Below are positions 1-64,000 of a stretch of 64,000 bases of DNA, piece after piece (the stretch's first letter is position 1; each line of letters starts with the position of its first letter). Origin of the DNA: Sphingopyxis sp. DBS4 (GTDB lineage Bacteria > Pseudomonadota > Alphaproteobacteria > Sphingomonadales > Sphingomonadaceae). Where the stretch lies: the NCBI RefSeq assembly GCF_024628865.1, contig NZ_CP102384.1, forward strand, positions 2,987,001-3,051,000, given 5' to 3'. Under the pieces are notes generated by a model. That model was not told where the DNA came from and searched no databases. It was given only the letters and a program-made list of their open reading frames with translations. Position numbers and translations under genes: made by a program.

Positions 1-1335
1 AAAGCTGCCGCCGACCATCAGCGAGGTCACGCCCTTGGCGCCGAGCGCCCAGCCGTCCTGCCGCTGAATGAAGGGATCGGCCTCGCCGTCGTCGTCGATC
101 TTGCGGCCGAGTTCGCCCGCGACCGCGCGCACCATCGCGTCATAGGCGGGCTTGCCGCGGCCGATCGTCGCGACCGGGGTGCCGCGCGGAGAGATGGCTA
201 TGGTGTCGATGTTGAGCGCGACGGTGATATCCGAAAGCGGCACGACCGGATAGTCGGCGAACCAGTGTGCGCCGAGCAGCCCCTTCTCCTCCGAGGTCGT
301 CGCCATGAAATAGATGTCGCGATCGGGCCGCGCGCCGCCGGCGAGCCGCTTTGCGACCGCGATCAGCACCGCGATCCCGCTCGCATTATCGACCGCGCCG
401 TTGCAGATGCGATCTTTCGGATCGTCGGGGGCGCAGATGCCGAGATGGTCCCAGTGACCGAGGAACAGCACCGCCTTGCCGTCGGGCTTTGCACCGGGCA
501 GCTTGGCGATGATGTTGTTGCTCTGGTAGGCGCGCACGGTTGCCGTCGCCGTGATGTCGGCGGTCACGGGCAGCAAGGCGCCCTTGTAACCCGCCGCCTT
601 AGCCGCCGCGCCGAGCGCGGCGCCGTCCCGCCCCGCCCGCTTGAACAGGGCGTCGGCGGCTTCGGGCGACAGGAAGCCGGTGACCGACGCGCCCGCCTTT
701 GCGGATGCCAGCCGCGTCGTCGTGCGGCTCGCCGCCTCGCGAAGCTGCCACCACGGCACCGCGTCGGTCGCGATGACGAGCACTCCCGCCGCGCCCGCAT
801 CGGCGAGCATCTGCCGCCGTTCGCGATAGCGCGGCAAATCCTTGCCGAACGGCGCGGCGTCGAAAAGCATGATCGCGAGCTTGCCTTTGACGTCCGCGTT
901 CACCCTGCCCGCGCCGTCGATGCCGTATCCCACGAAGACGACCGGCACGTCCGCGAGCGACACCGACGCGTCGCGGCCGGTCAGGACGATGCCGTCGTCG
1001 TCGAACGCCAGATCGCCGCCGCCGGCCTTGAACGTTGCGCTTCCCCCCGTTGCCTGCGTCTCGACCAGCGGCACCCCCTGGAGCCACGGCGTCGCGCTAC
1101 CCGGAACGGGCTCGAGCCCCGCCTTCGCCCATTCGCCGACGATATAGGCGATGGTGCGATCCTCCCCCTCGGTGCCGGGCCCGCGCCCCTCGAAGGCATC
1201 GCTGGAAAGAATGCGGATATGGTCCGCGAGTTCGGCCTCGGTGACCGGCGCATCGGCATCCTTCGCGTAACTTGCGGGCGCGATGGCGATCAGGGCGGCG
1301 GCCGCGATGGCGGCCCGGAACGGGAGGATTTTCAT
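1..1335 (-). CDS. M28-family zinc peptidase, exported (C-terminus outside window)
   Basis: Reading down from an ATG at 1335 gives an unbroken frame to the window edge (445 codons, 3' end missing). The N-terminus MKILPFRAAIAAAALIAIAP is a Sec signal peptide. A protease-associated-like insert is followed by the M28 metal-site signature: GHWDHLG, then NGAVDNASG, then the glutamate pair in SEEKG and the aspartate in LNIDTI. The last histidine ligand would lie beyond the window. Members of this family are di-zinc aminopeptidases or carboxypeptidases acting in the periplasm or outside the cell; the substrate cannot be told. An in-frame ATG at 1353 is a possible but less likely start, because it would put six extra residues before the signal peptide. 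It stands alone, separated from the next gene by a palindromic repeat. Confidence 0.88.
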   Translation of the reverse strand, partial: MKILPFRAAIAAAALIAIAPASYAKDADAPVTEAELADHIRILSSDAFEGRGPGTEGEDRTIAYIVGEWAKAGLEPVPGSATPWLQGVPLVETQATGGSATFKAGGGDLAFDDDGIVLTGRDASVSLADVPVVFVGYGIDGAGRVNADVKGKLAIMLFDAAPFGKDLPRYRERRQMLADAGAAGVLVIATDAVPWWQLREAASRTTTRLASAKAGASVTGFLSPEAADALFKRAGRDGAALGAAAKAAGYKGALLPVTADITATATVRAYQSNNIIAKLPGAKPDGKAVLFLGHWDHLGICAPDDPKDRICNGAVDNASGIAVLIAVAKRLAGGARPDRDIYFMATTSEEKGLLGAHWFADYPVVPLSDITVALNIDTIAISPRGTPVATIGRGKPAYDAMVRAVAGELGRKIDDDGEADPFIQRQDGWALGAKGVTSLMVGGSF

Positions 1336-1428
1336 GGGCCCGCCGCATGGCATGGCCGGATTGAGCAGGCAAGGCGCGTTCGTCGAACGACGGACGGCGG
1401 GCGCAACAGTGCTGGATTGGATTCGGAC

Positions 1429-1640
1429 AGAGGCGCAGAGAACGCAGAGGATCGAAACTTTTTGTTCACGCGGAGACGCGGAGGCGCGGAGAAATGGCGA
1501 TTGCCGCAAAGCGGCCTTTTCCTGCGGTCTCGCGTTACAAACGAAAGTTCGAGAAAGGGAGGGGCCTGTCGGCCCAATCATCTCCGCGCCTCCGCGTCTC
1601 CGCGTGAACAAAAATCTTTACGCTCTCTGCGCTTCCGCGC
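1429..1640. repeat. Long imperfect inverted repeat (REP family F)
   Basis: Left arm 1429-1492 and right arm 1581-1640 are reverse complements with few differences. The core of the left arm is TTCACGCGGAGACGCGGAGG at 1465-1484, mirrored at 1589-1608. The 88-bp centre (1493-1580) is unlike either arm. It fills most of the 313-bp gap between the peptidase and the lyase gene, where no gene was found. It could form a large stem-loop and may act as a transcription terminator for the lyase gene. Confidence 0.85.
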
Positions 1641-1648
1641 GAATTGAT

Positions 1649-2446
1649 TTACCGGCGTTTCAGCAACGCGCGGGCGGCGGCGACGTGCATGTCCTCGATC
1701 ATCCGTCCCTCGTGCCGCTGCGCGCCGCCGGTCGCAGCCGCGACCAGCGCCTCGGCCGCAGCGATCTCGCGCGGCGAGGGTGCGAAGGCAGTATTGCACG
1801 GGTCGACCTGCGACGGGTGGATCAGTGTCTTGCCGTCGAAGCCGAGCCGTCGCCCCTCGGCCGCTTCCGCTGCGAAGCCCGCCGCATCGTCGATCGCATT
1901 ATAGACGCCGTCGAAGCACCAGACGCCGCCCGCGCGCGCCGCGAGCACGATCGCCTGAATCGCATGGCTCATCGCACCGCGGTCCATGCCATCGGGCAGC
2001 TTCAGTTCGTGCGCAAGGTCGTTGAGCCCCGCGATCAGCCCGTGCGTCGCGGGATCGGCGGCGATAGCGCGCGCCGCATAGATGGCGGCCGGGGTCTCGA
2101 TCATCGCCAGCAGCGGCACGCCGAGCGGGCGCGCCGGGTCGAGATCCGACGGCGCGTCGACCTTCGGCAGCACCACGGCATCCAGCGCCAGCCCGGCGAC
2201 AGCGGCAAGGTCGTCGGCCTGATGCTCGCTGCCCGTTCCGTTGATCCGCACCGCGACGCGTTTGCCGGGAAAGCCCGCCGCGACCGCCGCGCGCATCGCG
2301 GCGCACGCCTCCGCCTTGCGGTCGGCCGGAACCGCATCCTCGAGGTCGATGATCAGCATGTCGGCGGCGAGCCCCCGCGCCTTGTCGAGCGCGCGGGCGT
2401 TCGAGCCGGGAACATAAAGGAGCGAGCGGGGAGCAAAGTCGGTCAT
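1649..2446 (-). CDS. HpcH/HpaI aldolase / citrate lyase beta-like (CitE-like) protein
   Basis: A 265-aa TIM-barrel enzyme of the CitE / malyl-CoA lyase family, which cleaves or forms C-C bonds in acyl-CoA dicarboxylates. Visible family motifs are LLYVPGS near the N-terminus, the metal-site IIDLEDAV (D34, E36, D37), VRING with R68, LPKV with K95 and the second metal ligand E118 in MIETP, then KTLIHPSQV near the C-terminus. The start at 2446 (MTDFAPRS) is chosen because the in-frame extension to 2482 does not resemble the family. There is no citrate lyase alpha or gamma gene nearby, so a stand-alone (S)-citramalyl-CoA or beta-methylmalyl-CoA lyase-like role is more likely than true citrate lyase (inference). 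Confidence 0.85.
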   Translation of the reverse strand: MTDFAPRSLLYVPGSNARALDKARGLAADMLIIDLEDAVPADRKAEACAAMRAAVAAGFPGKRVAVRINGTGSEHQADDLAAVAGLALDAVVLPKVDAPSDLDPARPLGVPLLAMIETPAAIYAARAIAADPATHGLIAGLNDLAHELKLPDGMDRGAMSHAIQAIVLAARAGGVWCFDGVYNAIDDAAGFAAEAAEGRRLGFDGKTLIHPSQVDPCNTAFAPSPREIAAAEALVAAATGGAQRHEGRMIEDMHVAAARALLKRR

Positions 2447-2519
2447 GCGCTTTTCTGTGGCGCAGCCGCCGCATTGCCGCAATAAGGAGATGATGCTTTT
2501 GTGAGAGAGGGGACGATCG

Positions 2520-3431
2520 ATGGAATTCGCGCTTGCGCTGGTGGTGCTGGCCCTGGTTTTCCTGGTCTGGGCGCTAACTCCGGTCCGGCAGGGCTATGCC
2601 TATACGATCGAACGCTTCGGCCGCTACACCCACACCGCGCAGCCGGGGCTCAACTTCATCATGCCGATCTTCGACCGCGTCGGGCGCAAGGTGAACATGA
2701 TGGAGCAGGTGCTCGACATTCCGGGGCAGGAGATCATCACCAAGGACAATGCCATGGTCGCGGTCGATGGCGTCGTCTTCTTTCAGGTGCTCGACGCCGC
2801 CAAGGCGGCCTATGAGGTCAGCGACCTCTATCTGGCGATCATGAACCTGACGACCACCAACCTGCGCACGGTGATGGGGTCGATGGACCTCGACGAGACG
2901 CTGTCGAAGCGCGACGAGATCAACACCCGCCTGCTGCATGTCGTCGACGATGCGACGACGCCGTGGGGGGTCAAGATCACCCGCGTCGAGATCAAGGACA
3001 TCCGCCCGCCCGCCGACATTTCGAACGCGATGGCGCGGCAGATGAAGGCCGAACGCGAGAAGCGCGCCAACATCCTCGAAGCCGAAGGGATGCGCGCTTC
3101 CGAGATCCTGCGCGCCGAGGGCGAGAAGCAGGGCCAGATATTGCAGGCCGAGGGCCGCCGCGAAGCCGCCTTCCGCGACGCCGAGGCGCGCGAGCGCGAG
3201 GCCGAGGCCGAAGCCAAGGCGACGCAGATGGTGTCCGACGCGATCGCGGGCGGCAATGCGCAGGCGATCAATTACTTCATCGCGCAGAAATATGTCGAGG
3301 CGGTGAGCCAGTTCGCGACCAGCCCGAACGCCAAGACGATCCTGTTCCCGGTCGAGGCGACGCAGCTCATCGGCACGCTCGGCGGCATCGGCGAGCTCGC
3401 CAAGGACGCGCTCGAACGCAAGGGGGCCTGA
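2520..3431 (+). CDS. qmcA: SPFH/band-7 membrane protein, QmcA-like (paraslipin)
   Basis: 303 aa with one N-terminal membrane helix (residues 2-20), an SPFH/PHB domain (about 20-185, with [20 protein letters not shown] and VDGVVFFQV), then a long charged coiled coil (about 180-240, rich in RAEGEKQ and [14 protein letters not shown]) and a short C-terminal segment. These proteins form ring-like oligomers in the inner membrane and usually work with an NfeD partner. That partner follows with a 1-bp gap, so the two are almost certainly one operon. The function in bacteria is poorly defined (membrane microdomain or protease regulation). Confidence 0.9.
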
Positions 3432-3432
3432 G

Positions 3433-3888
3433 ATGGCGGACTGGCTGGCGAACATGGAACCGCACTGGGCGTGGCTCTCGCTCGGCGTGCTGCTCGCCGC
3501 GGCCGAGATCGTCGCGCCCGGCTTCTTCCTGATCTGGCTCGGCGCCGCGGCGATCGTCACCGGCGTCTTCGCATGGATCGTCCCCGGCGTCGCCGACAGC
3601 GTTCCGGCGCAGCTCGGCATCTTCGCGGTGCTATCATTCATCGCGCTCTACAGCGCGCGTCGCTGGCTGAAGGCGAACCCGATCACCACCGCCGATCCCA
3701 ACCTCAACCAGCGCGCGGTGCGGCTGGTCGGCGAGGTGCTGACGGTGACCCGGGCGATCGAGGACGGCCGCGGCCGCGCCAGGGTCGGCGACGGCGAATG
3801 GCCGGTCCACGGCCCCGACGCCGCCGAGGGCAGCAAGGTCCGCGTCGTCAGCGCCGACGGCGGCGTGCTGGTGGTGGAAGCGGCTTAG
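3433..3888 (+). CDS. NfeD-like short membrane protein (YbbJ type)
   Basis: 151 aa. Hydrophobic helices cover about residues 10-60 (LSLGVLLAAAEIVAPGFFLI, then the stretch around WIVPGVADSVPAQLGIFAVL), and a C-terminal OB-fold-like beta domain follows (GEVLTVTRAIEDGRGRARVG, then a GSKVRVV hairpin). This is the short NfeD1b/YbbJ form without the ClpP-like serine protease domain. It directly follows the SPFH gene, the usual NfeD-SPFH pairing, and probably forms a membrane complex with it. Confidence 0.88.
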   Translation: MADWLANMEPHWAWLSLGVLLAAAEIVAPGFFLIWLGAAAIVTGVFAWIVPGVADSVPAQLGIFAVLSFIALYSARRWLKANPITTADPNLNQRAVRLVGEVLTVTRAIEDGRGRARVGDGEWPVHGPDAAEGSKVRVVSADGGVLVVEAA

Positions 3889-3895
3889 CCAAATC

Positions 3896-3993
3896 CGTCA
3901 TTGCGAGCGGAGCGAAGCAATCTCCCGCTATCGACCTTGCGCAAGGTCGATAGCGGGAGATTGCCGCGTCGCCTTCGGCTCCTCGCAATGACG
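3896..3993. repeat. Palindromic intergenic repeat, family A (CGTCATTGCGAGC ... CAATGACG)
   Basis: Starts CGTCATTGCGAGCGGAGCGA and ends with its complement CTCGCAATGACG. The centre contains a perfect inner palindrome, TCTCCCGCTATCGACCTTGC followed by its complement. Related copies lie at 39702-39777, 43151-43180 and 47306-47381. This copy lies between two convergent genes and also supplies the C-terminal codons and stop of the acetyltransferase gene. Confidence 0.9.
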
Positions 3994-4527
3994 GTTCATC
4001 CCCCCCCTGGGCCGCGAATAGATCGCCACCGCATGGCCCAGTGCGTCGCTTTCGCCGATACGGCGAAAGCCCAGCTTCGCCGCCACCCGCTCCGATGCGA
4101 GATGGCCGGGATCGATGATGCAGCGCACTTCCTTTGCGTCGAGGGTCGCGTCGGCCCAGCCGAGCGCCGCGGTCATCGCCTCGGTTGCATAGCCCGCGCC
4201 CCAATGGTCGGCGTCGAACGCCCAGCCCGCCTCGGGACAATCCTCGAGCTCGGGGATGCCGCGGCAGAAATAACTGAGCCCGCCCATACCGACCAGCGCG
4301 TCGCTCGCCTTGTCGGCGAACACCCAATAGCCGAAGCCCATCACCGGCCACAGCCCCGCCGAACTCAGATATTTGGCCCAGCTCACGTCGGGCGCGCGCG
4401 GCTCGCCGCCGATGAAGCGGGTGACGCGCGCGTCGGCCCACATCGCGATATGGACGTCCTTGTCGGCAAAACGCATCGGCCGGAGGCGAAGGCGGTCGGT
4501 CTCGATGAGCGGGGGCGATGTGATCAT
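3928..4527 (-). CDS. GNAT family N-acetyltransferase (RimJ/RimL-like)
   Basis: 199 aa beginning MITSPPLIETDRLRLRPMRF, the usual opening of the RimJ/RimL branch of GNAT acetyltransferases. The acetyl-CoA region is visible as EAGWAFDADHWGAGYATEAM, and the C-terminal strand as ASERVAAKLGFRRIGE. It probably acetylates a small molecule or a protein amino group. The start at 4527 was chosen for homology; the longer frame to 4827 is antisense-like. The last 20-odd residues (MNRHCEEPKATRQS onward) are encoded by the family A repeat, so the natural C-terminus has been replaced or extended by repeat DNA. It may be cotranscribed with the gene upstream (32-bp gap). Confidence 0.85.
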   Translation of the reverse strand: MITSPPLIETDRLRLRPMRFADKDVHIAMWADARVTRFIGGEPRAPDVSWAKYLSSAGLWPVMGFGYWVFADKASDALVGMGGLSYFCRGIPELEDCPEAGWAFDADHWGAGYATEAMTAALGWADATLDAKEVRCIIDPGHLASERVAAKLGFRRIGESDALGHAVAIYSRPRGGMNRHCEEPKATRQSPAIDLAQGR

Positions 4528-4559
4528 CGCGCCGACATGCCGCAGCGGGCCGAGTGGCG

Positions 4560-5117
4560 TCAATCGGGAACGAGGAAATGGTCGAACAGGTCGTGGAGCA
4601 CCGCGGTGCCGTCGACCTGCCGCTTGGCGCGCAGCACCGCGAGCGTATCGACCCGCGCCAGCATATCGGCGTGCCGCAACACGACCTGATAATCCGGCCG
4701 GTCGGTGAAGCCGTGGAACAACAGCAGGCAGTCGGGCCTGCCGTGGACGATCGCCTGCAACAGGCAGGCGACGCGAAAGCGTCCGTCGATCAGCACCGCG
4801 TCGGGGCTGGCCGAAAGCTGGCGCCACACCTGCACATGATAGCGCGGCCAGTCCTGCATCCGGCCGCGATCGGCGGGATAGCCCCGGTCGCCGATCGGCC
4901 CGATGTCAGCATGGACAGGCGTGAAATCGATCGCCGCGCGGGCGAGATTGGCGCCGACCTCGGCCAGCCAGTCTGCGTCGCCGTCGACGCAGACGATTGT
5001 CTGAGCCTGCCTTGCGGCGACAAGCGTGCTGTTGCCGCAGCCGAACTGGAGCAGCGAGGCGCGACCCGCGAGTTGCAGTTCGAGCTGCATGATTTCCGCC
5101 GCCGTCATCGGTTGCAT
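4560..5117 (-). CDS. Putative SAM-dependent methyltransferase-like protein
   Basis: 185 aa starting MQPMTAAEIMQLELQLAGRA. A Rossmann-like glycine motif, LLQFGCGNSTLVAA, is followed by an acidic strand end, IVCVDGDADWL, which fits an AdoMet site. Later segments (DAVLIDGRFRVACLLQAI) resemble the region of small methyltransferase-like proteins that precedes the substrate pocket. No specific substrate can be named. The start at 5117 is preferred over the in-frame ATG at 5216, whose extra residues read through low-complexity intergenic sequence. The acetyltransferase gene lies 32 bp downstream on the same strand. Confidence 0.7.
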   Translation of the reverse strand: MQPMTAAEIMQLELQLAGRASLLQFGCGNSTLVAARQAQTIVCVDGDADWLAEVGANLARAAIDFTPVHADIGPIGDRGYPADRGRMQDWPRYHVQVWRQLSASPDAVLIDGRFRVACLLQAIVHGRPDCLLLFHGFTDRPDYQVVLRHADMLARVDTLAVLRAKRQVDGTAVLHDLFDHFLVPD

Positions 5118-5606
5118 GACGCCCCCTTCCCCACCGGACAAGGGATATGGGAGAGCGGCGGGCGCGTCTAGGTCCGGACTGCCCCCTCTTTTCGTCATTC
5201 CCGCTTTCCCGGGCACACCTATGTTATAACTTGGTGGCGATTTCCATATGAGGGAGGCGGGAAGCCGGGATAGCTACAAAGATCCAGAAAAATCGTCACC
5301 TTCGGCCGCTTAGCAGAGAACGGGAAGTTCCTGGCGTTCCCTGCTGCTCCTTGAGTCCATCGGGACATCTTGGATGAGAAGATCGTCCGATCGACAGCTA
5401 AAGACGTAGACACGCGGCGAAGGCTTGCCTCCCTCGCATGCGCTTCGCCAGTCCGTCGGCTGGCGTGCCACGGCCGCAAGGTTCACCGTGTCATGCGCGC
5501 CCTCAAGGCACATAGCGTCTTGATAGCGCTTTCTCAATTCTTCCGCTCACGCTCGGCACGGAAGGGTCTTTCTCCGGTGTCAGGGCGCCTTGGACCTCAT
5601 TGGGCA
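5118..5606. other. Intergenic stretch at the left island boundary, no gene recognised
   Basis: From 5118 to 5195 this is ordinary upstream DNA of the methyltransferase-like gene. At 5196-5234 lies the left copy of the 39-bp inverted repeat that also marks the right end of the island. From 5235 to 5606 only short frames without recognisable domains are seen, and the sequence appears to be debris next to the IS110 remnant. Confidence 0.6.
5196..5234 (+). repeat. Left copy of terminal inverted repeat / candidate attachment site
   Basis: The sequence begins CGTCATTCCCGCTTTCCCGG and continues through GCACACCT to TTATAACT. The complement of 37992-38030 matches it at about 34 of 39 positions. The first 12 bases are also the start of the family B chromosomal repeat seen at 40950, so the element may have entered a pre-existing palindrome. 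Confidence 0.6.
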
Positions 5607-5955
5607 TCAGGCAATGGGAACAAAATCCGCGTCCGCGCCGCATCGCCGCATCGTCAAGCAGATCGCCGCCGTATCGTTCTTCTGCCGCCGGACAAAGGGC
5701 TTTACATAAACAGGCGGGGTCAACTTCACCTCATGCCGCCCCAGCGCCATCAACTCGCGCCCCCAGTGATGCGCCGAGCCGCACGCCTCCATGCGGCCGC
5801 AGCGACGCGAAGAAGGACAGCAACTCCCGCCGGCGCAAAGCCCGGGCAACAACCACCTTGCCGCTCGCATCGACAGCATGGATTTGAAAAACATGCTTCG
5901 CCAGATCAACCGCAACGGTCGTGACAGATGAAAGATCGGCTGATAGCTTGCTCAT
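5607..5955 (-). pseudogene. IS110-family transposase remnant, frameshifted and truncated
   Basis: From an ATG at 5955 the frame reads VAVDLAKHVFQIHAVDASGK, the N-terminal RuvC-like DEDD domain of IS110/IS1111 transposases (first catalytic D present). Near 5795 the reading frame shifts. The homologous sequence continues in another frame as MEACGSAHHWGRELMALG and YVKPFVRRQKND, then degenerates and stops at 5607. The middle and C-terminal parts with the conserved serine domain are missing, so it cannot be an active transposase. The DNA from 5956 to about 6050 looks like the element's left end. Confidence 0.85.
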
Positions 5956-6066
5956 CGGACGGTGCTCCTTTTGGTGGACTTTCGACAGTCACACCGTGGA
6001 GGTCCGGGCTTCCCGAATCAAACCCTCAACAGAGCGCCGTCCACACCATCACCGTAATTCTTAATA

Positions 6067-6429
6067 TCAATTAATGTATCGCACCCTGACAGAATTCTCA
6101 GAGCCGTCAGGAAGAACGGGATTTTTACGAAATATTCTTGCCGTTATTTCATATTTATATATGTCATCTGTTTTAATGTTTAATAAGTCATTCCCCTGCC
6201 AATAAACAAAAATTTTACCGGATCCGCTACCAGAAAATACTTCTTCCTTACCCCCATCTATAAAAAGAACAACTTTATAACTGTTTGAGCAACAAGCCCC
6301 TTTATCAGTATAACTTACAACCGCGCGAATTTCCCCGTCCGGGGAGACATAGTCCCTAGATAACTTGGAAGATCCACATGATGAAAGAAAAATAATAATA
6401 ATAGATATTGATATCAACCTATTCACCAT
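6067..6429 (-). CDS. Small lipoprotein, candidate immunity partner of Rhs protein 1
   Basis: 120 aa. N-terminal MVNRLISISIIIIFLSSCGS is a lipoprotein signal with lipobox LSSC, so the mature protein should be membrane-anchored. The remainder (SPDGEIRAVVSYTDKGACC, then a beta-rich stretch) is not recognised. The ATG at 6429 lies inside the last codons of the Rhs gene (11-bp overlap), so translation is probably coupled. The gene is clearly AT-richer than the chromosome. In polymorphic toxin loci the gene directly after the toxin tail is usually the immunity gene; a membrane-anchored immunity protein would imply a toxin met in the periplasm or at the membrane (inference). Confidence 0.72.
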   Translation of the reverse strand: MVNRLISISIIIIFLSSCGSSKLSRDYVSPDGEIRAVVSYTDKGACCSNSYKVVLFIDGGKEEVFSGSGSGKIFVYWQGNDLLNIKTDDIYKYEITARIFRKNPVLPDGSENSVRVRYIN

Positions 6430-9400
6430 CGCACCTCTTCTGGGCATAGGAAAATCCAGCCCTTATCATATCTAATTGAGACTCTAGCGATCCATTATCA
6501 ATTAAAGAATAAGCGTTAGCTGCACCTATAACAGTCGGTAAATCGTATCCTAGAGCAGAAGCAGTAGCTCCATAGTTAAAATTTCCGAAATTTTGACCAT
6601 TGCTGTAGCCTTTATTTTTGTAATCCCAATCCCCTCCAGTTTTAACCTTTGAAACAAACCAAGCCCCTGTCCCACCCTCAAGGGCTGGAGCAGCAAAGAT
6701 GCTCCATTGCGCACCATAATTCATTGCTCTCTGGCGTTCAGCTTCACGAATGTTTGCATCTAGCTGATCTTTCCCGGGCCCTCCAGAAGGAACTGCGCAA
6801 GCTTTGGCCTTTTCCCTTTGCGTTCCCTCTCCGCTGCCATTTCGAGGTGCATAATCGATGATGATGTCGATCGTCCTGAATATTCTGCGAATTGAGAGCC
6901 AGGAGCTGCCGCCAGTTACAACTGGACCACTGAGGCCATCATCTACGCATTGCGATTCATCCGCATTGCAGTTTACGCCGAGCCCCAGCGGATCACCGAG
7001 GTTCACCGGGTCGGACCCAACATAGTTATACCAGTTCATGCCGTCGGCGTAACCGATCGGATCGGTCTGCATAAACCGCCCCAGCGTCGGCGAGTAGATG
7101 CGCGCTTTATAATACCACATCCCAAGTTCGGGGAGCCACGTCTGACCAGTGTAGCCGAACCGCCCGATGTTGCCTGGGGCAGGGATGCCATATTCGTCAT
7201 AGGCGTTGATGTGGATGGTGGCACCCGATGAGTCGGTGACGCTCACCACGCTGCCCCGCTCGTCGCGCATAAGGAACCGCCGCGTCGCGCTGCTGATCGT
7301 GCTGCCCTCGTACCACACGATCGGTTCGTCGGTGCCGGGACCATGGACATAGCGCCGCTGCACGGCGTTACTGCCATTATACTCCCCGATCAGATCAACG
7401 CCGTCGTAGAGGAACCGCGTCGTGGTGGGGGATTTCACCGTCTCGTAGAGGCGCCCCAGCGGGTCATAGGCCAGCGTCGTGCTCGGCCCGGTCTTGAGTA
7501 GATTCTCGCTCGTGTAGGTATAGGCGTTCGTTCCGTCATTGGTGAGGTTGCCGCGCCCGTCGTAGGTGAACGCGGTGCTTCCCACATTCATGATCCGGTT
7601 GAGCCCGTTGATCGTGTAGCTGCGGTCGACATTGTAATGCGCCTGCCACGCATAGGCGTCGTTGCTCCGGCTCACGCTCGCGATCTGGTCCGCCGGATTG
7701 TAGGTGAAGCTCTGCGTCAGGTCGTGCGTCGTCGCGGCTCCGCCGAGATTGTTCGTCAGCGTCGACAGCCGCGACGCCGCGTCATAGGCGAAGCTCTGCA
7801 CGCTGCCGTTGCCATAGGTCACGCTCGTGCGCCGCCCGAGGTCGTCATAGGCATAGGTCGCCAGCACCCCGACACCCGAGGCCGCCCCATTCTCGCGGAT
7901 CTTCGTCACATTCCCCGCTGGGTCGTAATCATAGGTCAGCGTCAGCACCCCGCCCGGGTAGCTCATCGTCAGCCGCTGACCCGCCGCGTCATATGTGTAG
8001 CCGGTCGTCCCCAGCGGCCCCGTCTGGCTCGTCAGACGCCCCAGCGCGTCCTGCACGAAGCTCAACGTCTGCGTCCCCTGCACCACCCCTGTCGCGCGGC
8101 CGAGCAGGTCGTAGCTGTAGCTCGTGTCGGGCTCGGTTCCCGGAAGGTCCTTCGCCGTCACCCGCCCCAGCGCGTCGTACGTGTAGCCGATGCTCGTCCC
8201 GTCGCGCAGCCGCCGCTGCGTCACGCTGCTCCGCGCGTCATAAGTGAGTTGCTCGTAATCGCTCGCATTGCTGCTGTTCACCCCCTGCGTCGTCACCGGA
8301 TAGCGCGTCTGCCACAGGCGGTCGAAACCGTCGTAGATATAGGTCGTGCGGTTGTTCTCCCCGTCGACGACATAGCTCAGCTGGCCGTTCGCGGTATAGG
8401 CGCTGGTCACGGCGTTCGCCGCCTCCGCCGTCCCCACCGCCGTCTCGACCTTCGTCACCTGCCCCGCATCGTCGTAGCTCGTCCGCGTGATCCGGTCGGG
8501 GCCCGCGCTCCCCGTCGTCCCCGCGGTGCAGGCGCTCGCCGGCAGCGATGCGAACACCGCCGGGTTCATCCGCACCGCCGCGCAGCCGAGACGCCCCAGC
8601 GCGTCATAGCTATATTGCGTCAGCCCATAGGTCGTGCTGCCCGATACCAGCTTGCTCACGCTCGGCCGGTGGTTGGCGTCGTAGGTGACTGTCTGTTTAT
8701 AGCTCGTCGCAAACGCGGCCCAGTTCGTATCCGACGTGCCCGTCACCGTGCCATAATCGATCTCGATCAGGTCGCCGGCGGCGGTATAGATATAGCGGAC
8801 GGCGCTGCGCACCCGCGCTCCGGCGCCGTCAGGGTCGGGCGATATCGTTCCCGTCAGACGGCTATTGGCATCATAACGATAGCTCGTCGTGTCCGCGCTG
8901 CCCGCCAGCGGCCCGTCGATCGTGAGCAGATTGCCGCGCGCGTCATAGCTCATCGTCGAGGTCGCGCTGACGCTGCCGTTGCCCGCCGCATTGGTGATCG
9001 AGGTCATGTTGCCGTTGGTGTCATAGGCCATGACCGTCTTGACCTCGTCGGCCGTCCCCGCGCAGCTCGCCGTCGTGCGGCACTGCGATATGCCGGTCAC
9101 CTTGTAGGCGCCCGCGACCTGCGTGTAGCTGTAGCGGATCTGCGGCGACACCCCGCCGACCGCAGGCCCGGTGACGCTCGTCACCCCGCCGTGCGTCGCG
9201 TCATAGACATAGCTGGTGACCTTCCCCAGCGGGTCGGTGACGCTGGTCGGCTTGTTGCAGGTCAACGGGTTCGAGCAGGTCGCGGGGAAAGCGGCGGTGC
9301 TGACGATGTCGGCGAGGCCCGATCCCGGCTTTGCGACCAGCCGCGTCTCGGTGATGTTGCCGCGACCGTCATAGGTGTATTTGATGTAATTGCCCTCGGG

Positions 9401-10594
9401 GAAGGTCTTGCGCGTCAGCCGCTTCGCCGTGTCATAGGTAAAGCTGGTCGTGTCGCCGTTTTCGTCGGTGATCGAATCGGGCCTGCCGATCCCCAGCGTG
9501 TTGACGATCACCCGCGTCTTGCCGTTGGGATCGGTGATCGTGATCGTCCGCGTGCTCCCCGTCACCGACGTCGAATAGGTCCGCGTCACCCCGTTCTTGG
9601 TCGCGGAGGTGACCGAGCCGCCGCTGCTCGTCGTATCGAGCGACGGGGCGGTGTCGCCGGGCTGCTGGACGCTGCCATCGGTCACCGTCGTCACCTCGCC
9701 CGACGGGTCGGTCACCTCGGTGACGCCGGTCGACGGGGTCGCATAGCTCACCGTCGATTGCGGCACCGTCGTACTGACCGCGGTGTTGTAGAAGCTTGCG
9801 GAAGTGCGCGTGGACCACGACGCGGGCGGCGGCGCGCTGCCTCCCCCACCGACAGGCCCGCCGCCGCTGCTCGCATAGGTGAACTTGATCCGATAGCCGT
9901 AGCCGTTAGTGATCATCCACAGCCGCTTGCTGTAAATTTTTACCGGCTGCGTCCCCTGCGGCACACCCGGATAGCTGTAGAGCTGGAACGACAGCGTGAC
10001 TGTACGCCCGTCGGGCGCAGTGATCGTGGTCGGCAGCAGTTCGCAGCTCAATGCCGTGCCTTCCGAGCCGCAGAAGCTGTTGAGGAGTCCGTCGGAGCCG
10101 CCGGGCGTATTCTGATCGGTGAAGGTCACCGATGTGCCGTCGGGGCGGCGGTAGGTATAGCTGTTGGAGCCGCCGGTCAGCGTCGCGCCGTCGGACTTGC
10201 TCGAAACGCCGTTGACGAACGTGTCGCCGGTCCCGTCAGCCAGGCCGATGCGGATGGTCGTCGTCGTTCCGCTCCGCGTCAGGATGAAATAATAGCCGTC
10301 CCACTGCGTCGGCGCGAACTGGTTGTTCTGGCGCACGAGCGAGAGCTTCGCATCGCCCGAGCCGATCGACGCCTCGGGCACGTCGAGGACGAGGTCGCCG
10401 GTAATCACGTCGACCCCGTTCGCGTCGAGATTGCGGAACGCGGGCGACGTCTGCGCCAGCACCGCCTGCGGCCCGCAGGCTCCGGCCAGCAACAGCAGCG
10501 CGGCCGCCGCGCGCACGATCCAGTCGCCGATCCGCCAGCAGCCGGTCCGTCCCCCGGCCCGCTTCCCGATCCCGCCGTCGCCCCGATTTCGCAT
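6419..10594 (-). CDS. Rhs-repeat polymorphic toxin 1 (toxin-44-like C-terminus)
   Basis: 1391 aa. A long N-terminus with a hydrophobic segment (WIVRAAAALLLLAGACG) ends in VLAQ, consistent with Sec export. A beta-rich N-terminal part is followed by some thirty YD/Rhs repeats (YDALGRL, YDANSRL, YDDLGRR types) and the Rhs-associated core (about residues 1090-1206, with [20 protein letters not shown] and YVGSDPVNLGDPLG). The variable tail (about 1207-1391, encoded at 6419-6976) includes GAWFVSKV, GGDWDYKNKGY and FGNFNYGATASALGYD. This resembles the polymorphic toxin type 44 family, a predicted RNase (match from memory). The tail is AT-richer than the repeats. There is no PAAR domain. The small YD-repeat gene lies 38 bp upstream and the lipoprotein gene overlaps downstream. 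Confidence 0.9.
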   Translation of the reverse strand: MRNRGDGGIGKRAGGRTGCWRIGDWIVRAAAALLLLAGACGPQAVLAQTSPAFRNLDANGVDVITGDLVLDVPEASIGSGDAKLSLVRQNNQFAPTQWDGYYFILTRSGTTTTIRIGLADGTGDTFVNGVSSKSDGATLTGGSNSYTYRRPDGTSVTFTDQNTPGGSDGLLNSFCGSEGTALSCELLPTTITAPDGRTVTLSFQLYSYPGVPQGTQPVKIYSKRLWMITNGYGYRIKFTYASSGGGPVGGGGSAPPPASWSTRTSASFYNTAVSTTVPQSTVSYATPSTGVTEVTDPSGEVTTVTDGSVQQPGDTAPSLDTTSSGGSVTSATKNGVTRTYSTSVTGSTRTITITDPNGKTRVIVNTLGIGRPDSITDENGDTTSFTYDTAKRLTRKTFPEGNYIKYTYDGRGNITETRLVAKPGSGLADIVSTAAFPATCSNPLTCNKPTSVTDPLGKVTSYVYDATHGGVTSVTGPAVGGVSPQIRYSYTQVAGAYKVTGISQCRTTASCAGTADEVKTVMAYDTNGNMTSITNAAGNGSVSATSTMSYDARGNLLTIDGPLAGSADTTSYRYDANSRLTGTISPDPDGAGARVRSAVRYIYTAAGDLIEIDYGTVTGTSDTNWAAFATSYKQTVTYDANHRPSVSKLVSGSTTYGLTQYSYDALGRLGCAAVRMNPAVFASLPASACTAGTTGSAGPDRITRTSYDDAGQVTKVETAVGTAEAANAVTSAYTANGQLSYVVDGENNRTTYIYDGFDRLWQTRYPVTTQGVNSSNASDYEQLTYDARSSVTQRRLRDGTSIGYTYDALGRVTAKDLPGTEPDTSYSYDLLGRATGVVQGTQTLSFVQDALGRLTSQTGPLGTTGYTYDAAGQRLTMSYPGGVLTLTYDYDPAGNVTKIRENGAASGVGVLATYAYDDLGRRTSVTYGNGSVQSFAYDAASRLSTLTNNLGGAATTHDLTQSFTYNPADQIASVSRSNDAYAWQAHYNVDRSYTINGLNRIMNVGSTAFTYDGRGNLTNDGTNAYTYTSENLLKTGPSTTLAYDPLGRLYETVKSPTTTRFLYDGVDLIGEYNGSNAVQRRYVHGPGTDEPIVWYEGSTISSATRRFLMRDERGSVVSVTDSSGATIHINAYDEYGIPAPGNIGRFGYTGQTWLPELGMWYYKARIYSPTLGRFMQTDPIGYADGMNWYNYVGSDPVNLGDPLGLGVNCNADESQCVDDGLSGPVVTGGSSWLSIRRIFRTIDIIIDYAPRNGSGEGTQREKAKACAVPSGGPGKDQLDANIREAERQRAMNYGAQWSIFAAPALEGGTGAWFVSKVKTGGDWDYKNKGYSNGQNFGNFNYGATASALGYDLPTVIGAANAYSLIDNGSLESQLDMIRAGFSYAQKRCDGE

Positions 10595-10632
10595 CCGCTT
10601 CCCCCTTTGCCGAAAAACCCCGTCGCGTTCGA

Positions 10633-10857
10633 TCAGGGCGGCGGATTGGGCGAATTGGTTACCTTTAGCCGGGTGCGGTTGTCGGCCTTGTCGTGCGTAT
10701 ATTCGACGGTGACATTGTTGTTCACCGTGCCGGTGCGAACCACCTTCACCAGCCGGCCCCTGGCATCATAGCTGTAGGTGACGGTTTCCGATGCGAAGGC
10801 TGGTGTTGCCACCGCCAACAATGCCATTCCGGCTATCGATCCGCGAACCATGTTCAT
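10633..10857 (-). CDS. Small secreted YD-repeat protein upstream of Rhs 1
   Basis: 74 aa from the ATG at 10857 (MNMVRGSIAG), with a clear Sec signal peptide ending in ATPAFA. The mature part is a single Rhs unit, TVTYSYDARGRLVKVVRTGT followed by VEYTHDKADNRTRLKV, and a short proline end. ATG at 10851 is an equal alternative start, and upstream there is a purine-rich GAGGGGAG. It lies 38 bp before the Rhs gene on the same strand. A gene of the same design precedes the second Rhs gene, so the pair is conserved as a unit; a role as an export partner, chaperone or split first repeat is possible but unproven. Confidence 0.75.
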   Translation of the reverse strand: MNMVRGSIAGMALLAVATPAFASETVTYSYDARGRLVKVVRTGTVNNNVTVEYTHDKADNRTRLKVTNSPNPPP

Positions 10858-11016
10858 GCGAAGCCGCTCCCCTCTTCGCGCCGAACCTCGAAAGGGACTC
10901 GGCTCTATTCCCAAGGGCTATCGTGCCAAGCAATTGTAGGAAAGGCAGATTCCGCCTCCAAACCCCACAATCGTCACCGATATGGTTTCATCGGAAAACG
11001 GATGTCGAGGTACGCG

Positions 11017-11397
11017 CTATCGCTGCCGTGCTTGCGGCACCGAGGCGCCCGCATAAGGATCATAAGCCGCAGGCGACGGAGCCGAGGCCGGTAGCTGGCC
11101 TGCCAAGGGGCTTGGATCGGACGCCGCAACCGCCCTTTGCTGGCCATCCGCTCTGCCCAGTCCCGTCAGCGCTGCCGCGATGCTGGCGGCCCCGAACAGG
11201 ATGAAGCATCCCAGCACGACCGTAATGCCGCGCCGCAGTTCGAGTCTTCCGGCAAGCATCATCAACCCGATGGCGGCAACCGCGATCACTGCGACCGTGG
11301 TTGCAACACTTCCCAAAGCTGCTCCCTGAACCCAGGCAACACCCTCTGCAATCGGGCGGCTGCCGGTCGGATCAGTAAGCGAGGAGGAAGAATACAT
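11017..11397 (-). CDS. VirB2/TrbC-like pilin, divergent second copy
   Basis: 126 aa with two hydrophobic helices, GSVATTVAVIAVAAIGLMML and GITVVLGCFILFGAASIAAA, separated by a short basic loop (AGRLELRRG). This is the cyclic-pilin-like VirB2/TrbC topology. It shares GCFILFGAASI and the loop pattern with the virB2 gene that starts 178 bp away on the opposite strand, so it looks like a diverged duplicate. Unlike that copy it has no clear signal peptide (it starts MYSSSSLTDPTGSRP) and carries a longer proline/alanine-rich tail. It may be a minor pilin or a decaying copy. Confidence 0.75.
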   Translation of the reverse strand: MYSSSSLTDPTGSRPIAEGVAWVQGAALGSVATTVAVIAVAAIGLMMLAGRLELRRGITVVLGCFILFGAASIAAALTGLGRADGQQRAVAASDPSPLAGQLPASAPSPAAYDPYAGASVPQARQR

Positions 11398-11574
11398 TGC
11401 GATCCCGCAGCTGCGCTATTTGGCCGAGCCGATCTAATCATGACGCAGCCCAGGGAACAAGCCGCATTAACGCACTATAATGGTGATGATTTGTCCTTGG
11501 CAGAGCTGTGCGGCGCGGGTTAGACAATGCTGAAGACTCGCTGCAGGGCAGCCGCGAGCGCAAATGGGGGACGC
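11398..11574. promoter_or_regulatory. Divergent promoter region between two virB2-like genes
   Basis: This 177-bp gap must hold the promoter of the whole virB2-virB11 series, because all later genes overlap or are nearly contiguous, and also that of the divergent pilin gene. A GGGGGA ribosome-binding site ends 4 bases before the ATG at 11575. No clear -35/-10 pair or operator was picked out by eye. Confidence 0.5.
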
Positions 11575-11889
11575 ATGAAGGGGAAGATCGCAGGTTGGAC
11601 CGGTGCCATGATCGGGCTCTTCCATGCGGCTACCGCTCACGCCCAGGAACTCGCTGATCCCGCCGGCTCGGGCGTACTGGTTTCCGCAGTGCGCTGGCTC
11701 GAAGGCACGCTGCTCGGCACGGTCGCGACGGTCGTCGCGGTGATCGCGGTCGCGACGGTCGGCTTCCTGATGCTGACCGGACGGATCAACTGGCGTTATG
11801 GCGCGACGGTCATCCTCGGTTGCTTCATCCTGTTCGGCGCCGCGAGCATCGTCGCGGGCATCCAGTCCACCGCCAGCCTGGGCCGCTGA
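11575..11889 (+). CDS. virB2: VirB2/TrbC-family major pilin of the type IV secretion system
   Basis: 104 aa from the ATG at 11575, which has a good GGGGGA ribosome site. A Sec signal peptide (MKGKIAGWTGAMIGLFHAAT, cleavage after AHA) is followed by the two hydrophobic helices of VirB2 pilins, GTVATVVAVIAVATVGFLML and GATVILGCFILFGAASIVAG. It is exported, processed and polymerised into the conjugative pilus. It opens the cluster; virB3 starts 3 bp after its stop. Confidence 0.9.
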   Translation: MKGKIAGWTGAMIGLFHAATAHAQELADPAGSGVLVSAVRWLEGTLLGTVATVVAVIAVATVGFLMLTGRINWRYGATVILGCFILFGAASIVAGIQSTASLGR

Positions 11890-11892
11890 GCC

Positions 11893-12177
11893 ATGAATGG
11901 GGTCGAACGCGACTCTGTCTTCGTCGCGCTGACGCGACCGCAAATGTTTGCCGGTGTGACCTACAGCTATTTCGTCGCCAACGCGATCGTGGCAACCGAA
12001 TTGTTCCTGATCTTCAAGACGATCTGGGCGCTCGTCATCGCGCTCATCGTCCATCTCGCGGGCGTGCTGCTGTGCCTGCGCGAACCGCGCTTCTTCGATC
12101 TCTGGCTGACAAGGATCGGCAAGTGCCCGCGGGTGCGTAATTTCTCGATCTGGCGATGCAACTCCTACCGGCCCTGA
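11893..12177 (+). CDS. virB3: VirB3-like inner-membrane protein
   Basis: 94 aa. The N-terminal pattern VFVALTRPQMFAGVTYSYFV is characteristic of VirB3 (short cytosolic segment with ALTRP, then a membrane helix), with a second hydrophobic stretch TIWALVIALIVHLAGVLLCL and a C-terminal LREPRFFDLWL. VirB3 is a small inner-membrane subunit that works with the VirB4 ATPase. Its 3' end overlaps virB4 by 22 bp, which supports coupled translation. Confidence 0.9.
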   Translation: MNGVERDSVFVALTRPQMFAGVTYSYFVANAIVATELFLIFKTIWALVIALIVHLAGVLLCLREPRFFDLWLTRIGKCPRVRNFSIWRCNSYRP

Positions 12178-14525
12178 CCTCCTCGCCCAAGGTCGTTGCA
12201 AGAGAAGCTCCGGCGGGCCGGCATCTGCCCTACAGCCATCATGTCGACGGCCATACGATCGCGACCCGCGACGGCCTGCTCATGCAGGTCATCGCGATGC
12301 GGGGCCTGCTGTTCGAGACCGCCGACACCGAAGAAATCAACTATCGCAAGCGCCTGCGCGATGCGATGCTGCAGGCGATCGGCTCGTCGCGCTTCGCGTT
12401 ATACCATCATATCGTCCGCCGCCGCGTCGACGTCGGGCTCGGTGCGACATTCGACGATGCTTTCTCGGCTAAACTCGATGCCGCCTGGCAAGGCCGGCTC
12501 GACCGCCGCCAGCTCTTCGTTAATGACCTCTATCTCACGCTGATCAGACGGCCCTTGCAGGGGCGCGTCGGCCTGCTCGATGGCTTGCGGGAAAAGCTCA
12601 GCCGGACAAGCTCGCCCGTCGAGACGGCGGCGCAGGATTTGCGCCAGCTCGACGCGGCGCGCGAGGCGCTGATAGCTGCGCTCGGCAGCTATGAGCCGAG
12701 ACTGCTGTCGGTGTACGAGGCAGAGGCCGGCCTTTGCTCCGAGCCGCTGGAATTTGTATCAACGCTCTATAATGGCGAGACCCGTCCGGTCCTGCTGCCG
12801 ACGCAGGATATCGGTGCCTATCTCCCCGACCGCCGAATCAGCTTCGGCCAGGAAGCCATCGAGTTGGCGCCTGCCGGTCATGCCGACCGAACCTATCTCG
12901 GCATCGTATCGATCAAGGATTACCCCGGCGAGACGAGCCCCGGCATGTTCGACGAACTGCTCCGGCTTCCGTTCGAACTCACCGTCGCCCAGTCCTTCGG
13001 CTTCATCGAACGCCAGGCCGCGCTTGGGCGGATGAACCTGACGCTCCGCCGGATGCGCTCGGCCGAGGATGAGGCGATGAGCCTGCGCTCCGAGCTTTCG
13101 AACGCGAAAGACGAAGTCGCTGCGGGCCGCTCGGGGTTCGGCGAGCATCATATGACGATCGCGATCCGCGGCGCGTCACCCGACGAAGTCGATGCCGGCG
13201 TCGCTGAAGTTCAGGCATCGCTTGCCGATCTCGGGATCATCGCGGTTCGCGAGGAGATCGCGCTTGAGCCCGCCTTCTGGGCGCAGTTTCCCGGAAACTT
13301 CAAATATATCGCGCGGCGCGGGCTTGTCTCGACGGGCAATTTCGCAGGACTTGCGAGCGGCCATAATTTTGCGCTCGGCCAGCCGCAGGGTAATCACTGG
13401 GGCGAGGCCGTCACCTTGCTCGAGACCACCGCCGCGGGCCCCTATTTCTTCAATTTCCACCAAGGCGACCTCGGCAATTTCACGATCATCGGACCGTCGG
13501 GCTCGGGCAAGACGGTCGCGCTCAACTTCCTGCTCGCGCAGGCGCGCAAGTTCGATCCGCGCATCGTCTTCTTCGACAAGGATCGCGGCGGCGAGTTGTT
13601 CGTCCGCGCGATCGGCGGGCGCTACGATGTCCTGCGCCCCGGTACGCCTTCGGGGCTCAATCCTCTTCAGCTCGAGGATACGGCAGCCAACCGCCAATTC
13701 CTGATCGACTGGCTGGCCCTGCTTGGCGGCACCGCCGATGTCGAAGAGCTGGCGCAGATCAAGGATGCGATCGACGCCAACTATGCGCAGCCGCCGCATC
13801 ATCGCCGACTCCGCCATATCGTCGAACTTTTTCGTGGCGGCCACCGCCCGCATGCCGACGATCTCTGGTCGCGTCTCCGTCCCTGGTGGGGCGACGGTGA
13901 ACATGCCTGGCTCTTCGACAATGAAACGGATGCCACCGACCTCACCGTTCGCTCGGTCGGGTTCGACATGACCCAAATCCTCGACGATCCGGCAGTCCGG
14001 ACGCCGGCGATGATGTATCTCTTCCACCGTGTCGAAGAGCGGCTCGATGGCAGCCCGGCGATCATCGTCGTCGACGAAGGCTGGAAAGCCCTCGACGATG
14101 ATGTGTTCGTGCGCCGGATCAAGGATTGGGAAAAGACCATCCGCAAGCGCAACGGCATCGTCGGCTTTGCGACCCAGAGCGCGCAGGATGCACTCGAAAG
14201 CCGGATTGCGAGCGCGATCATCGAACAGGCCGCGACGCAGATTTTCATGGCAAACCCGAAGGCGCGCGCCGAGGATTATGTCGATGGCTTCGGCCTCACA
14301 CCCCATGAGTATGAACTGGTGCGCTCGCTTCCCGACAGCGCGCATTGCTTCCTCGTCAAACATGGCAATGAAAGCGTCGTCGTCCGCCTGAATCTGACCG
14401 GCGAGCGCGAACTGCTCACGATCCTCTCGGGACGCGAACGGACGGTGCGCCTGCTTGACGAGCTACGCGCCGAACATGGCGACGCACCCGAGGCCTGGTA
14501 TGACGCTCTGATGGAGCGGGCCTGA
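12156..14525 (+). CDS. virB4: VirB4-family type IV secretion ATPase
   Basis: 789 aa, full length for the family. The N-terminal CagE/TrbE/VirB4 domain is followed by a RecA-like ATPase: Walker A GPSGSGKT at about residues 445-453, Walker B IIVVDEGW at about 634-641, and the conserved arginine/glutamine region GFATQSAQDAL. It energises pilus assembly and substrate transfer at the inner-membrane base. It overlaps virB3 by 22 bp and shares the TGATG junction with virB6; there is no room for a virB5 gene between them. Confidence 0.95.
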   Translation: MQLLPALTSSPKVVAREAPAGRHLPYSHHVDGHTIATRDGLLMQVIAMRGLLFETADTEEINYRKRLRDAMLQAIGSSRFALYHHIVRRRVDVGLGATFDDAFSAKLDAAWQGRLDRRQLFVNDLYLTLIRRPLQGRVGLLDGLREKLSRTSSPVETAAQDLRQLDAAREALIAALGSYEPRLLSVYEAEAGLCSEPLEFVSTLYNGETRPVLLPTQDIGAYLPDRRISFGQEAIELAPAGHADRTYLGIVSIKDYPGETSPGMFDELLRLPFELTVAQSFGFIERQAALGRMNLTLRRMRSAEDEAMSLRSELSNAKDEVAAGRSGFGEHHMTIAIRGASPDEVDAGVAEVQASLADLGIIAVREEIALEPAFWAQFPGNFKYIARRGLVSTGNFAGLASGHNFALGQPQGNHWGEAVTLLETTAAGPYFFNFHQGDLGNFTIIGPSGSGKTVALNFLLAQARKFDPRIVFFDKDRGGELFVRAIGGRYDVLRPGTPSGLNPLQLEDTAANRQFLIDWLALLGGTADVEELAQIKDAIDANYAQPPHHRRLRHIVELFRGGHRPHADDLWSRLRPWWGDGEHAWLFDNETDATDLTVRSVGFDMTQILDDPAVRTPAMMYLFHRVEERLDGSPAIIVVDEGWKALDDDVFVRRIKDWEKTIRKRNGIVGFATQSAQDALESRIASAIIEQAATQIFMANPKARAEDYVDGFGLTPHEYELVRSLPDSAHCFLVKHGNESVVVRLNLTGERELLTILSGRERTVRLLDELRAEHGDAPEAWYDALMERA

Positions 14526-15742
14526 TGGCGACCATCTGCGATAGCATCCCGAACGCGGAAAGCTTCGCGCCGAGCGCGATCCGCTTCCTCGATTGCCAGG
14601 CGCAATTGCTCGGCGCCGAAGGCTATAAGGCGCTGGCCGCACCGGGATCGGCGGCTTCGATCCTGCTGACCGGCATGGTGACGCTGCTGATTGCCTTTTT
14701 CGGCTATCGCATGCTGCTCGGACATACACCGACGGTGCGCGAAGGCGTGCTGACCTTCGTTAAGATCGGTCTCGTGTTGGTGCTCGCCACAAGCTGGCCA
14801 GCCTATCAGACGCTGGTCTACAACATCATCCTGCAGGCCCCGGCCGAACTCGCGTCGGCGATCGGGAGCCCGACGAACCTGCCCGGTAGCGGCGGGGGGC
14901 TCGTAGGCCGGATCGATGCTGTCGATCAGGCGCTGAAGGTGCTAGCGATCGAGGGCGTGGGTCCAGTGCCGCTCGGCCCCGACGGTCGCCCGTTGATGCC
15001 CTCGGTTCCGCCGCCGCCATTTCTGGGGTTCGACAGCTTTGCGCTCGGCTTTGCCCGGGTGATCTTTCTCGTCTCGACGATCGCCTCCTTCGCCTTCGTC
15101 CGGATCGCCGCTGCCCTGCTTCTTGCCTTGGCACCGCTGTTCGCCGCCTTCCTGCTGTTCGACGGAACCCGCGGGCTTTTCGAAGGCTGGCTGAAAGCGC
15201 TGCTCGGAACCGCGCTCGGTAGTCTCGCGATCGCGGTGACGCTCGGCGTCGAGCTGGCCTTTGTCGAGCCCTGGCTCGCGACACTCCTTGCCCGGCGCAC
15301 GGGCGATCTCGATATCATCGGCGTTCCGGCCCAACTGCTTGCCGCGACGACGGTCTTCGCAATCGCGCTGGCGGCGGTGATGTGGCTGACGGCCCGCATT
15401 GCAATGAGCCTCCGTATCCCCGCATGGGCGCAGGCTATTCCCAACGGTTGGTCAAGCGACGCACGCCCCGTGCCCGCGGCGACCCGGGCCGCTGCCGCGC
15501 ATCCGCCCATTGAAAGCCGCTCGCGCGCCGCTGCGATCGCTGACGCCGTTGCCATGAACCAGCGCCGCGAGACATTGGCTGCCGAAGGAGCCGGCGGCTT
15601 GCGCGCCGTCCATATCGCGCGCAGCACGGCGAGACAGGATAGCAGCGACCGGTCCGAGCGGGCTCCGATACTCGCCTCCGCCAGCCGGCGAACGCGCCAG
15701 CGCGTATCGACACGCGCCCGCGCCAGGGACAAACGTCTATGA
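14525..15742 (+). CDS. virB6: VirB6/TrbL-family polytopic channel protein
   Basis: 405 aa with several hydrophobic segments (for example SILLTGMVTLLIAFFGYRML, VRIAAALLLALAPLFAAFLL and LAATTVFAIALAAVMWLTAR) and the family's DGTRGLFEGWLKALLG motif. The last 90 residues are alanine/arginine-rich and probably cytosolic. VirB6 forms part of the inner-membrane channel. The start codon overlaps the virB4 stop (TGATG), and the 3' end overlaps virB8 (ATGA). Confidence 0.9.
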   Translation: MATICDSIPNAESFAPSAIRFLDCQAQLLGAEGYKALAAPGSAASILLTGMVTLLIAFFGYRMLLGHTPTVREGVLTFVKIGLVLVLATSWPAYQTLVYNIILQAPAELASAIGSPTNLPGSGGGLVGRIDAVDQALKVLAIEGVGPVPLGPDGRPLMPSVPPPPFLGFDSFALGFARVIFLVSTIASFAFVRIAAALLLALAPLFAAFLLFDGTRGLFEGWLKALLGTALGSLAIAVTLGVELAFVEPWLATLLARRTGDLDIIGVPAQLLAATTVFAIALAAVMWLTARIAMSLRIPAWAQAIPNGWSSDARPVPAATRAAAAHPPIESRSRAAAIADAVAMNQRRETLAAEGAGGLRAVHIARSTARQDSSDRSERAPILASASRRTRQRVSTRARARDKRL

Positions 15743-16524
15743 AGAAGAACAGCCGCGAAGCGCTCAACGCTTATTATACCGAAGCCGATAGCTGGGCCAA
15801 GGATCGCAACGATACGCTACGCTCGTCGCGCCGAACCGCTTGGTGGGTCGCGGGCGGCGCCAGTGCGATCGCAATATGCGAGGCGCTGGCGCTCCTGTTC
15901 CTGACCCCGCTGAAGACGGTCGAGCCTTACACGCTGCTTGTCGACCGGCAGACCGGGTTCGTCCAGCAACTGAAGCCACTGCAGGCCGAGACGATCTCGC
16001 CAACCCAAGCGCTCACCCAGTCCTTCCTCGTCCAATATGTGATCGCGCGCGAAGGATTCGACATCGACGCGCTGCAGAACGACTATCGCAAGGTCGCGCT
16101 CTGGTCTGCCGGTGCAGCGCGAGAAGATTATCTCTCGGCCATTCAGGTATCGAACCCGGAGAGCCCGCTAGTCCGCCTGCCGCGATCCTCGCTCGTCGAT
16201 GTCGAGGTAAAGAGCGTCACGCCGCTTGGGCAGGACACGGCGATGATCCGCTTCGATACGCGGCGGCGCGATGCCAATGGTCATGTCTATCCGTCGCAGC
16301 CGTGGGTCGTTGTGGCCCGCTACAGCTATAGCGGCGAGCCGATGAGTGCTGCCGACCGGATGATCAACCCGCTCGGGTTCAAGGTCACAAGCTATCGCAA
16401 GAGCCCCGAAGCTTTGACGGTGCCTGAGTCTGCTGCGGCCTCGGTAGCCGTTCCGGCTGCCGATCCGCGCGCACAAGCAGCGGCGCCTCAGGCGACATCG
16501 CAGATGGCCCCGGCGCGGCCGTGA
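15739..16524 (+). CDS. virB8: VirB8-like inner-membrane assembly factor
   Basis: 261 aa. A cytosolic N-terminus (about 35 residues, SWAKDRNDTLRSSRRTAWWV) is followed by one membrane helix and a periplasmic NTF2-like domain, with the usual LLVDRQTGFVQQL and a central YVIAREGFD stretch. The C-terminus (about residues 230-261) is Ala/Pro-rich. VirB8 nucleates the channel and touches VirB9 and VirB10. Junctions on both sides are 4-bp or shorter overlaps, so it is in the middle of one transcription unit. Confidence 0.92.
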   Translation: MKKNSREALNAYYTEADSWAKDRNDTLRSSRRTAWWVAGGASAIAICEALALLFLTPLKTVEPYTLLVDRQTGFVQQLKPLQAETISPTQALTQSFLVQYVIAREGFDIDALQNDYRKVALWSAGAAREDYLSAIQVSNPESPLVRLPRSSLVDVEVKSVTPLGQDTAMIRFDTRRRDANGHVYPSQPWVVVARYSYSGEPMSAADRMINPLGFKVTSYRKSPEALTVPESAAASVAVPAADPRAQAAAPQATSQMAPARP

Positions 16525-17222
16525 TGAAGAGAGTGCCTCTGCTGCTGTGGGCGTTGATAGCCTCTGGGGCTGCAGCACAGGTGCGCCCGCAGCCGAGCGG
16601 CGGCGATCCGCGCATGCAGACGATCGACTATCGGCGCGACCAGGTCGTCCAGATCGAGGGGGCTGCAGGCTATCAGGTCATGATAGCACTCTCCCCCGAC
16701 GAACGGATCCAGAACGTTGCGCTTGGCGACAGCGGCGCCTGGCAAGTTGTCGCCAGCCAGAGCGGCAATATGTTGTTCGTCCGGCCGACGCAGGACGGGG
16801 TGAGCACCAATATGACGGTGATCACCAGCGCGCGCTTCTACGCCTTCGATCTCGTGCCCGTCGCTTATGGATCGCCGCCCTATGAGGTGCGGTTCAACTA
16901 TCCCGCCGAGGCCGCGGGCGGTTCACCCAACACTCCAGCCGAGGTGGGCGAGCAGGTCGCGAAATACAGGTTGAGCGGTACCAAGGCGCTTTGGCCCGAT
17001 GCTATCAGCGATGATGGCGCAAAGACCTTTATCGACTGGCCCGCGGATACGTCGCTGCCTGCCGCCTTCTTCATCGACGAATATGGCCGCGAGCGCCTCG
17101 CGAACGGCAATATGCGCGGCGGGCTTTATGTCATCGACAGCGTCCACCAAGAGCTGCTGTTCCGGATCGATCAGAAGACCGCGCGCGCGAAACGCTATGT
17201 TCCCAAGGACCCAGCCCCATGA
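16524..17222 (+). CDS. virB9: VirB9-like outer-membrane complex protein
   Basis: 232 aa with a signal peptide (MKRVPLLLWALIASGAAAQV). The N-terminal domain contains TIDYRRDQVVQIEGAAGYQV and the C-terminal VirB9/CagX domain contains DWPADTSLPAAFF and GLYVIDSVHQELLFRI. It forms the ring of the core complex together with VirB10. The ATG at 16524 is preferred over GTG at 16521, since both overlap the virB8 stop and ATG starts the signal peptide directly. The usual lipoprotein partner VirB7 was not found. Confidence 0.92.
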   Translation: MKRVPLLLWALIASGAAAQVRPQPSGGDPRMQTIDYRRDQVVQIEGAAGYQVMIALSPDERIQNVALGDSGAWQVVASQSGNMLFVRPTQDGVSTNMTVITSARFYAFDLVPVAYGSPPYEVRFNYPAEAAGGSPNTPAEVGEQVAKYRLSGTKALWPDAISDDGAKTFIDWPADTSLPAAFFIDEYGRERLANGNMRGGLYVIDSVHQELLFRIDQKTARAKRYVPKDPAP

Positions 17223-18322
17223 CGGCACCCGAGACATCGGCCGAGACGCAGGACCAGCCGGTCGAGCGCGGGGTGCTGCCGCGCGTCGCCAAGCCCTCGG
17301 CGGGTCTTTCGACGGTGGCGATCGCTATTGGGGCGGTTGTCGCCGGGGCGGTCTTGTTTTCTGTCCTTGAGGCACGGCGAACCGCCTTGACCGCGCCTGC
17401 CGTGCGCCCCGCGCGCGCCGATCTGCTGGCGGCATCCGATGTGCCGCCGCCGCTCTACATCCCACCCGTGCAGCCGGCGGCTATGGCCATTCCGTTGACG
17501 CCCCCGGCGATTGCGGTGCCGATAACGAAGGCTCCGGATGTGCGGCTCGCGCCCTCGATGCCGCCAGCACCATCGTCTGATCTTCCACCGCCGATATCCT
17601 ATGCCCCGCCGCCTCCCGTGGCGCCGCCCCGGACGGCCTCGGGCGCGATCCTGATCGTCGATGCGTCGCAGCCGCAAGCGGCAGGCGAGCAAGGGACATC
17701 GGCGCCGGGCGGAAGCCAATCGTCCTTGGCAAGCGGCGATATCGCCGCGCGTAGCAGGGCTGGCTCCATGGCCGATCGATCGACGACCGTTCCGCAAGGC
17801 ACGCTCATCCCCGCTGTCCTCGAAACCGCGTTCAACTCGACAGGATCGGGGTTCGCGCGCGCGCTCGTGCAGCGCGACGTGCATGGGTTCGACGGCACGC
17901 GCGTCCTCATCCCGCGCGGCAGCCGGCTGATCGGCGAGTATAAGTCCGAAACCAGCCCCGGGCAGAAGCGCGCCTTCGTGACCTGGACGCGGCTGATCCG
18001 TCCCGATGGGGTGACGATTGCGATCGGGTCGCCCACGACCGACCCCGTCGGCGTCGGCGGGGTTCGTGCCAAGGTGAACAGCCACTTCTTCGAACGGTTC
18101 GCGGGTTCGATCCTGCAGACGGCCATGCTGATCGGCGGCAATCTTGCGGCGCGGTCGGCTGGAGACTCGGTTGTCGTCGCGCTGCCTGGTTCCTTCCCGA
18201 CCGCCGGCACCGCGACGCCTGCAACGCAGATTCCGCCGACGCTGAGCGTTCGCCAGGGGACGAGCATCAGCGTGTTCGTCGCGCGCGATCTCGACTTCAC
18301 CGCGGTCGAGGCGCGGCGATGA
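17219..18322 (+). CDS. virB10: VirB10/TrbI-family protein spanning both membranes
   Basis: 367 aa. A cytosolic N-terminus, one membrane helix (LSTVAIAIGAVVAGAVLFSV), and a proline-rich periplasmic stretch (about 70-150) lead to the conserved C-terminal domain with VPQGTLIPAVLETAFNSTGS, GTRVLIPRGSRLIGEY and RQGTSISVFVARDLDF. VirB10 senses ATP use at the inner membrane and gates the outer-membrane pore. It overlaps virB9 and virB11 by 4 bp each. Confidence 0.95.
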   Translation: MTAPETSAETQDQPVERGVLPRVAKPSAGLSTVAIAIGAVVAGAVLFSVLEARRTALTAPAVRPARADLLAASDVPPPLYIPPVQPAAMAIPLTPPAIAVPITKAPDVRLAPSMPPAPSSDLPPPISYAPPPPVAPPRTASGAILIVDASQPQAAGEQGTSAPGGSQSSLASGDIAARSRAGSMADRSTTVPQGTLIPAVLETAFNSTGSGFARALVQRDVHGFDGTRVLIPRGSRLIGEYKSETSPGQKRAFVTWTRLIRPDGVTIAIGSPTTDPVGVGGVRAKVNSHFFERFAGSILQTAMLIGGNLAARSAGDSVVVALPGSFPTAGTATPATQIPPTLSVRQGTSISVFVARDLDFTAVEARR

Positions 18323-19305
18323 CGGCAGGGCTTGCCGATCGGGTTTATTTAAGCAGCTATCTTGCGCCGCTAGCCTTCGCGCTTGATCGCGAAGACGTCA
18401 CCGACATCTATATCAACCGTCCCGGCGAGCTCTGGATCGAGACACTGGGTGGCAAGATCGAGCGGCATGATGTGCCGGCGCTCGATGCTGCGCTACTCCC
18501 GCGGCTTGCGCGGCAGGTGGCGGCGCTTAGTCACCAGGGGATCAGCCGCGAGCATCCTTTGCTCTCCGCAAGCCTGCCCGATGGCTCGCGTATCCAGATT
18601 GTCGCTCCGCCTGCGACGCGCGGCGAACTGGCGATCGCGATCCGCAAGCATGTCTCGGCAGCGCTGACGCTAGACGATTATGTGTCGGCCGATGCGTTCC
18701 GTAATGTTCGGACCGCTGGCGATGCGCAGTCGGCCGCGCTGGATCGCGTAAGAGGGCTGGTCGATGCCGGCGACGTCGCGGCGGCGCTGCGTGAGGCAGT
18801 GCGGGGCCGGCTCAATATCCTGATCTCGGGCGGCACCTCTTCAGGCAAGACGACCTTTCTCAATGCGCTTATTCGGGAGATCCCAGTCGAAGAGCGGCTG
18901 ATCCTGATCGAGGATACGCCCGAGATCAGGCTGGCGCATGAGAATGCGGTGGGGTTGATTGCAGCGCGGAGTGCGCTCGGCGAGGCTGCTGTCACGGCGA
19001 ACGATCTTGTGTCGGCGTCGCTCCGGATGCGGCCCGATCGGATCATTCTTGGCGAACTGCGTGGACCCGAGGCGTTCGCGTTCCTGCGCGCGATTAATAC
19101 CGGTCATCCTGGATCGATGACGACCATTCACGCCGATAGTGTCGAGCGGGCGTTCGAGCAGCTGGCATTGCTGGTTCTGGAAGGGGGGGCGACCCTGCAA
19201 AGGGAGGATATTCTCGCTTACGTGCGGACGACGGTGGATATCGTGTTGCAATTTAGCCGAGACGTTAGCGGACGGAGCGTCTCGGGGTTGTTTTTGCGTG
19301 ATTAG
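18319..19305 (+). CDS. virB11: VirB11-family traffic ATPase
   Basis: 328 aa hexameric ATPase. Walker A GGTSSGKTT at about residues 170-178, the Asp box ERLILIEDTPEI, Walker B RPDRIILGELRGPEAF and the His box NTGHPGSMTTIHAD are all present, and the N-terminal domain begins near DREDVTDIYINRPGELWIE. It switches the machine between pilus building and substrate transfer. It is the last gene of the virB unit; no VirD4-type coupling gene follows. Confidence 0.95.
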   Translation: MTAGLADRVYLSSYLAPLAFALDREDVTDIYINRPGELWIETLGGKIERHDVPALDAALLPRLARQVAALSHQGISREHPLLSASLPDGSRIQIVAPPATRGELAIAIRKHVSAALTLDDYVSADAFRNVRTAGDAQSAALDRVRGLVDAGDVAAALREAVRGRLNILISGGTSSGKTTFLNALIREIPVEERLILIEDTPEIRLAHENAVGLIAARSALGEAAVTANDLVSASLRMRPDRIILGELRGPEAFAFLRAINTGHPGSMTTIHADSVERAFEQLALLVLEGGATLQREDILAYVRTTVDIVLQFSRDVSGRSVSGLFLRD

Positions 19306-19539
19306 CCGGACCTCGACAAACGACGTAGCTTCAATTCTAGGCTGCGGTTCATTTATCGCACCGTCATCGCAATCCCCTCGGAATTCCATTTTATAGACTA
19401 ATATCTCACCTTGCCAGACTTAGGAGCGGGAAATCACGGGAAAATCGTACAGTTTATTCTAGAAAAACGAATTAACAAAGTAAAGAATACATGAATTTGC
19501 TTGGGAATACAACATCAATTGAGTGATATTTGCAAGATA

Positions 19540-19938
19540 TCATAGATTAGATTCGTTTATCTCAAATTCATTCATAGAAAATTCATCCTTTTCATAGTTT
19601 AAAATTACATTTTCCATGTCCGGTATTTTAATATTATCCTTAAAGTACAATATTATTTCTTCATCGTCACTATGATAAATAATAGATATGCTTTTCCTGT
19701 CGCCTATAGTTAAAAATATATCATCATCCATCAATCTAGACATAACACTAAATGGTACATTTTCATAGTTTTTCGTCTTATTAACCACTATCTGGTTGTT
19801 CTCTGATGTGAATATCTCTGCACGGATCGCGGATATTTTTCTAATATTATTCAACTTAAATATACTTTTTGCAAAATCCTTGTAGGTTTTACGGAAATTT
19901 TTTGAGGACTTTTCAATTTTGTAAGATCTCATTTTCAA
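19540..19938 (-). CDS. Small cytosolic protein, candidate immunity partner of Rhs protein 2
   Basis: 132 aa, acidic in the second half, with no signal peptide or membrane helix (MKMRSYKIEKSSKNFRKTYK at the start, and FSVMSRLMDDDIFLTIGDRK mid-protein). It is not recognised. The gene is strongly AT-rich against a GC-rich genome, and begins 2 bp after the stop of the Rhs 2 gene, exactly where a cognate immunity gene is expected. A cytosolic immunity protein would fit a nuclease toxin (inference). An ATG two codons later is an alternative start. Confidence 0.75.
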   Translation of the reverse strand: MKMRSYKIEKSSKNFRKTYKDFAKSIFKLNNIRKISAIRAEIFTSENNQIVVNKTKNYENVPFSVMSRLMDDDIFLTIGDRKSISIIYHSDDEEIILYFKDNIKIPDMENVILNYEKDEFSMNEFEINESNL

Positions 19939-19940
19939 TT

Positions 19941-22900
19941 TTAGTCTCCAAGTCGAAATGTCATGTCCCTAGCGTAAGTGCCAGAGCGCGTTGTTTTACT
20001 GTAGAGGGAGGCAAGAGATGACCCAGCTTTCCACACGCCTCCACTGTGACTATCTCTATCTGGCGAGATATATCTTTCGCTTCGGGGCGCTTTCATATTT
20101 ACGTACACGGGTCGATCATGCGATTCAAAATTTGTTTTTCTGTACCCCAGTGCACGAGCAACGGCGTCTGCCTCTCGATTAGTCTGAAATCGTGTTCTTT
20201 GCAGAGCTGAGACTCTTGCTTCCAGTGTCTCAACCCGCGTAGTCGTCACGGGTCCAGTGCTCTGAATCTCCGGGGCGCCCGGCTGAAGAATGTTCAACTG
20301 CCCGCGAGCAATCTCTTCCCGCACATTAAGAATACCTCCCGAGCCTGGCGGACCTCGCCTCGATCCGCCTCGGCCGCGAGGCTGAAATTCCTGAGATTTG
20401 GCAATTTGTTGGTTTCGCAGTGCATCAAAGGCAACCCCTGACGCACCAGAACAGCTATTCACGCTGCCGATCCTGGAGCCGCACCCGTCCATGGAAACCT
20501 CGCCGGTCGGATCAACACCGTTTACCGGATCATTGCCAACATAGGCATAGAGGTTCATCTGATCGTCGTAGCCGACGGGATCGGTTTGGAGGAATCTCCC
20601 CAGCGGAGGCGAGTAAATGCGCGCCTTGTAGTGATACATCCCGATCTCTGGTAGCCAGGCTTGGCCGGTGTATTGGAAGCGACCGCTGTTGCTCGGGCCG
20701 GGCATTCCATATTCGTCATATAGGTTGATGGAGGGCGCCCCGCCGGCACCGTTCGTCGCCGCGACGATCGAGCCCTGATGGTTGGCATGAAGCCACCGTG
20801 CAGTTCCACTCTGATACCAGACCAGCGGGTCGTCAAATCCGGTGTCGCTGCCATGCACATAGCGCGCGGCCAAGCTTCCCGCGGCGTCATATTCGCCGAC
20901 GAGCGCATCGCCGTCATAAAGGAAGCGGGTATTCGCAGTGCCCTTCACAACCTGCCAGAGCCGCCCTAGCGGGTCATAGGTGAGCGTCGTCCCGTTCGAC
21001 ACCGAGATCAGCCGATTCTCCGCGTCATAGGCATAGGTGCTGATGCCATCGGCCGTCAGATTGCCATTGGCGTCATAGGTGTAGGAAATGCCCCTCACAC
21101 TCGCATATTGATTGAGTCCGTTGGCCGCATAGGCCAGCGTCGTCGGCGCCGCATCCTTCCACGCATAGTCGATATTGTTCCGGGTAAAGCCGACGATCTG
21201 CGAAGCCGGATTATAGGTGATCGGGCTGACGGTCACATTGCCCGCGCCGCCGACATAGCTATCCGACTGGCTATTAAGCCGCCCCAGCGTGTCGTAGCCG
21301 TAGGTAACGCCGCTACCGAACCGTTCCGAGCGGCCGGCGATCAGACCCCGCGCATTATAGCTGAACTGATCGAGCGGAACCGATGTGCCTGCACCCTCAT
21401 AAACTCCGCTAAGCCGACCAAGCGCGTCATAGGCATAGGTGAAAGCCTGGCCATCGGGGTGAGTAAGCTGCGATCGATTGCCTGCCTCATCATAGGTCAT
21501 GGCGAGGGCCTTGGAGAACCCGCCCATGCTGATCGTGCTCGTCCGCAGCAGTCCGAACCCGTCATAACTGCTGGTCACACCGTCACCGCCGGTGGCGCCA
21601 TCGAACTTAGCGGTCAGCTGGTTGCCCATCATGTCATAGCGATAATAGACATCGCGGGTGGCGGTCGCGGGCGCGCAGGCGCCGACCTGGATCGGCGCGC
21701 AGCCATCGGGCACGACCTTCGAGATCATCCGATTGAGCCCGTCGAACGCGAAGGTCAGTGTACGCCCATCGCGGCGACGCAGCGAAGTCCGGTTGCCGAC
21801 GGCATTATAGCCATATTGCTCGTAATCGGTCGTGCTGACCGTTCCCGCTGCGGTCTTGCTCGGAAAATACCAGTGCGATTGACGGTCGTGCCCGTCATAC
21901 TGGAGCTGCGCCTTGTTGCCGTTTGCGTCGGTCACGAACTGCTGCTTGCCGTTCAGCGTATAGGTGTAGCGCACATAATTCTGAACGAGCGGGGTACCGA
22001 AGGCGCGTTGGACGGTGAGCAGTTGCCCGGCGCTATCATAATCATTGTTGGTGATGCGGTCGGGGCCTTGGGTGCCTTGCGTGCCAAGCGAGCAGGCCCC
22101 CGTCGCGGTGGCCGCCGGAAGCGCCGCCATGTTCATGCGCACCGCAGTACAGTCCGCAAGTCCGCGATTGAGGAACGACCGGTCGGTGACCTTCAGCGTC
22201 TGGCCGCCTGCCGACACCGCCTCGCGGATCAGGTAGCGCCGGCTGTCGAAGATCATGTCGGTTCGCTCGATCACCGTCAGCGTGCTGCTCGACGCGTCTG
22301 GCAACGTCCCCGTCTCGACAGCCGTCACCTGGTCGTCGGAATCGCGATAGGTGAAGCGCTTCGCGATCCGCAGGCCATTGGGCGCGAGGGCTCCGATCTC
22401 CCACGTTTTTCGGCCGATGACATCGTATCGAAAATATTGCGCGTCATCCGCGCCGGGGCGCGGGCCATCGATCGACAGCACCCGGCCCGCCGCGTCATAA
22501 CTATAACTGGTCTCGCGTGTCTGTCCGCTCGCAAGATCGACGAGGCGCTCGACCGCGGGTAGGAAGGTCTTTTCCCAATAGTCCGTTTCGGTGCGGAACT
22601 CGCCGTTGGTGCCGCAGGTGGTGCCTTCGCCGCAGACGCGCGTCCGCGTCTTGCGCGAGAGGATGCCGGCGCCGGTGTCGAACGGTGTATATTCGGCATA
22701 GGTCTTGCGCCGCACACCATCGGCATCGGCGGGATCGGTCTGCTCGGTGAGTTGGCCGTTGGCGTTGTACGCATAGTCGGTTTGCCGGTTCAGCGCATCG
22801 CGCGACCAGGTCGGCCGCCAGCACATGACCGTGCCACCACATTCGACAAAAAGACCCGTCGGCGAGAGATAGGGCGTCAGATTGACATAGACCTGCTCGC

Positions 22901-24224
22901 TCAGGCTCGCGAGGCCGGAACCCGGCTTCGCGACCGTGGTCTTCGATATGATATTGCCGGCCTTGTCCCAGCCGAGCGACACCGAGTTGCCTTCGGGCTG
23001 CGTGATCTGCGTGACCCGCATCTTGGTATCATAGGTGTAGCTCGTCTGCCGGCCCAACTCGTCCTTGACGCCGGTGATCAGATTGCGGCCGCCCGCCGCG
23101 CTGTTGATCGCTGTCCGCGCGATCGTATAGGTCTTGTGATAACCATCGGGACCGGTGGCATCGACCCTGTCGAAGACGTAATTGCCGAGCCCGGTATAAT
23201 AGGTGGGGTTCGTGTAGCTATAGCTCCACGATACACCGTCGCGGTTGACCGTGCCGATCATCGGCGCCGCACTGGGGAGACCGGTTGCCGCTGTCACCGT
23301 CAGCGTTGGAGAGGCTTCGGTCGGCAAGGTCCTTGTGAAGCTCGTCTCCTCGACATCGCTCCCGAGATTGCCAAGATTATAGCCCTGATAGAGACGGCCC
23401 GCGAGATCGGTGACCGTCCCGTTGCCGTTGTTGGTCAGTCGGCCCAGCGGTGTCGACGGATCACTCGCCTTGTAGAGCGAGACGACGCTCGGCGTGCCCC
23501 AGCCGATCTGGGTCAGATCGTTATTCTGGTAGCTGATGCTGATATAATAGCCGAGATTGGTAGATATTTTGCTGGGCCGATAGAAGGTGCGGCTGTAGGG
23601 ATCAGTGGTCAGCTTCGCCGTGTCATATTCGTAAGATATGACTTCGCCGTCCGGATATTCGATCTTCGAGGCGTAGAAGAGGCGAAGATGCTGTTGCTGC
23701 TGCGTGGGTGTCGGCAGCGTGTAGATATGGGTCAGGGTTAGTGAGTAGCGTTCGCCTGAACCCGACCTTCGATAATAGTTGCCCCCGAATGCGAGGTACG
23801 ATCCTGAGCCGGTAACGCTTTCGCACTGCTTGTGATCCGTAACCTCGAACGAACAGCGGAAGGATTCCGAGACGCCATCCGCTGTGTGGACGGTCCACGA
23901 ACCGGACCATTCGCCGCCGTCGAAATCCCGGATCTGCTCGCCCTTGATATAGGGTGCGGCATTCTGAACCCGGTCGAACTTCAGACGCGGCGCCGCCGGC
24001 ACCGAAAGGACGAGCGCATCGGGCGTCATCTTGCCGTCGATGATGTTCACCCCGTTTCGATCGGGCTCTATCTGAATAGGCGAGATCGTATTCGGGATGT
24101 CCTGGGCGCTTAGAACTTGCGGCGTGGTAACGGCGAATCCTGTGAAGACCAAGGCCACGGCATTGCGCTTGATTGACAAAAGTGCTTGAAAGAAGCTCTT
24201 TGAACCGGAAAACATATCACGCAT
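19941..24224 (-). CDS. Rhs-repeat polymorphic toxin 2 (Ntox21-like C-terminus)
   Basis: 1427 aa. N-terminal signal peptide ([20 protein letters not shown]), beta-rich N-terminal region, many YD repeats, and the Rhs core ([34 protein letters not shown]). The core is closely similar to that of Rhs 1, but the tail (about residues 1242-1427, encoded at 19941-20501) is unrelated. Its last 85 residues, with [36 protein letters not shown] and [10 protein letters not shown], resemble the Ntox21 / toxin-C family of BECR-fold RNases (match from memory). No PAAR domain. The small YD-repeat gene lies 34 bp upstream and the candidate immunity gene 2 bp downstream. Confidence 0.9.
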
Positions 24225-24258
24225 GGCCCATCCATAAATAATATAGAATCAAAAATGA

Positions 24259-24834
24259 CTATGCACAGTCCGTCAATTTACCAAATCCGGTAAATGTAAT
24301 AAATCCGGTAGACTGTTCCCCTACAGAATTTTTTACCACATATTCGATGCTTTTAGCGCCACCCTGAAAAAGACTAAGGGTTACATTATTCCCGGATATC
24401 TGCGGCTTGGCACCCTGACCAGTAGCGACGGAGACGAGGGTGAGCGGATATTTTCCGTTCGGCGACGTGTCGTTCAGGACGGGATTGATCGTGACTTGAT
24501 CGCAGCGGTGCACCTGTCCGAGATTGTCCGTGTTCGCAATCGGATCTCCGGTTGGCGTAGGAGTCGGGGTGGGCGTTGGTGTGGGAGTAGGCGTAGGGGT
24601 CGAACTCGAACAGGTTCCCCCAGCTGCGCCGACCCTGTACGATGTCCGATTGCCGGCAGGGTCGAAACAGGCTTGCCTGACGGTTCCATTGTTCGGGCCG
24701 CCGCTATCGGTCGCCTGCACCAGTCTGCCAAGGGCGTCATATTCATAGCTGACCGTCTGGGCGCTTGAGGCTTGTAAGGAACTCACAGCAAGCGCCAGGG
24801 CAGAACAGGACAGCAGCACCGCATTCGATCGCAC
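24259..24834 (-). CDS. Secreted YD-repeat protein with Pro-Thr linker, upstream of Rhs 2
   Basis: 191 aa from a GTG at 24834, chosen because a strong GGGGGAA ribosome site lies 7 bases upstream; the longer frame would start with TTG. After a signal peptide (ending SLQASSAQ) comes one Rhs unit (VSYEYDALGRLVQATDSGGP), a Pro-Thr linker, and a C-terminal domain (GDPIANTDNLGQVHRCDQVT onward) that resembles the Ig/cadherin-like repeats of adhesins. It lies 34 bp upstream of the Rhs gene. It is the counterpart of the 74-aa protein before Rhs 1, with an extra domain. Confidence 0.75.
   Translation of the reverse strand: MRSNAVLLSCSALALAVSSLQASSAQTVSYEYDALGRLVQATDSGGPNNGTVRQACFDPAGNRTSYRVGAAGGTCSSSTPTPTPTPTPTPTPTPTGDPIANTDNLGQVHRCDQVTINPVLNDTSPNGKYPLTLVSVATGQGAKPQISGNNVTLSLFQGGAKSIEYVVKNSVGEQSTGFITFTGFGKLTDCA
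24551..24600. repeat. Short tandem repeat encoding the Pro-Thr linker
   Basis: Eight degenerate 6-bp units (GTNGGN type on the plus strand) encode an alternating Thr-Pro run on the minus strand. Unit number could change by slippage without shifting the reading frame. Confidence 0.85.
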
Positions 24835-25068
24835 GTTCAGCTTCCCCCAAGGCAAACGCTATCGCCACCACTTCGGCGAAGATGTAGCAAAGCCAATGTC
24901 GTCGATTGAAGTTCCAAGCCCCCGAGGACCGTTTCCCCTCAAACGAATCACCCCAACTAAGATAGCCTGAACCGGCCCAGCGAATTCGTCAATCCACGGA
25001 AATGTAAGCTAAAGTTACTTCGCACTCGAATGATCTGGACGACCAAAATACGCACTGAGCGTGTGCGA

Positions 25069-25770
25069 TCAGGGCTGAGGCAGCTTGACCTTGATCGAGC
25101 ATCGCACGATCTTTTTGGTCTGGCGCGCCGCTTTCTCGCAAGCCTCAAGGGTCTGTAGATTATCGCGACGCATCTCGACGGCGATCATAATCGACTTCCA
25201 GGACTCAGGATCACCCGCGCGCATCATCCGGCTACCGGCTTCCCATAAAGTCGGCTCGCCGATGATATGCGCCGCCATACTTTCGGGCATGTGCCAGCTT
25301 GTCGGCATGATGCGCAGGACGACGCCGGGCAGAAACGACCATAGCAGCATCCCGGCGAGCAAACCACCGCCTGCGGTCCACAGGAGCCGGCGGTGCTGTT
25401 CGCGAACCGCAGTGACGGTCCCGGCGAGACGCTCGATACGATGTGCGCCATTGTCGAACCGTGCGCGGGCCTGTTCGATGGCGGCGTGGTCGGACGCCCG
25501 GGCCTTCGTGCCCGCAGCGGCGATCTGGCTTGCCATCTCCTCGGGTGTAAGCTTGATGGCCGGTGATCGGGCAAAACCGTTGATCGCGGTCCGCATCCGG
25601 TCGAGCAAGGCCGACATCTCGCCGAGCGTCTCGCTATAGTCGGGAGCGGCATCGCGCTTTGCAGTAAGCCTCGTCACGGCCGCTTCGAGCAAGCCGACTT
25701 TCCGCCCAAGCTCGGCGAACGCCTGCGCGGCGGGGTCGGTATCGGAAAGTTCGGATATCTGGCTGTCCAT
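25069..25770 (-). CDS. DUF6118-like membrane protein downstream of the relaxase
   Basis: 233 aa. The N-terminal half is predicted helical/coiled coil (FAELGRKVGLLEAAVTRLTA and later HAAIEQARARFDNGAHRIER). One membrane helix (LLWTAGGGLLAGMLLWSFLP) is followed by a C-terminal segment that ends CEKAARQTKKIVRCSIKVKL. Genes of this type commonly sit right after traA in sphingomonad and rhizobial elements (recalled, family name from memory). Here it begins 12 bp after the traA stop. A role in transfer is likely but unknown. Confidence 0.7.
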   Translation of the reverse strand: MDSQISELSDTDPAAQAFAELGRKVGLLEAAVTRLTAKRDAAPDYSETLGEMSALLDRMRTAINGFARSPAIKLTPEEMASQIAAAGTKARASDHAAIEQARARFDNGAHRIERLAGTVTAVREQHRRLLWTAGGGLLAGMLLWSFLPGVVLRIMPTSWHMPESMAAHIIGEPTLWEAGSRMMRAGDPESWKSIMIAVEMRRDNLQTLEACEKAARQTKKIVRCSIKVKLPQP

Positions 25771-25782
25771 GATCGTTTCTCC

Positions 25783-28755
25783 TTATCGGCTCATGCCCAT
25801 GTCGCGGCCGCGTTCGATGCCGACGCTGCTGGCAAGATCGTGCGAGAGCTGACGCCCGGTATCGATGCTGATCCCGAGTTCCTGCTTGCGGCCACGCAGG
25901 ACCGACTCCATCTGCGCATCGCGTTCGAGGCTCTTCGCCAGCCCCGCCATCTGTTCGGACACCTTGCGAACGCCGCGGACATCGCCATCACGCTTTAGAC
26001 CTTCCCGTTGCTTTCCAAGCTGGCGCCAGCCCTCGACGAACCGGTCGGCGCGCTTTGCGGGATCGGTGCGGATTTCGGCCTCGAGCCGCATCGCCTGGAT
26101 GGCGCGCTGCGATCGTCCGCCCGCGGTTTCCGGGACCAAAGCCGGATCGCGGCGATAGGCGCTCTCCATGTCTTTCGCGGCATGGCTGTCGACCCGGCCC
26201 ATCGCTTCACGCGCCTTGTCGAGTTCGGCGCGCTGGTGCGGCAGGACCGGCAAGCCCTTGTCCTGCATCTTCCAGATGTCGGCGATCGCGCGGGCATGGC
26301 GTTCAACCGCAAGCCGCCGGACCTGCTCGCGATCTGCCTGCATAGTCCTCGCCTGATCGGCATTGGGCACGGGCGGACGAAAGTTCGCGAAGATGCTCTT
26401 TGGCCGGTCGGGGACGGCCGGTGGCTCACGCTGCTTATCAGGCAATGCGAGGCGCAAGCCGTCGAAGATCCCGCGCGCTTTCTCTGCGCCCGCGCGGGCG
26501 ATATCCGCGATGCGCTCGCCAAAGCCGATCCCGCGCCGCTCGGCATAGTCCTTGACCGGATCGGCTTGACGGTAGTCGCTCGCCATGTCCTTCGCGCGTT
26601 CGCGCGACAGGGTGCGGACGAGACGCGCGTCGTCCTTGAAGTCGTCGCGGCCATAGTGAAGCGCCATGCCGTCACGGTGGCGGGTCATGCCGACATAAGC
26701 GCCGTGGCGGTCCATACCCGGCGTTGCCAGCACATGCGCCCGGTCGACCGTCATGCCCTGCGCCTTGTGGATCGTGGCGGCGTAGCCATGATCGAGGTCG
26801 CGATAGTCCTTGATGTCGAACGCGACCGAACGCCCGTCATCGGTGCGCACGGTCATGCTTTGCTCGCTGACGCGCTCGATCGTCCCGAGCGTGGCGTTCT
26901 TGACCTCAAGGCTGCGCTCGTTGCGCAGGAACATGATGCGGTCGCCCGCCGCAAAATCCCGGTCGCCGCGTTCGACCGTGAGGCGAACATCATCGCCAAG
27001 ATCGCCGCTGGCGCGCATCGCATCGCGCGCAGCCTCATTGAGTTCGCGCACCTCGGCATTGGTATGTGTGAGGATGATGCGGGTCCGATCGGGCGCGGCG
27101 ATGCGCTCGCGGTCCCAACGCTCGACAAGCTCGGCGCGCGCCTGTTCGCGCGTCTCGGCGGCGTGGATCATGCGGTGATCGGCGTAGGCCCGGATCGCCT
27201 CGCCGGTTCGGCCGGTGGCAAGCTGGCGGGTGGCGTCCTGCTGCCACTCGACATGCTGGCGGCGGACCTCGGTGATCTCGACGCCGCCATGCCGTTCGTG
27301 GATCGCGCGGAACGCCGCGCCCGCCTCGATCGCTTGCAATTGCTGCGGGTCGCCTACAAGCACGACCTTTGCGCCGGCGTCGGTCGCATGGGACAATACG
27401 CGCTCCATCTGGCGCGTGCCGACCATGCCCGCCTCGTCGATCACCAACACATCGCGGGGGCCGAGCATATCACGGCCCTGCGCCCAGCCATATTCCATGC
27501 TGGCGATCGTGCAAGACGCAATGCCCGAACCGTTCTCCAAACCTTCAGCGGCGATGCCCGACAGCGCCGCTCCGCGCACTTCATACCCGGCAGACTCCCA
27601 CGCCTCCCGCGCGACACCCAGCATCGCGCTCTTGCCGGTGCCTGCGTAGCCGACGACAAGGCTCAAATCCTGCTCGCCGGTCACATGATCGAACGCCGCG
27701 CGCTGCTCGCCCGACAGGTCAAGCCCGCGCGCCGCCGCCGCGCGAAGTGCGCCCTCCCGGTCGTCCTCCGACACACGATGCCGCTCGCGTTCGGCCATCA
27801 ACTCGGCGGCGTGCTGCAACCGCTGTTCGGTGTCGATCATCTCGCGGCTGGTGAACCGGTCTTCGCCGCGCCCGTCCTTGCCGAGTTCGATCAGGTCGGG
27901 CGAGCCGCGAACCGCGCTCATCGCCCGGTCATATTGATCCTTGCCGTCGCTGTGGCGATGCACGAACATCGCCATATCGCGGCGCGTGAATGTCGCCTGA
28001 TGGTGGGTGATCGCATCGAGCGCGACGCGCGGCTCGGCGATGATGCGCTCGCCGTTCCGCTGCGCGACCGCGCGGTGATCCTCGATCCGCTCGGACTCAA
28101 GACCGCGCTCGCCCATGCGCGATGCGGCGGGGCCGATCTTGTCTTGCGGTTCGAGGCCGATACCCTGCGCCTCAAGGCTGCGGTGATCGATGCGGGCGTC
28201 TATATCGAGTTCGGCAAGCCGCGCATTGACGTGATCGGCCCATCGCTCGCGCCACTGTTCGACAAGTTCGGTGCGATTCCAATCACGGACCTTCGCGCCG
28301 AACCCATCGGGGCCAATCTCGCGCATTGTGAGCATGACATGGGCATGGGGTTTGGGCTGACCGTCCGCGCCGATGTCCCAATGGACATTGAGGTCGGCGA
28401 TCATGCCGCGTTCGACAAATTCGGCAGCCACGAAATCTCGCGCCAGTTCGATGCCATCGGCCTTGCTCATCTCGCGCGGAATCGCGAACTCGATCTCGCG
28501 CGCAAGCTGCGCGTCCTTGCGCTTCTCGATCGCCTCGACATCATTCCAGAGCCGTTCGCGGTCGCGCCACTGTTCGGGCGCACCTTCGGGCAGCGTGATC
28601 TCGCTATGCTCGACGCCCGCCTTGGCGCGGAAATCATGATCGCGGTCGAGCCGTTCATCGTGCAGCCGCTCGCCCGCGCGATAGGCAGCGGCTGCGACGG
28701 CGCTGCGCCCGGCAGCGCGCCCGATGACTTTCGCGGAGAAGTGAAAGATTGCCAT
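25783..28755 (-). CDS. traA: Ti-type conjugative relaxase/helicase TraA
   Basis: 990 aa. The N-terminal MobA/MobL relaxase domain has a catalytic tyrosine region near Y25 (AAYRAGERL) and the metal-binding histidines H125, H137 and H139 (in NVHWD and PKPHAHVML). An SF1 helicase follows, with Walker A GYAGTGKS at about 369-376, DEAG at 440-443, GDPQQLQAIEAG, and the C-terminal motifs GYAATIHKAQGMTVD and AYVGMTRHRDG. It nicks one strand at oriT, stays covalently attached and unwinds the DNA for transfer. The ATG at 28755 faces the candidate oriT. Confidence 0.95.
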   Translation of the reverse strand: MAIFHFSAKVIGRAAGRSAVAAAAYRAGERLHDERLDRDHDFRAKAGVEHSEITLPEGAPEQWRDRERLWNDVEAIEKRKDAQLAREIEFAIPREMSKADGIELARDFVAAEFVERGMIADLNVHWDIGADGQPKPHAHVMLTMREIGPDGFGAKVRDWNRTELVEQWRERWADHVNARLAELDIDARIDHRSLEAQGIGLEPQDKIGPAASRMGERGLESERIEDHRAVAQRNGERIIAEPRVALDAITHHQATFTRRDMAMFVHRHSDGKDQYDRAMSAVRGSPDLIELGKDGRGEDRFTSREMIDTEQRLQHAAELMAERERHRVSEDDREGALRAAAARGLDLSGEQRAAFDHVTGEQDLSLVVGYAGTGKSAMLGVAREAWESAGYEVRGAALSGIAAEGLENGSGIASCTIASMEYGWAQGRDMLGPRDVLVIDEAGMVGTRQMERVLSHATDAGAKVVLVGDPQQLQAIEAGAAFRAIHERHGGVEITEVRRQHVEWQQDATRQLATGRTGEAIRAYADHRMIHAAETREQARAELVERWDRERIAAPDRTRIILTHTNAEVRELNEAARDAMRASGDLGDDVRLTVERGDRDFAAGDRIMFLRNERSLEVKNATLGTIERVSEQSMTVRTDDGRSVAFDIKDYRDLDHGYAATIHKAQGMTVDRAHVLATPGMDRHGAYVGMTRHRDGMALHYGRDDFKDDARLVRTLSRERAKDMASDYRQADPVKDYAERRGIGFGERIADIARAGAEKARGIFDGLRLALPDKQREPPAVPDRPKSIFANFRPPVPNADQARTMQADREQVRRLAVERHARAIADIWKMQDKGLPVLPHQRAELDKAREAMGRVDSHAAKDMESAYRRDPALVPETAGGRSQRAIQAMRLEAEIRTDPAKRADRFVEGWRQLGKQREGLKRDGDVRGVRKVSEQMAGLAKSLERDAQMESVLRGRKQELGISIDTGRQLSHDLASSVGIERGRDMGMSR

Positions 28756-28765
28756 GACGGCAATC
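28747..28765. promoter_or_regulatory. Inverted repeat over the traA start codon
   Basis: GATTGCC (28747-28753) and GGCAATC (28759-28765) are exact complements separated by five bases, and the traA ATG (28755-28753) lies inside. A protein binding here, possibly TraA itself or a small Tra regulator, would block traA expression (inference). Confidence 0.5.
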
Positions 28766-28783
28766 CATCTACGCCACCAAGCC

Positions 28784-28814
28784 TACGTCGGCACGACGTA
28801 TAAGCGCGCCCTCC
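28784..28814 (+). other. oriT: Candidate origin of transfer (oriT) with nic site
   Basis: A perfect 7-bp inverted repeat, TACGTCG (28784-28790) and CGACGTA (28794-28800), is followed at once by TAAGCGCGCCCTCC (28801-28814). This matches the layout of MOB-Q origins of the RSF1010/Ti group, in which a hairpin precedes a TAA-x-TGCGCCCT-like nic region (recalled). It lies between divergent traA and traC, the usual oriT position in Ti-type systems. The nick would be expected within or next to GCGCGCCC. Confidence 0.72.
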
Positions 28815-28928
28815 TCGAATAAATTCTCGACAGGGACTAGGCGATGTCAGGCTGTCCCGGCGACTCTACTGCGCTGGTGCCGCGCTTCTTCTATCATGGC
28901 CGTATCGTCACTCAATGGAGACTGAGCC

Positions 28929-29234
28929 ATGCGTAAGCCACGCGATATCGATTCGGAACTGAAGGCGCTCGAAGCCAAAGCGAAAACCCTCAAGGAACGC
29001 CGCGTTCGCCAACTTGGCGAACTCGTCATCGCCACCGGTGCCGATACGCTCGAAGCCGATTTGCTCGCGGGCGCGTTGCTCGGCGCAGTCGCGACGAAAG
29101 ATGCGGGCGCAAAGGAGGGTTGGCGCAAGGCGGGCGCGAGCTTCTTTCAGCGCGGCGCACGCAAAACTGCGGCGCGATCTGATCGCGGTGCGGCGAATGA
29201 CCCGGCGCATGACGGCGATGCGGCATCGGCTTGA
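28929..29234 (+). CDS. traC: TraC-like conjugal transfer accessory protein
   Basis: 101 aa, basic, starting MRKPRDIDSELKALEAKAKT and continuing through the conserved RVRQLGELVIATGADTLEAD. This is the TraC pattern of Ti plasmids, a small accessory protein needed for oriT processing with TraA. It diverges from traA across the candidate oriT and overlaps the next gene, the usual traC-traD order. Confidence 0.82.
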   Translation: MRKPRDIDSELKALEAKAKTLKERRVRQLGELVIATGADTLEADLLAGALLGAVATKDAGAKEGWRKAGASFFQRGARKTAARSDRGAANDPAHDGDAASA

Positions 29235-29514
29235 GCTGGTGAAAGCACGAACCGGAATGCGTGAATGGCAGGTCAAGCGACGCGAGCGCACGCGCCAGCT
29301 TATCGAGCTGGGAGGGCTCGTCGCCAAAGCCGAACTCGTCGACCTCGCCGACGACGATCGCGCGATGCTCTATGGCGCGTTCCTATGGATGGCCGACAAG
29401 CTGCGGAGCGACCAGGGCGACCATGCCGCCGCGCTATGGCGTCGCCGGGGCAAACGGGCGTTCAACATGGCGCAAGCGGAAAATGGCGATCTGGATAGTC
29501 CCGCTCCCGACTGA
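29197..29514 (+). CDS. traD: TraD-like conjugal transfer accessory protein
   Basis: 105 aa. The diagnostic part is MREWQVKRRERTRQLIELGG followed by LVAKAELVD, DRAMLYGAFLWMAD and a short acidic end, which matches the small TraD proteins of Ti-type elements. The start is uncertain: ATG codons at 29197, 29209 and 29218 are all in frame and none has a strong ribosome site, so translation is probably coupled to traC, which it overlaps by 16 to 38 bp. In Ti-type systems traG follows traD; here it does not. Confidence 0.78.
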   Translation: MTRRMTAMRHRLELVKARTGMREWQVKRRERTRQLIELGGLVAKAELVDLADDDRAMLYGAFLWMADKLRSDQGDHAAALWRRRGKRAFNMAQAENGDLDSPAPD

Positions 29515-29561
29515 GAATTTCCGTCATTGCATCATCGCGCAAGCTGCCCCACGGGTCGAGC

Positions 29562-30014
29562 ATGCCTGCATCGTTCGCTGACATCATCATCCCTATCGGC
29601 GCGTCGCTGACAGGCGCTATTGCCGCTGCCTATCCGAGCTTTCTGGCTGGACGCAGCATTCAAACCCATGAATGGCGCCTTGCCTTGATCCGCGATAGGA
29701 TTCAGGAACGGCGGCAACTCTATGCCAAGTTTCTCGTCGAAGCGGATCGCAACGTGCTGACTGTCGTCGGCGGGCAAAAATCGCTCGACAATGTGTCTTC
29801 ACTTTTTGCGCTGCTGGCGGAAATCTCATTGGTTTCATCGGAATCCGTGCACCAATGCGCTCGCGCGGTTGGCAACATTGGACTTTCCGCCAACGCTGCG
29901 GATGAAGATGATCGTGGCGACCATTTTGCCGCCAAGGCTGCGTTCGTCGAAGCGGCACGAAACGAAATCGCCATGCTGGAGGCTGAGGCCTACAAAAAGC
30001 GCCGCAATCGTTAG
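29562..30014 (+). CDS. Hypothetical protein with N-terminal membrane helix
   Basis: 150 aa. One hydrophobic N-terminal segment (IIIPIGASLTGAIAAAYPSF) is followed by a helical cytosolic or periplasmic domain (RDRIQERRQLYAKFLVEADR, later AARNEIAMLEAEAYKKRRNR). No family was recognised. It occupies the position where traG would normally follow traCD, but it is far too short and has no ATPase motif. It converges with the MucR gene, whose stop is 2 bp away. Confidence 0.6.
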   Translation: MPASFADIIIPIGASLTGAIAAAYPSFLAGRSIQTHEWRLALIRDRIQERRQLYAKFLVEADRNVLTVVGGQKSLDNVSSLFALLAEISLVSSESVHQCARAVGNIGLSANAADEDDRGDHFAAKAAFVEAARNEIAMLEAEAYKKRRNR

Positions 30015-30016
30015 CT

Positions 30017-30436
30017 CTATTTCTTCCGGCGGGGTCGGCCGCCACCGCGACCTTTGGTGCCAAGGCCAATTTCCTTGGCTAAAGCGCGGCGCTTCTCCGC
30101 ATAGGCAGGCGCGGTCATCGGATAGTCCTTCGGCAGGTTCCACTTCGCGCGGTAATCGTCGGGCGTCATATTGTAGTGTGTCATCAGGTGACGCCGGAGC
30201 ATCTTGAGCTTCTTGCCGTCTTCGAGACAAACGATGTAATCGGGCTTCACCGACGACCGGATCGACACCGCCGGCTCCTGCTTGACTTCGGGCTCGGCAG
30301 TCTGCCCAAGTCCGGCGAGCGCGTCATGCACCGAGCGAATGACCAGCGGAATATCCGATATGGCGACGCTGTTGTTGCTGACATGCGCGGCAACAATATC
30401 GGCGGTCAGCGTGACCAGCGTTTCCTGATCGTCCAT
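30017..30436 (-). CDS. MucR/Ros-family zinc-finger transcriptional regulator
   Basis: 139 aa from the ATG at 30436, which has GGAG seven bases upstream. The MucR zinc-finger region is clear: IVCLEDGKKLKMLRRHLMTH, then YNMTPDDYRAKWNLPKDYPM, and the basic tail KGRGGGRPRRKK. Cys and the two His residues of the C2H2-like finger are visible, although the first Cys-x2-Cys pair is reduced to CLEDG as in several MucR proteins. These factors silence AT-rich and horizontally acquired DNA and control exopolysaccharide and virulence genes. It may control this element. Confidence 0.88.
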   Translation of the reverse strand: MDDQETLVTLTADIVAAHVSNNSVAISDIPLVIRSVHDALAGLGQTAEPEVKQEPAVSIRSSVKPDYIVCLEDGKKLKMLRRHLMTHYNMTPDDYRAKWNLPKDYPMTAPAYAEKRRALAKEIGLGTKGRGGGRPRRKK

Positions 30437-30534
30437 TCTCAAACTCCATTCATCATTCACAGTTCGCGAAATATTCGTCGATCCACGACATGCACGCATC
30501 GCGTCATTGCTTCAAGGGCGACGCGCGATAGCCA

Positions 30535-31584
30535 TTAACCGTAAAGGGCGGATCGGATGCGATCCCACCATATTCCTAACCCAAGCCTTCGCACCATGAT
30601 CGCGAAGCGAATGCGAAACGCCAGCGACGGATAGTCCATGCCGATGATCGCATAGTCGGCCTGCTCGCGGCGGCGTTTGACGCTGGCGCGGCTGATGCCG
30701 AGACGCCGGACAATCTCTTCGGTCGACCGGCCGTAATGATAGAAGAATATCCAGACGTGTCGGGTCAGTTCGGATTGACGGGTCAGCGGCTCCGGTATCT
30801 GCACGATGTCGGCGATCTCTTCGCCGTTCTGCTCGGCCTCAGTCAGCGGTCTTTCCTCCGGCAAGGGGCGTCGTCGCCGGCGATACTCGGCATAGCCGTG
30901 CGGGTAGCGATGATCGGGAACCAGGCGATCGGCCAGCCATTCATCGAATGGCTGGCAGCCTGCGCAGCGGAGCGCGTCGTTGACGCGCAACAGGCGGCGA
31001 CGCCGACACCGACGCCAGGGTCCGACAAAGCGCCATTGATCGACCGTGGCGACACCGGCGCGGCGCGACCGCAGGGCCGCATTGCGCAGCGTCGCCGTCA
31101 GCTGCGAAACGATAAACGCGGCCGCGGCTTCCTGATCGGTCGCGATGCCGGCAGCAGGATCGGGCCATATCATCTCGCCCGGATAGCCGCTCTCGGTGAA
31201 GGCGACCGCGAGCGATCGCCGATAGTCCTGCTGCAACCGCGCCTCCAGTTCGATCGCCGCCGCTCCCATACCGGGAATCGGCTCCGTATGGCAGACATGC
31301 GCCCGGACGATCGTTCGCGCATCGGCGAGGCATGCGTCGATGATGTCACGATCCGCCCCAACTTCTTCTGCCATCGCGCCGATCTCGACGCCGTAGAAAT
31401 TGTGGAGCAGGAACAGCGCGCGCGGAAGCGGCGGTAAGCGGCGCATCGCCGTGCAGCGTTGATGGTCGAGGCCCGACATGACGAGGGCCTCCAGCCGCTC
31501 GGTGCGCGCACCGTCGGGGACCTCCAAGGTGCGGCGACCGAGCAGGCGTTTGAAAGGGCGCCAAGCCTGCAACGGCCTCACCAT
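30535..31584 (-). CDS. Two-HTH regulatory protein overlapping an ECF sigma gene
   Basis: 349 aa starting MVRPLQAWRPFKRLLGRRTL. An N-terminal part (to about residue 95) looks like sigma-70 region 4 (MRRLPPLPRALFLLHNFYGV, then an IGAMAEEVGADRDIIDACLA helix-turn-helix). A central stretch contains RCAGCQPFDEWLADRLVPDH with possible Cys/His metal ligands. A second helix-turn-helix lies near the C-terminus (GRSTEEIVRRLGISRASVKR). The start at 31584 overlaps the last codons of the sigma factor gene by 7 bp. The upstream frame reads antisense-like through that gene and was discarded. No exact family was recognised; it is probably a sigma-related DNA-binding regulator working with the ECF factor. Confidence 0.72.
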   Translation of the reverse strand: MVRPLQAWRPFKRLLGRRTLEVPDGARTERLEALVMSGLDHQRCTAMRRLPPLPRALFLLHNFYGVEIGAMAEEVGADRDIIDACLADARTIVRAHVCHTEPIPGMGAAAIELEARLQQDYRRSLAVAFTESGYPGEMIWPDPAAGIATDQEAAAAFIVSQLTATLRNAALRSRRAGVATVDQWRFVGPWRRCRRRRLLRVNDALRCAGCQPFDEWLADRLVPDHRYPHGYAEYRRRRRPLPEERPLTEAEQNGEEIADIVQIPEPLTRQSELTRHVWIFFYHYGRSTEEIVRRLGISRASVKRRREQADYAIIGMDYPSLAFRIRFAIMVRRLGLGIWWDRIRSALYG

Positions 31585-32090
31585 TGCGCGGCAACTGCGG
31601 CGCGGCACCGCGCGAGCGCCTGCACCATGTGATAATCGACGGTCGCGACACTGATGCCGAGTTCCACCGCGATGTCGCTGTAGCGCATTCGCTTCACCCG
31701 GCACATCAGGAAGACGCGCCGGGTCTTCGGCGGCATGGCGCGCACGGTCTGCCGGTAAAGGCGGAACAGGTCGGCTGCTTCGATCCGCCAAGTCTGGTCG
31801 GCCCGCGAAACTGCATCGCGTTCCTCGTCGAGCGAATATAAGGCGGTTGGACCGCATTTCTTCCGGCGCGCGCGATCGATCAACAGGTTGCACGCAATCC
31901 GGGTCAGATAAGCTTGGGGACATTCGGCGCGATCAAGCGCCCCGCTGCGCAGCAACCGCGCGAAGGCCTCCTGCGTCAGATCGGGCGCGGCGTCGCGCCC
32001 GGCCCTCCGGCCAAAATATCTGAGCATTCGAGGACGCTCGGCGCGATAGAAGGCTTCGAACGAAGCCGCAGTCGAGACGGGCGCGGTCAT
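31578..32090 (-). CDS. ECF-type RNA polymerase sigma factor
   Basis: 170 aa, the normal size. Region 2 is seen as FEAFYRAERPRMLRYFGRRA, then DLTQEAFARLL and the promoter-melting segment YLTRIACNLLIDRARRKK. Region 4 is MPPKTRRVFLMCRVKRMRYS followed by DIAVELGISVATVDYHMVQA. No N-terminal region 1 and no anti-sigma gene are seen nearby. The start at 32090 overlaps the stop of the upstream nucleotidyltransferase gene (ATGA), and its stop overlaps the two-HTH gene, so all three form one coupled operon. Confidence 0.9.
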   Translation of the reverse strand: MTAPVSTAASFEAFYRAERPRMLRYFGRRAGRDAAPDLTQEAFARLLRSGALDRAECPQAYLTRIACNLLIDRARRKKCGPTALYSLDEERDAVSRADQTWRIEAADLFRLYRQTVRAMPPKTRRVFLMCRVKRMRYSDIAVELGISVATVDYHMVQALARCRAAVAAQW

Positions 32091-32581
32091 GACCGCGCCC
32101 CTTGGCGTTCGCGCTCGTTGAGCGGTGCGTCGCGCGGAGCGCGATAGAGGGTGATGCCCGCTTCGATGCGGTCGAGGATGAAGGTGTCGCGCTCGGCCTT
32201 GGCGATGCGGATGTCGGCTTTGGAATAGAGTTCGAGGTCGACCATGCAGCGGTCGCCAAGTTCGCTGTCGATGACCTCGCGTGCGCGGGTCCAGCACTCC
32301 TCTTCCTTGAAGAGGGGATGGTTGACGACGATCCAAAGCTCGTAATCGGAGAAATGGATCGTCTTCTCGTCTTCGTACCATGACCGCCGGGCATAGGGGC
32401 CGATCAGGATGATGCGCCGTATCTGCCCCGGCTCGGGGGCTTGCACCTGATCGGGATCGAAGAAGGCGCGCAGGATGCGCGTAATGCGTTCGATCTCGCC
32501 CTGCTTGCGACGGATGAGATGGTCGACGCGCGCCATCACGACTTCGCGCGCGTAGAAGTCCTTCGCTTTGGGGATAGTCAT
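32087..32581 (-). CDS. Nucleotidyltransferase-like protein (MNT fold) at the head of the sigma operon
   Basis: 164 aa from the ATG at 32581 (MTIPKAKDFYAREVVMARVD). The polymerase-beta-like core is seen as RRIILIGPYARRSWYEDEKT, followed after a short insert by SDYELWIVV, and later the acidic strand DRCMVDLELYSKADI. The usual GSxARG...SDxDL is altered to GPYARR...SDYEL, so activity may be changed. It overlaps the sigma gene by 4 bp. This fold is common in MNT-HEPN toxin-antitoxin pairs, yet no HEPN gene is adjacent; a fused MNT-HEPN protein lies 1.3 kb away. Confidence 0.78.
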   Translation of the reverse strand: MTIPKAKDFYAREVVMARVDHLIRRKQGEIERITRILRAFFDPDQVQAPEPGQIRRIILIGPYARRSWYEDEKTIHFSDYELWIVVNHPLFKEEECWTRAREVIDSELGDRCMVDLELYSKADIRIAKAERDTFILDRIEAGITLYRAPRDAPLNERERQGARS

Positions 32582-32963
32582 TTGCAGCTCGCACAGCGGC
32601 GGTCCGCGCATCGAAGCGCGAATGTGCAAGCGGTGTTCGCTGTGCGCCGCTAAAGCGGTCTACAGCAACTGCCCGACCCTCGGCCGGACCTGCATGATGC
32701 TGGCAGGATAATCCTCGGGATGGCCGCCAGTCATTCCATCCCGTGGGCGGGACTATGCCAGAATTGGCGAGGCACGACAAGGTTAGTAGCGGGAGACTTT
32801 CGGAGGTCGACCCTTTCGAACTTGATCGATTACTGCCATGACAACTCGATACAGTTTCGCTCCCGGAGCGACATCGACCTCTTCGCTTGGTCGCATAAGG
32901 CTTAATAGCCCTTTTACAATCGGGTGTTACGCTCTTGGCGCAGGTATATTGCAGGGGGTGACT
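32582..32963. other. Divergent intergenic region, no gene recognised
   Basis: 382 bp between the head of the sigma operon (minus strand) and the envelope-protein pair (plus strand). It must hold promoters for both directions. Only short frames without recognisable features are present, and no tRNA or strong hairpin was seen. Confidence 0.5.
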
Positions 32964-33605
32964 GTGTCCGGTTTGTTTTCGATTGTCTTTCTCGCAGCCG
33001 TAGTCGGGGTGTTCAAGCCCTATATCGGAGGCTGGAAGCGCTGGCATTTCGCGCTTGCCGCGCTCGTGTCGCTAATCCTGGTCGGGTCGTTCGTTCCGAA
33101 GGAAGGTGGCAATTCCCAGCCAGCCACCGTTGCGGCCGTCGGTAGCGGGGAGCCGAGTGCTGCTACCCCGGAAACTCCCTCTGCTTCCAATTGGTCATAT
33201 CGCGAAGACAAGGACGAAATGCGCGGCGATACGGCTCAGTTCGCCCGTGTGACCAGTGAGAACGAGGTGAATCTGGACTTCCCTTATGGGGTAGTTCAGG
33301 GACATCTTACCCTCCGCAAGCGGAAAGAGGACGGCCTATCGATTATGTTTGGGGTCGATGAGGGCCAGATTCTTTGCCACTCGTTCAGCAACGGCCACGT
33401 ATCGGTGAAATTCGATGACCAGCCGATCAAGCGTTACGGCTGCACCGACACGAGCGATGGCTCCTCAAACGTGATTTTCATCCTCAATGAAACTGGATTC
33501 CTGAACAATCTGAAGAAATCCAAAAAAGTCATCATCGAGGCCGAATTCTTCCAGCAAGGCAATCAGCAGTTCACTTTCAAGACCGAAGGCTTGAAATGGG
33601 ACTGA
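32964..33605 (+). CDS. Hypothetical membrane protein with a conserved C-terminal beta domain
   Basis: 213 aa from a GTG at 32964, chosen because AGGGGG lies just upstream; longer in-frame starts read through intergenic DNA. Two membrane helices (SGLFSIVFLAAVVGVFKPYI and FALAALVSLILVGSFV) precede a low-complexity Ala/Ser/Pro linker and a beta-rich domain with the pattern WSYREDKDEMRGDTAQFARV, then LDFPYGVVQGHLTLRKRKED and a final IIEAEFFQQGNQQFTFKTEG. That pattern recurs in many proteobacterial proteins of unknown function (recalled). It overlaps the following lipoprotein gene by 10 bp. Confidence 0.65.
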   Translation: MSGLFSIVFLAAVVGVFKPYIGGWKRWHFALAALVSLILVGSFVPKEGGNSQPATVAAVGSGEPSAATPETPSASNWSYREDKDEMRGDTAQFARVTSENEVNLDFPYGVVQGHLTLRKRKEDGLSIMFGVDEGQILCHSFSNGHVSVKFDDQPIKRYGCTDTSDGSSNVIFILNETGFLNNLKKSKKVIIEAEFFQQGNQQFTFKTEGLKWD

Positions 33606-33835
33606 GGGCGCTGTCCCTGTCCGCCGCGCTGGCAGCGATCACGCTGATAGGGTGCGCCGAGACTACGCGGGAAAGAATCAAGAAGGAAGGCGAACACTTC
33701 GAGTTCTTGGTGATGAACGACGCTTCGCAGCAGGAAAAGTGCGCTTCCATGAAGCGGCTGCGGAATCTGAATGCGGAAGCAAAGGACAGTCGATCCTACC
33801 GCTTTTGGTCCGACCAGATAAAAAGGGATTGTTGA
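33596..33835 (+). CDS. Small lipoprotein
   Basis: 79 aa. MGLRALSLSAALAAITLIGC is a lipoprotein signal with lipobox LIGC. The mature part (AETTRERIKKEGEHFEFLVM, then QQEKCASMKRLRNL and a terminal Cys) is charged and helical, and two later Cys residues could pair. It is not recognised. It overlaps the preceding membrane-protein gene by 10 bp, so the two are probably made together and may act together at the envelope. Confidence 0.65.
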   Translation: MGLRALSLSAALAAITLIGCAETTRERIKKEGEHFEFLVMNDASQQEKCASMKRLRNLNAEAKDSRSYRFWSDQIKRDC

Positions 33836-33871
33836 TCGGCCGGGAAACGAGGACAACATAGAATGCCCGAC

Positions 33872-34792
33872 CTATTCGCGCGCCACCTTTTCGAATTCGG
33901 CGATCCGATCGGTGCAGACCTGATGGACAACGCGGCCCAATTCCTCGACCCGTTCGCCCAGCCAGGTCAGTTCCTCTTCGCTGATCCGATAATGTTTTGA
34001 GTAGCGGGCCTTGGTGTAGGCTTCCTTCAATTTCTGGAACATCGCTCGCTCGCGATGCGTCGCGTCGGGCCAGATTCCGTAGAGGCGCCGGTCGAGCCCC
34101 TCGGCGAGCGAGCGCAGGAATGCGATGTTGTGGTTATAGGGCGTATAATAGGTCAACGTGAGCAGCAAACCCTGATACAAGCTCTCCACGGCCTGATGAA
34201 GATTGAACGCGGCCTTTTTCCAGCTCCTGCGCTCCATACAGAATTTGAAGATCTCGAGTTGCTCGGCGGCGCTTGCCACATGTTCTTCAAAATATTCCCT
34301 CGCCGTTTCCAGCGCCTGTGACGGCGATTTGGGCCGTGGCGTTGCCAACTCGCTGGCATCAGCTTCGTAGAGCGCGATTCCGTCCTTCGCGACCTCCATG
34401 AAGAAGACACGACCGTGCGCCAGCCCGTCGTTCACCTCGTGCAACGAATGGACGATGAAATTGACCGGGGTGCGTAACGTCTTCTCGATCGTGTAGGCGC
34501 GAATGAGCCGTTCCTCGGCCTTCGCCCAATAAGCAGCGCGGTCAGTCAGTTCCTTCTGGCTGACGATGACGAGAATATCATAATCGGATTTATACTGATT
34601 GGCCGAGGCTGGTGCATCGACCCAATCGCCTCGCGCATAGCTGCCGAACAGGATGATCTTGAGGATGCGGGCGCCCTTGCGGCGCCCGGTCGCAATTTCG
34701 GTCGCGCCGCCGAACTCGTCGAAGATGATCTCGACGATGCGCTCAAGCTCGCGCTGCTTCGCGGCAGGAAGATGATCGACGTCGGTGCGCAT
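33872..34792 (-). CDS. Fused MNT nucleotidyltransferase - HEPN domain protein
   Basis: 306 aa from the ATG at 34792 (MRTDVDHLPAAKQRELERIV). The N-terminal nucleotidyltransferase domain has GSYARGDW and, after an insert, SDYDILVIVS, both intact. The C-terminal helical HEPN domain (from about residue 160) contains KKAAFNLHQAVESLYQGLLL and ARYSKHYRISEEEL. In known MNT-HEPN systems the HEPN part is an RNase-like toxin and the MNT part adds AMP or another nucleotide to silence it; here both are in one chain. The start of the longer frame (34828) is less likely. It is transcribed towards the lipoprotein gene. Confidence 0.82.
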   Translation of the reverse strand: MRTDVDHLPAAKQRELERIVEIIFDEFGGATEIATGRRKGARILKIILFGSYARGDWVDAPASANQYKSDYDILVIVSQKELTDRAAYWAKAEERLIRAYTIEKTLRTPVNFIVHSLHEVNDGLAHGRVFFMEVAKDGIALYEADASELATPRPKSPSQALETAREYFEEHVASAAEQLEIFKFCMERRSWKKAAFNLHQAVESLYQGLLLTLTYYTPYNHNIAFLRSLAEGLDRRLYGIWPDATHRERAMFQKLKEAYTKARYSKHYRISEEELTWLGERVEELGRVVHQVCTDRIAEFEKVARE

Positions 34793-35220
34793 CCTCGGAA
34801 TCTTCAGCCAATCTCCGGCCCTTGGCAAGACCTATCGGCACCACGCCGTCAATACGCGCCTGAAGCGGCACGACAATGCCTCCCCTGTTGCGCGAACGGC
34901 GCCGACCGATGCAGGCTGATACGCGGCGGGCAGACCACCGAATCGGAGGCCTGTAACGACATGCGATCAGGTGCCACAACAAGGTTGTCCATTCGCGCGC
35001 CCGGCAAGAGCCGCCGCTATAGTGCGCAGAGCTTTCCGTTTCCCGCCTCTCCGTGCCGCAAGCCGCCGTTTATGCGCTGTTGTTGGCTATCGCCTGTTTT
35101 TGCATCCTATGCTTCGATTGCACCGAACGGCATTGAAGGAACACTTGAATCGAAGGGCTCGCCTGTCGAAATCTGTTCGCAAGGGGCGTCGTCAACCAGC
35201 AAATGTTGGAGGTAGTCCCT
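34793..35220. other. Intergenic stretch, no gene recognised
   Basis: 428 bp between the divergent MNT-HEPN gene and the AlpA-like gene. Short frames exist on both strands but lack domains, plausible starts or codon bias. It probably contains the promoter for each neighbour; the GGAGG ribosome site of the AlpA-like gene lies at 35208-35212. Confidence 0.5.
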
Positions 35221-35451
35221 GTGTCCGCTCCCGAACGAATTATCCGTATCAAGACCGTCCAAGATCGCACCGGGCTGTCGCGCTCGACCATCTACCGCAA
35301 GATCGCTGAAGGCACCTTTCCGCGGCAGCAGAAGCTCGGCGTCCACGGCGCCGGGTGGCATGAGTCCGCAATCAGCCGTTGGGTCGCCAATCCCGCCGCC
35401 TATCGTGCGGATAACGACAATGAAGCGGGGACCGGCGATGCACGAGGATGA
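35221..35451 (+). CDS. AlpA-family excisionase/transcriptional activator
   Basis: 76 aa from a GTG at 35221 with GGAGG at 35208-35212. The AlpA winged helix-turn-helix is visible as IIRIKTVQDRTGLSRSTIYR, followed by KIAEGTFPRQQKLG and the wing segment WHESAISRWV. These small proteins activate or direct excision of prophages and integrative elements, and this one lies about 0.9 kb upstream of the recombinase. Its 3' end overlaps the next small gene. Confidence 0.9.
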   Translation: MSAPERIIRIKTVQDRTGLSRSTIYRKIAEGTFPRQQKLGVHGAGWHESAISRWVANPAAYRADNDNEAGTGDARG

Positions 35452-35635
35452 CATGCAGCCAGAACGCGGCATCGTTCCGGCCAATGATAAGGCGCCCGCG
35501 CTGCGCACCGCCGCAGTCGATGCCGCACTGACACGCCTTGCCGAAGCGATCGGACGTCATATCGCCAGCGAGCATATTCGAACGCTGCGCGCCGCAAATG
35601 ACAATGAAGCGGACAAAGGGCGGCCGAACCGATAG
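35420..35635 (+). CDS. Small hypothetical protein following the AlpA-like gene
   Basis: 71 aa starting MKRGPAMHEDDMQPERGIVP, with an alternative start at 35438. The second half is a single amphipathic helix (AVDAALTRLAEAIGRHIASE) and the end is AANDNEADKGRPNR. It overlaps the AlpA-like gene by 32 bp. It could be a genuine small partner of the regulator; domain evidence is lacking. Confidence 0.5.
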   Translation: MKRGPAMHEDDMQPERGIVPANDKAPALRTAAVDAALTRLAEAIGRHIASEHIRTLRAANDNEADKGRPNR

Positions 35636-35666
35636 CGACGCTTGACGCAATGACTATAATGACTAA

Positions 35667-35697
35667 CATAACCATAGATGATGGAGTTATGGTTATG
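35667..35697. promoter_or_regulatory. Perfect 10-bp inverted repeat, candidate antitoxin operator
   Basis: CATAACCATA (35667-35676) and TATGGTTATG (35688-35697) are exact complements separated by 11 bp. The right arm covers the antitoxin start codon. Toxin-antitoxin operons of the Phd/VapB type are usually autoregulated by binding such palindromes, so this probably represses the antitoxin-toxin-recombinase unit. A TATAAT-like sequence (TATAAT at 35655-35660) lies just upstream. Confidence 0.7.
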
Positions 35698-35967
35698 AAC
35701 GCTGAAATTCCCTCCGATACGTGGACCGTCGCCCAGGCCAAGGCCAAGTTGAGCGAGGTTATCGACAAGGCGCGCCGCAAGGGGCCGCAAGCGATCACCC
35801 GCAACGGCAAGAGCGCCGTGGTCGTCGTCGATGCCGAGCTTTGGGAGAAGACGCAGCGGCGCGAGATGATGGGCAGCTTCGCCGATTTCATTCTCGCTTC
35901 GCCGCTGCGCGGTTCGGGCCTTGAGGTCGAGCGGCTCGAGGGCGGCATACGCGAGACTTCGCTGTGA
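35695..35967 (+). CDS. Phd/YefM-type antitoxin
   Basis: 90 aa from the ATG at 35695, which has GGAG 8 bases upstream. The N-terminal domain reads TWTVAQAKAKLSEVIDKARR and GPQAITRNGKSAVVVVDAEL, the Phd/YefM DNA-binding fold. The C-terminal tail, which would wrap the toxin, is acidic (LEVERLEGG). The stop overlaps the toxin start (GTGA). Antitoxins of this type bind their own operator and neutralise the toxin; here the toxin is a PIN-domain protein rather than RelE/Doc. Confidence 0.9.
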   Translation: MNAEIPSDTWTVAQAKAKLSEVIDKARRKGPQAITRNGKSAVVVVDAELWEKTQRREMMGSFADFILASPLRGSGLEVERLEGGIRETSL

Positions 35968-36398
35968 GCTTCCTGCTCGATACCAATGTCATTTCCGAAG
36001 GGGCAAAGCCGCGCCCCGATGCCGGCGTGATGGACTGGCTCGCCTCGATCGACGAAGAGCAACTCCATCTGAGCATCGTGTCGCTCGCCGAACTGCGGCA
36101 CGGGGTCGAACGTCTCGATGCGGGGCGGCGCAAGACGGCGCTAGATAATTGGCTGACCGAGCAACTGCCCCTGCGGTTCGATGACCGTCTGTTGCCCGTC
36201 GATGCCGAAACTGCTGATGCGTGGGGCCGGATCGTCGCGGCGGCACAAGCCGTGGGCCGTCCCATCGGTGCGATGGATGCCTTCATCGCCGCGGCGGCAA
36301 AGAGGCACCAACTCACGCTTGTCACCCGCAATGTCGTTGATTTTGAGGCGACCGGCATTCGCCTCTTCAATCCATGGTCGCAAGGAGACCAACCATGA
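35964..36398 (+). CDS. vapC: VapC-type PIN-domain toxin
   Basis: 144 aa from a GTG at 35964. Conserved acidic residues of the PIN RNase site are visible: D6 in LLDTNVIS, the Glu in SLAELRHGVE, the Asp in GAMDAFIAAAA and a fourth in TRNVVDFEATGI. VapC toxins cleave tRNA or rRNA under magnesium when the antitoxin is lost. The gene overlaps the antitoxin by 4 bp and its 3' end overlaps the recombinase start (ATGA), so the toxin is co-expressed with the element's integrase. Confidence 0.92.
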   Translation: MSFLLDTNVISEGAKPRPDAGVMDWLASIDEEQLHLSIVSLAELRHGVERLDAGRRKTALDNWLTEQLPLRFDDRLLPVDAETADAWGRIVAAAQAVGRPIGAMDAFIAAAAKRHQLTLVTRNVVDFEATGIRLFNPWSQGDQP

Positions 36399-38029
36399 TC
36401 CGTGCTGCGCTCTATGCCCGCTATTCGTCCGACCAGCAGAATGCCGCGTCGATCGCCGATCAGCAGCGCCTCTGCCGCGAATACGCGGAGCGTGAAGGCT
36501 GGGTGATCGTGGACAGCTATGCCGACGCCGCCATCTCGGGGTCGAGCATGATTCTACGCCCCGCCGTTCAAAAGCTGCTGGCCGACGCGCAGGCGGGGAA
36601 GTTCGATATCGTGCTTGCCGAGGCGCTCGACCGCGTGTCGCGCGATCAGGCCGACGTCGCCACCTTCTACAAGCATCTCCAGTTTGCGCGGGTGCCGCTA
36701 TTCACCCTCGCCGAAGGCGAAATCTCCGAGCTTCATGTCGGCCTCAAGGGCACGATGAACGCACTGTTCCTGAAAGACCTCGCCAAGAAGACGCATCGCG
36801 GCCTGCGTGGCCGGGTCGAGAAAGGCTTCTCGGCAGGCGCCATCGGCTACGGCTATCGGATGGTGCGCCGCCTCAACAGCGAAGGCGAACTTGTACGCGG
36901 CGAGCGCGAGATCGATCCCATGCAGGCGCTGATCGTCGAACGCATCTTCCGCGAGTTTGCTGCCGGAAAAAGCCCGATCGCCATCGCCTGCGATCTCAAC
37001 GCCGAAGGCGTCGCCGGGCCATCGGGAAAGCCGTGGCGCGATACTAGCATCCGCGGGAATGCACGCCGCGGGCTCGGTATTCTTAATAACGAACTCTATG
37101 TCGGCGTCCGCGTCTGGAACCACAAGCATAAGATCAAGGACCCGACTACCGGCAAGGACGTCACTCGGCTCAATCCCGAATCCGAATGGATCAGGAAAGA
37201 AGTGCCTGACCTTCGCATCATAACCAACGATCTCTGGGAAGCGGCCAAGCGCCAGCAGGACATCCTTGCTGAGCGCAACAAGGGCGTCAAGGAAGCGGCG
37301 CAGGCGCGGAGCGTCAACGGGCTGCGGCGCCCGGCCTATCTTCTGTCGGGGCTGCTCGAATGCGGCGAGTGTGGCGGCACTTATGCGATCGTCGTCGGCG
37401 ACCGCTATGGCTGCGTTGGTCATCATCGAAGCCGCACCTGCACCAACAGCCGGACGATCCGGCGCGAGGAACTGGAGCGCCGGGCGCTTGCCGGTATCGC
37501 CGACCGGCTGGTGTCGGCCGACAAGATCGACGCGGCCGTTGCCGCCTATGCGGCGCATATCAACCGCGAGAACCGCGAGCGGCGCATTCAGGCTGATGCC
37601 GATACCCGCGCGCTGGCGAGGATCGACAAGGCCGTCGCTGGCATCATGGCCGCGATCGAGGACGGACTTTACCAGCCCAGCATGAAGGCGCGGATGGCCG
37701 AGCTAGAACGCGAGAAAGCCGAAATCGCCGCCCGTCTCGCCGAGGCACCTGCCGGTATTCCCGATATCCATCCCGGCATTGCCGAAATCTACAAGCGCAA
37801 GGTCGCACGGCTCACGGAAACACTCAAAGACCCGGAGACGCGGCTTGATGCGTCAGCCGACATCCGCTCACTCGTCGGCAAGATCGTGCTGCATTCTGGT
37901 GAGAAGCGCGGCGAGGTTCATGCCACGCTGCACGGCTCGCTCATGGGCATCCTCGACTTCGTGAACGACAACCCGCAACCCGACGCCGGTCGAGTTATAA
38001 TAAAGGTGTGCCCGGGTTCGCGGGAATGA
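36395..38029 (+). CDS. Large serine recombinase (probable integrase of the element)
   Basis: 544 aa from the ATG at 36395, with AAGGAG upstream. The N-terminal resolvase domain has the catalytic serine in ARYSSDQQ, and ALDRVSRDQADVATFYKHLQ. The recombinase domain has GYGYRMVRRL and NELYVGVRVWNH. The zinc-ribbon has LECGECGGTYAIVVGDRYGC and SRTC, followed by a long coiled coil. Family members integrate and excise elements by cutting both strands at short identical cores. The last ~13 codons (GRVIIKVCPGSRE) and the stop run into the right terminal repeat, so the C-terminus is likely set by the integration junction. Confidence 0.93.
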   Translation: MIRAALYARYSSDQQNAASIADQQRLCREYAEREGWVIVDSYADAAISGSSMILRPAVQKLLADAQAGKFDIVLAEALDRVSRDQADVATFYKHLQFARVPLFTLAEGEISELHVGLKGTMNALFLKDLAKKTHRGLRGRVEKGFSAGAIGYGYRMVRRLNSEGELVRGEREIDPMQALIVERIFREFAAGKSPIAIACDLNAEGVAGPSGKPWRDTSIRGNARRGLGILNNELYVGVRVWNHKHKIKDPTTGKDVTRLNPESEWIRKEVPDLRIITNDLWEAAKRQQDILAERNKGVKEAAQARSVNGLRRPAYLLSGLLECGECGGTYAIVVGDRYGCVGHHRSRTCTNSRTIRREELERRALAGIADRLVSADKIDAAVAAYAAHINRENRERRIQADADTRALARIDKAVAGIMAAIEDGLYQPSMKARMAELEREKAEIAARLAEAPAGIPDIHPGIAEIYKRKVARLTETLKDPETRLDASADIRSLVGKIVLHSGEKRGEVHATLHGSLMGILDFVNDNPQPDAGRVIIKVCPGSRE

Positions 38030-38030
38030 C
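37992..38030 (-). repeat. Right copy of terminal inverted repeat / candidate attachment site
   Basis: On the plus strand it reads AGTTATAATAAAGGTGTGCC then CGGGTTCGCGGGAATGACG. Its complement matches the sequence at 5196-5234 at about 34 of 39 positions. The recombinase stop codon lies inside it, and the chromosomal hydrolase gene follows at 38125. It is the natural candidate for the right end of the element. Confidence 0.6.
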
Positions 38031-38124
38031 GGGGGAATTTGAGGCGATCGATGCGCCCCGCAAAGGCAGGCTCGGAGGGGAGAGAGAAACCGGTCCGGGC
38101 GCCCGCCTTTGCGGAACCTCCGGG

Positions 38125-39009
38125 TCAGGCGGCCGCCAATTCAGGGGCCGAGGAATGCGCGGGCATCAGCGCGTCGGCATAATCGCCTTCATATTTCCTG
38201 ATCAGCGCCCGGTCGTCATGGTTCCACGGGTGGAAGCCCGGCATGAAATAGGACAGCCACGGCACGAAGCTCTTGCGGAGGATGCCGGGCGAGCCGAGCA
38301 GATACCACCAGATGCGCGCCGTCACGCGCCAGCCGGTCAGCCCGTCCTGCTTCAGCAGCGCCTTCATCCCCTTGACGCGGCGCGGCCAGAAGCGGCTGGT
38401 GACGAGCAGCATCATCAGCGATTTCGCTTTCCACCGCTTCCAGCGGCTCCAGTCCTTCGTCGCGTGGAGCCAGGTGTCGTAGGCGACGCCCTTATGCTCG
38501 ATCTCCTCGATCGCGTGCCATTTCCACAAGGCACCCCATTCGGGCTCGGCGCCCGCGTACATCTTCGGATCTTTCAGCATCACCGCCGCCATCATCGCGG
38601 TATAATGTTCGAGCGCGATCGTCGCCATCAGGTTGACGATCGGCGGGCGCGTCTTGATGAGGTCGAGGACGTGGCTGACGTCGGCGTCAAGTTCGCTGAG
38701 GTCGTAGCCCGCCTCCGCCGCTTTCCGATTGAAGACGACATGCTCGCGGCTGTGGATCACTTCCTGCTGGGTGAAGGCGCGGATCTCGCGCGCGAGCTTG
38801 TCGGGAACGCCGTCGCGGTGCGCCTTCACCGCCTCGATGAACATCGCCTCGCCGCGCGGAAAGGTAACCGACAGCGCGGTGTGGAAGGCCGACGCGATCG
38901 GATCGCCGTTCAGCCACCAGCGCCCCTGCCGGTCGTCACGACCGAAGCGCTTGTCGCGCGGCGTAATCGACAGATCGTCGGGGGTCGGAGAGCGGGAAAG
39001 GCTGGACAT
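38125..39009 (-). CDS. Predicted metal-dependent hydrolase (PF10118-like)
   Basis: 294 aa from the ATG at 39009 (MSSLSRSPTPDDLSITPRDK). The all-helical fold is marked by metal-site motifs: FPRGEAMFIEAVKAHRD, FTQQEVIHSREHVVFN, ALEHYTAMMAA and WHAIEEIEHKGVAYD, with Glu/His clusters typical of ferritin-like di-metal sites. The family is usually called predicted metal-dependent hydrolase, substrate unknown. It is the first chromosomal gene to the right of the island and is divergent from a TetR regulator, which probably controls it. Confidence 0.87.
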   Translation of the reverse strand: MSSLSRSPTPDDLSITPRDKRFGRDDRQGRWWLNGDPIASAFHTALSVTFPRGEAMFIEAVKAHRDGVPDKLAREIRAFTQQEVIHSREHVVFNRKAAEAGYDLSELDADVSHVLDLIKTRPPIVNLMATIALEHYTAMMAAVMLKDPKMYAGAEPEWGALWKWHAIEEIEHKGVAYDTWLHATKDWSRWKRWKAKSLMMLLVTSRFWPRRVKGMKALLKQDGLTGWRVTARIWWYLLGSPGILRKSFVPWLSYFMPGFHPWNHDDRALIRKYEGDYADALMPAHSSAPELAAA

Positions 39010-39084
39010 ATGGTCTTCACCGTCGAAAAGGGGTTGCGGGACGTGGGGACGTCCCATGGGGTATGGTGTTAAAGGTTACTTACA

Positions 39085-39675
39085 GTGGTGTCAATATCAA
39101 GAAAGCGGCTGAGCCCGGAGGAGAGCCGGTCGGCCGCGCTGGAAGCGGCCCGCGAAATCCTGATCGAAAGCGGTCCGCAGGCGGTGACGCTGAAAGCCGT
39201 CGCGGCGCGCGTCGACCGCACCCATGCGAACCTGCTCCATCATTTCGGCAGCGCCGCGGGGCTGCAGCAGGCGCTGATCGAGAAGATGGCGGCGTTCATC
39301 ACCACGACGATCCGCGAGGCGGTGTTCCGCCAGCGCGCGAGCGAGCAGAATCCGCGCGAGGTCGTCGACCTCGCCTTCGACGCTTTCGACACCGGCGGCG
39401 CGGGAGCGCTCGCGAGCTGGATGATCCTGTCGGGCAATGAAAATGCGCTCGACCCGATCCTGAAGGCGATCCATGACCTGGTCGAGGAACTGCGCGAGGA
39501 TCATAGCGAGGAGGAAGCGCCGATCGAGGACGAGACGATGCAGCTCGTGCTGATGGCGCTCGGCGATGCGCTGTTCGGCGGTCCGCTGTCGCGCGCCCTC
39601 GGCGTCCCGCGCAGCCGCGCGAGAGAGATCGCGCTCGAATCGATGCTGTCGCACGGGATCGGGCGGCGGGGGTGA
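39085..39675 (+). CDS. TetR-family transcriptional regulator
   Basis: 196 aa. The N-terminal helix-turn-helix reads ALEAAREILIESGPQAVTLK, AVAARVDRTHANLLHHFGSA, the standard TetR pattern. The remainder is a helical ligand-binding domain. The start is a GTG at 39085 (GTG at 39088 also possible). It is divergent from the hydrolase gene with a 75-bp shared promoter region, so it most likely represses that gene and itself; the ligand cannot be told. Confidence 0.9.
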   Translation: MVSISRKRLSPEESRSAALEAAREILIESGPQAVTLKAVAARVDRTHANLLHHFGSAAGLQQALIEKMAAFITTTIREAVFRQRASEQNPREVVDLAFDAFDTGGAGALASWMILSGNENALDPILKAIHDLVEELREDHSEEEAPIEDETMQLVLMALGDALFGGPLSRALGVPRSRAREIALESMLSHGIGRRG

Positions 39676-39701
39676 TCTGCCGAAATTAGTTTGAAAATGC
39701 T

Positions 39702-39777
39702 CGTCATTGCGAGCGAAGCGAAGCAATCCAGGGTAGCGTAAACCACTCTGGATTGCTTCGCTTCGCTCGCAATGACG
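39702..39777. repeat. Palindromic intergenic repeat, family A
   Basis: CGTCATTGCGAGCGAAGCGA ... CTCGCAATGACG, with arms of about 29 bp around an asymmetric centre (GGTAGCGTAAACCACT). Close copies lie at 3896 and 47306. It sits between tetR-like and obg genes, both on the plus strand, and could terminate the first. Confidence 0.92.
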
Positions 39778-39845
39778 AGCTTTCCTGCCTCAAAACCGTT
39801 CGCATCAGGCAGGAATTAGGTGCATTTTGCACTGCATCTCCCTAA

Positions 39846-40898
<1,053 letters not shown>

Positions 40899-40949
40899 AC
40901 CCGACAGGTCACCGGCTGACCTTTGGTCGATTGGAGACCTAAGTAGCAT

Positions 40950-41028
40950 CGTCATTCCCGCGAAAGCGGGAACCCAGAGCGTGCGTCGGCTCACCCCACT
41001 CTGGGTTCCCGCTTTCGCGGGAATGACG
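40950..41028. repeat. Palindromic intergenic repeat, family B
   Basis: CGTCATTCCCGCGAAAGCGG is mirrored by CCGCTTTCGCGGGAATGACG, with further complementary AACCCAGAG/CTCTGGGTT. The inner arm GCGAAAGC is itself self-complementary, giving nested hairpins. The start of this family is also found in the terminal repeats of the island at 5196 and 38030. Confidence 0.92.
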
Positions 41029-41125
41029 ATGATGGAGGGATTGGCCACTCTCCATCTGCAAGCAACGCCGCACCTGTGGGACATTCGCATTGGCGTAGGA
41101 CCATCTCCGCGCTATCGGCAGCGCC

Positions 41126-42232
41126 ATGACCCTGTTCCCTCCCGCCTCCTGCCCGCGCCTGATCGTCAAGATCGGATCGGCGCTGCTCGTCGACCCGGAC
41201 GGCGCGGTGCGGCGCGACTGGCTGGCGGGGATTGCCGCCGACATCGCCGAACGGACGCGCGCTGGACAGCAGATCGCGGTGGTCTCGTCGGGGGCGATCG
41301 CGCTCGGCGCGCGGCGACTGGGATTGACCAAGGGCGGGCGCGCCAGCCTCGAGGATGCGCAGGCGGCGGCGGCGACCGGGCAGATCGCGCTGAGCCAGGT
41401 CTGGGCCGAGGTGCTCGGCGCCGAGGGGCTGACCGCGGCGCAGATGCTCGTGACGCTCGACGACCTCGAACATCGCCGCCGCTATCTCAACGCCGCGGCG
41501 ACGCTCGACCGGCTGCTCGGGCTCGGCGTGGTGCCGATCATCAACGAGAATGACAGCGTCGCGACCGAGGAAATCCGCTTCGGCGACAACGACCGGCTCG
41601 CCGCGCGCGTCGCGCAGGCGGCAGGCGCGGGCGGCGTCGTGCTGCTGTCCGACATCGACGGACTCTACGACCGCAACCCCGCGCTTCCCGGTGCGATCCA
41701 CGTGGCGCGTGTCGAGCGTATCGACGGCACGATCGAGGCGATGGCCGACACCGGATCGGCATCGGGCATGGGATCGGGTGGCATGGTGTCGAAGATCGCG
41801 GCGGCGCGCATCGCCAATGCGGCAGGCGCGCATCTCGCCATCGCATCGGGGCGCACGCCGCGCCCGCTTTCGACCGACGCGCGCCACACGATCTTCGTCG
41901 CCGAAAAGGGTGCGAGCGCGCGCAAGGCATGGCTCGCGGGCGGGCTTACCGCCCAGGGCCGCCTGACGATCGACGCCGGAGCCGTAAAGGCGCTGCGTGG
42001 CGGCGCGAGCCTGCTAGCCGCGGGCGTCACCGGCGCCACCGGCGCTTTCGTGCGCGGCGACATCCTCGACATCGCGGGGCCCGACGGACGCACCGTCGCG
42101 CGCGGCCTGTCCGAATATCCCGTCGCCGACGCGACCGCGATCCTCGGCCTCGGCCGCGATGCGCAGGAGGCAGCGCTTGGTTATGCCCCGCGCACCGCGA
42201 TGGTGCACCGCGACCATATGGTGCTGCTGTGA
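41126..42232 (+). CDS. proB: Glutamate 5-kinase
   Basis: 368 aa. The amino-acid-kinase domain begins RLIVKIGSALLVDPDG and carries AVVSSGAIALGARRLG, VPIINENDSVATEEIRFGDN and the GMGSGGMVSKIAAARI loop. A C-terminal PUA domain follows (GVTGATGAFVRGDILDIAGP). It catalyses the first step of proline synthesis, phosphorylating glutamate, and is normally inhibited by proline. proA is not in the window. Its stop overlaps the next gene (GTGA). Confidence 0.96.
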   Translation: MTLFPPASCPRLIVKIGSALLVDPDGAVRRDWLAGIAADIAERTRAGQQIAVVSSGAIALGARRLGLTKGGRASLEDAQAAAATGQIALSQVWAEVLGAEGLTAAQMLVTLDDLEHRRRYLNAAATLDRLLGLGVVPIINENDSVATEEIRFGDNDRLAARVAQAAGAGGVVLLSDIDGLYDRNPALPGAIHVARVERIDGTIEAMADTGSASGMGSGGMVSKIAAARIANAAGAHLAIASGRTPRPLSTDARHTIFVAEKGASARKAWLAGGLTAQGRLTIDAGAVKALRGGASLLAAGVTGATGAFVRGDILDIAGPDGRTVARGLSEYPVADATAILGLGRDAQEAALGYAPRTAMVHRDHMVLL

Positions 42233-43146
42233 CGGCACCGGTGCTGGCGATGACCGGGGCGACCGGCTTCGTCGGCAAGGCGACGCTGCGGCAGGCGGTC
42301 GCCGCGGGCTGGCACATCCGCGCCCTTACCCGCCGCCCGCAGGAGGCGCGGGACGGCGTCACCTGGATCGCGGGCGCGCTCGACCGACCCGAAGCGCTCG
42401 CCGACATGGCGGCGGGCAGCGATGCCGTGATGCATATCGCCGGCGTCGTGAACGTGCCGACGCGTGCCGATTTCGAAACGGGGAATGCGACCGCAACCGC
42501 GAATGTCGTCGCGGCGGCGCGCGGTGCGGGGGTGCGGCGCTTCGTCCATGTTTCGTCGCTCGCGGCGCGCGAGCCCGACATCTCCAACTATGGCTGGTCG
42601 AAGGAACGCGCTGAAAAGGTCGTCGAAGACAGCGGGCTCGACTGGACGATCGTGCGCCCGCCTGCGGTGTTCGGCCCCGGCGACAGCGAGATGCTCGATC
42701 TGTTCCGCATGGCGCGGCGCGGCATCGCACTCGTCCCGCCGGGGCGGATGTCGGCGATTTATGTCGAGGAGCTGGCGCGCCTGCTCGTCGCGCTCGCCGC
42801 CGACCGCGCGGCGAGCATCGGGCAGATATACGAACCCGACGACGGCCGGGCAGGCGGCTGGACCCACGGCGATTTCGCCCGCGCGGTCGGCGAGGCCGTG
42901 GGCCGGACGCATGTCCGCGCGTTGCCGGTTCCGGGCGCGGTGCTCAAAACCGCTGGACGGCTCGACACGCTGATGCGCCGCAAGGCCGCAAAGCTGACGC
43001 CCGACCGCGCGCGCTATATCGCCCATCCCGACTGGGTGGCGGCCGAGGGCGCGCGACCGCCTGCGATGCTGTGGAAACCGGCGCTCGATACCAAGGATGC
43101 GCTCGCGGAAACGGTGCGCTGGTATCGCAGCGAGGGGTGGTTATAA
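42229..43146 (+). CDS. NAD(P)-binding extended SDR / NmrA-like protein
   Basis: 305 aa from a GTG at 42229 that overlaps the proB stop. The Rossmann motif GATGFVGKATLRQAVAAGW opens the protein. HIAGVVNVPTRADFETGNAT, the YGWSKERAEKVVEDSGLDWT stretch with the Tyr-x3-Lys variant, and VRPPAVFGPGDSEMLDLFRM follow. It resembles complex I subunit NDUFA9-like and epimerase-like proteins. The reaction is unknown; it could be a structural nucleotide-binding protein. Translation is probably coupled with proB. Confidence 0.85.
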   Translation: MTAPVLAMTGATGFVGKATLRQAVAAGWHIRALTRRPQEARDGVTWIAGALDRPEALADMAAGSDAVMHIAGVVNVPTRADFETGNATATANVVAAARGAGVRRFVHVSSLAAREPDISNYGWSKERAEKVVEDSGLDWTIVRPPAVFGPGDSEMLDLFRMARRGIALVPPGRMSAIYVEELARLLVALAADRAASIGQIYEPDDGRAGGWTHGDFARAVGEAVGRTHVRALPVPGAVLKTAGRLDTLMRRKAAKLTPDRARYIAHPDWVAAEGARPPAMLWKPALDTKDALAETVRWYRSEGWL

Positions 43147-43150
43147 AGCT

Positions 43151-43180
43151 CGTCATTGCGAGCGAAGCGAAGCAATGACG
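43151..43180. repeat. Short family A palindromic repeat
   Basis: CGTCATTGCGAGCGAAGCGA directly followed by AGCAATGACG: the arms of family A with the centre deleted. It may be a deletion derivative of the longer copies nearby. Confidence 0.8.
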
Positions 43181-43271
43181 AACTTGGTACAAAGTCGTTC
43201 GCCCCCTCCCCGTCTCCCGCCCGTCGAAGCGTGCATTGCCAAGGGCGAGGCGCATCCCTAGGTTTGCGGGC

Positions 43272-45251
43272 ATGACCGACACCACCGCCACGCCTCCCAC
43301 CGATCCCGCCGGCCCCTGGGCCATCCCCGTCCGCCGGCCGCTGCCCGGCGACGACAAGCCCGGCGGGAGTACGAGCTTTCCACGCAAGGTCTGGCACCTG
43401 CTCGTGGCGATCAAGGACGGGCTGGCGCTCGTCTTCCTGCTGCTGTTCTTCGTCGCGCTCTTCGCGCTGCTCGCGGGACGCCCCAATGCGTCGCTGCCGG
43501 TCAGCAAGGGCGCGCTCGTCGTCGATTTCGACGGCGTCGTCACCGAACAGCCTTCGGATGTCGATCCGCTCGCGGCGCTGTCGGGCGGCGCGCAGCTCAA
43601 GGAATTGCGCACCCGCGACATCGTCCACGCGCTCGAAACCGCGGCCACCGACAAGCGCGTCACGTCGGTCGTGCTCGACCTAGACCGCTTCCTCGGCGGC
43701 GGCCAGGTGTCGCTTGCCGAGATCGGCACGGCGGTCGACAAGGTGCGCGCGGCGAAGAAGCCGGTGCTCGCCTTCGCCACCGCTTATACCACCGACAGCT
43801 ATCAGGTCGCGGCCCATGCGAGCGAAATCTGGTCGGATGCGATCGGCGGCGTGGCGATCGCCGGACCGGGCGGATCGCGCCTTTATTACAAGGGGTTGAT
43901 GGACAAGCTCGGCATCACCGCGCACATCTATCGCGTCGGCACCTTCAAGAGCGCGGTCGAACCCTATCTGCGCAGCGACCAGTCGCCCGAGGCGAAGGAG
44001 GCCGACCGCGCCTATGCCGGCGTCCTGTGGGAAAACTGGCTGACCGACGTCAGGAAAGCGCGGCCGAAGGCCAGGATCGACGCCTTCATCGCCGACACCG
44101 CGGGCGCGGTGAAGGCGGCGGGCAACGACCTGTCGAAAGCGGGGGTCGAGGCCGGGCTGATCGACAAGGTCGGCAGCCGCATGGCATTCAGCGAGCGCGT
44201 CGCCGAGATCAGCGGCGTCTATGACGACAGCCGCCCGTGGGAATATAACGCGATCCCGCTCGAAAACTGGGTCGCGGCCAATCCGCCCGAAGAGAAAGGC
44301 GCGGCGATCGCCGTCGTCCCCGTCGTCGGCGAGATCGTCGATGGCGAAACGGGCGGCGGCTCGGCCGGCGGCGACACGATCGCCGAGCATATTCTCGACG
44401 CCGTCGCCGACAGCGGCACCAAGGCGATCGTGCTGCGCGTCGATTCGCCCGGCGGGTCGGTGCTCGCATCGGAACAGATCCGCCAGGCGCTGCTCCAGGC
44501 CAAGGCGAAGAAGCTGCCGGTCATCGTCTCGATGGCGAATGTCGCGGCATCGGGCGGCTATTGGGTGTCGACCCCCGCCGACCGCATCTTCGCCGAGCCC
44601 GACACGATCACCGGCTCGATCGGCGTCTTCGGCATCATCCCGAGCTTCGATCAGGCGCTCGCGAAGATCGGGGTCAATGCCGATGGCATCGCGACGACGC
44701 CACTGTCGGGCCAGCCCGACGTGTTCGGCGGCGTGAACGACGAGTTCAACGCGCTCGCGCAGGCAAGCGTCGAGGATATCTACGCGCGCTTCACCGGCCT
44801 CGTCGCCAAGAGCCGCAAGCAGCCGATCGAGAAGATCCGGGAGATCGCCGAAGGCCGCGTCTGGGCCGGCGGCACCGCGCGCCAGATCGGTCTTGTTGAC
44901 CAGTTCGGCGGCCTCCCCGACGCGCTCGCCGCGGCGGCGAAGATGGCGAAGATCGACGGCGCCTATCATGCCAAATATTATGAGGAAGAGCCGAGCGAAT
45001 TTTCCAAGATGCTCGCCAGCCTGACCGGTGCCGAGCAGGATCAGCAGGCGATGGCGCCCCGCGGCTGGTTCGGCATCGCGGCGATGAACCGCCAGCTCAC
45101 CGAGCGGCGGCTGGCGCAGGATTTGACCATGCTCACCCGGTCGGGGTCGGTGCAGGCAAGCTGCCTCGACTGCCGCGCCTTCCTGCCCGCGGTGCCGCGC
45201 GCGCCGGAGGCGAAAGGGTGGCTGGGGGCGCTGGCGCTGCTATTGAAGTAG
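43272..45251 (+). CDS. sppA: Signal peptide peptidase SppA (67K type)
   Basis: 659 aa from the ATG at 43272 (MTDTTATPPTDPAGPWAIPV). One N-terminal membrane helix (GLALVFLLLFFVALFALLAG) precedes two tandem S49 domains. The general-base lysine is seen in YRVGTFKSAVEPYLRSD in the first, and the catalytic serine in MANVAASGGYW in the second, with VLRVDSPGGSVLASEQI before it. It degrades cleaved signal peptides in the membrane. The downstream palindrome may terminate it. Confidence 0.95.
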   Translation: MTDTTATPPTDPAGPWAIPVRRPLPGDDKPGGSTSFPRKVWHLLVAIKDGLALVFLLLFFVALFALLAGRPNASLPVSKGALVVDFDGVVTEQPSDVDPLAALSGGAQLKELRTRDIVHALETAATDKRVTSVVLDLDRFLGGGQVSLAEIGTAVDKVRAAKKPVLAFATAYTTDSYQVAAHASEIWSDAIGGVAIAGPGGSRLYYKGLMDKLGITAHIYRVGTFKSAVEPYLRSDQSPEAKEADRAYAGVLWENWLTDVRKARPKARIDAFIADTAGAVKAAGNDLSKAGVEAGLIDKVGSRMAFSERVAEISGVYDDSRPWEYNAIPLENWVAANPPEEKGAAIAVVPVVGEIVDGETGGGSAGGDTIAEHILDAVADSGTKAIVLRVDSPGGSVLASEQIRQALLQAKAKKLPVIVSMANVAASGGYWVSTPADRIFAEPDTITGSIGVFGIIPSFDQALAKIGVNADGIATTPLSGQPDVFGGVNDEFNALAQASVEDIYARFTGLVAKSRKQPIEKIREIAEGRVWAGGTARQIGLVDQFGGLPDALAAAAKMAKIDGAYHAKYYEEEPSEFSKMLASLTGAEQDQQAMAPRGWFGIAAMNRQLTERRLAQDLTMLTRSGSVQASCLDCRAFLPAVPRAPEAKGWLGALALLLK

Positions 45252-45254
45252 TCT

Positions 45255-45373
45255 CTCCCCTCCCGCAGGCGGGAGGGTTTGGGGGTGGGCAGCGACGTTG
45301 CAATGACCCACCCCGCTGCGACTAGCGAGCAAGCTCGCAAGTCTCGCTGCCCCTCCCGCTTCCGGGAGGGGAG
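45255..45373. repeat. Palindromic intergenic repeat, family C
   Basis: CTCCCCTCCCGCAGGCGGGA at one end is mirrored by TCCCGCTTCCGGGAGGGGAG at the other, with inner complementary GGGGTGGG/CCCACCCC and further arms about CGAGCTTGCTCG-like sequence. It lies between two convergent genes and probably acts as a two-way terminator. Confidence 0.85.
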
Positions 45374-45376
45374 GAA

Positions 45377-46279
45377 TTAAGCCGCGACCGCCACGCCCCG
45401 CGCATGCTCCGCAATCGCCCCCGTCAGCGTATCGACGAGCGCGAGCGGCAGGTCGTGCCCCATGCCGGGGATCGTCAGCAACCGCGCACCCGCGATATGC
45501 GCGGCGGTGTCGCGCCCGCCCTCGATCGGCACGAGCGGATCGGCCTCGCCGTGAATCACCAGCGTCGGCGCTGTAACGGCCTTCAGCATCGCACGGCGGT
45601 CGCCGTCGGCGACGATCGCCGCCATCTGGCGCGCGACGCCCTGCGGATACCAGCCGCGCTCGTAATCGCCGCGGACGCGGCGCTGGAGCCGGGCCTCCTC
45701 GGCAGGATAGCCGGGGCTGCCGATCACCCGCGCGGCATTCACCGAATAGGCGATCATCGCTTCGGCATCGCCGCTCATCGGCCGGCCCGCAAGAACGCGC
45801 ATCGCCTCCTTCTGCGCGCGCGGCAGGCGCGGATTGCCCGTGGTCGACATAATCGAGGTCAGCGACAGCACCCGCTCGGGATAGCGCGCCGCCATATGCT
45901 GGACGATCATCCCGCCCATCGACGCACCGACGATATGCGCGCGCGCAATGCCGAGATGGTCGAGCAGCGCCATGCCGTCAGCCGCCATGTCGGCGAGCGT
46001 ATAGGCGCTGCGCACCGGCAGCCGCAGCGCCGCCTTGACGAACATCCATTTGAGGTTGGGAACGCCCGCGGCGTCAAAGCGCGTCGACAGGCCGACGTCG
46101 CGATTGTCGTAGCGGATGACGCGAAAGCCGTGCGCGACGAGCGCGTCGACGAACTCGTCGGGCCAGAGGGTGAGTTGTCCCCCCAGCCCCATCACCAGCA
46201 GGATCGGCGGCGCATCCTTCGGCCCCTTGTCCTCATAGGTGATGTCGATGCCGTTCGCCGTCGCTTGTGCCGTGGTCAT
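45377..46279 (-). CDS. Alpha/beta-fold hydrolase
   Basis: 300 aa from the ATG at 46279 (MTTAQATANGIDITYEDKGP). Catalytic residues are visible: the nucleophile serine in GASMGGMIVQHMAARYPERV, the aspartate in GEADPLVPIEGG and the histidine in GMGHDLPLAL. The oxyanion motif is LLVMGLGGQLTLWPDEF. Substrate is unknown; similar proteins are esterases or hydrolases of small esters. It is the last minus-strand gene before the family C repeat. Confidence 0.9.
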   Translation of the reverse strand: MTTAQATANGIDITYEDKGPKDAPPILLVMGLGGQLTLWPDEFVDALVAHGFRVIRYDNRDVGLSTRFDAAGVPNLKWMFVKAALRLPVRSAYTLADMAADGMALLDHLGIARAHIVGASMGGMIVQHMAARYPERVLSLTSIMSTTGNPRLPRAQKEAMRVLAGRPMSGDAEAMIAYSVNAARVIGSPGYPAEEARLQRRVRGDYERGWYPQGVARQMAAIVADGDRRAMLKAVTAPTLVIHGEADPLVPIEGGRDTAAHIAGARLLTIPGMGHDLPLALVDTLTGAIAEHARGVAVAA

Positions 46280-46345
46280 GCCGTCTCCCATTCCTTTCCC
46301 TCCACCATGCCGCGAAGCGCGGTGGGGTCAAGCCGGGACGGAAAG

Positions 46346-46573
46346 TCAGGCGAGACGGCGGAGCAAGCGGCGCGCGCGCCCGACGCTATGGCGGCGCCTC
46401 AAAAGGCGCGCCACGGTCCATGCGATCAGCGGCAACAGGACGATGATCAGCGACAGCCCGACGATCCAGCGGCCAGTCGCCGCCGGATCGCCGCACGCAC
46501 TCGCGCAATCGGGCGCCTCGACCCCGGCGCCGAACGAGATCAGCAATGTCATCAAGATGGAAATGGTCCCCAC
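46346..46573 (-). CDS. Small membrane protein
   Basis: 75 aa. Two hydrophobic stretches (MGTISILMTLLISFGAGVEA, possibly a signal, and IVGLSLIIVLLPLIAWTVAR) flank a loop with two cysteines (PDCASACGDPAATG); the C-terminus is strongly basic (RRRHSVGRARRLLRRLA). This is the expected topology for a single-pass protein with a positive cytosolic tail. No family was recognised. It is supported mainly by composition and by filling an otherwise empty interval. Confidence 0.55.
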   Translation of the reverse strand: MGTISILMTLLISFGAGVEAPDCASACGDPAATGRWIVGLSLIIVLLPLIAWTVARLLRRRHSVGRARRLLRRLA

Positions 46574-46648
46574 GGCGCGCCTCTCCGCGCGCCCGCATCC
46601 TTAGCGGATCGATGTTAAGTCGGCGTTGCGCCTCGATTAGGCCGCTGT

Positions 46649-47272
46649 TTACCGCGATTCGCGGGGCCCCTTATAGGCCGGAAGCGCCAATGACCAGCGA
46701 ATTGCCGCGCCGCGCAGCATGAATCCGGCGCCGGCGCCCGCGATCGCCGCCACCGCCGTCCCGAGGCCAAGCCACAGCAGGACGAGATAGAGCCCCGACG
46801 CGAGCGCCGCCGCGGTGACGTAGATTTCGGGCCGCATGATGATCGACGGCACCCCCGCCAATATGTCGCGGATCGTGCCGCCGACGCAGCCGGTGATCAC
46901 CCCCATCATCAGCGCCGGCACCGGCGGCACGCCCCAGGCAAGCGCTTTCGCGGTGCCGAACACCGCATAGGCGGCGAGCCCCACCGCATCGGCCCATTCG
47001 AGCAGATGCCCCTGCCACCAGCGTTCGGGCGTCGCCCAGACGGTGAGCGCGATCGCGATGCACACCGCAGCGATCGCGCCGTCCTGCACCCAGAAGACCG
47101 GCGCACCGATCAGCAGGTCGCGCACGCTGCCGCCACCAACGCCCGTCACCAGCGCGAAAAAGCAGGCGGTGACCAAGGTCTGACGCAGCCGCACCGCCAT
47201 CAGCGCGCCCGACAGCGCGAAGACGCCGATGCCCGCGAGGTCGAGCAGGCGGATGAGGGTTTGGGTGTCCAT
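46649..47272 (-). CDS. TRIC-family cation channel / UPF0126 membrane protein
   Basis: 207 aa, seven-helix design with an internal duplication: LIRLLDLAGIGVFALSGALM and the paralogous ADAVGLAAYAVFGTAKALAW, each followed by a glycine-rich GVGGGSVRDLL and GCVGGTIRDIL loop. These two loops are the hallmark of the YicG/TRIC fold. Bacterial TRIC proteins form trimeric potassium-selective channels. It is transcribed alone. Confidence 0.92.
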   Translation of the reverse strand: MDTQTLIRLLDLAGIGVFALSGALMAVRLRQTLVTACFFALVTGVGGGSVRDLLIGAPVFWVQDGAIAAVCIAIALTVWATPERWWQGHLLEWADAVGLAAYAVFGTAKALAWGVPPVPALMMGVITGCVGGTIRDILAGVPSIIMRPEIYVTAAALASGLYLVLLWLGLGTAVAAIAGAGAGFMLRGAAIRWSLALPAYKGPRESR

Positions 47273-47305
47273 GCGTTCCTATACCATCCTCGCCGCCACG
47301 AGCCA

Positions 47306-47381
47306 CGTCATTGCGAGCGCAGCGAAGCAATCCAGAGAGGCTTACGCTACCCTGGATTGCTTCGCTGCGCTCGCAATGACG
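47306..47381. repeat. Palindromic intergenic repeat, family A
   Basis: CGTCATTGCGAGCGCAGCGA ... mirrored by GCGCTCGCAATGACG, with the same asymmetric centre type (GAGGCTTACGCTACC) as the copy at 39702. It lies directly after the lpd stop and may act as its terminator. Confidence 0.92.
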
Positions 47382-47388
47382 ACGAGGA

Positions 47389-48786
47389 TCAGATGTGGAT
47401 CGGTTTGCCCGTCACCGCCATCGCCGCTTCCTTGATCGCTTCGCTATGCGTCGGGTGGGCGTGGCAGGTGTAGGCGATGTCTTCGGACGTCGCGCCGAAT
47501 TCCATCGCCTGCGCCGCCTGCGCGATCATCGTGCCCGCGACGCTGGCGATGATCCAGACGCCGAGCACGCGGTCGGTCTTGGCATCGGCGATCACCTTCA
47601 CGAAGCCGTCGGGCTCGTGGTTGGTCTTGGCGCGGCTGTTCGCGAGCATCGGGAATTTGCCGACCTTGACCTCACCGCGCTCCTTCGCGGCTTCCTCGGT
47701 CAGGCCGACGCCGGCGATCTCGGGCCAGGTGTAGACGACCGACGGAATGACATCGTGGTTCACGATGCCGGTCTGACCCGCAATATTCTCGGCGCAGGCG
47801 ATGCCTTCGTCCTCGGCCTTGTGCGCGAGCATCGGGCCGGGGATGACGTCGCCGATCGCCCAGATGCCGGGAACGCTGGTGCGGAAATCATGGTCGGTCT
47901 CGATCTGACCGCGCTTGTTGACCGCAAGCCCCGCTTTGTCGAGCGCGAGCCCGTCGGTGTTCGGACGCCGCCCGATCGACACCAGCACGACGTCGGCCTC
48001 CAGCGTCTCGGCCTCGCCGCCCGCCGCGGGTTCGAGCGTCAGCACCGCCTTCTTGCCTTTCACTTCGGCCCCCGTGACCTTGGTCTTGAGCTTGAACTCG
48101 ATACCCTGCTTCTTGAAGATCTTGTTCGCTTCCTTGCGGACGTCGCCATCCATGCCAGGGAGGATCTGGTCAAGAAACTCGACGCAGGTGACCTTGGCGC
48201 CGAGGCGGCGCCACACGCTGCCGAGTTCGAGCCCGATCACGCCGCCGCCGATCACGACCATATGGCCGGGCACCTTGGCAAGTTCGAGCGCGCCGGTCGA
48301 ATCGACGATCACGCCCTTGGCGTTATCGACCTCGACACCCGGAAGCGGCGTCACCGACGATCCGGTGGCGATGATGATGTTCTTCGCGCGCACGCTCTTG
48401 CCCGCCACGTCAACGGTGTCGCTGGACGTGAACTGGGCATAGCCCTTCAACCAGTCGATCTTGTTCTTCTTGAACAGGAATTCGATGCCGCCGGTCAGGC
48501 CCTTGACCGCGTCCTTGCGCTGGCCGTGCATGGCGCCGAGGTCGAGTTCGGGCTTCACCTTGATGCCCATCGCCGCCATCGCGCCGCCGGCCGCGGCCTC
48601 ATAATATTCGGACGCATGGAGCATCGCCTTCGACGGGATGCAGCCGACGTTGAGGCAGGTGCCGCCCAGCGTCTCGCGCCCCTCGGCGCACGCGGTCTTC
48701 AGGCCCAACTGCGCCGCGCGGATCGCCGCGACATAACCGCCGGGGCCGGCACCGATGACAAGGACGTCGTAGTCGTAATCAGCCAT
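47389..48786 (-). CDS. lpd: Dihydrolipoyl dehydrogenase (E3)
   Basis: 465 aa flavoprotein. FAD-binding GAGPGGYVAAIRAAQLG, the redox disulfide GGTCLNVGCIPSKA, the NAD site VVIGGGVIGLELGSVWRRLG and the C-terminal dimer/active histidine motif CHAHPTHSEAIKEA are all present. It re-oxidises the dihydrolipoyl arm of the 2-oxoglutarate dehydrogenase complex. It is the last gene of the sucA-sucB-lpd group, 39 bp after sucB. Confidence 0.97.
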   Translation of the reverse strand: MADYDYDVLVIGAGPGGYVAAIRAAQLGLKTACAEGRETLGGTCLNVGCIPSKAMLHASEYYEAAAGGAMAAMGIKVKPELDLGAMHGQRKDAVKGLTGGIEFLFKKNKIDWLKGYAQFTSSDTVDVAGKSVRAKNIIIATGSSVTPLPGVEVDNAKGVIVDSTGALELAKVPGHMVVIGGGVIGLELGSVWRRLGAKVTCVEFLDQILPGMDGDVRKEANKIFKKQGIEFKLKTKVTGAEVKGKKAVLTLEPAAGGEAETLEADVVLVSIGRRPNTDGLALDKAGLAVNKRGQIETDHDFRTSVPGIWAIGDVIPGPMLAHKAEDEGIACAENIAGQTGIVNHDVIPSVVYTWPEIAGVGLTEEAAKERGEVKVGKFPMLANSRAKTNHEPDGFVKVIADAKTDRVLGVWIIASVAGTMIAQAAQAMEFGATSEDIAYTCHAHPTHSEAIKEAAMAVTGKPIHI

Positions 48787-48825
48787 TTTTCAGTCCTTTC
48801 GCCCCTCACGGGGTCGGGGAGAATC

Positions 48826-50058
48826 TCACAGATCGATCAGCAGCCGCGCCGGATCCTCGATCGCTTCCTTGATCGTCTTGAGGAAGGTCACCGCCTCCCG
48901 GCCGTCGACCAGCCGGTGATCGTAGCTGAGCGCAAGATACATCATCGGACGGATGACGATCTCGCCGTTCCGCACGACCGGGCGGTCCTCAATGCGGTGG
49001 AGGCCGAGCACCGCCGACTGCGGCGGGTTGATGATCGGGGTCGACATCAGGCCGCCGAACACGCCGCCGTTCGAGATGGTGAAGGTGCCGCCGGTCATGT
49101 CGTCCATCGTCAGCGTGCCGTCCTTGGCGCGCTTGCCGAGGTCCGCGATCGCTTTCTCGATGTCGGCGAAGGACAGGCTGTCGGCGTTGCGGACGATCGG
49201 CACGACGAGCCCGTTGGGCGCGCTGACCGCGACCGAGACGTCGAGATAGTCGTGATAGACAATCTCGTCGCCGTCGATCCGCGCGTTGACCGCCGGAATG
49301 TCGTGCGCAGCGAGCGCGACCGCCTTGGTGAAGAAGCTCATGAAGCCGAGGCGGACGCCATGCTTCTTCTCGAAGCTCTCGCGATATTTGTCGCGCGTCG
49401 CGATCACCGCCGACATGTCGCAGTCGTTGAAGGTGGTGAGCATCGCCGCGGTGTCCTGCGCCGACTTCAGCCGCTTGGCGATCGTCTGGCGCATCCGCGT
49501 CATCTTGACGCGTTCTTCGCGGCGGCCCGGCGTTCCGCTCGCGGCGGGGGCTGGAGTGGGCGCCGCCGCGGGTGCCGGCGCGACTTCGGGCGCGGCATTG
49601 GCGGCGGCGAGCACATCTTCCTTGGTCAGGCGGCCGTCCTTGCCGCTGCCCTTGATCTTGGTCGGATCGACGCCATGCTCGAGCACGAGGCGGCGCACCG
49701 CAGGCGACAGCGTCGGGACGCCGTCGCCGCTCTCCTCGGCCGGCGCCGGAGCGGTCGCGGCGGCGGGGGCCGGAGCGGCGGCTTCCTTGGCGGCGGGCGC
49801 GGGCGCCGCGCTTTTTCCGTCACCCGCTTCGATCGTCGCGATCACCGCGCCGACATTGACCGTTTCGCCGACCGCGACGACCTGCTGGCCCATCACTCCG
49901 GCAACCGGCGACGGCACTTCGACCGCGACCTTGTCAGTTTCGAGGCTGGCGATCGGCTCGTCGACCGCGACGGGGTCGCCCGGCTGTTTCAGCCATTCGC
50001 CGATCGTCGCTTCGGTGACGCTTTCGCCCAGCGTGGGGACTTTGACTTCGGTGCTCAT
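48826..50058 (-). CDS. sucB: 2-oxoglutarate dehydrogenase E2, dihydrolipoamide succinyltransferase
   Basis: 410 aa from the ATG at 50058 ([20 protein letters not shown]). The lipoyl domain has the target lysine in [17 protein letters not shown]. An Ala/Pro-rich linker leads to the E3-binding domain ([20 protein letters not shown]) and the catalytic domain with [20 protein letters not shown]. It transfers succinyl groups to CoA. The upstream in-frame extension to 50142 is repeat sequence and was excluded. It lies 96 bp after sucA, with a palindromic repeat between. Confidence 0.97.
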
Positions 50059-50074
50059 CGCTTTTTCTCTTTCC

Positions 50075-50142
50075 GTGCCCCTGCGAAGGCAGGGGCCCAT
50101 CATCAAACGGTGGGAGATGGGCCCCTGCCTTCGCAGGGGCAC
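50075..50142. repeat. Palindromic intergenic repeat, family D
   Basis: GTGCCCCTGCGAAGGCAGGG is mirrored by CCCTGCCTTCGCAGGGGCAC. It lies between sucA and sucB in the middle of an operon, so it may set the relative amounts of the two mRNAs rather than end transcription. A related copy is at 62515-62602. Confidence 0.9.
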
Positions 50143-50154
50143 ACCCTTATAATC

Positions 50155-52977
50155 CTAAGCCTTATTCTTCGTCCGGCGGATTTCGGCGCGGACCGACAGG
50201 CCGAGCGCGTCGGCGACGAGCGCCGCCTGTTCGGTCTGGTGGCGGCTCATCAGGCCGGTCGCGGGCGACGCGGCGGCGGCGCGGCCAGCATAGCGCGCGC
50301 GCATTCCCTTGTGCCCCGCCTCCTTCAGCGACTCCTCGATCAGCGGCTCGACGAAGAACCAGGCGCCGTTGTTGCGCGGTTCCTCCTGCGCCCACACCAC
50401 TTCCTCGAGATTCTTCATCCGCTTCAGGCGGACGGCCAGCGCCTCGCCGGGGAAGGGATAGATCTGCTCGATGCGGACCACGGTCGTGTCGGTCAGTCCC
50501 GCCGCGTCGCGCGCTTCCATCAGATCATAGCCGACCTTGCCCGAACAGAGGACGACGCGCTTGATCTTGGCGTCCTCGGGGGGGGTGCGATCCGACATGA
50601 TACGGCGGAAATGCGCGTCGCCGATGAAGTCCGAGCGCTGCGATACCGCCAGCTTGTGGCGGAGCAGCGACTTGGGCGTCATGATGATCAGCGGCTTGCG
50701 GAACGAACGCAGCATCTGGCGGCGCAGGACGTGGAAATAGTTCGACGGGGTCGAAATATTGCACACCTGGATATTGTCGCCCGCGCAAAGCTGCAGGAAG
50801 CGTTCGAGGCGTGCCGAGCTATGCTCGGGGCCCTGCCCTTCATAGCCGTGCGGGAGGAGCAGCACGAGGCCGTTGGCACGCAGCCACTTCGCCTCGCCCG
50901 CGGCGATGAACTGGTCGATCATGATCTGCGCGCCGTTGGCGAAATCGCCAAACTGCGCTTCCCACAGCACGAGGCTCTTCGGATCGGCCATCGCATAGCC
51001 ATATTCGAAGCCGAGCACGCCATATTCGCTAAGCGGGCTGTCGAGCACCTCGAAACGGCCATGCGGGACGGTCGTCAGCGGCACATATTTATGCTCGTCC
51101 TTCTGGTCGACCCAGACGGCGTGGCGCTGGCTGAACGTACCGCGGCCCGAATCCTGGCCCGACAGGCGCACCTGATAGCCTTCGCTGAGCAAAGTCCCGA
51201 AAGCGAGTTGTTCGGCGGTCGCCCAGTCGAACACTTCGCCATCACTCTTGTCGGCGAACATCGCGGCGCGCGCGTCGATGACGCGGCGCAGCGTCTTGTG
51301 AACCTCCAGGTCGACGGGGATCGTGGTCAGCGTGCGGCCGATCGCGTCGAACAGCTTTTCCGAAACGCCCGTCGCGATGTTGCGGCGTGCGCCTTCGGGA
51401 TCGGTCGGCGCATAAAGGCCCGACCAGCGGCCGGCGAACCAGTCGGCCTTGTTCGGCTTGTAGCTTTTCGCACCCTCGAATTCCTCTTCGAGGTGAGCGA
51501 CGAACTCGGCGCGGTGCTTGTCGGCCCAGCCGGCGTCGATCACGCCCTCACCCTCCAGCTTCGTGGCGCAAAGCTGCGACACCGGCGGATGCTGGCGGAT
51601 GCGCGCGTACATCAGCGGCTGGGTGAACGAGGGCTCGTCGCCTTCGTTGTGGCCGAAGCGGCGATAGCACCACATGTCGATCACGACATCGCGCTTGAAG
51701 CGCTGGCGGAAATCGATCGCCAGCTTGCAGGCAAAGGTCACCGCTTCAGGGTCGTCGCCGTTGACGTGCAGGATCGGCGCCATCACGCCCTTCGCGACGT
51801 CCGACGGATAGGGCGACGAGCGCGCGAATTGCGGGCTGGTCGTAAAGCCGATCTGGTTGTTGACGATGAAATGGATGCAGCCGCCGGTATTGTAGCCGCG
51901 AATCCCCGAGAAGCCGAGACATTCCCAGACGATCCCCTGCCCCGCGAACGCCGCATCGCCGTGGATCAGCACGGGCAGCACCTGCTCATGCTTGCCGAGG
52001 TCGTCGCGCACCACCTGCTGCGCACGCGCCTTGCCGAGCACAACCGGATCGACCGCCTCGAGGTGCGAGGGGTTAGGGACGAGCGACATATGGACCGCGA
52101 TGCCGTCGAACTCGCGGTCGGTCGAGGTGCCGAGGTGATATTTGACGTCGCCCGAGCCGCCGACGTCGTCGGGGTTGGCGCTGCCGCCCGAAAATTCGTG
52201 GAAGATCACCTTGTACGGCTTTGCCATGACGTTCGCGAGCATGTTGAGGCGCCCGCGATGCGCCATGCCGTAGATGATTTCCTTCACGCCATATTGGCCG
52301 CCATATTTGATGATCGATTCCATCGCCGGGATCATCGATTCGCCGCCGTCGAGGCCGAAACGCTTGGTGCCGACATATTTGCGCGCGAGGAATTTCTCCC
52401 ACTCCTCGGCCTCGATCACCTTGTTCAGGATAGCGCGTTTGCCCTCGACCGAAAATTCGATGATCTTGTCGGCGCCTTCCATCCGCTCCTGCAGGAACTG
52501 GCGCTCGACGATGTCGGCGATGTGCATATATTCGAGGCCGACCGCGCCGCAATAATTGGCCTGAAGGATCGCCACGATCTCACGCACCGTCGCCTTTTCG
52601 AGGCCGAGCGTGCCGCCGAGCCAGATCGGCCGGTCGAGCGCCGCGCCGGTGAAGCCGTGATATTCGGGGGTCAGGTCACCGGGAAGTTCGCGCGTGCTGA
52701 GCCCAAGCGGATCGAGCTTGGCGGCGAGGTGGCCGCGGACGCGATAGGTGCGGATCAGCATCATCGCGCGGATCGAATCGTCGGCCGCGCGCTCGACCTC
52801 GGCATTCGACAGCGGCACGCCGGCCTTGGCGGCGGCCGCCTTCACCGCGACCTGCATCTGCTGCGGATCGAGCGCGGCGGTCAGGTCGTCGCTGTCGATC
52901 GGCGGCCAGTTCTTCGGCGCCCAGCTCGGGCCGGCCTGCGGTTCGTCGATGTCGAAGCTTTGTCGTTCGAGGTTCAT
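50155..52977 (-). CDS. sucA: 2-oxoglutarate dehydrogenase E1 component
   Basis: 940 aa from the ATG at 52977 (MNLERQSFDIDEPQAGPSWA), with GGAAAAG upstream; an ATG at 53016 is in frame but has no ribosome site. The thiamine-diphosphate E1 core is seen in YHLGTSTDREFDGIAVHMSL, LIHGDAAFAGQGIVWECLGF and FGHNEGDEPSFTQPLMY, and the C-terminal pyrimidine-site domain in SGQDSGRGTFSQRHAVW. It decarboxylates 2-oxoglutarate and passes the succinyl group to SucB. It heads the sucA-sucB-lpd group after sucD. Confidence 0.97.
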   Translation of the reverse strand: MNLERQSFDIDEPQAGPSWAPKNWPPIDSDDLTAALDPQQMQVAVKAAAAKAGVPLSNAEVERAADDSIRAMMLIRTYRVRGHLAAKLDPLGLSTRELPGDLTPEYHGFTGAALDRPIWLGGTLGLEKATVREIVAILQANYCGAVGLEYMHIADIVERQFLQERMEGADKIIEFSVEGKRAILNKVIEAEEWEKFLARKYVGTKRFGLDGGESMIPAMESIIKYGGQYGVKEIIYGMAHRGRLNMLANVMAKPYKVIFHEFSGGSANPDDVGGSGDVKYHLGTSTDREFDGIAVHMSLVPNPSHLEAVDPVVLGKARAQQVVRDDLGKHEQVLPVLIHGDAAFAGQGIVWECLGFSGIRGYNTGGCIHFIVNNQIGFTTSPQFARSSPYPSDVAKGVMAPILHVNGDDPEAVTFACKLAIDFRQRFKRDVVIDMWCYRRFGHNEGDEPSFTQPLMYARIRQHPPVSQLCATKLEGEGVIDAGWADKHRAEFVAHLEEEFEGAKSYKPNKADWFAGRWSGLYAPTDPEGARRNIATGVSEKLFDAIGRTLTTIPVDLEVHKTLRRVIDARAAMFADKSDGEVFDWATAEQLAFGTLLSEGYQVRLSGQDSGRGTFSQRHAVWVDQKDEHKYVPLTTVPHGRFEVLDSPLSEYGVLGFEYGYAMADPKSLVLWEAQFGDFANGAQIMIDQFIAAGEAKWLRANGLVLLLPHGYEGQGPEHSSARLERFLQLCAGDNIQVCNISTPSNYFHVLRRQMLRSFRKPLIIMTPKSLLRHKLAVSQRSDFIGDAHFRRIMSDRTPPEDAKIKRVVLCSGKVGYDLMEARDAAGLTDTTVVRIEQIYPFPGEALAVRLKRMKNLEEVVWAQEEPRNNGAWFFVEPLIEESLKEAGHKGMRARYAGRAAAASPATGLMSRHQTEQAALVADALGLSVRAEIRRTKNKA

Positions 52978-53028
52978 CTGCTTTTCCACGGGGAGGAAGG
53001 AATGGGTATTCTTCATATAGGAACGAAA

Positions 53029-53055
53029 GCCCGCCGGCGAAGGATGCCGGCGGGC
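53029..53055 (-). terminator. Strong hairpin between sucD and sucA
   Basis: A perfect 10-bp stem GCCCGCCGGC / GCCGGCGGGC with a 7-base loop lies right after the sucD stop. On the minus strand it is followed by TTTCGTTCC, a weak U-tract. It could be an attenuating terminator or an mRNA stabiliser in the middle of the operon. Confidence 0.65.
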
Positions 53056-53062
53056 CGTTCGA

Positions 53063-53953
53063 TCAGACGCGTTCCTTGAGCACCTCGGCGAGCGTCGTGC
53101 CCAGCTCCGACGGGCTTGCCGACACCGCGATGCCCGCTGCCTCCATCGCCGCGATCTTGCTTTCGGCGTCGCCCTTGCCGCCCGACACGATCGCGCCGGC
53201 GTGGCCCATGCGGCGGCCCGGAGGAGCGGTGCGGCCCGCGATGAAGCCGGCCATCGGCTTCTTGCGGCCGCGCTTGGCCTCGTCGATCAGGAACTGCGCC
53301 GCCTGTTCCTCGGCGTCGCCGCCGATTTCGCCGATCATGATGATCGACTTGGTCGCTTCGTCGGCGAGGAAGAGTTCGAGGACGTCGATGAAGTTCGTCC
53401 CGTTCACGGGGTCGCCGCCGATGCCGACCGCGGTCGTCTGGCCAAGGCCGACGTTCGAGGTCTGGAACACCGCCTCATAGGTCAGCGTGCCGGAGCGCGA
53501 GACGACGCCGACGCTGCCCTTCTTAAAGATCGAACCCGGCATGATGCCGATCTTGCATTCGTCGGGGGTCAGCACGCCGGGGCAGTTCGGGCCGATCAGG
53601 CGCGACTTCGAACCCGACAGGGCGCGCTTCACCTTGACCATGTCGAGCACCGGAATGCCTTCGGTGATGCAGACGATCAGTTCCATCTCGGCATCGATCG
53701 CCTCTAGGATCGAGTCGGCGGCGAACGGCGGCGGGACATAGATGCAGCTCGCGGTCGCGCCGGTCGCGGCCTTGGCTTCCTCGACCGTGTTGAAGTTCGG
53801 CAGGCCGATATGCGTCGTGCCGCCCTTGCCCGGCGTCACGCCGCCGACCATCTTGGTGCCGTAGGCAAGCGCCTGCTCGGTGTGGAAGGTGCCGGTAGCA
53901 CCGGTCATCCCCTGGGTGATGACCTTGGTATTCTTGTCGATCAGGATGGACAT
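53063..53953 (-). CDS. sucD: Succinyl-CoA synthetase alpha subunit
   Basis: 296 aa from the ATG at 53953 ([20 protein letters not shown]); an ATG two codons earlier is also possible. The CoA-binding Rossmann domain is at the N-terminus ([20 protein letters not shown]). The phosphohistidine is in [18 protein letters not shown], and [20 protein letters not shown] is the conserved ligase motif. It makes succinate and ATP or GTP with the beta subunit SucC. The sucC gene, usually directly upstream, is not in this window. Confidence 0.96.
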
Positions 53954-54063
53954 ATTCAATAAACTCCATGTCGGCCCACGAATTGGACGGGCACTCTCAA
54001 TCTTCGATCAAAACCATATGAACGGGATAGTCGAAGCCGCATGATAGCGGCGCAGCTTCAAAC

Positions 54064-54590
54064 TCATGGCTTTTTCCCTGCTTTCCGCGATTCGGCCTGC
54101 TGCTGCGCCATCAACTGCTTGGCGGTTGAAGCATCGAACGTTACAACTTCCGCCATCCCCATCGAAGCCACGTCTTCAATTCTGATTTCAAAGCCGTCCG
54201 AATAAAAGGGCATACTCGACGCGACGAAAGTTCCAGGCGGTGGCGATATCGAACCGCCATTGGCGTGCGCAGAAACACCGCGAAACGCGGTCGACGCATT
54301 CCAGCGGCGCGAAAAAACGCCGCACCGCCGAACCACACCGCCCACAGGCTGCGCATATTCGGCGAAGACAAGATAGGATCGCTCGCCGGACGCCGGGGCA
54401 TAGGCCTTCAGGTCCGAAGAATAGTCGTATCGATCCTTCACTTGCCGAGGCATTTCCTGGGGATCAACGGCCTTCCAATCAGAAGGCAGACTCACCTGCC
54501 CCTCCGTACAAGCCTGCCAGAAAAAATCGGCAAGACCTGACGGTTGATCGAGCTGCGTCGCCGCCAAAAAGAGAAAGGCCGCCGACAACA

Positions 54591-54591
<1 letters not shown>
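54064..54591 (-). CDS. Hypothetical exported protein between mdh and sucD
   Basis: 175 aa. The ATG at 54591 gives MLSAAFLFLAATQLDQPSGL, a short signal or membrane helix, and overlaps the mdh stop by one base (TGATG); a start at 54621 would overlap mdh by 31 bp and is less likely. The mature part (VSLPSDWKAVDPQEMPRQVK, ERSYLVFAEYAQPVGGVVRR) is not recognised and ends in a basic AESRKAGKKP. It occupies the place where sucC is found in most relatives. Expression with mdh is expected. Confidence 0.65.
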
Positions 54592-55592
<1,001 letters not shown>

Positions 55593-55787
55593 TCACGGAC
55601 CGCGGGGGCACGGGCCTGACGCCCCGCTCCGGTCCCAAGACTGGCGACGCCCCTACGCCGATTCCCCTAAGGAAACAACCGCCAAAAGGACGAAATTCCG
55701 CCTTTTTTTGCAAATGGTTCGCAATAACAATAAAGCGGGAGCGGGGGGCTCCGCCCCTCTATATGCAAGTCTATTGTGACGCGAAGA

Positions 55788-56912
55788 TCATGCGTCGGCA
55801 TCGTCCTGGCCGTGGCCGAGCGCCAGATAATCGTCGGACTGCATTTCAGAGAGGCGGCTCGCGGTGCGCTCGAACTCGAAGGCGCCGTCGCCCGCCACAT
55901 AAAGCGCGTCGGGCTCGGCGGCCGCGCTCGCGAGCAGCTTGACCTTATATTCGTAGAGCGCGTCGATCAGCGTCACGAAGCGCGCCGCCTCGTTGCGGTT
56001 CTCAGGCCCCATGCGCGGGATGCCGACGAGGATCACGGCGTGAAAATGACGCGCGACCGCCAGATAATCCGCCGCCCCGCGCGCTTCGCCGCACAGGCGC
56101 TTGAACGAAAAGACCGCAACGCCCTTGAGCGCCTTGGGAACATGCAGGAGGCGCCCGCCGCCGACGTCGAGATCGAGCGTCGGGACATGCGCGCGGTCCT
56201 CGGGCGGATAATCGGTGAGGCGGAAGAAGGCGGCCGACAGCGCTGCGCTCGCCGCATCGTCGGCGGGGACGAACCAGCGCTTGCCGTCGCCGAGCCGATG
56301 GCGGCGGTAATCGGTCGGGCCGTTGAGGCTCATCACATCGAGCTTCGCCTCGACGAGCGCGATGAAGGGCAGGAAATGCTCGCGGTTGAGCCCATCCTTG
56401 TAGAGGTCGGATGGCGGCCGGTTCGACGTCGCGACGACGGTGACGCCGCGGTCGATCAGCGCGGTGAACAGGCGCGAGAGGATCATCGCGTCGGCGCTGT
56501 TGTTGACGACCATCTCGTCGAAGGCGAGGCAGCGGATATTCTCGACCAGCGCCGCGGCGACCTGCGGGATCGGGTCGCCGCTCTCGGTCTTGCGCACCTC
56601 GCGCATCCGCGCGTGAACCTCCTGCATGAAGGCGTGGAAATGGACGCGCCGCTTCCGCTGAATGCGGAGCTGGTCGTAGAAAAGGTCCATCAGCATCGAC
56701 TTGCCGCGCCCGACCGCGCCCCAGAGGTAGACGCCGCGCGGCGCCTCCGGCTTGCGGCCCGCGATGCGCCAGAGCAGGCTGCCGCGCGGCGGCGAAGCCT
56801 CAAGTTCCTCCTGCAAATGGTTCAATCGCTCCGCAGCGGCGCGTTGCTCGGGGTCGGGCCGGAGCTCACCGCCCGCGACGAGCGCGTCATAGGCCGCGAG
56901 AACATCGGTCAT
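55788..56912 (-). CDS. zapE: Cell division ATPase ZapE (AFG1-like)
   Basis: 374 aa from the ATG at 56912 (MTDVLAAYDALVAGGELRPD). Walker A GAVGRGKSMLMDLFYD and Walker B IRCLAFDEMVVNNSADAMIL are clear, and VVATSNRPPSDLYKDGLNRE is the sensor region. This is the full-length AFG1/ZapE form. ZapE contacts FtsZ in E. coli, and the mitochondrial AFG1 homologue affects respiratory complexes. It overlaps the thioesterase gene by 4 bp and ends a four-gene chain that starts with sdhB. Confidence 0.94.
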   Translation of the reverse strand: MTDVLAAYDALVAGGELRPDPEQRAAAERLNHLQEELEASPPRGSLLWRIAGRKPEAPRGVYLWGAVGRGKSMLMDLFYDQLRIQRKRRVHFHAFMQEVHARMREVRKTESGDPIPQVAAALVENIRCLAFDEMVVNNSADAMILSRLFTALIDRGVTVVATSNRPPSDLYKDGLNREHFLPFIALVEAKLDVMSLNGPTDYRRHRLGDGKRWFVPADDAASAALSAAFFRLTDYPPEDRAHVPTLDLDVGGGRLLHVPKALKGVAVFSFKRLCGEARGAADYLAVARHFHAVILVGIPRMGPENRNEAARFVTLIDALYEYKVKLLASAAAEPDALYVAGDGAFEFERTASRLSEMQSDDYLALGHGQDDADA

Positions 56913-57400
56913 TTCCGGCTCGCCTTGCGGATCGTCCCGGCGAATGTCAGCACGATATGCTCGTCTCCCTCGCCCTGCACGACCAGTCCGCGCAGGAAGA
57001 TCAGCCGGCCGGTCTCGCGCACCAGCTCGACGATAGCGTCGAGCGGCTCGCCGACGCGCCCCGCGCCGACGAACTGGGTCGAAAGGTCGAGCGTCACCGA
57101 ATGCCCCGCCTCGAGCGATCCGAACTGATGCGACGCCGCGAACAGCGCGACGTCGACGAGCGCCAGACTGACCGCGCCATGGACATTGTCGCCGAGATTG
57201 CTGTGCCGGCGTTCGGGGTGCATCCGCACCCGGGCGCAAGGGCGGCCGTCCCCGGTCGGGCTTTCGCTGCGCACCGACAGCGGCTCGATGAACGCGTTGA
57301 AGCGGTCCTTGTCCTTGAGATTCCAGCTTATCCAGCCGTCCGTCAGTTCCTCGGCGCTGAAATTCTCGCGCCGCTTCGGCTCCTCGATCCCGTCATTCAT
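56909..57400 (-). CDS. PaaI-like hotdog-fold thioesterase
   Basis: 163 aa from the ATG at 57400 (MNDGIEEPKRRENFSAEELT). The hotdog signature is NLGDNVHGAVSLALVDVALF with the catalytic-site Asp in this helix, followed by HSVTLDLSTQFVGAGRVGEP and IFLRGLVVQGEGDEHIVLTF. It probably hydrolyses an acyl-CoA or aryl-CoA. It overlaps its neighbours by 4 bp on each side, so translation is coupled. Confidence 0.88.
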   Translation of the reverse strand: MNDGIEEPKRRENFSAEELTDGWISWNLKDKDRFNAFIEPLSVRSESPTGDGRPCARVRMHPERRHSNLGDNVHGAVSLALVDVALFAASHQFGSLEAGHSVTLDLSTQFVGAGRVGEPLDAIVELVRETGRLIFLRGLVVQGEGDEHIVLTFAGTIRKASRK

Positions 57401-58377
57401 GCCGTGCAATATCCGTCCAGTTTCCCCGAGCGTACCAGCTCGCCATAATAGTCGGCCATCGCCTTCGCGCGCGCCGTGTCGCCCGCGATCCACTTCGCGG
57501 CACCCGTCAGCCAGCCGGTCGAACAGCCCTCAAGCGCGCTCGTGCCCCGCGCGCAAGCGATAAAGTCGGAAAAGGCGCGATGCCAGATAGCGAAATCGGC
57601 GATCGGCATGATCGGACCGTGGCCCGGAACGACCTGCTCGGCACCCGAAGCCGCGACGCCGTCGAGCGCCTTCAGCCAGCCTTCGGGGCAGGCGGTATCG
57701 AGAAACGGAACCGGAACCGTCACGAGGTCGCCGACGATCGCGCGCTTTTCCGCCGCGTCATAGATCCAGAGGTCGCGTTCGGTCACGGCGTTGCGCGCGA
57801 CCCGCAGCGACAGCGGCCGCCCTGCGATGGTCATATCGCGGGATTCATCGACGATGATATCGGGCCGCAGTTCGGCGCCGCGCCCGATCGTGGCGAGATC
57901 GCCCTCGACATCGGCGAGCGCGCTCGCAGGGACCGCGCCGTCGGCGAGCGCCTTGCGCGAGGATTCGGCGCTTTTGGCGAGGAAGCCGGTCAGCGCGCCG
58001 TCGATCGCCGATGTGCCATAGACCTTGATATCCGGAAACGCGGCCTTGAGCGCCGGATTGCCGCTGACATGGTCGAGATGCCAGTGCGTGTTGACGATCG
58101 CGACAGGCGACATGCCGATCCCGCTCAGTCCCTGCCTGATCGCCGTCAGATGCTCGGAGTGCCGCCCCGTGTCGATCACGAAGGCGCCCTCGGGCCCGTA
58201 GAGGATCAGGCTGTTACCATCAGGCGAGCGGCCGGGCGGGAAAGCTCCGCCGATCAGGAAGGTCGCACCGCCGATGCCATGCGCGTAGGTGCGCGGCGGC
58301 GGAACGGTTTCGACAGCGGGTTTTGCGGCGCAGCCGGCCAGCCCCAGCGCGACCAGCGCTGGCAGCCAGCGCGGCAT
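57397..58377 (-). CDS. Metallo-beta-lactamase-fold hydrolase, lipoprotein
   Basis: 326 aa from the ATG at 58377 ([20 protein letters not shown]). A lipoprotein signal with lipobox LAGC is followed by the metal-binding THWHLDHVSGNPAL, a later Asp in IVGDLVTVPVP and a final histidine in VPGHGPIMP, so the zinc site is complete. It resembles the family of quinoprotein-relay and lactonase-like MBL enzymes; the substrate is unknown. Its ATG overlaps the sdhB stop by one base (TGATG). Confidence 0.9.
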   Translation of the reverse strand: MPRWLPALVALGLAGCAAKPAVETVPPPRTYAHGIGGATFLIGGAFPPGRSPDGNSLILYGPEGAFVIDTGRHSEHLTAIRQGLSGIGMSPVAIVNTHWHLDHVSGNPALKAAFPDIKVYGTSAIDGALTGFLAKSAESSRKALADGAVPASALADVEGDLATIGRGAELRPDIIVDESRDMTIAGRPLSLRVARNAVTERDLWIYDAAEKRAIVGDLVTVPVPFLDTACPEGWLKALDGVAASGAEQVVPGHGPIMPIADFAIWHRAFSDFIACARGTSALEGCSTGWLTGAAKWIAGDTARAKAMADYYGELVRSGKLDGYCTA

Positions 58378-59159
58378 CAGACCTGACGCTCGGCCTCGAG
58401 CTTCTTGATCTCGGCAATCGCGCGCGCCGGGCTGAGGCCCTTGGGGCAGGCATTGGCGCAGTTCATGATCGTGTGGCAGCGATAGAGGCGGAAGGGGTCT
58501 TCCAGTTCGTCGAGCCGTTCGCCGGTATATTCGTCGCGGCTGTCGGCGAGCCAGCGATAGGCCTGGAGCAGGATCGCCGGGCCGAGGAACTTGTCGCTGT
58601 TCCACCAATAGCTGGGGCAGCTCGTCGAGCAGCAGGCGCAGAGGATGCACTCATAGAGGCCGTCGAGCTTTTCGCGTTCCTCGGGCGACTGGAGGCGCTC
58701 CTTGCCGCTCGGCGTCGTCGTCTTGGTCTTCAGCCACGGCTCGATCGACGCATATTGGGCGTAGAAATGCGTGAAGTCGGGAACCAGATCCTTGATGACT
58801 TCCATGTGCGGCAGCGGGGTGATCTGGATATCACCCTTCAGATCCTCGATCGCGGTGGTGCAGGCGAGGCCGTTCTTGCCGTTCATGTTCATCGAACAGC
58901 TGCCGCAGATGCCCTCGCGGCACGAACGGCGGAAGGTCAGCGTGCTGTCCTGCTCGCCCTTCATCTTGATCAGCGCGTCGAGCACCATCGGACCGCATGT
59001 GTCGAGATCGATCTCGAACGTGTCGAAATGCGGGTTCTGGCCGCTGTCGGGGCTATAGCGATAGACCTTGAACGTCTTGACGTTCGTCGCCCCCTCGGCC
59101 TTGTGGACCGTGCCGCCCTTTTGGATGCGGCTGTTCTTGGGCAGGCGGAATTCGGCCAT
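58377..59159 (-). CDS. sdhB: Succinate dehydrogenase iron-sulfur subunit
   Basis: 260 aa from the ATG at 59159 ([20 protein letters not shown]). The [2Fe-2S] motif is [13 protein letters not shown], the [4Fe-4S] and [3Fe-4S] motifs are [17 protein letters not shown] and [18 protein letters not shown]. It passes electrons from SdhA to quinone in the membrane. sdhC, sdhD and sdhA are not in the window; upstream is a promoter gap and a divergent flippase gene. It starts a chain of overlapping genes down to zapE. Confidence 0.97.
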
Positions 59160-59278
59160 GTCGCAGGTTCCCCTATATGCAATCGGGGCCCGACTAGACC
59201 CGATTGGCGGAGTCGGCAAGAGGGTGAGACGCGAAAGCCGCTGGCGGGCCGGCGCGCTTGCCGCTAGGGGCGCGAGCG

Positions 59279-60808
59279 ATGAGCGAAGAGACCGCCCAAC
59301 CCGCCGTCACCAGCCGCAGCGTCGCGAAGGGACTCGGCACGACCGTGCTCGCGCGGCTGGGCGCGGTGGTCGAGATCGTCGCGCAGCCGCTCTATGTTCT
59401 GATGTTCGGGCTCGCGGGTTACGGCCTCTATGCGGTGCTGTGGGCGACGGTGAACCTGCTCGAGAATATCTTCGACATGGGGATGACGAGCGCGATGCAG
59501 CGCACCGTGCCGCAGTCGGCGAGCGACGCCGAGGCCGCCGGCGCGCTGCGCACCGCGATGCTGTTCGGGGTCGGCCCCTGCCTGATCGTCGCCGCGCTGA
59601 TCGCGGTTTTCGCCGCCGAGCTCGCCCCTTTCCTCAACGTCGCCGATCACGACCGGCCGCTCGTCGTGCCCGCGATCCGCCTGTTCGTCTGGGCGCTGCC
59701 GCTCTGGGCCTTCGTCGAGATTTCGACCTCTGCGATGCGCGCGCGGATGGTGTTCGGCGCCGAGATCCGCCTGCGGATCGTCTGGGAACAGATCATGCGG
59801 CTGGTGTTCGCGGGGCTGTTCTTCGCGGGCGGGCTCGGGCTCAAGGGACTGTTCATCGCGCATCTCTGCTCGCTCGGCATCACCGCCATCCTCTGCGTCC
59901 GCCTGCTCGCCCGTTATTATAATTTCGCCGACCTCCTTCGCGGCGGGCGCGGCGGCGAGGTCGAGCGCAACACTTTCTGGGCGGGCCTGTCGATCCTGCC
60001 GTCGAACATCATCGCGCGCCTGTTCGGCGACGCGCCGGCGCTGATCCTCAACCTGTTGCTGCCCGGCGCGGCGGGCGCCGCGGCGGCGGGGCTGTTCACG
60101 ATCGCGCGCAAGCTGTCGAGCGTCGTCCAGCTCGTCCGCATCGCCTTCGTCTATGTGATGGCGCCGCTCGCGGCGAGCGCCGAGCGCGAGGACCGGGCGC
60201 AGGTCGCCGACATCTACGCCTATGCGACGCGGCTGATCTCCGCCATCGCCCTCCCCCTTGCGGCGGTGCTCGCGGCGGGGAGTTCGTCGCTGCTCGGGCT
60301 GTTCGGCCATCAGGCGCATGTCGCGCAGGGCGCGGTGATCATCCTGCTTTTCGCGCGCGCACTCGAGGCGGTGCTCGGCATCTCGCAGCCGGTGCTTCAG
60401 GTCGTCGCGGCCTTCCGTCACCAGCTCACCGCCGCGATCCTGGGCGTCGTCGTCGCGCTCGCGTCGGGCTGGCTGATCCTCGGCCATCTCGACGCGCTGA
60501 CCGGGGTCACGCTGGCGATGTCGATCGGGCTGGTCGTGATGGCGGGCATTCCGATGGTGCAACTGGCGATGGGCGAGCGGCTGCATCCCTTCGACCAGCG
60601 CTTCCCGAAGGTCGCGCTTCGCGGCCTGCTGGTCACGCTCGCGGCGGGGGCGCTCGCCCTGCTCGTCAGCCGCCTGCCCGACGCGGCGGCGCTGCCGCTG
60701 ATCACCGTCATCGCGGCGGGCGCGATCTGGTCGTCGCTGCGCTTCGCGCTGCCCCACGCCGACCGGGCCTCGCTGGGGAAGACGGCGCGGAAGCTGCGGC
60801 TGATCTGA
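59279..60808 (+). CDS. Polysaccharide/lipid flippase, MATE-MVF-like (Wzx type)
   Basis: 509 aa from the ATG at 59279 ([20 protein letters not shown]). About twelve to fourteen hydrophobic helices are seen, for example [60 protein letters not shown] and [19 protein letters not shown]. The pattern fits the polysaccharide transporter branch of the MOP superfamily, which flips lipid-linked sugars across the inner membrane. The exact cargo is not known. It is the first of a plus-strand group. Confidence 0.87.
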
Positions 60809-60829
60809 AAACCGCCTCGCCTCCCCAAA

Positions 60830-60920
60830 CCCGTTCGTGCTGAGCCTGTCGAAGCACCGTCCCTCCTTCAACGACGCCCAAAAGAAAGAACAGCCCTTCG
60901 ACAAGCTCAGGGCAAACGGG
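60830..60920. repeat. Palindromic intergenic repeat, family E
   Basis: CCCGTTCGTGCTGAGCCTGT and its counterpart around ACAAGCTCAGGGCAAACGGG form arms containing TGAGCCTGTCGAAG and CTTCGACAAGCTCAG, a repeat common in several proteobacteria (recalled). It lies between the flippase and methyltransferase genes. Confidence 0.88.
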
Positions 60921-61036
60921 GGTTGGAAAGCTGGAATAGGGATGAGGTCTTATTTTGGCCGCAAAATTTGCTAGAGGGGGCGACTGATTTTTCGCCGCGA
61001 AGGGTTTGACCTTGCGCGGCCAACAGGCGGAACTCG

Positions 61037-61777
61037 ATGTACCAGCAAGAACTCGCCCGCAGCGGCAAGCGCCTCTTCTTCATTCGCGGCACCTATATCT
61101 ACATCACCATCGCAATCTCGGTGCTGATCGCCTGGTGCAGCAAGGATTGGGGTCCGTTCAACAGCGCGGCCGGCGACTGCGCCTGGTTCTGGCTGTCGCT
61201 CGGCGTCGCCAGCGCGGGCGCGATCGTCCGCGTCTTCACCAGCGGCTGGGCCGCGCTCGGCACCTCGGGCCGCGCCAAGGTCGCCGCCGAAGCGAGCGAG
61301 CTCAACACCACCGGCCCATACAGCCTGGTCCGAAACCCGCTTTATGTCGGGCGCATCCTCAATTTCACCGGCCTCGCGATGCTGTCGGGAAGCTGGGTGT
61401 TCGGGGCGATCGTCTTTCTGCTTGGCATTCTGATCTACGAGCGCATCTCGATCTATGAGGAAGAATTCCTCCGCGAAAAATTCGGCGCGGCGCACGCCGA
61501 ATGGGCGAAGGACGTCCCCGCGCTGCTTCCCCGCCTCACCGGCTGGGTGAAGCCCAAATATCCCTTTTGGTGGAAGCGGATGATCTGGCGCGAGCAGAAC
61601 AAGCTGTTCCTGCTCGCGACGACGGTGTTCCTGACCTGGTTCGCGCGAATGGACTTCAACTTCGACGCGCTGACCCCGGCCCAGTGGAACTGGGTCTATG
61701 CCTTCGGCGCGCTCGTCGTCGTCCGCTTCTTCATCGGCGGGCTGAAGATGATCGGCTTCTTCAAGGAACTGAGCTGA
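61037..61777 (+). CDS. Isoprenylcysteine/phospholipid methyltransferase-like membrane protein
   Basis: 246 aa. Hydrophobic helices (YITIAISVLIAWCSKDWGP, later FTGLAMLSGSWVFGAIVFL and VFLTWFARMDFNFDALTPAQ) surround the diagnostic NTTGPYSLVRNPLYVGRIL, the AdoMet-binding motif of ICMT and PEMT membrane methyltransferases. The C-terminal half (FWWKRMIWREQNKLFLLAT) extends beyond the usual catalytic core. A membrane lipid or quinone substrate is likely. The kinase gene starts 4 bp after its stop, so both are in one operon. Confidence 0.85.
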   Translation: MYQQELARSGKRLFFIRGTYIYITIAISVLIAWCSKDWGPFNSAAGDCAWFWLSLGVASAGAIVRVFTSGWAALGTSGRAKVAAEASELNTTGPYSLVRNPLYVGRILNFTGLAMLSGSWVFGAIVFLLGILIYERISIYEEEFLREKFGAAHAEWAKDVPALLPRLTGWVKPKYPFWWKRMIWREQNKLFLLATTVFLTWFARMDFNFDALTPAQWNWVYAFGALVVVRFFIGGLKMIGFFKELS

Positions 61778-61781
61778 CCAA

Positions 61782-62504
61782 ATGGGGGGCGATCTCGCTC
61801 CCCTGATCGCGCCCGAGGAGCGATTAGCTCCTCTAATCGCAGTCGTCGGCAGCGACGGGTCGGGCAAGTCGACCCTGTCGGCCGACCTGCTCGCGCATGT
61901 GCAAAAGACGCGCACGGCCGAGAGCGGCTATCTCGGCCTCGGCTCGGGCGAACAGGGACGGCGCATCGGGCGCTGGCCGATCGTCGGCCCGCCGCTCCAC
62001 CGCTTCCTCGACGGCATCGCCGACAAGCTGCGCGAGCCGGGTGAGCCGATCCCCGGCAGGCTCGCGGCGCGCTACGCGCTGAACAAGTCGAAGAAACGCC
62101 GCGCGAAGTTCGAGCAGCTTCTGGAGCGCCGCCGCGCGGGCGTGACGATCGTCACCGACCGTTACCCGCAGATCGAGGTGCCGGGGCTTCACGACGGCCC
62201 GATCCTCGCCGGGCGCGCGACGAACCCACGCCTTGCCGTGATGCAGGCCGAGGAGCGCGCGCTCTATGCCGACATGGCGGCCTATGTCCCGACGCTCGTC
62301 ATCCGGCTGCACGTCGACGTCGACACGGTGATGGCGCGCAAACCCGACCATGATCGCGCGCTGATCACGCGCAAGGTCGAGACGGTGCCGCTGCTGGCGT
62401 TCCAAGGCGCGCCGATCGTCGATATCGACGCGACGATTCCCTATAAGGAAGAACTGGCGCTGGCGATCGCGGCAGTGGACAGGGCGCTGGCGGCTACGTC
62501 CTAG
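61782..62504 (+). CDS. P-loop thymidylate/nucleoside-kinase-like protein
   Basis: 240 aa. Walker A GSDGSGKSTLSADLLAHVQ is near the N-terminus; the base/phosphate region VTIVTDRYPQIEVPGLHDGP has the DRY motif of dTMP-kinase-like enzymes, and RLHVDVDTVMARKPDHDRAL resembles the LID region. It phosphorylates an unknown substrate, perhaps a sugar or nucleotide precursor. It follows the methyltransferase gene by 4 bp. A T-rich tract and a palindrome follow its stop. Confidence 0.8.
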   Translation: MGGDLAPLIAPEERLAPLIAVVGSDGSGKSTLSADLLAHVQKTRTAESGYLGLGSGEQGRRIGRWPIVGPPLHRFLDGIADKLREPGEPIPGRLAARYALNKSKKRRAKFEQLLERRRAGVTIVTDRYPQIEVPGLHDGPILAGRATNPRLAVMQAEERALYADMAAYVPTLVIRLHVDVDTVMARKPDHDRALITRKVETVPLLAFQGAPIVDIDATIPYKEELALAIAAVDRALAATS

Positions 62505-62514
62505 TTTTTTTTCC

Positions 62515-62602
62515 GTGCGTCCCCGCGAAGGCGGGGACCCATATCCCGCCGGTTCGAAATAGCGCCGATCGGTGATGGGCACCCGCCTGCGCGGGTGCAC
62601 GC
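62515..62602. repeat. Palindromic intergenic repeat, family D-like
   Basis: GTGCGTCCCCGCGAAGGCGG is followed 40 bp later by CACCCGCCTGCGCGGGTGCA. Two imperfect hairpins are present and the ends are related to the copy at 50075. It lies between convergent genes and probably terminates both. Confidence 0.82.
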
Positions 62603-62610
62603 AGCTTTGG

Positions 62611-63384
62611 TTATTGACGGTGGGCCGCCATGATTTTCTCGATCAGCACGATGTCGGCGGGCTTGTCGGCGTCGATGCAGGCCTCACCCTCGGACATCGG
62701 CACGACCTTCGCTTTGAGCCCGAAGCGCAAGCCCGCGCGCGCGATGCCCTGGTGGATGGTGAACAGCCGCAGCAGCGCCCCCATCAGCAGCCACGGCCCG
62801 AACGCCGCGATGATCTTCAGCCCCTTCTTGCGGTCGCGCTCGATCCGCCCCCAGAAATCGAGCAAAGGCAGCACCCGGCGCCCGCGCAGGCGGAACAGGT
62901 TCGCGCCCGACCACCAGCCGCCGCGGAACTTGAGCCACGTCCGCTTCGATTCGGGATAGCGCGCGAGCAGCACCCGCCGCTCGACCATCGCGACCGCGAC
63001 ATCGCTGTCCTCGGCGCCCGCCAGAAATTCGGCGATCATCGCGGGGGTGAGCAGGACATTGTCGGCGGTCGTCACCAGCACCGGCGCGTCCCCCTCGGGA
63101 AGCGCGGCGGCGAGCGAAGCGCTGATCCCCTGCCCCGAATCCGCGAAATGGAGGTCGGCGAGACCTGCCAGCCCCGGCTCGGCGGCCAGTTCGGTGCTGT
63201 TCTGCGCCAGCACGGTGATCGGCCCGACACCCGGCGCGGCGCGGAGCGCGCGCACGACATGGACGAGCATCGGCGTGCCGGCGATCGGGAGCAGCGCCTT
63301 GGTCGATACGCCGGTGCCCGAAAGCAGCGGGTCTGGTCCGGGACGGCTCCCGGCCATGACGATCGCCGGGATAAGCGCACTCAT
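62611..63384 (-). CDS. MobA-like NTP transferase domain protein
   Basis: 257 aa from the ATG at 63384 (MSALIPAIVMAGSRPGPDPL). The nucleotide-binding start AIVMAGSRPG, ALLPIAGTPMLVHVVRALRA and the strand LVTTADNVLLTP (metal-binding Asp) fit the nucleotidyltransferase superfamily, with a C-terminal EACIDADKPADIVLIEKIM. The fully basic middle WLKFRGGWWSGANLFRLRGR is a family feature. It could activate a sugar or alcohol phosphate for lipid synthesis. It overlaps the esterase stop (ATGA). Confidence 0.83.
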   Translation of the reverse strand: MSALIPAIVMAGSRPGPDPLLSGTGVSTKALLPIAGTPMLVHVVRALRAAPGVGPITVLAQNSTELAAEPGLAGLADLHFADSGQGISASLAAALPEGDAPVLVTTADNVLLTPAMIAEFLAGAEDSDVAVAMVERRVLLARYPESKRTWLKFRGGWWSGANLFRLRGRRVLPLLDFWGRIERDRKKGLKIIAAFGPWLLMGALLRLFTIHQGIARAGLRFGLKAKVVPMSEGEACIDADKPADIVLIEKIMAAHRQ

Positions 63385-64000
63385 CGCGCCGCCTCGACGC
63401 GGCGGCCGGTCACGCCGCGCAGGAAGTCGCTCGCCTCGTCGAGCACCGGCCCGCGCGAACGGAAGGGCGCCGACAGCGCCATGACGATGCCGGTGTGCCC
63501 GATGCCGGGATAGAGGCGCAGCGTCGCCGAACCGCCCGCCTTCTCGATCGCGGCGGCGAGGTTCTGGCTGTTGCGCGGGCGCACCGTCGCATCTTCGTCG
63601 CCGCTCGCCAGCCACAGGGGCGGGGCATCGCCGCGCGCATAGGCGATGGGCTGCGTCTTCTCCGCCGGCTTCACCTTGCCCATCGCCTTTTCGGCAAGTC
63701 CGCCCTTTTCCATCGGCAGGAAATCATAGGGACCGGCCAGCCCCGCGACGCCGCGCAGGATCGCCGGATCGCTCTTCGCCGCGCGCAGCCAGGTCGGATC
63801 GAGCGCGAGCATCACCGCGTTATAGGCGCCCGCCGAATGGCCCATCAGCGCGATGCGGTCGGGATCGCCCGCAAGGCCATCGATATAGCGATGCGTCCAG
63901 GCGACCGCCGCGGCGCTGTCTTCCAGGAAATCGGGCCAATGCGCCTTGGGCGTCAGGCGATAGTCGGGAATGACGACGACGAAACCCTTCTGCGCGAGCG
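63381..64000 (-). CDS. Alpha/beta-hydrolase (esterase-like), 5' part outside window
   Basis: The 3' 206 codons are present; the start is beyond position 64000. From the window edge the translation reads LAQKGFVVVIPDYRLTPKAH, the HDYRL-like segment of carboxylesterase/lipase-type enzymes. The nucleophile lies in IALMGHSAGAYNAVMLALDP, the aspartate in WLASGDEDATVRPRNS and the histidine in YPGIGHTGIVMAL. It is probably an esterase or peptidase for small substrates. It ends 4 bp into the nucleotidyltransferase gene. Confidence 0.88.
   Translation of the reverse strand, partial: LAQKGFVVVIPDYRLTPKAHWPDFLEDSAAAVAWTHRYIDGLAGDPDRIALMGHSAGAYNAVMLALDPTWLRAAKSDPAILRGVAGLAGPYDFLPMEKGGLAEKAMGKVKPAEKTQPIAYARGDAPPLWLASGDEDATVRPRNSQNLAAAIEKAGGSATLRLYPGIGHTGIVMALSAPFRSRGPVLDEASDFLRGVTGRRVEAAR

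What the first reader, a model, noticed from the sequence alone, without database searches (positions are those of the whole stretch)
6067..24834. Two complete Rhs toxin cassettes flank one type IV secretion cluster
Both sides of the virB genes carry the same minus-strand three-gene order: a small secreted YD-repeat protein, a giant Rhs protein with a signal peptide, and an AT-rich short gene at the toxin's 3' end. The cores are alike but the toxin tails and the last genes are unrelated, the pattern expected of polymorphic toxin diversification (seen). Sec-exported Rhs proteins without PAAR, sitting beside a VirB system inside a mobile element, suggest an interbacterial weapon used together with DNA transfer; whether the T4SS takes part is speculation.
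Basis: partly seen in the sequence, partly recalled or inferred. Interest (0 to 1): 0.78.

Follow-up and report, generated by a model that had tools for sequence, protein, structure and literature searches.

The report
Rhs toxins paired with VirB exporter
Two large bacterial toxin genes sit on either side of a stripped-down type IV secretion machine, and the same pairing recurs in many related bacteria, which suggests that the machine releases the toxins rather than moving DNA.

Summary
Two minus-strand cassettes (small exported YD protein, Rhs protein with a Sec-like signal, AT-rich last gene) flank virB2-3-4-6-8-9-10-11 in a 33-kb serine-recombinase island of a Sphingopyxis chromosome. One tail is Ntox21, the other a sub-threshold Ntox44.

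In 249 family genomes, Rhs lies within 20 kb of this VirB4 class at 19 of 40 loci, but at 0 of 97 and 0 of 13 listed loci of two other classes. Of 80 named loci, 33 have Rhs and 1 a VirD4 coupling protein; 12 conjugative controls have 0 and 11. A second VirB2 paralogue with a DPYAGAS tail tracks Rhs, also away from virB.

"Used together with DNA transfer" is not supported: two carriers show no convincing coupling protein (three families) and no MobA/MobL relaxase genome-wide. My best reading is a Ptl-like two-step exporter: Sec, then a VirD4-less VirB machine. Secretion and toxicity are untested; 13 of 29 genus Rhs hits lie away from this VirB class, and 21 of 40 such VirB loci lack nearby Rhs.

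The parts
5194..5240 (.). Left island end: half of a palindromic repeat, then a GTTATAAC arm
   Evidence: sequence; relatives' left match ends at 5108-5172
6067..6447 (-). Last gene of triplet 1, candidate immunity lipoprotein, AT-rich
   Evidence: no Pfam, NCBIfam or PADLOC hit
6419..10594 (-). Rhs1, 1391 aa, Sec-like signal, YD repeats, Rhs core; tail about 6422-6979, sub-threshold Ntox44
   Evidence: DxK and GNxxxG motifs of Ntox44 (listed in PMC3482391) present by eye
10633..10914 (-). Small exported YD protein 1 (start codon uncertain; signal-bearing Met inside)
11017..11397 (-). VirB2b: second VirB2 paralogue, no visible signal peptide, YDPYAGASVP near the C-terminus
11527..11889 (+). 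VirB2 pilin
11893..12177 (+). VirB3
12156..14525 (+). VirB4 ATPase (closest solved relative TrwK)
14525..15742 (+). VirB6
15739..16524 (+). VirB8
16521..17222 (+). VirB9
17219..18322 (+). VirB10
18319..19305 (+). VirB11 ATPase
19540..19938 (-). Last gene of triplet 2, candidate immunity, AT-rich, no visible signal
19941..24224 (-). Rhs2, 1427 aa, Sec-like signal, Rhs core; tail 19944-20501 = Ntox21, listed motif residues present by eye
   Evidence: motifs from PMC3482391
24259..24855 (-). Small exported YD protein 2 with a Big_9 Ig domain
25069..25770 (-). DUF6118 protein beside the relaxase
25783..28755 (-). TraA-type MobA/MobL relaxase-helicase
36374..38029 (+). Large serine recombinase of the island
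37990..38031 (.). Right island end: GTTATAAT arm, then the other half of the palindromic repeat
   Evidence: relatives' right match starts at 38056-38156

Best explanation
The island carries a VirD4-less type IV secretion machine and its toxins. SHOWN: the VirB gene set; Rhs proteins with Sec-like signals; the recurrent physical pairing of Rhs with this VirB class; the missing coupling protein; polymorphic tails followed by another small gene. INFERRED: (1) Rhs is made as a precursor and crosses the inner membrane by Sec; (2) it folds in the periplasm into a closed Rhs shell round its C-terminal toxin, in some loci from two separately exported halves; (3) the VirB2-11 machine, with no VirB1, VirB5 or VirD4 gene in its cluster, takes the folded shell from the periplasm across the outer membrane, as the Bordetella Ptl system does for its toxin, with the second pilin paralogue VirB2b as a possible adaptor; (4) the tail (Ntox21 RNase-type, or Ntox44) acts in a competing cell; (5) the last gene of each cassette protects the producer.
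For: Proximity: 19 of 40 class-A VirB4 loci have Rhs within 20 kb, class B 0 of 97, class C 0 of 13 listed; random placement expects 0.74 of 24 genomes, 18 observed. Genus: 8 of 9 class-A genomes have Rhs within 20 kb; the ninth is on an 8.6-kb contig. Recurrence: at least 13 changes of Rhs adjacency on a VirB4 tree of 107 rows, 91 coded. Coupling protein: 1 of 80 named class-A loci against 11 of 12 conjugative controls. VirB2b: Rhs in 12 of 13 genomes with a full-length VirB2b match against 6 of 67 without; three VirB2b copies away from virB follow an Rhs cassette, two of those Rhs being interrupted or fragmentary. Signals: 41 of 43 long Rhs pass a lax home-made signal rule that 23 of 108 VirB4 frames also pass. 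Plasmids: of 1602 records with a VirB4 relative one is at 60% or more; it is typed non-mobilizable and has Rhs upstream of virB2 and a second VirB2 gene directly after virB11. Precedent: Ptl lacks VirB1, VirB5 and VirD4 and exports a Sec-delivered toxin assembled in the periplasm (PMC3070162 passages; PMC12857230 section 20).
Against: 13 of 29 genus Rhs hits are away from class-A VirB4, and six of 18 Rhs genomes have neither class-A nor 73% VirB4. 21 of 40 class-A loci have no Rhs within 20 kb, 47 of 80 named loci show none in their flanks, many cut, and the eight 73% Sphingopyxis loci have neither Rhs nor VirD4. The island carries a relaxase. The own genome has coupling proteins elsewhere (nearest on this contig about 263 kb away) that could act in trans. 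PF10412 gives weak partial matches, some above cut-off, in every genome. An Rhs shell may be too large for the channel. No expression, secretion or toxicity data exist. Genome-count tests are not corrected for kinship except.
Confidence: 0.5

Rival explanations
1. Shared cargo: Rhs cassettes and this VirB class are both accessory genes that settle in the same islands; Rhs leaves the cell by another route and the VirB machine does something else.
For: 13 of 29 genus Rhs hits are unlinked. Rhs also occurs beside a related serine recombinase without virB in view in G023:C2 (Rhs at the contig end) and, as a fragment, in G067. A third triplet, 87% identical to Rhs1 over 1268 columns, sits elsewhere in the own chromosome with no virB in the 19 kb fetched.
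Against: Conjugative VirB classes show no Rhs nearby (0 of 12 and 0 of 13 listed). Pairing persists across different flanks and orientations in many genera and on a plasmid. VirB2b tracks Rhs even away from virB.
Confidence: 0.27
2. Conjugation element with a linked weapon: the VirB system transfers the island with a coupling protein supplied in trans, and Rhs kills or excludes neighbours during mating.
For: TraA relaxase in the island and near class-A loci of G020, G041 and G073; coupling proteins elsewhere in six of nine genomes.
Against: No MobA/MobL relaxase and no convincing coupling protein in G007 or G023 (other relaxase families not tested); coupling protein in 1 of 80 named loci; one class-A record among 1602 VirB4-bearing plasmids.
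Confidence: 0.1
3. Pilus machine: the VirD4-less VirB system with two pilin paralogues builds a surface pilus for contact, as proposed for Bartonella Trw, and Rhs toxins only benefit from the contact.
For: Two VirB2 paralogues and no VirD4; the Trw proposal is described in PMC12857230 section 20.
Against: No VirB5 tip gene in the cluster and no array of variable pilins; VirB2b lacks a visible signal peptide.
Confidence: 0.1

Closest known systems
Bordetella Ptl system (VirD4-less T4SS)
   Same: virB2-3-4-6-8-9-10-11 set; no VirB1, VirB5 or VirD4 in the cluster; substrate carries Sec signals and lies next to the machine
   Different: Substrate is an Rhs polymorphic toxin with a candidate immunity gene; a second VirB2 paralogue; no VirB7 in the operon; lies in a mobile island here; secretion untested
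Rhs toxins of T6SS, and TcB/TcC shells
   Same: YD repeats and Rhs-associated core before a variable C-terminal toxin; closest solved chains 8h8a, 8h8b, 7q97, more weakly TccC and YenC2
   Different: Sec-like signal, no PAAR; in 10 loci the shell is encoded as two genes
Antibacterial VirB/VirD4 T4SS of Xanthomonas and Stenotrophomonas
   Same: VirB machine linked to antibacterial toxins (Stenotrophomonas paper PMC11253643 seen in a search listing only)
   Different: Those use VirD4 and a C-terminal recruitment domain (recalled); here no VirD4 nearby, and substrates carry Sec-like signals
T4SS neighbour of a CDI/Rhs-like toxin in Sphingobium chlorophenolicum, mentioned in PMC9111745 (passages)
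   Same: Single earlier hint of such a pairing in a sphingomonad
   Different: One remark; no VirD4, pilin or frequency analysis in the passages seen

Membership tests
Rhs polymorphic toxins | YD repeats plus Rhs-associated core | tested here: met
   RHS_repeat 180 and 140 bits; Rhs_assc_core 69 and 74 bits
Rhs polymorphic toxins | conserved core, variable tail | tested here: met
   938 of 946 core pairs alike, 2 of 946 tail pairs alike, 44 of 98 Rhs hits usable
Rhs polymorphic toxins | recognised toxin domain in the tail | tested here: inconclusive
   Ntox21 met (78 bits); Ntox44 below cut-off (22.4 of 24)
Rhs polymorphic toxins | immunity gene after the tail | not testable with these tools
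   A following gene exists (40 of 44); protection untested
T6SS Rhs effectors | PAAR or VgrG context, no Sec signal | tested here: not met
   No PAAR hit in either Rhs; Sec-like signals
VirD4-less (Ptl-like) T4SS | VirB core present, coupling protein absent from the locus | tested here: met
VirD4-less (Ptl-like) T4SS | no VirB1 or VirB5 in the operon | tested here: met
   virB ORFs abut or overlap from 11527 to 19305, leaving no room
VirD4-less (Ptl-like) T4SS | VirB7 lipoprotein present | tested here: inconclusive
   No convincing candidate inside the operon; a 79-aa lipoprotein ORF lies at 33596-33832 (pattern scan, 35-160 aa)
VirD4-less (Ptl-like) T4SS | secretes a Sec-exported substrate | not testable with these tools
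   needs a virB mutant
Integrative and conjugative element | recombinase, relaxase, T4SS and T4CP together | tested here: not met
   Recombinase, relaxase and VirB present; no T4CP in the first 40 kb of the window, which holds the island

The most novel reading that the evidence does not exclude
A new trafficking route for polymorphic toxins: in Sphingomonadales and some Caulobacterales a distinct VirD4-less VirB2-11 lineage, often with a dedicated second pilin (DPYAGAS tail), is a specialised exporter of Sec-delivered, periplasm-assembled Rhs shells, some of them built from two separately exported halves.
Probability: 0.42. Interest if true: 0.88.

Novelty: new variant of a known kind. Interest (0 to 1): 0.78.

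Why it matters
[quoted passage not shown] If this VirB class does that job, Ptl would no longer stand nearly alone as a periplasmic-substrate T4SS, and harmless soil and water bacteria would offer a safe model for it. The VirB2b tail and the two-gene Rhs form give direct handles for tests.

Tried and rejected
A DNA search of plasmids with window 11400-30000 found 22 records, nearly all matching only the relaxase region. Pfam on 20 tails from other loci named 4 (DUF2380, VanY/Peptidase_M15, a sub-threshold phospholipase A2, Tox-REase-7) and gave one spurious-looking hit; 10 of 10 in one batch gave nothing. A strict YD regular expression missed many Rhs and was replaced by an HMM. The idea that a different large neighbour gene replaces Rhs in the 73% VirB clade was dropped: the shared neighbour looks by eye like a chromosomal TolB/amidohydrolase-type protein. 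Reading the ~890-aa Rhs of the second island as simply broken was rejected: 10 loci share the split point region, a conserved end of the first half, and a new signal on the second. The palindromic repeats that dominate the hit lists are a different family from the one at the island ends. PADLOC found nothing for the last genes. Literature: ten searches listed no paper whose title or abstract describes Rhs export by a VirB system in sphingomonads; passages of six papers were read and section 20 of PMC12857230 in full, and the only hint was one remark in PMC9111745. Subscription papers and preprints were not searched.
Full report
WHAT IS THERE. The window is part of a 4.36-Mb contig of a 4.9-Mb genome. 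The genus is Sphingopyxis by inference: relative G061 has the same 8613-base contig, with VirB4 at the same place, as a record named Sphingopyxis sp. LK2115, and G032 contig C9 has the length of a Sphingopyxis sp. HIX contig. Rhs1 and Rhs2 align over 1285 columns at 33% identity up to the Rhs-associated core and then diverge. Rhs2 ends in Ntox21 (78 bits) and keeps, by eye, the residues listed for that family in PMC3482391. Rhs1 ends in a sub-threshold Ntox44 (22.4 bits, cut-off 24) with that family's DxK and GNxxxG motifs. Both last genes are AT-rich (GC3 0.31 and 0.32), and the first has a lipoprotein-type signal. Neither hits Pfam, NCBIfam or PADLOC.

THE ISLAND. Of 11 relatives fetched at this site, 9 show both flanks 21-1616 bases apart (7 at most 173), so the segment from about 5.2 to 38.03 kb is an insertion; in two the right flank was not in the stretch fetched. 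Each end holds one half of a palindromic repeat (TCATTCCCGC ... GCGGGAATGA), next to arms GTTATAAC and GTTATAAT that face each other. Intact copies of the repeat stand at window 40952-41026 and in L008; nine copies of either 10-mer occur in 140 kb of own genome looked at. The serine recombinase ORF runs through the right end. A second, smaller island in the same chromosome (C1 about 2.622-2.637 Mb) has the same kind of ends, an 87% identical recombinase, virB9-10-11 and an Rhs. A third complete triplet (C1 about 827-832 kb) has an Rhs 87% identical to Rhs1 over 1268 columns, another tail end and another lipoprotein, and no virB in the 19 kb fetched.

HOW OFTEN RHS SITS BESIDE THIS VIRB. In the 80 genus genomes searched, Rhs (E 1e-60 or better) gives 29 hits in 18 genomes and VirB4 gives 30 rows in 27 genomes. 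VirB4 at 88% identity or more occurs in 9 genomes; 8 have Rhs within 20 kb and the ninth is on an 8.6-kb contig. By coordinates 14 of the 29 Rhs hits are within 20 kb of such a VirB4, one is beside the virB9-11 remnant, one is on a short contig (G061), and 13 are elsewhere, some of these at contig ends. VirB4 at about 69-74% (8 genomes) and about 40% (12 loci) has no Rhs in the stretches fetched. In 249 genomes sampled from 91 genera of the family, class A (60% or more; bands set by me) has Rhs within 20 kb at 19 of 40 loci, class B (53-59%) at 0 of 97, and class C (about 40%) at 0 of 13 listed rows; the class C list was cut by the tool and at most four candidates per genome were scored. By genome, 24 of 39 class-A carriers and 21 of 210 others have Rhs (Fisher 1e-11, not corrected for kinship). 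Random placement expects 0.74 of the 24 genomes with both to show them within 20 kb; 18 do.

NAMED LOCI. The 80 best of 166 VirB4 loci found in GTDB genomes (identity 65-95%; Sphingomonas, Stakelama, Hephaestia, Brevundimonas, Erythrobacter and others) were fetched with up to 10 kb on each side. They are not independent of the genus set: L117, L154, L155 and L157 match G061, G076, G032 and G026. Rhs of at least 150 aa is found in 33 of 80; of 52 loci with at least 7 kb upstream and 3.5 kb downstream, 22 have Rhs, 6 of them on both sides. A coupling protein is found in 1 of 80 and a strong TraA hit in 1 of 80. In 12 control loci of the 40% class, 11 have a coupling protein beside virB11, the twelfth contig is cut, and none has Rhs; the eight 73% loci have neither. 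On a VirB4 tree of 107 rows (91 coded; control rows were coded Rhs-absent without a flank test) Rhs adjacency changes at least 13 times.

NO COUPLING PROTEIN. Across the nine Sphingopyxis genomes, PF02534 and PF12696 are absent from G007, G023 and G045; PF10412 gives there only weak partial matches (25 bits or less, a few above the 20.5-bit cut-off, including VirB4 itself), which I read as other ATPases. G007 and G045 are single contigs. G007 and G023 also lack MobA/MobL relaxases; other relaxase families were not tested. Of 1602 plasmid records with a VirB4 relative (E 1e-100) one is at 60% or more: a Sphingomonas aerolata plasmid typed non-mobilizable, with a 1436-aa Rhs frame upstream of virB2 and a second VirB2 gene directly after virB11.

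A SECOND PILIN. VirB2b (window 11017-11397) is a VirB2 paralogue without a visible signal peptide and with DPYAGAS near its C-terminus, invariant in the ten aligned. In the genus a match reaching position 122 or beyond occurs in 13 of 80 genomes: the nine class-A ones and four with the 73% VirB (G001's holds one stop; G054's second copy varies in the motif). Rhs is present in 12 of these 13 and in 6 of the other 67; the exception is G058. In G032 and twice in G054 VirB2b follows an Rhs cassette, with at most the AT-rich gene between and no virB genes near; one G054 Rhs is interrupted by a stop and the other is a fragment. In G058 and G001 it stands without Rhs, in G058 beside a bioA-type gene as in G032 and G054. 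In the named loci 22 have both, 12 VirB2b only, 11 Rhs only and 35 neither (several VirB2b-only contigs are short). With kinship allowed for, VirB2b goes the same way as Rhs in 6.9 of 11 independent pairs and the other way in 0.5 (median p 0.039, range 0.008-0.375).

POLYMORPHISM AND EXPORT. From 98 Rhs HMM hits, T4SS-linked or not, 44 had a complete 3' end and a recognisable core end; Rhs1 itself was missed by the pattern, and one of the 44 (L173) is a core fragment. Their cores align in 938 of 946 pairs, their tails in 2. A following gene was found for 40; its GC3 is under 0.5 in 28 of 44, but my picking rule favoured low-GC3 frames. A lax home-made signal rule is passed by 41 of 43 long Rhs (36 with a start near the frame's beginning) and by 23 of 108 VirB4 frames (15 likewise); at least one Rhs pass is plainly not an N-terminus. 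In ten loci, nine beside class-A VirB4 and one beside the virB9-11 remnant, the Rhs is two genes: a first half with [IV]SET...C at its very end, and a second half with its own signal that resumes at Rhs2 residue 538-599 (592-599 in eight); the first half shows a signal by eye in eight, one is cut and one unclear. Rhs frames of similar short length also occur in family genomes without class A. A small YD ORF lies upstream in 37 of 61 Rhs with room for it.

MECHANISM. The VirB2-3-4-6-8-9-10-11 set without VirB1, VirB5 and VirD4, beside a Sec-signal toxin, is the Ptl plan (PMC3070162 passages; PMC12857230 section 20). I infer Sec export, periplasmic assembly of the Rhs shell, and outer-membrane passage by VirB, with VirB2b as a candidate adaptor. 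No step of this was tested. The main doubts are the many unlinked Rhs, the class-A loci without Rhs, and the size of an Rhs shell.

LITERATURE. [quoted passage not shown] PMC9111745 (passages) mentions one T4SS neighbour in Sphingobium chlorophenolicum. PMC11077975 (passages) discusses Rhs-like modules under the heading of a repurposed Rickettsia T4SS. Nothing else turned up in the listings of the ten searches.

Noticed in passing
window 5194-5240 and 37990-38031; L006 about 2115 and 17096: Both serine-recombinase islands end inside a palindromic intergenic repeat of which intact copies exist elsewhere in the genome, so it may offer several attachment sites.
   Followed up: partly
L006:7825-12115 and nine other loci: Two-gene Rhs: second half with its own signal, conserved split region, and in seven of ten a 33-63 base overlap of the two open frames.
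   Followed up: partly
L209-L216: A VirB2-11 cluster (VirB4 69-74%) in eight Sphingopyxis genomes with neither VirD4 nor Rhs beside it; substrate unknown.
   Followed up: partly
class B rows: A widespread further VirB4 class (53-59% identity) in 95 of 249 family genomes, never within 20 kb of a listed Rhs.
   Followed up: no
window 33872-34828 (-): Nucleotidyltransferase plus HEPN protein, related genes near TraA in G041, G073 and G045; weak PADLOC hit PDC-S09.
   Followed up: partly
window 31578-33047 (-): 489-aa ORF with sigma-70 region 2 and 4 domains at its C-terminus, overlapped by another minus-strand ORF.
   Followed up: no
window 5731-5955 (-): Fragment that looks like the start of an IS110-type transposase (recalled, no Pfam hit) beside the last gene of triplet 1.
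   Followed up: no
L151: Two Rhs genes flank a complete virB set and a second, partial, inverted virB2-3-4.
   Followed up: no
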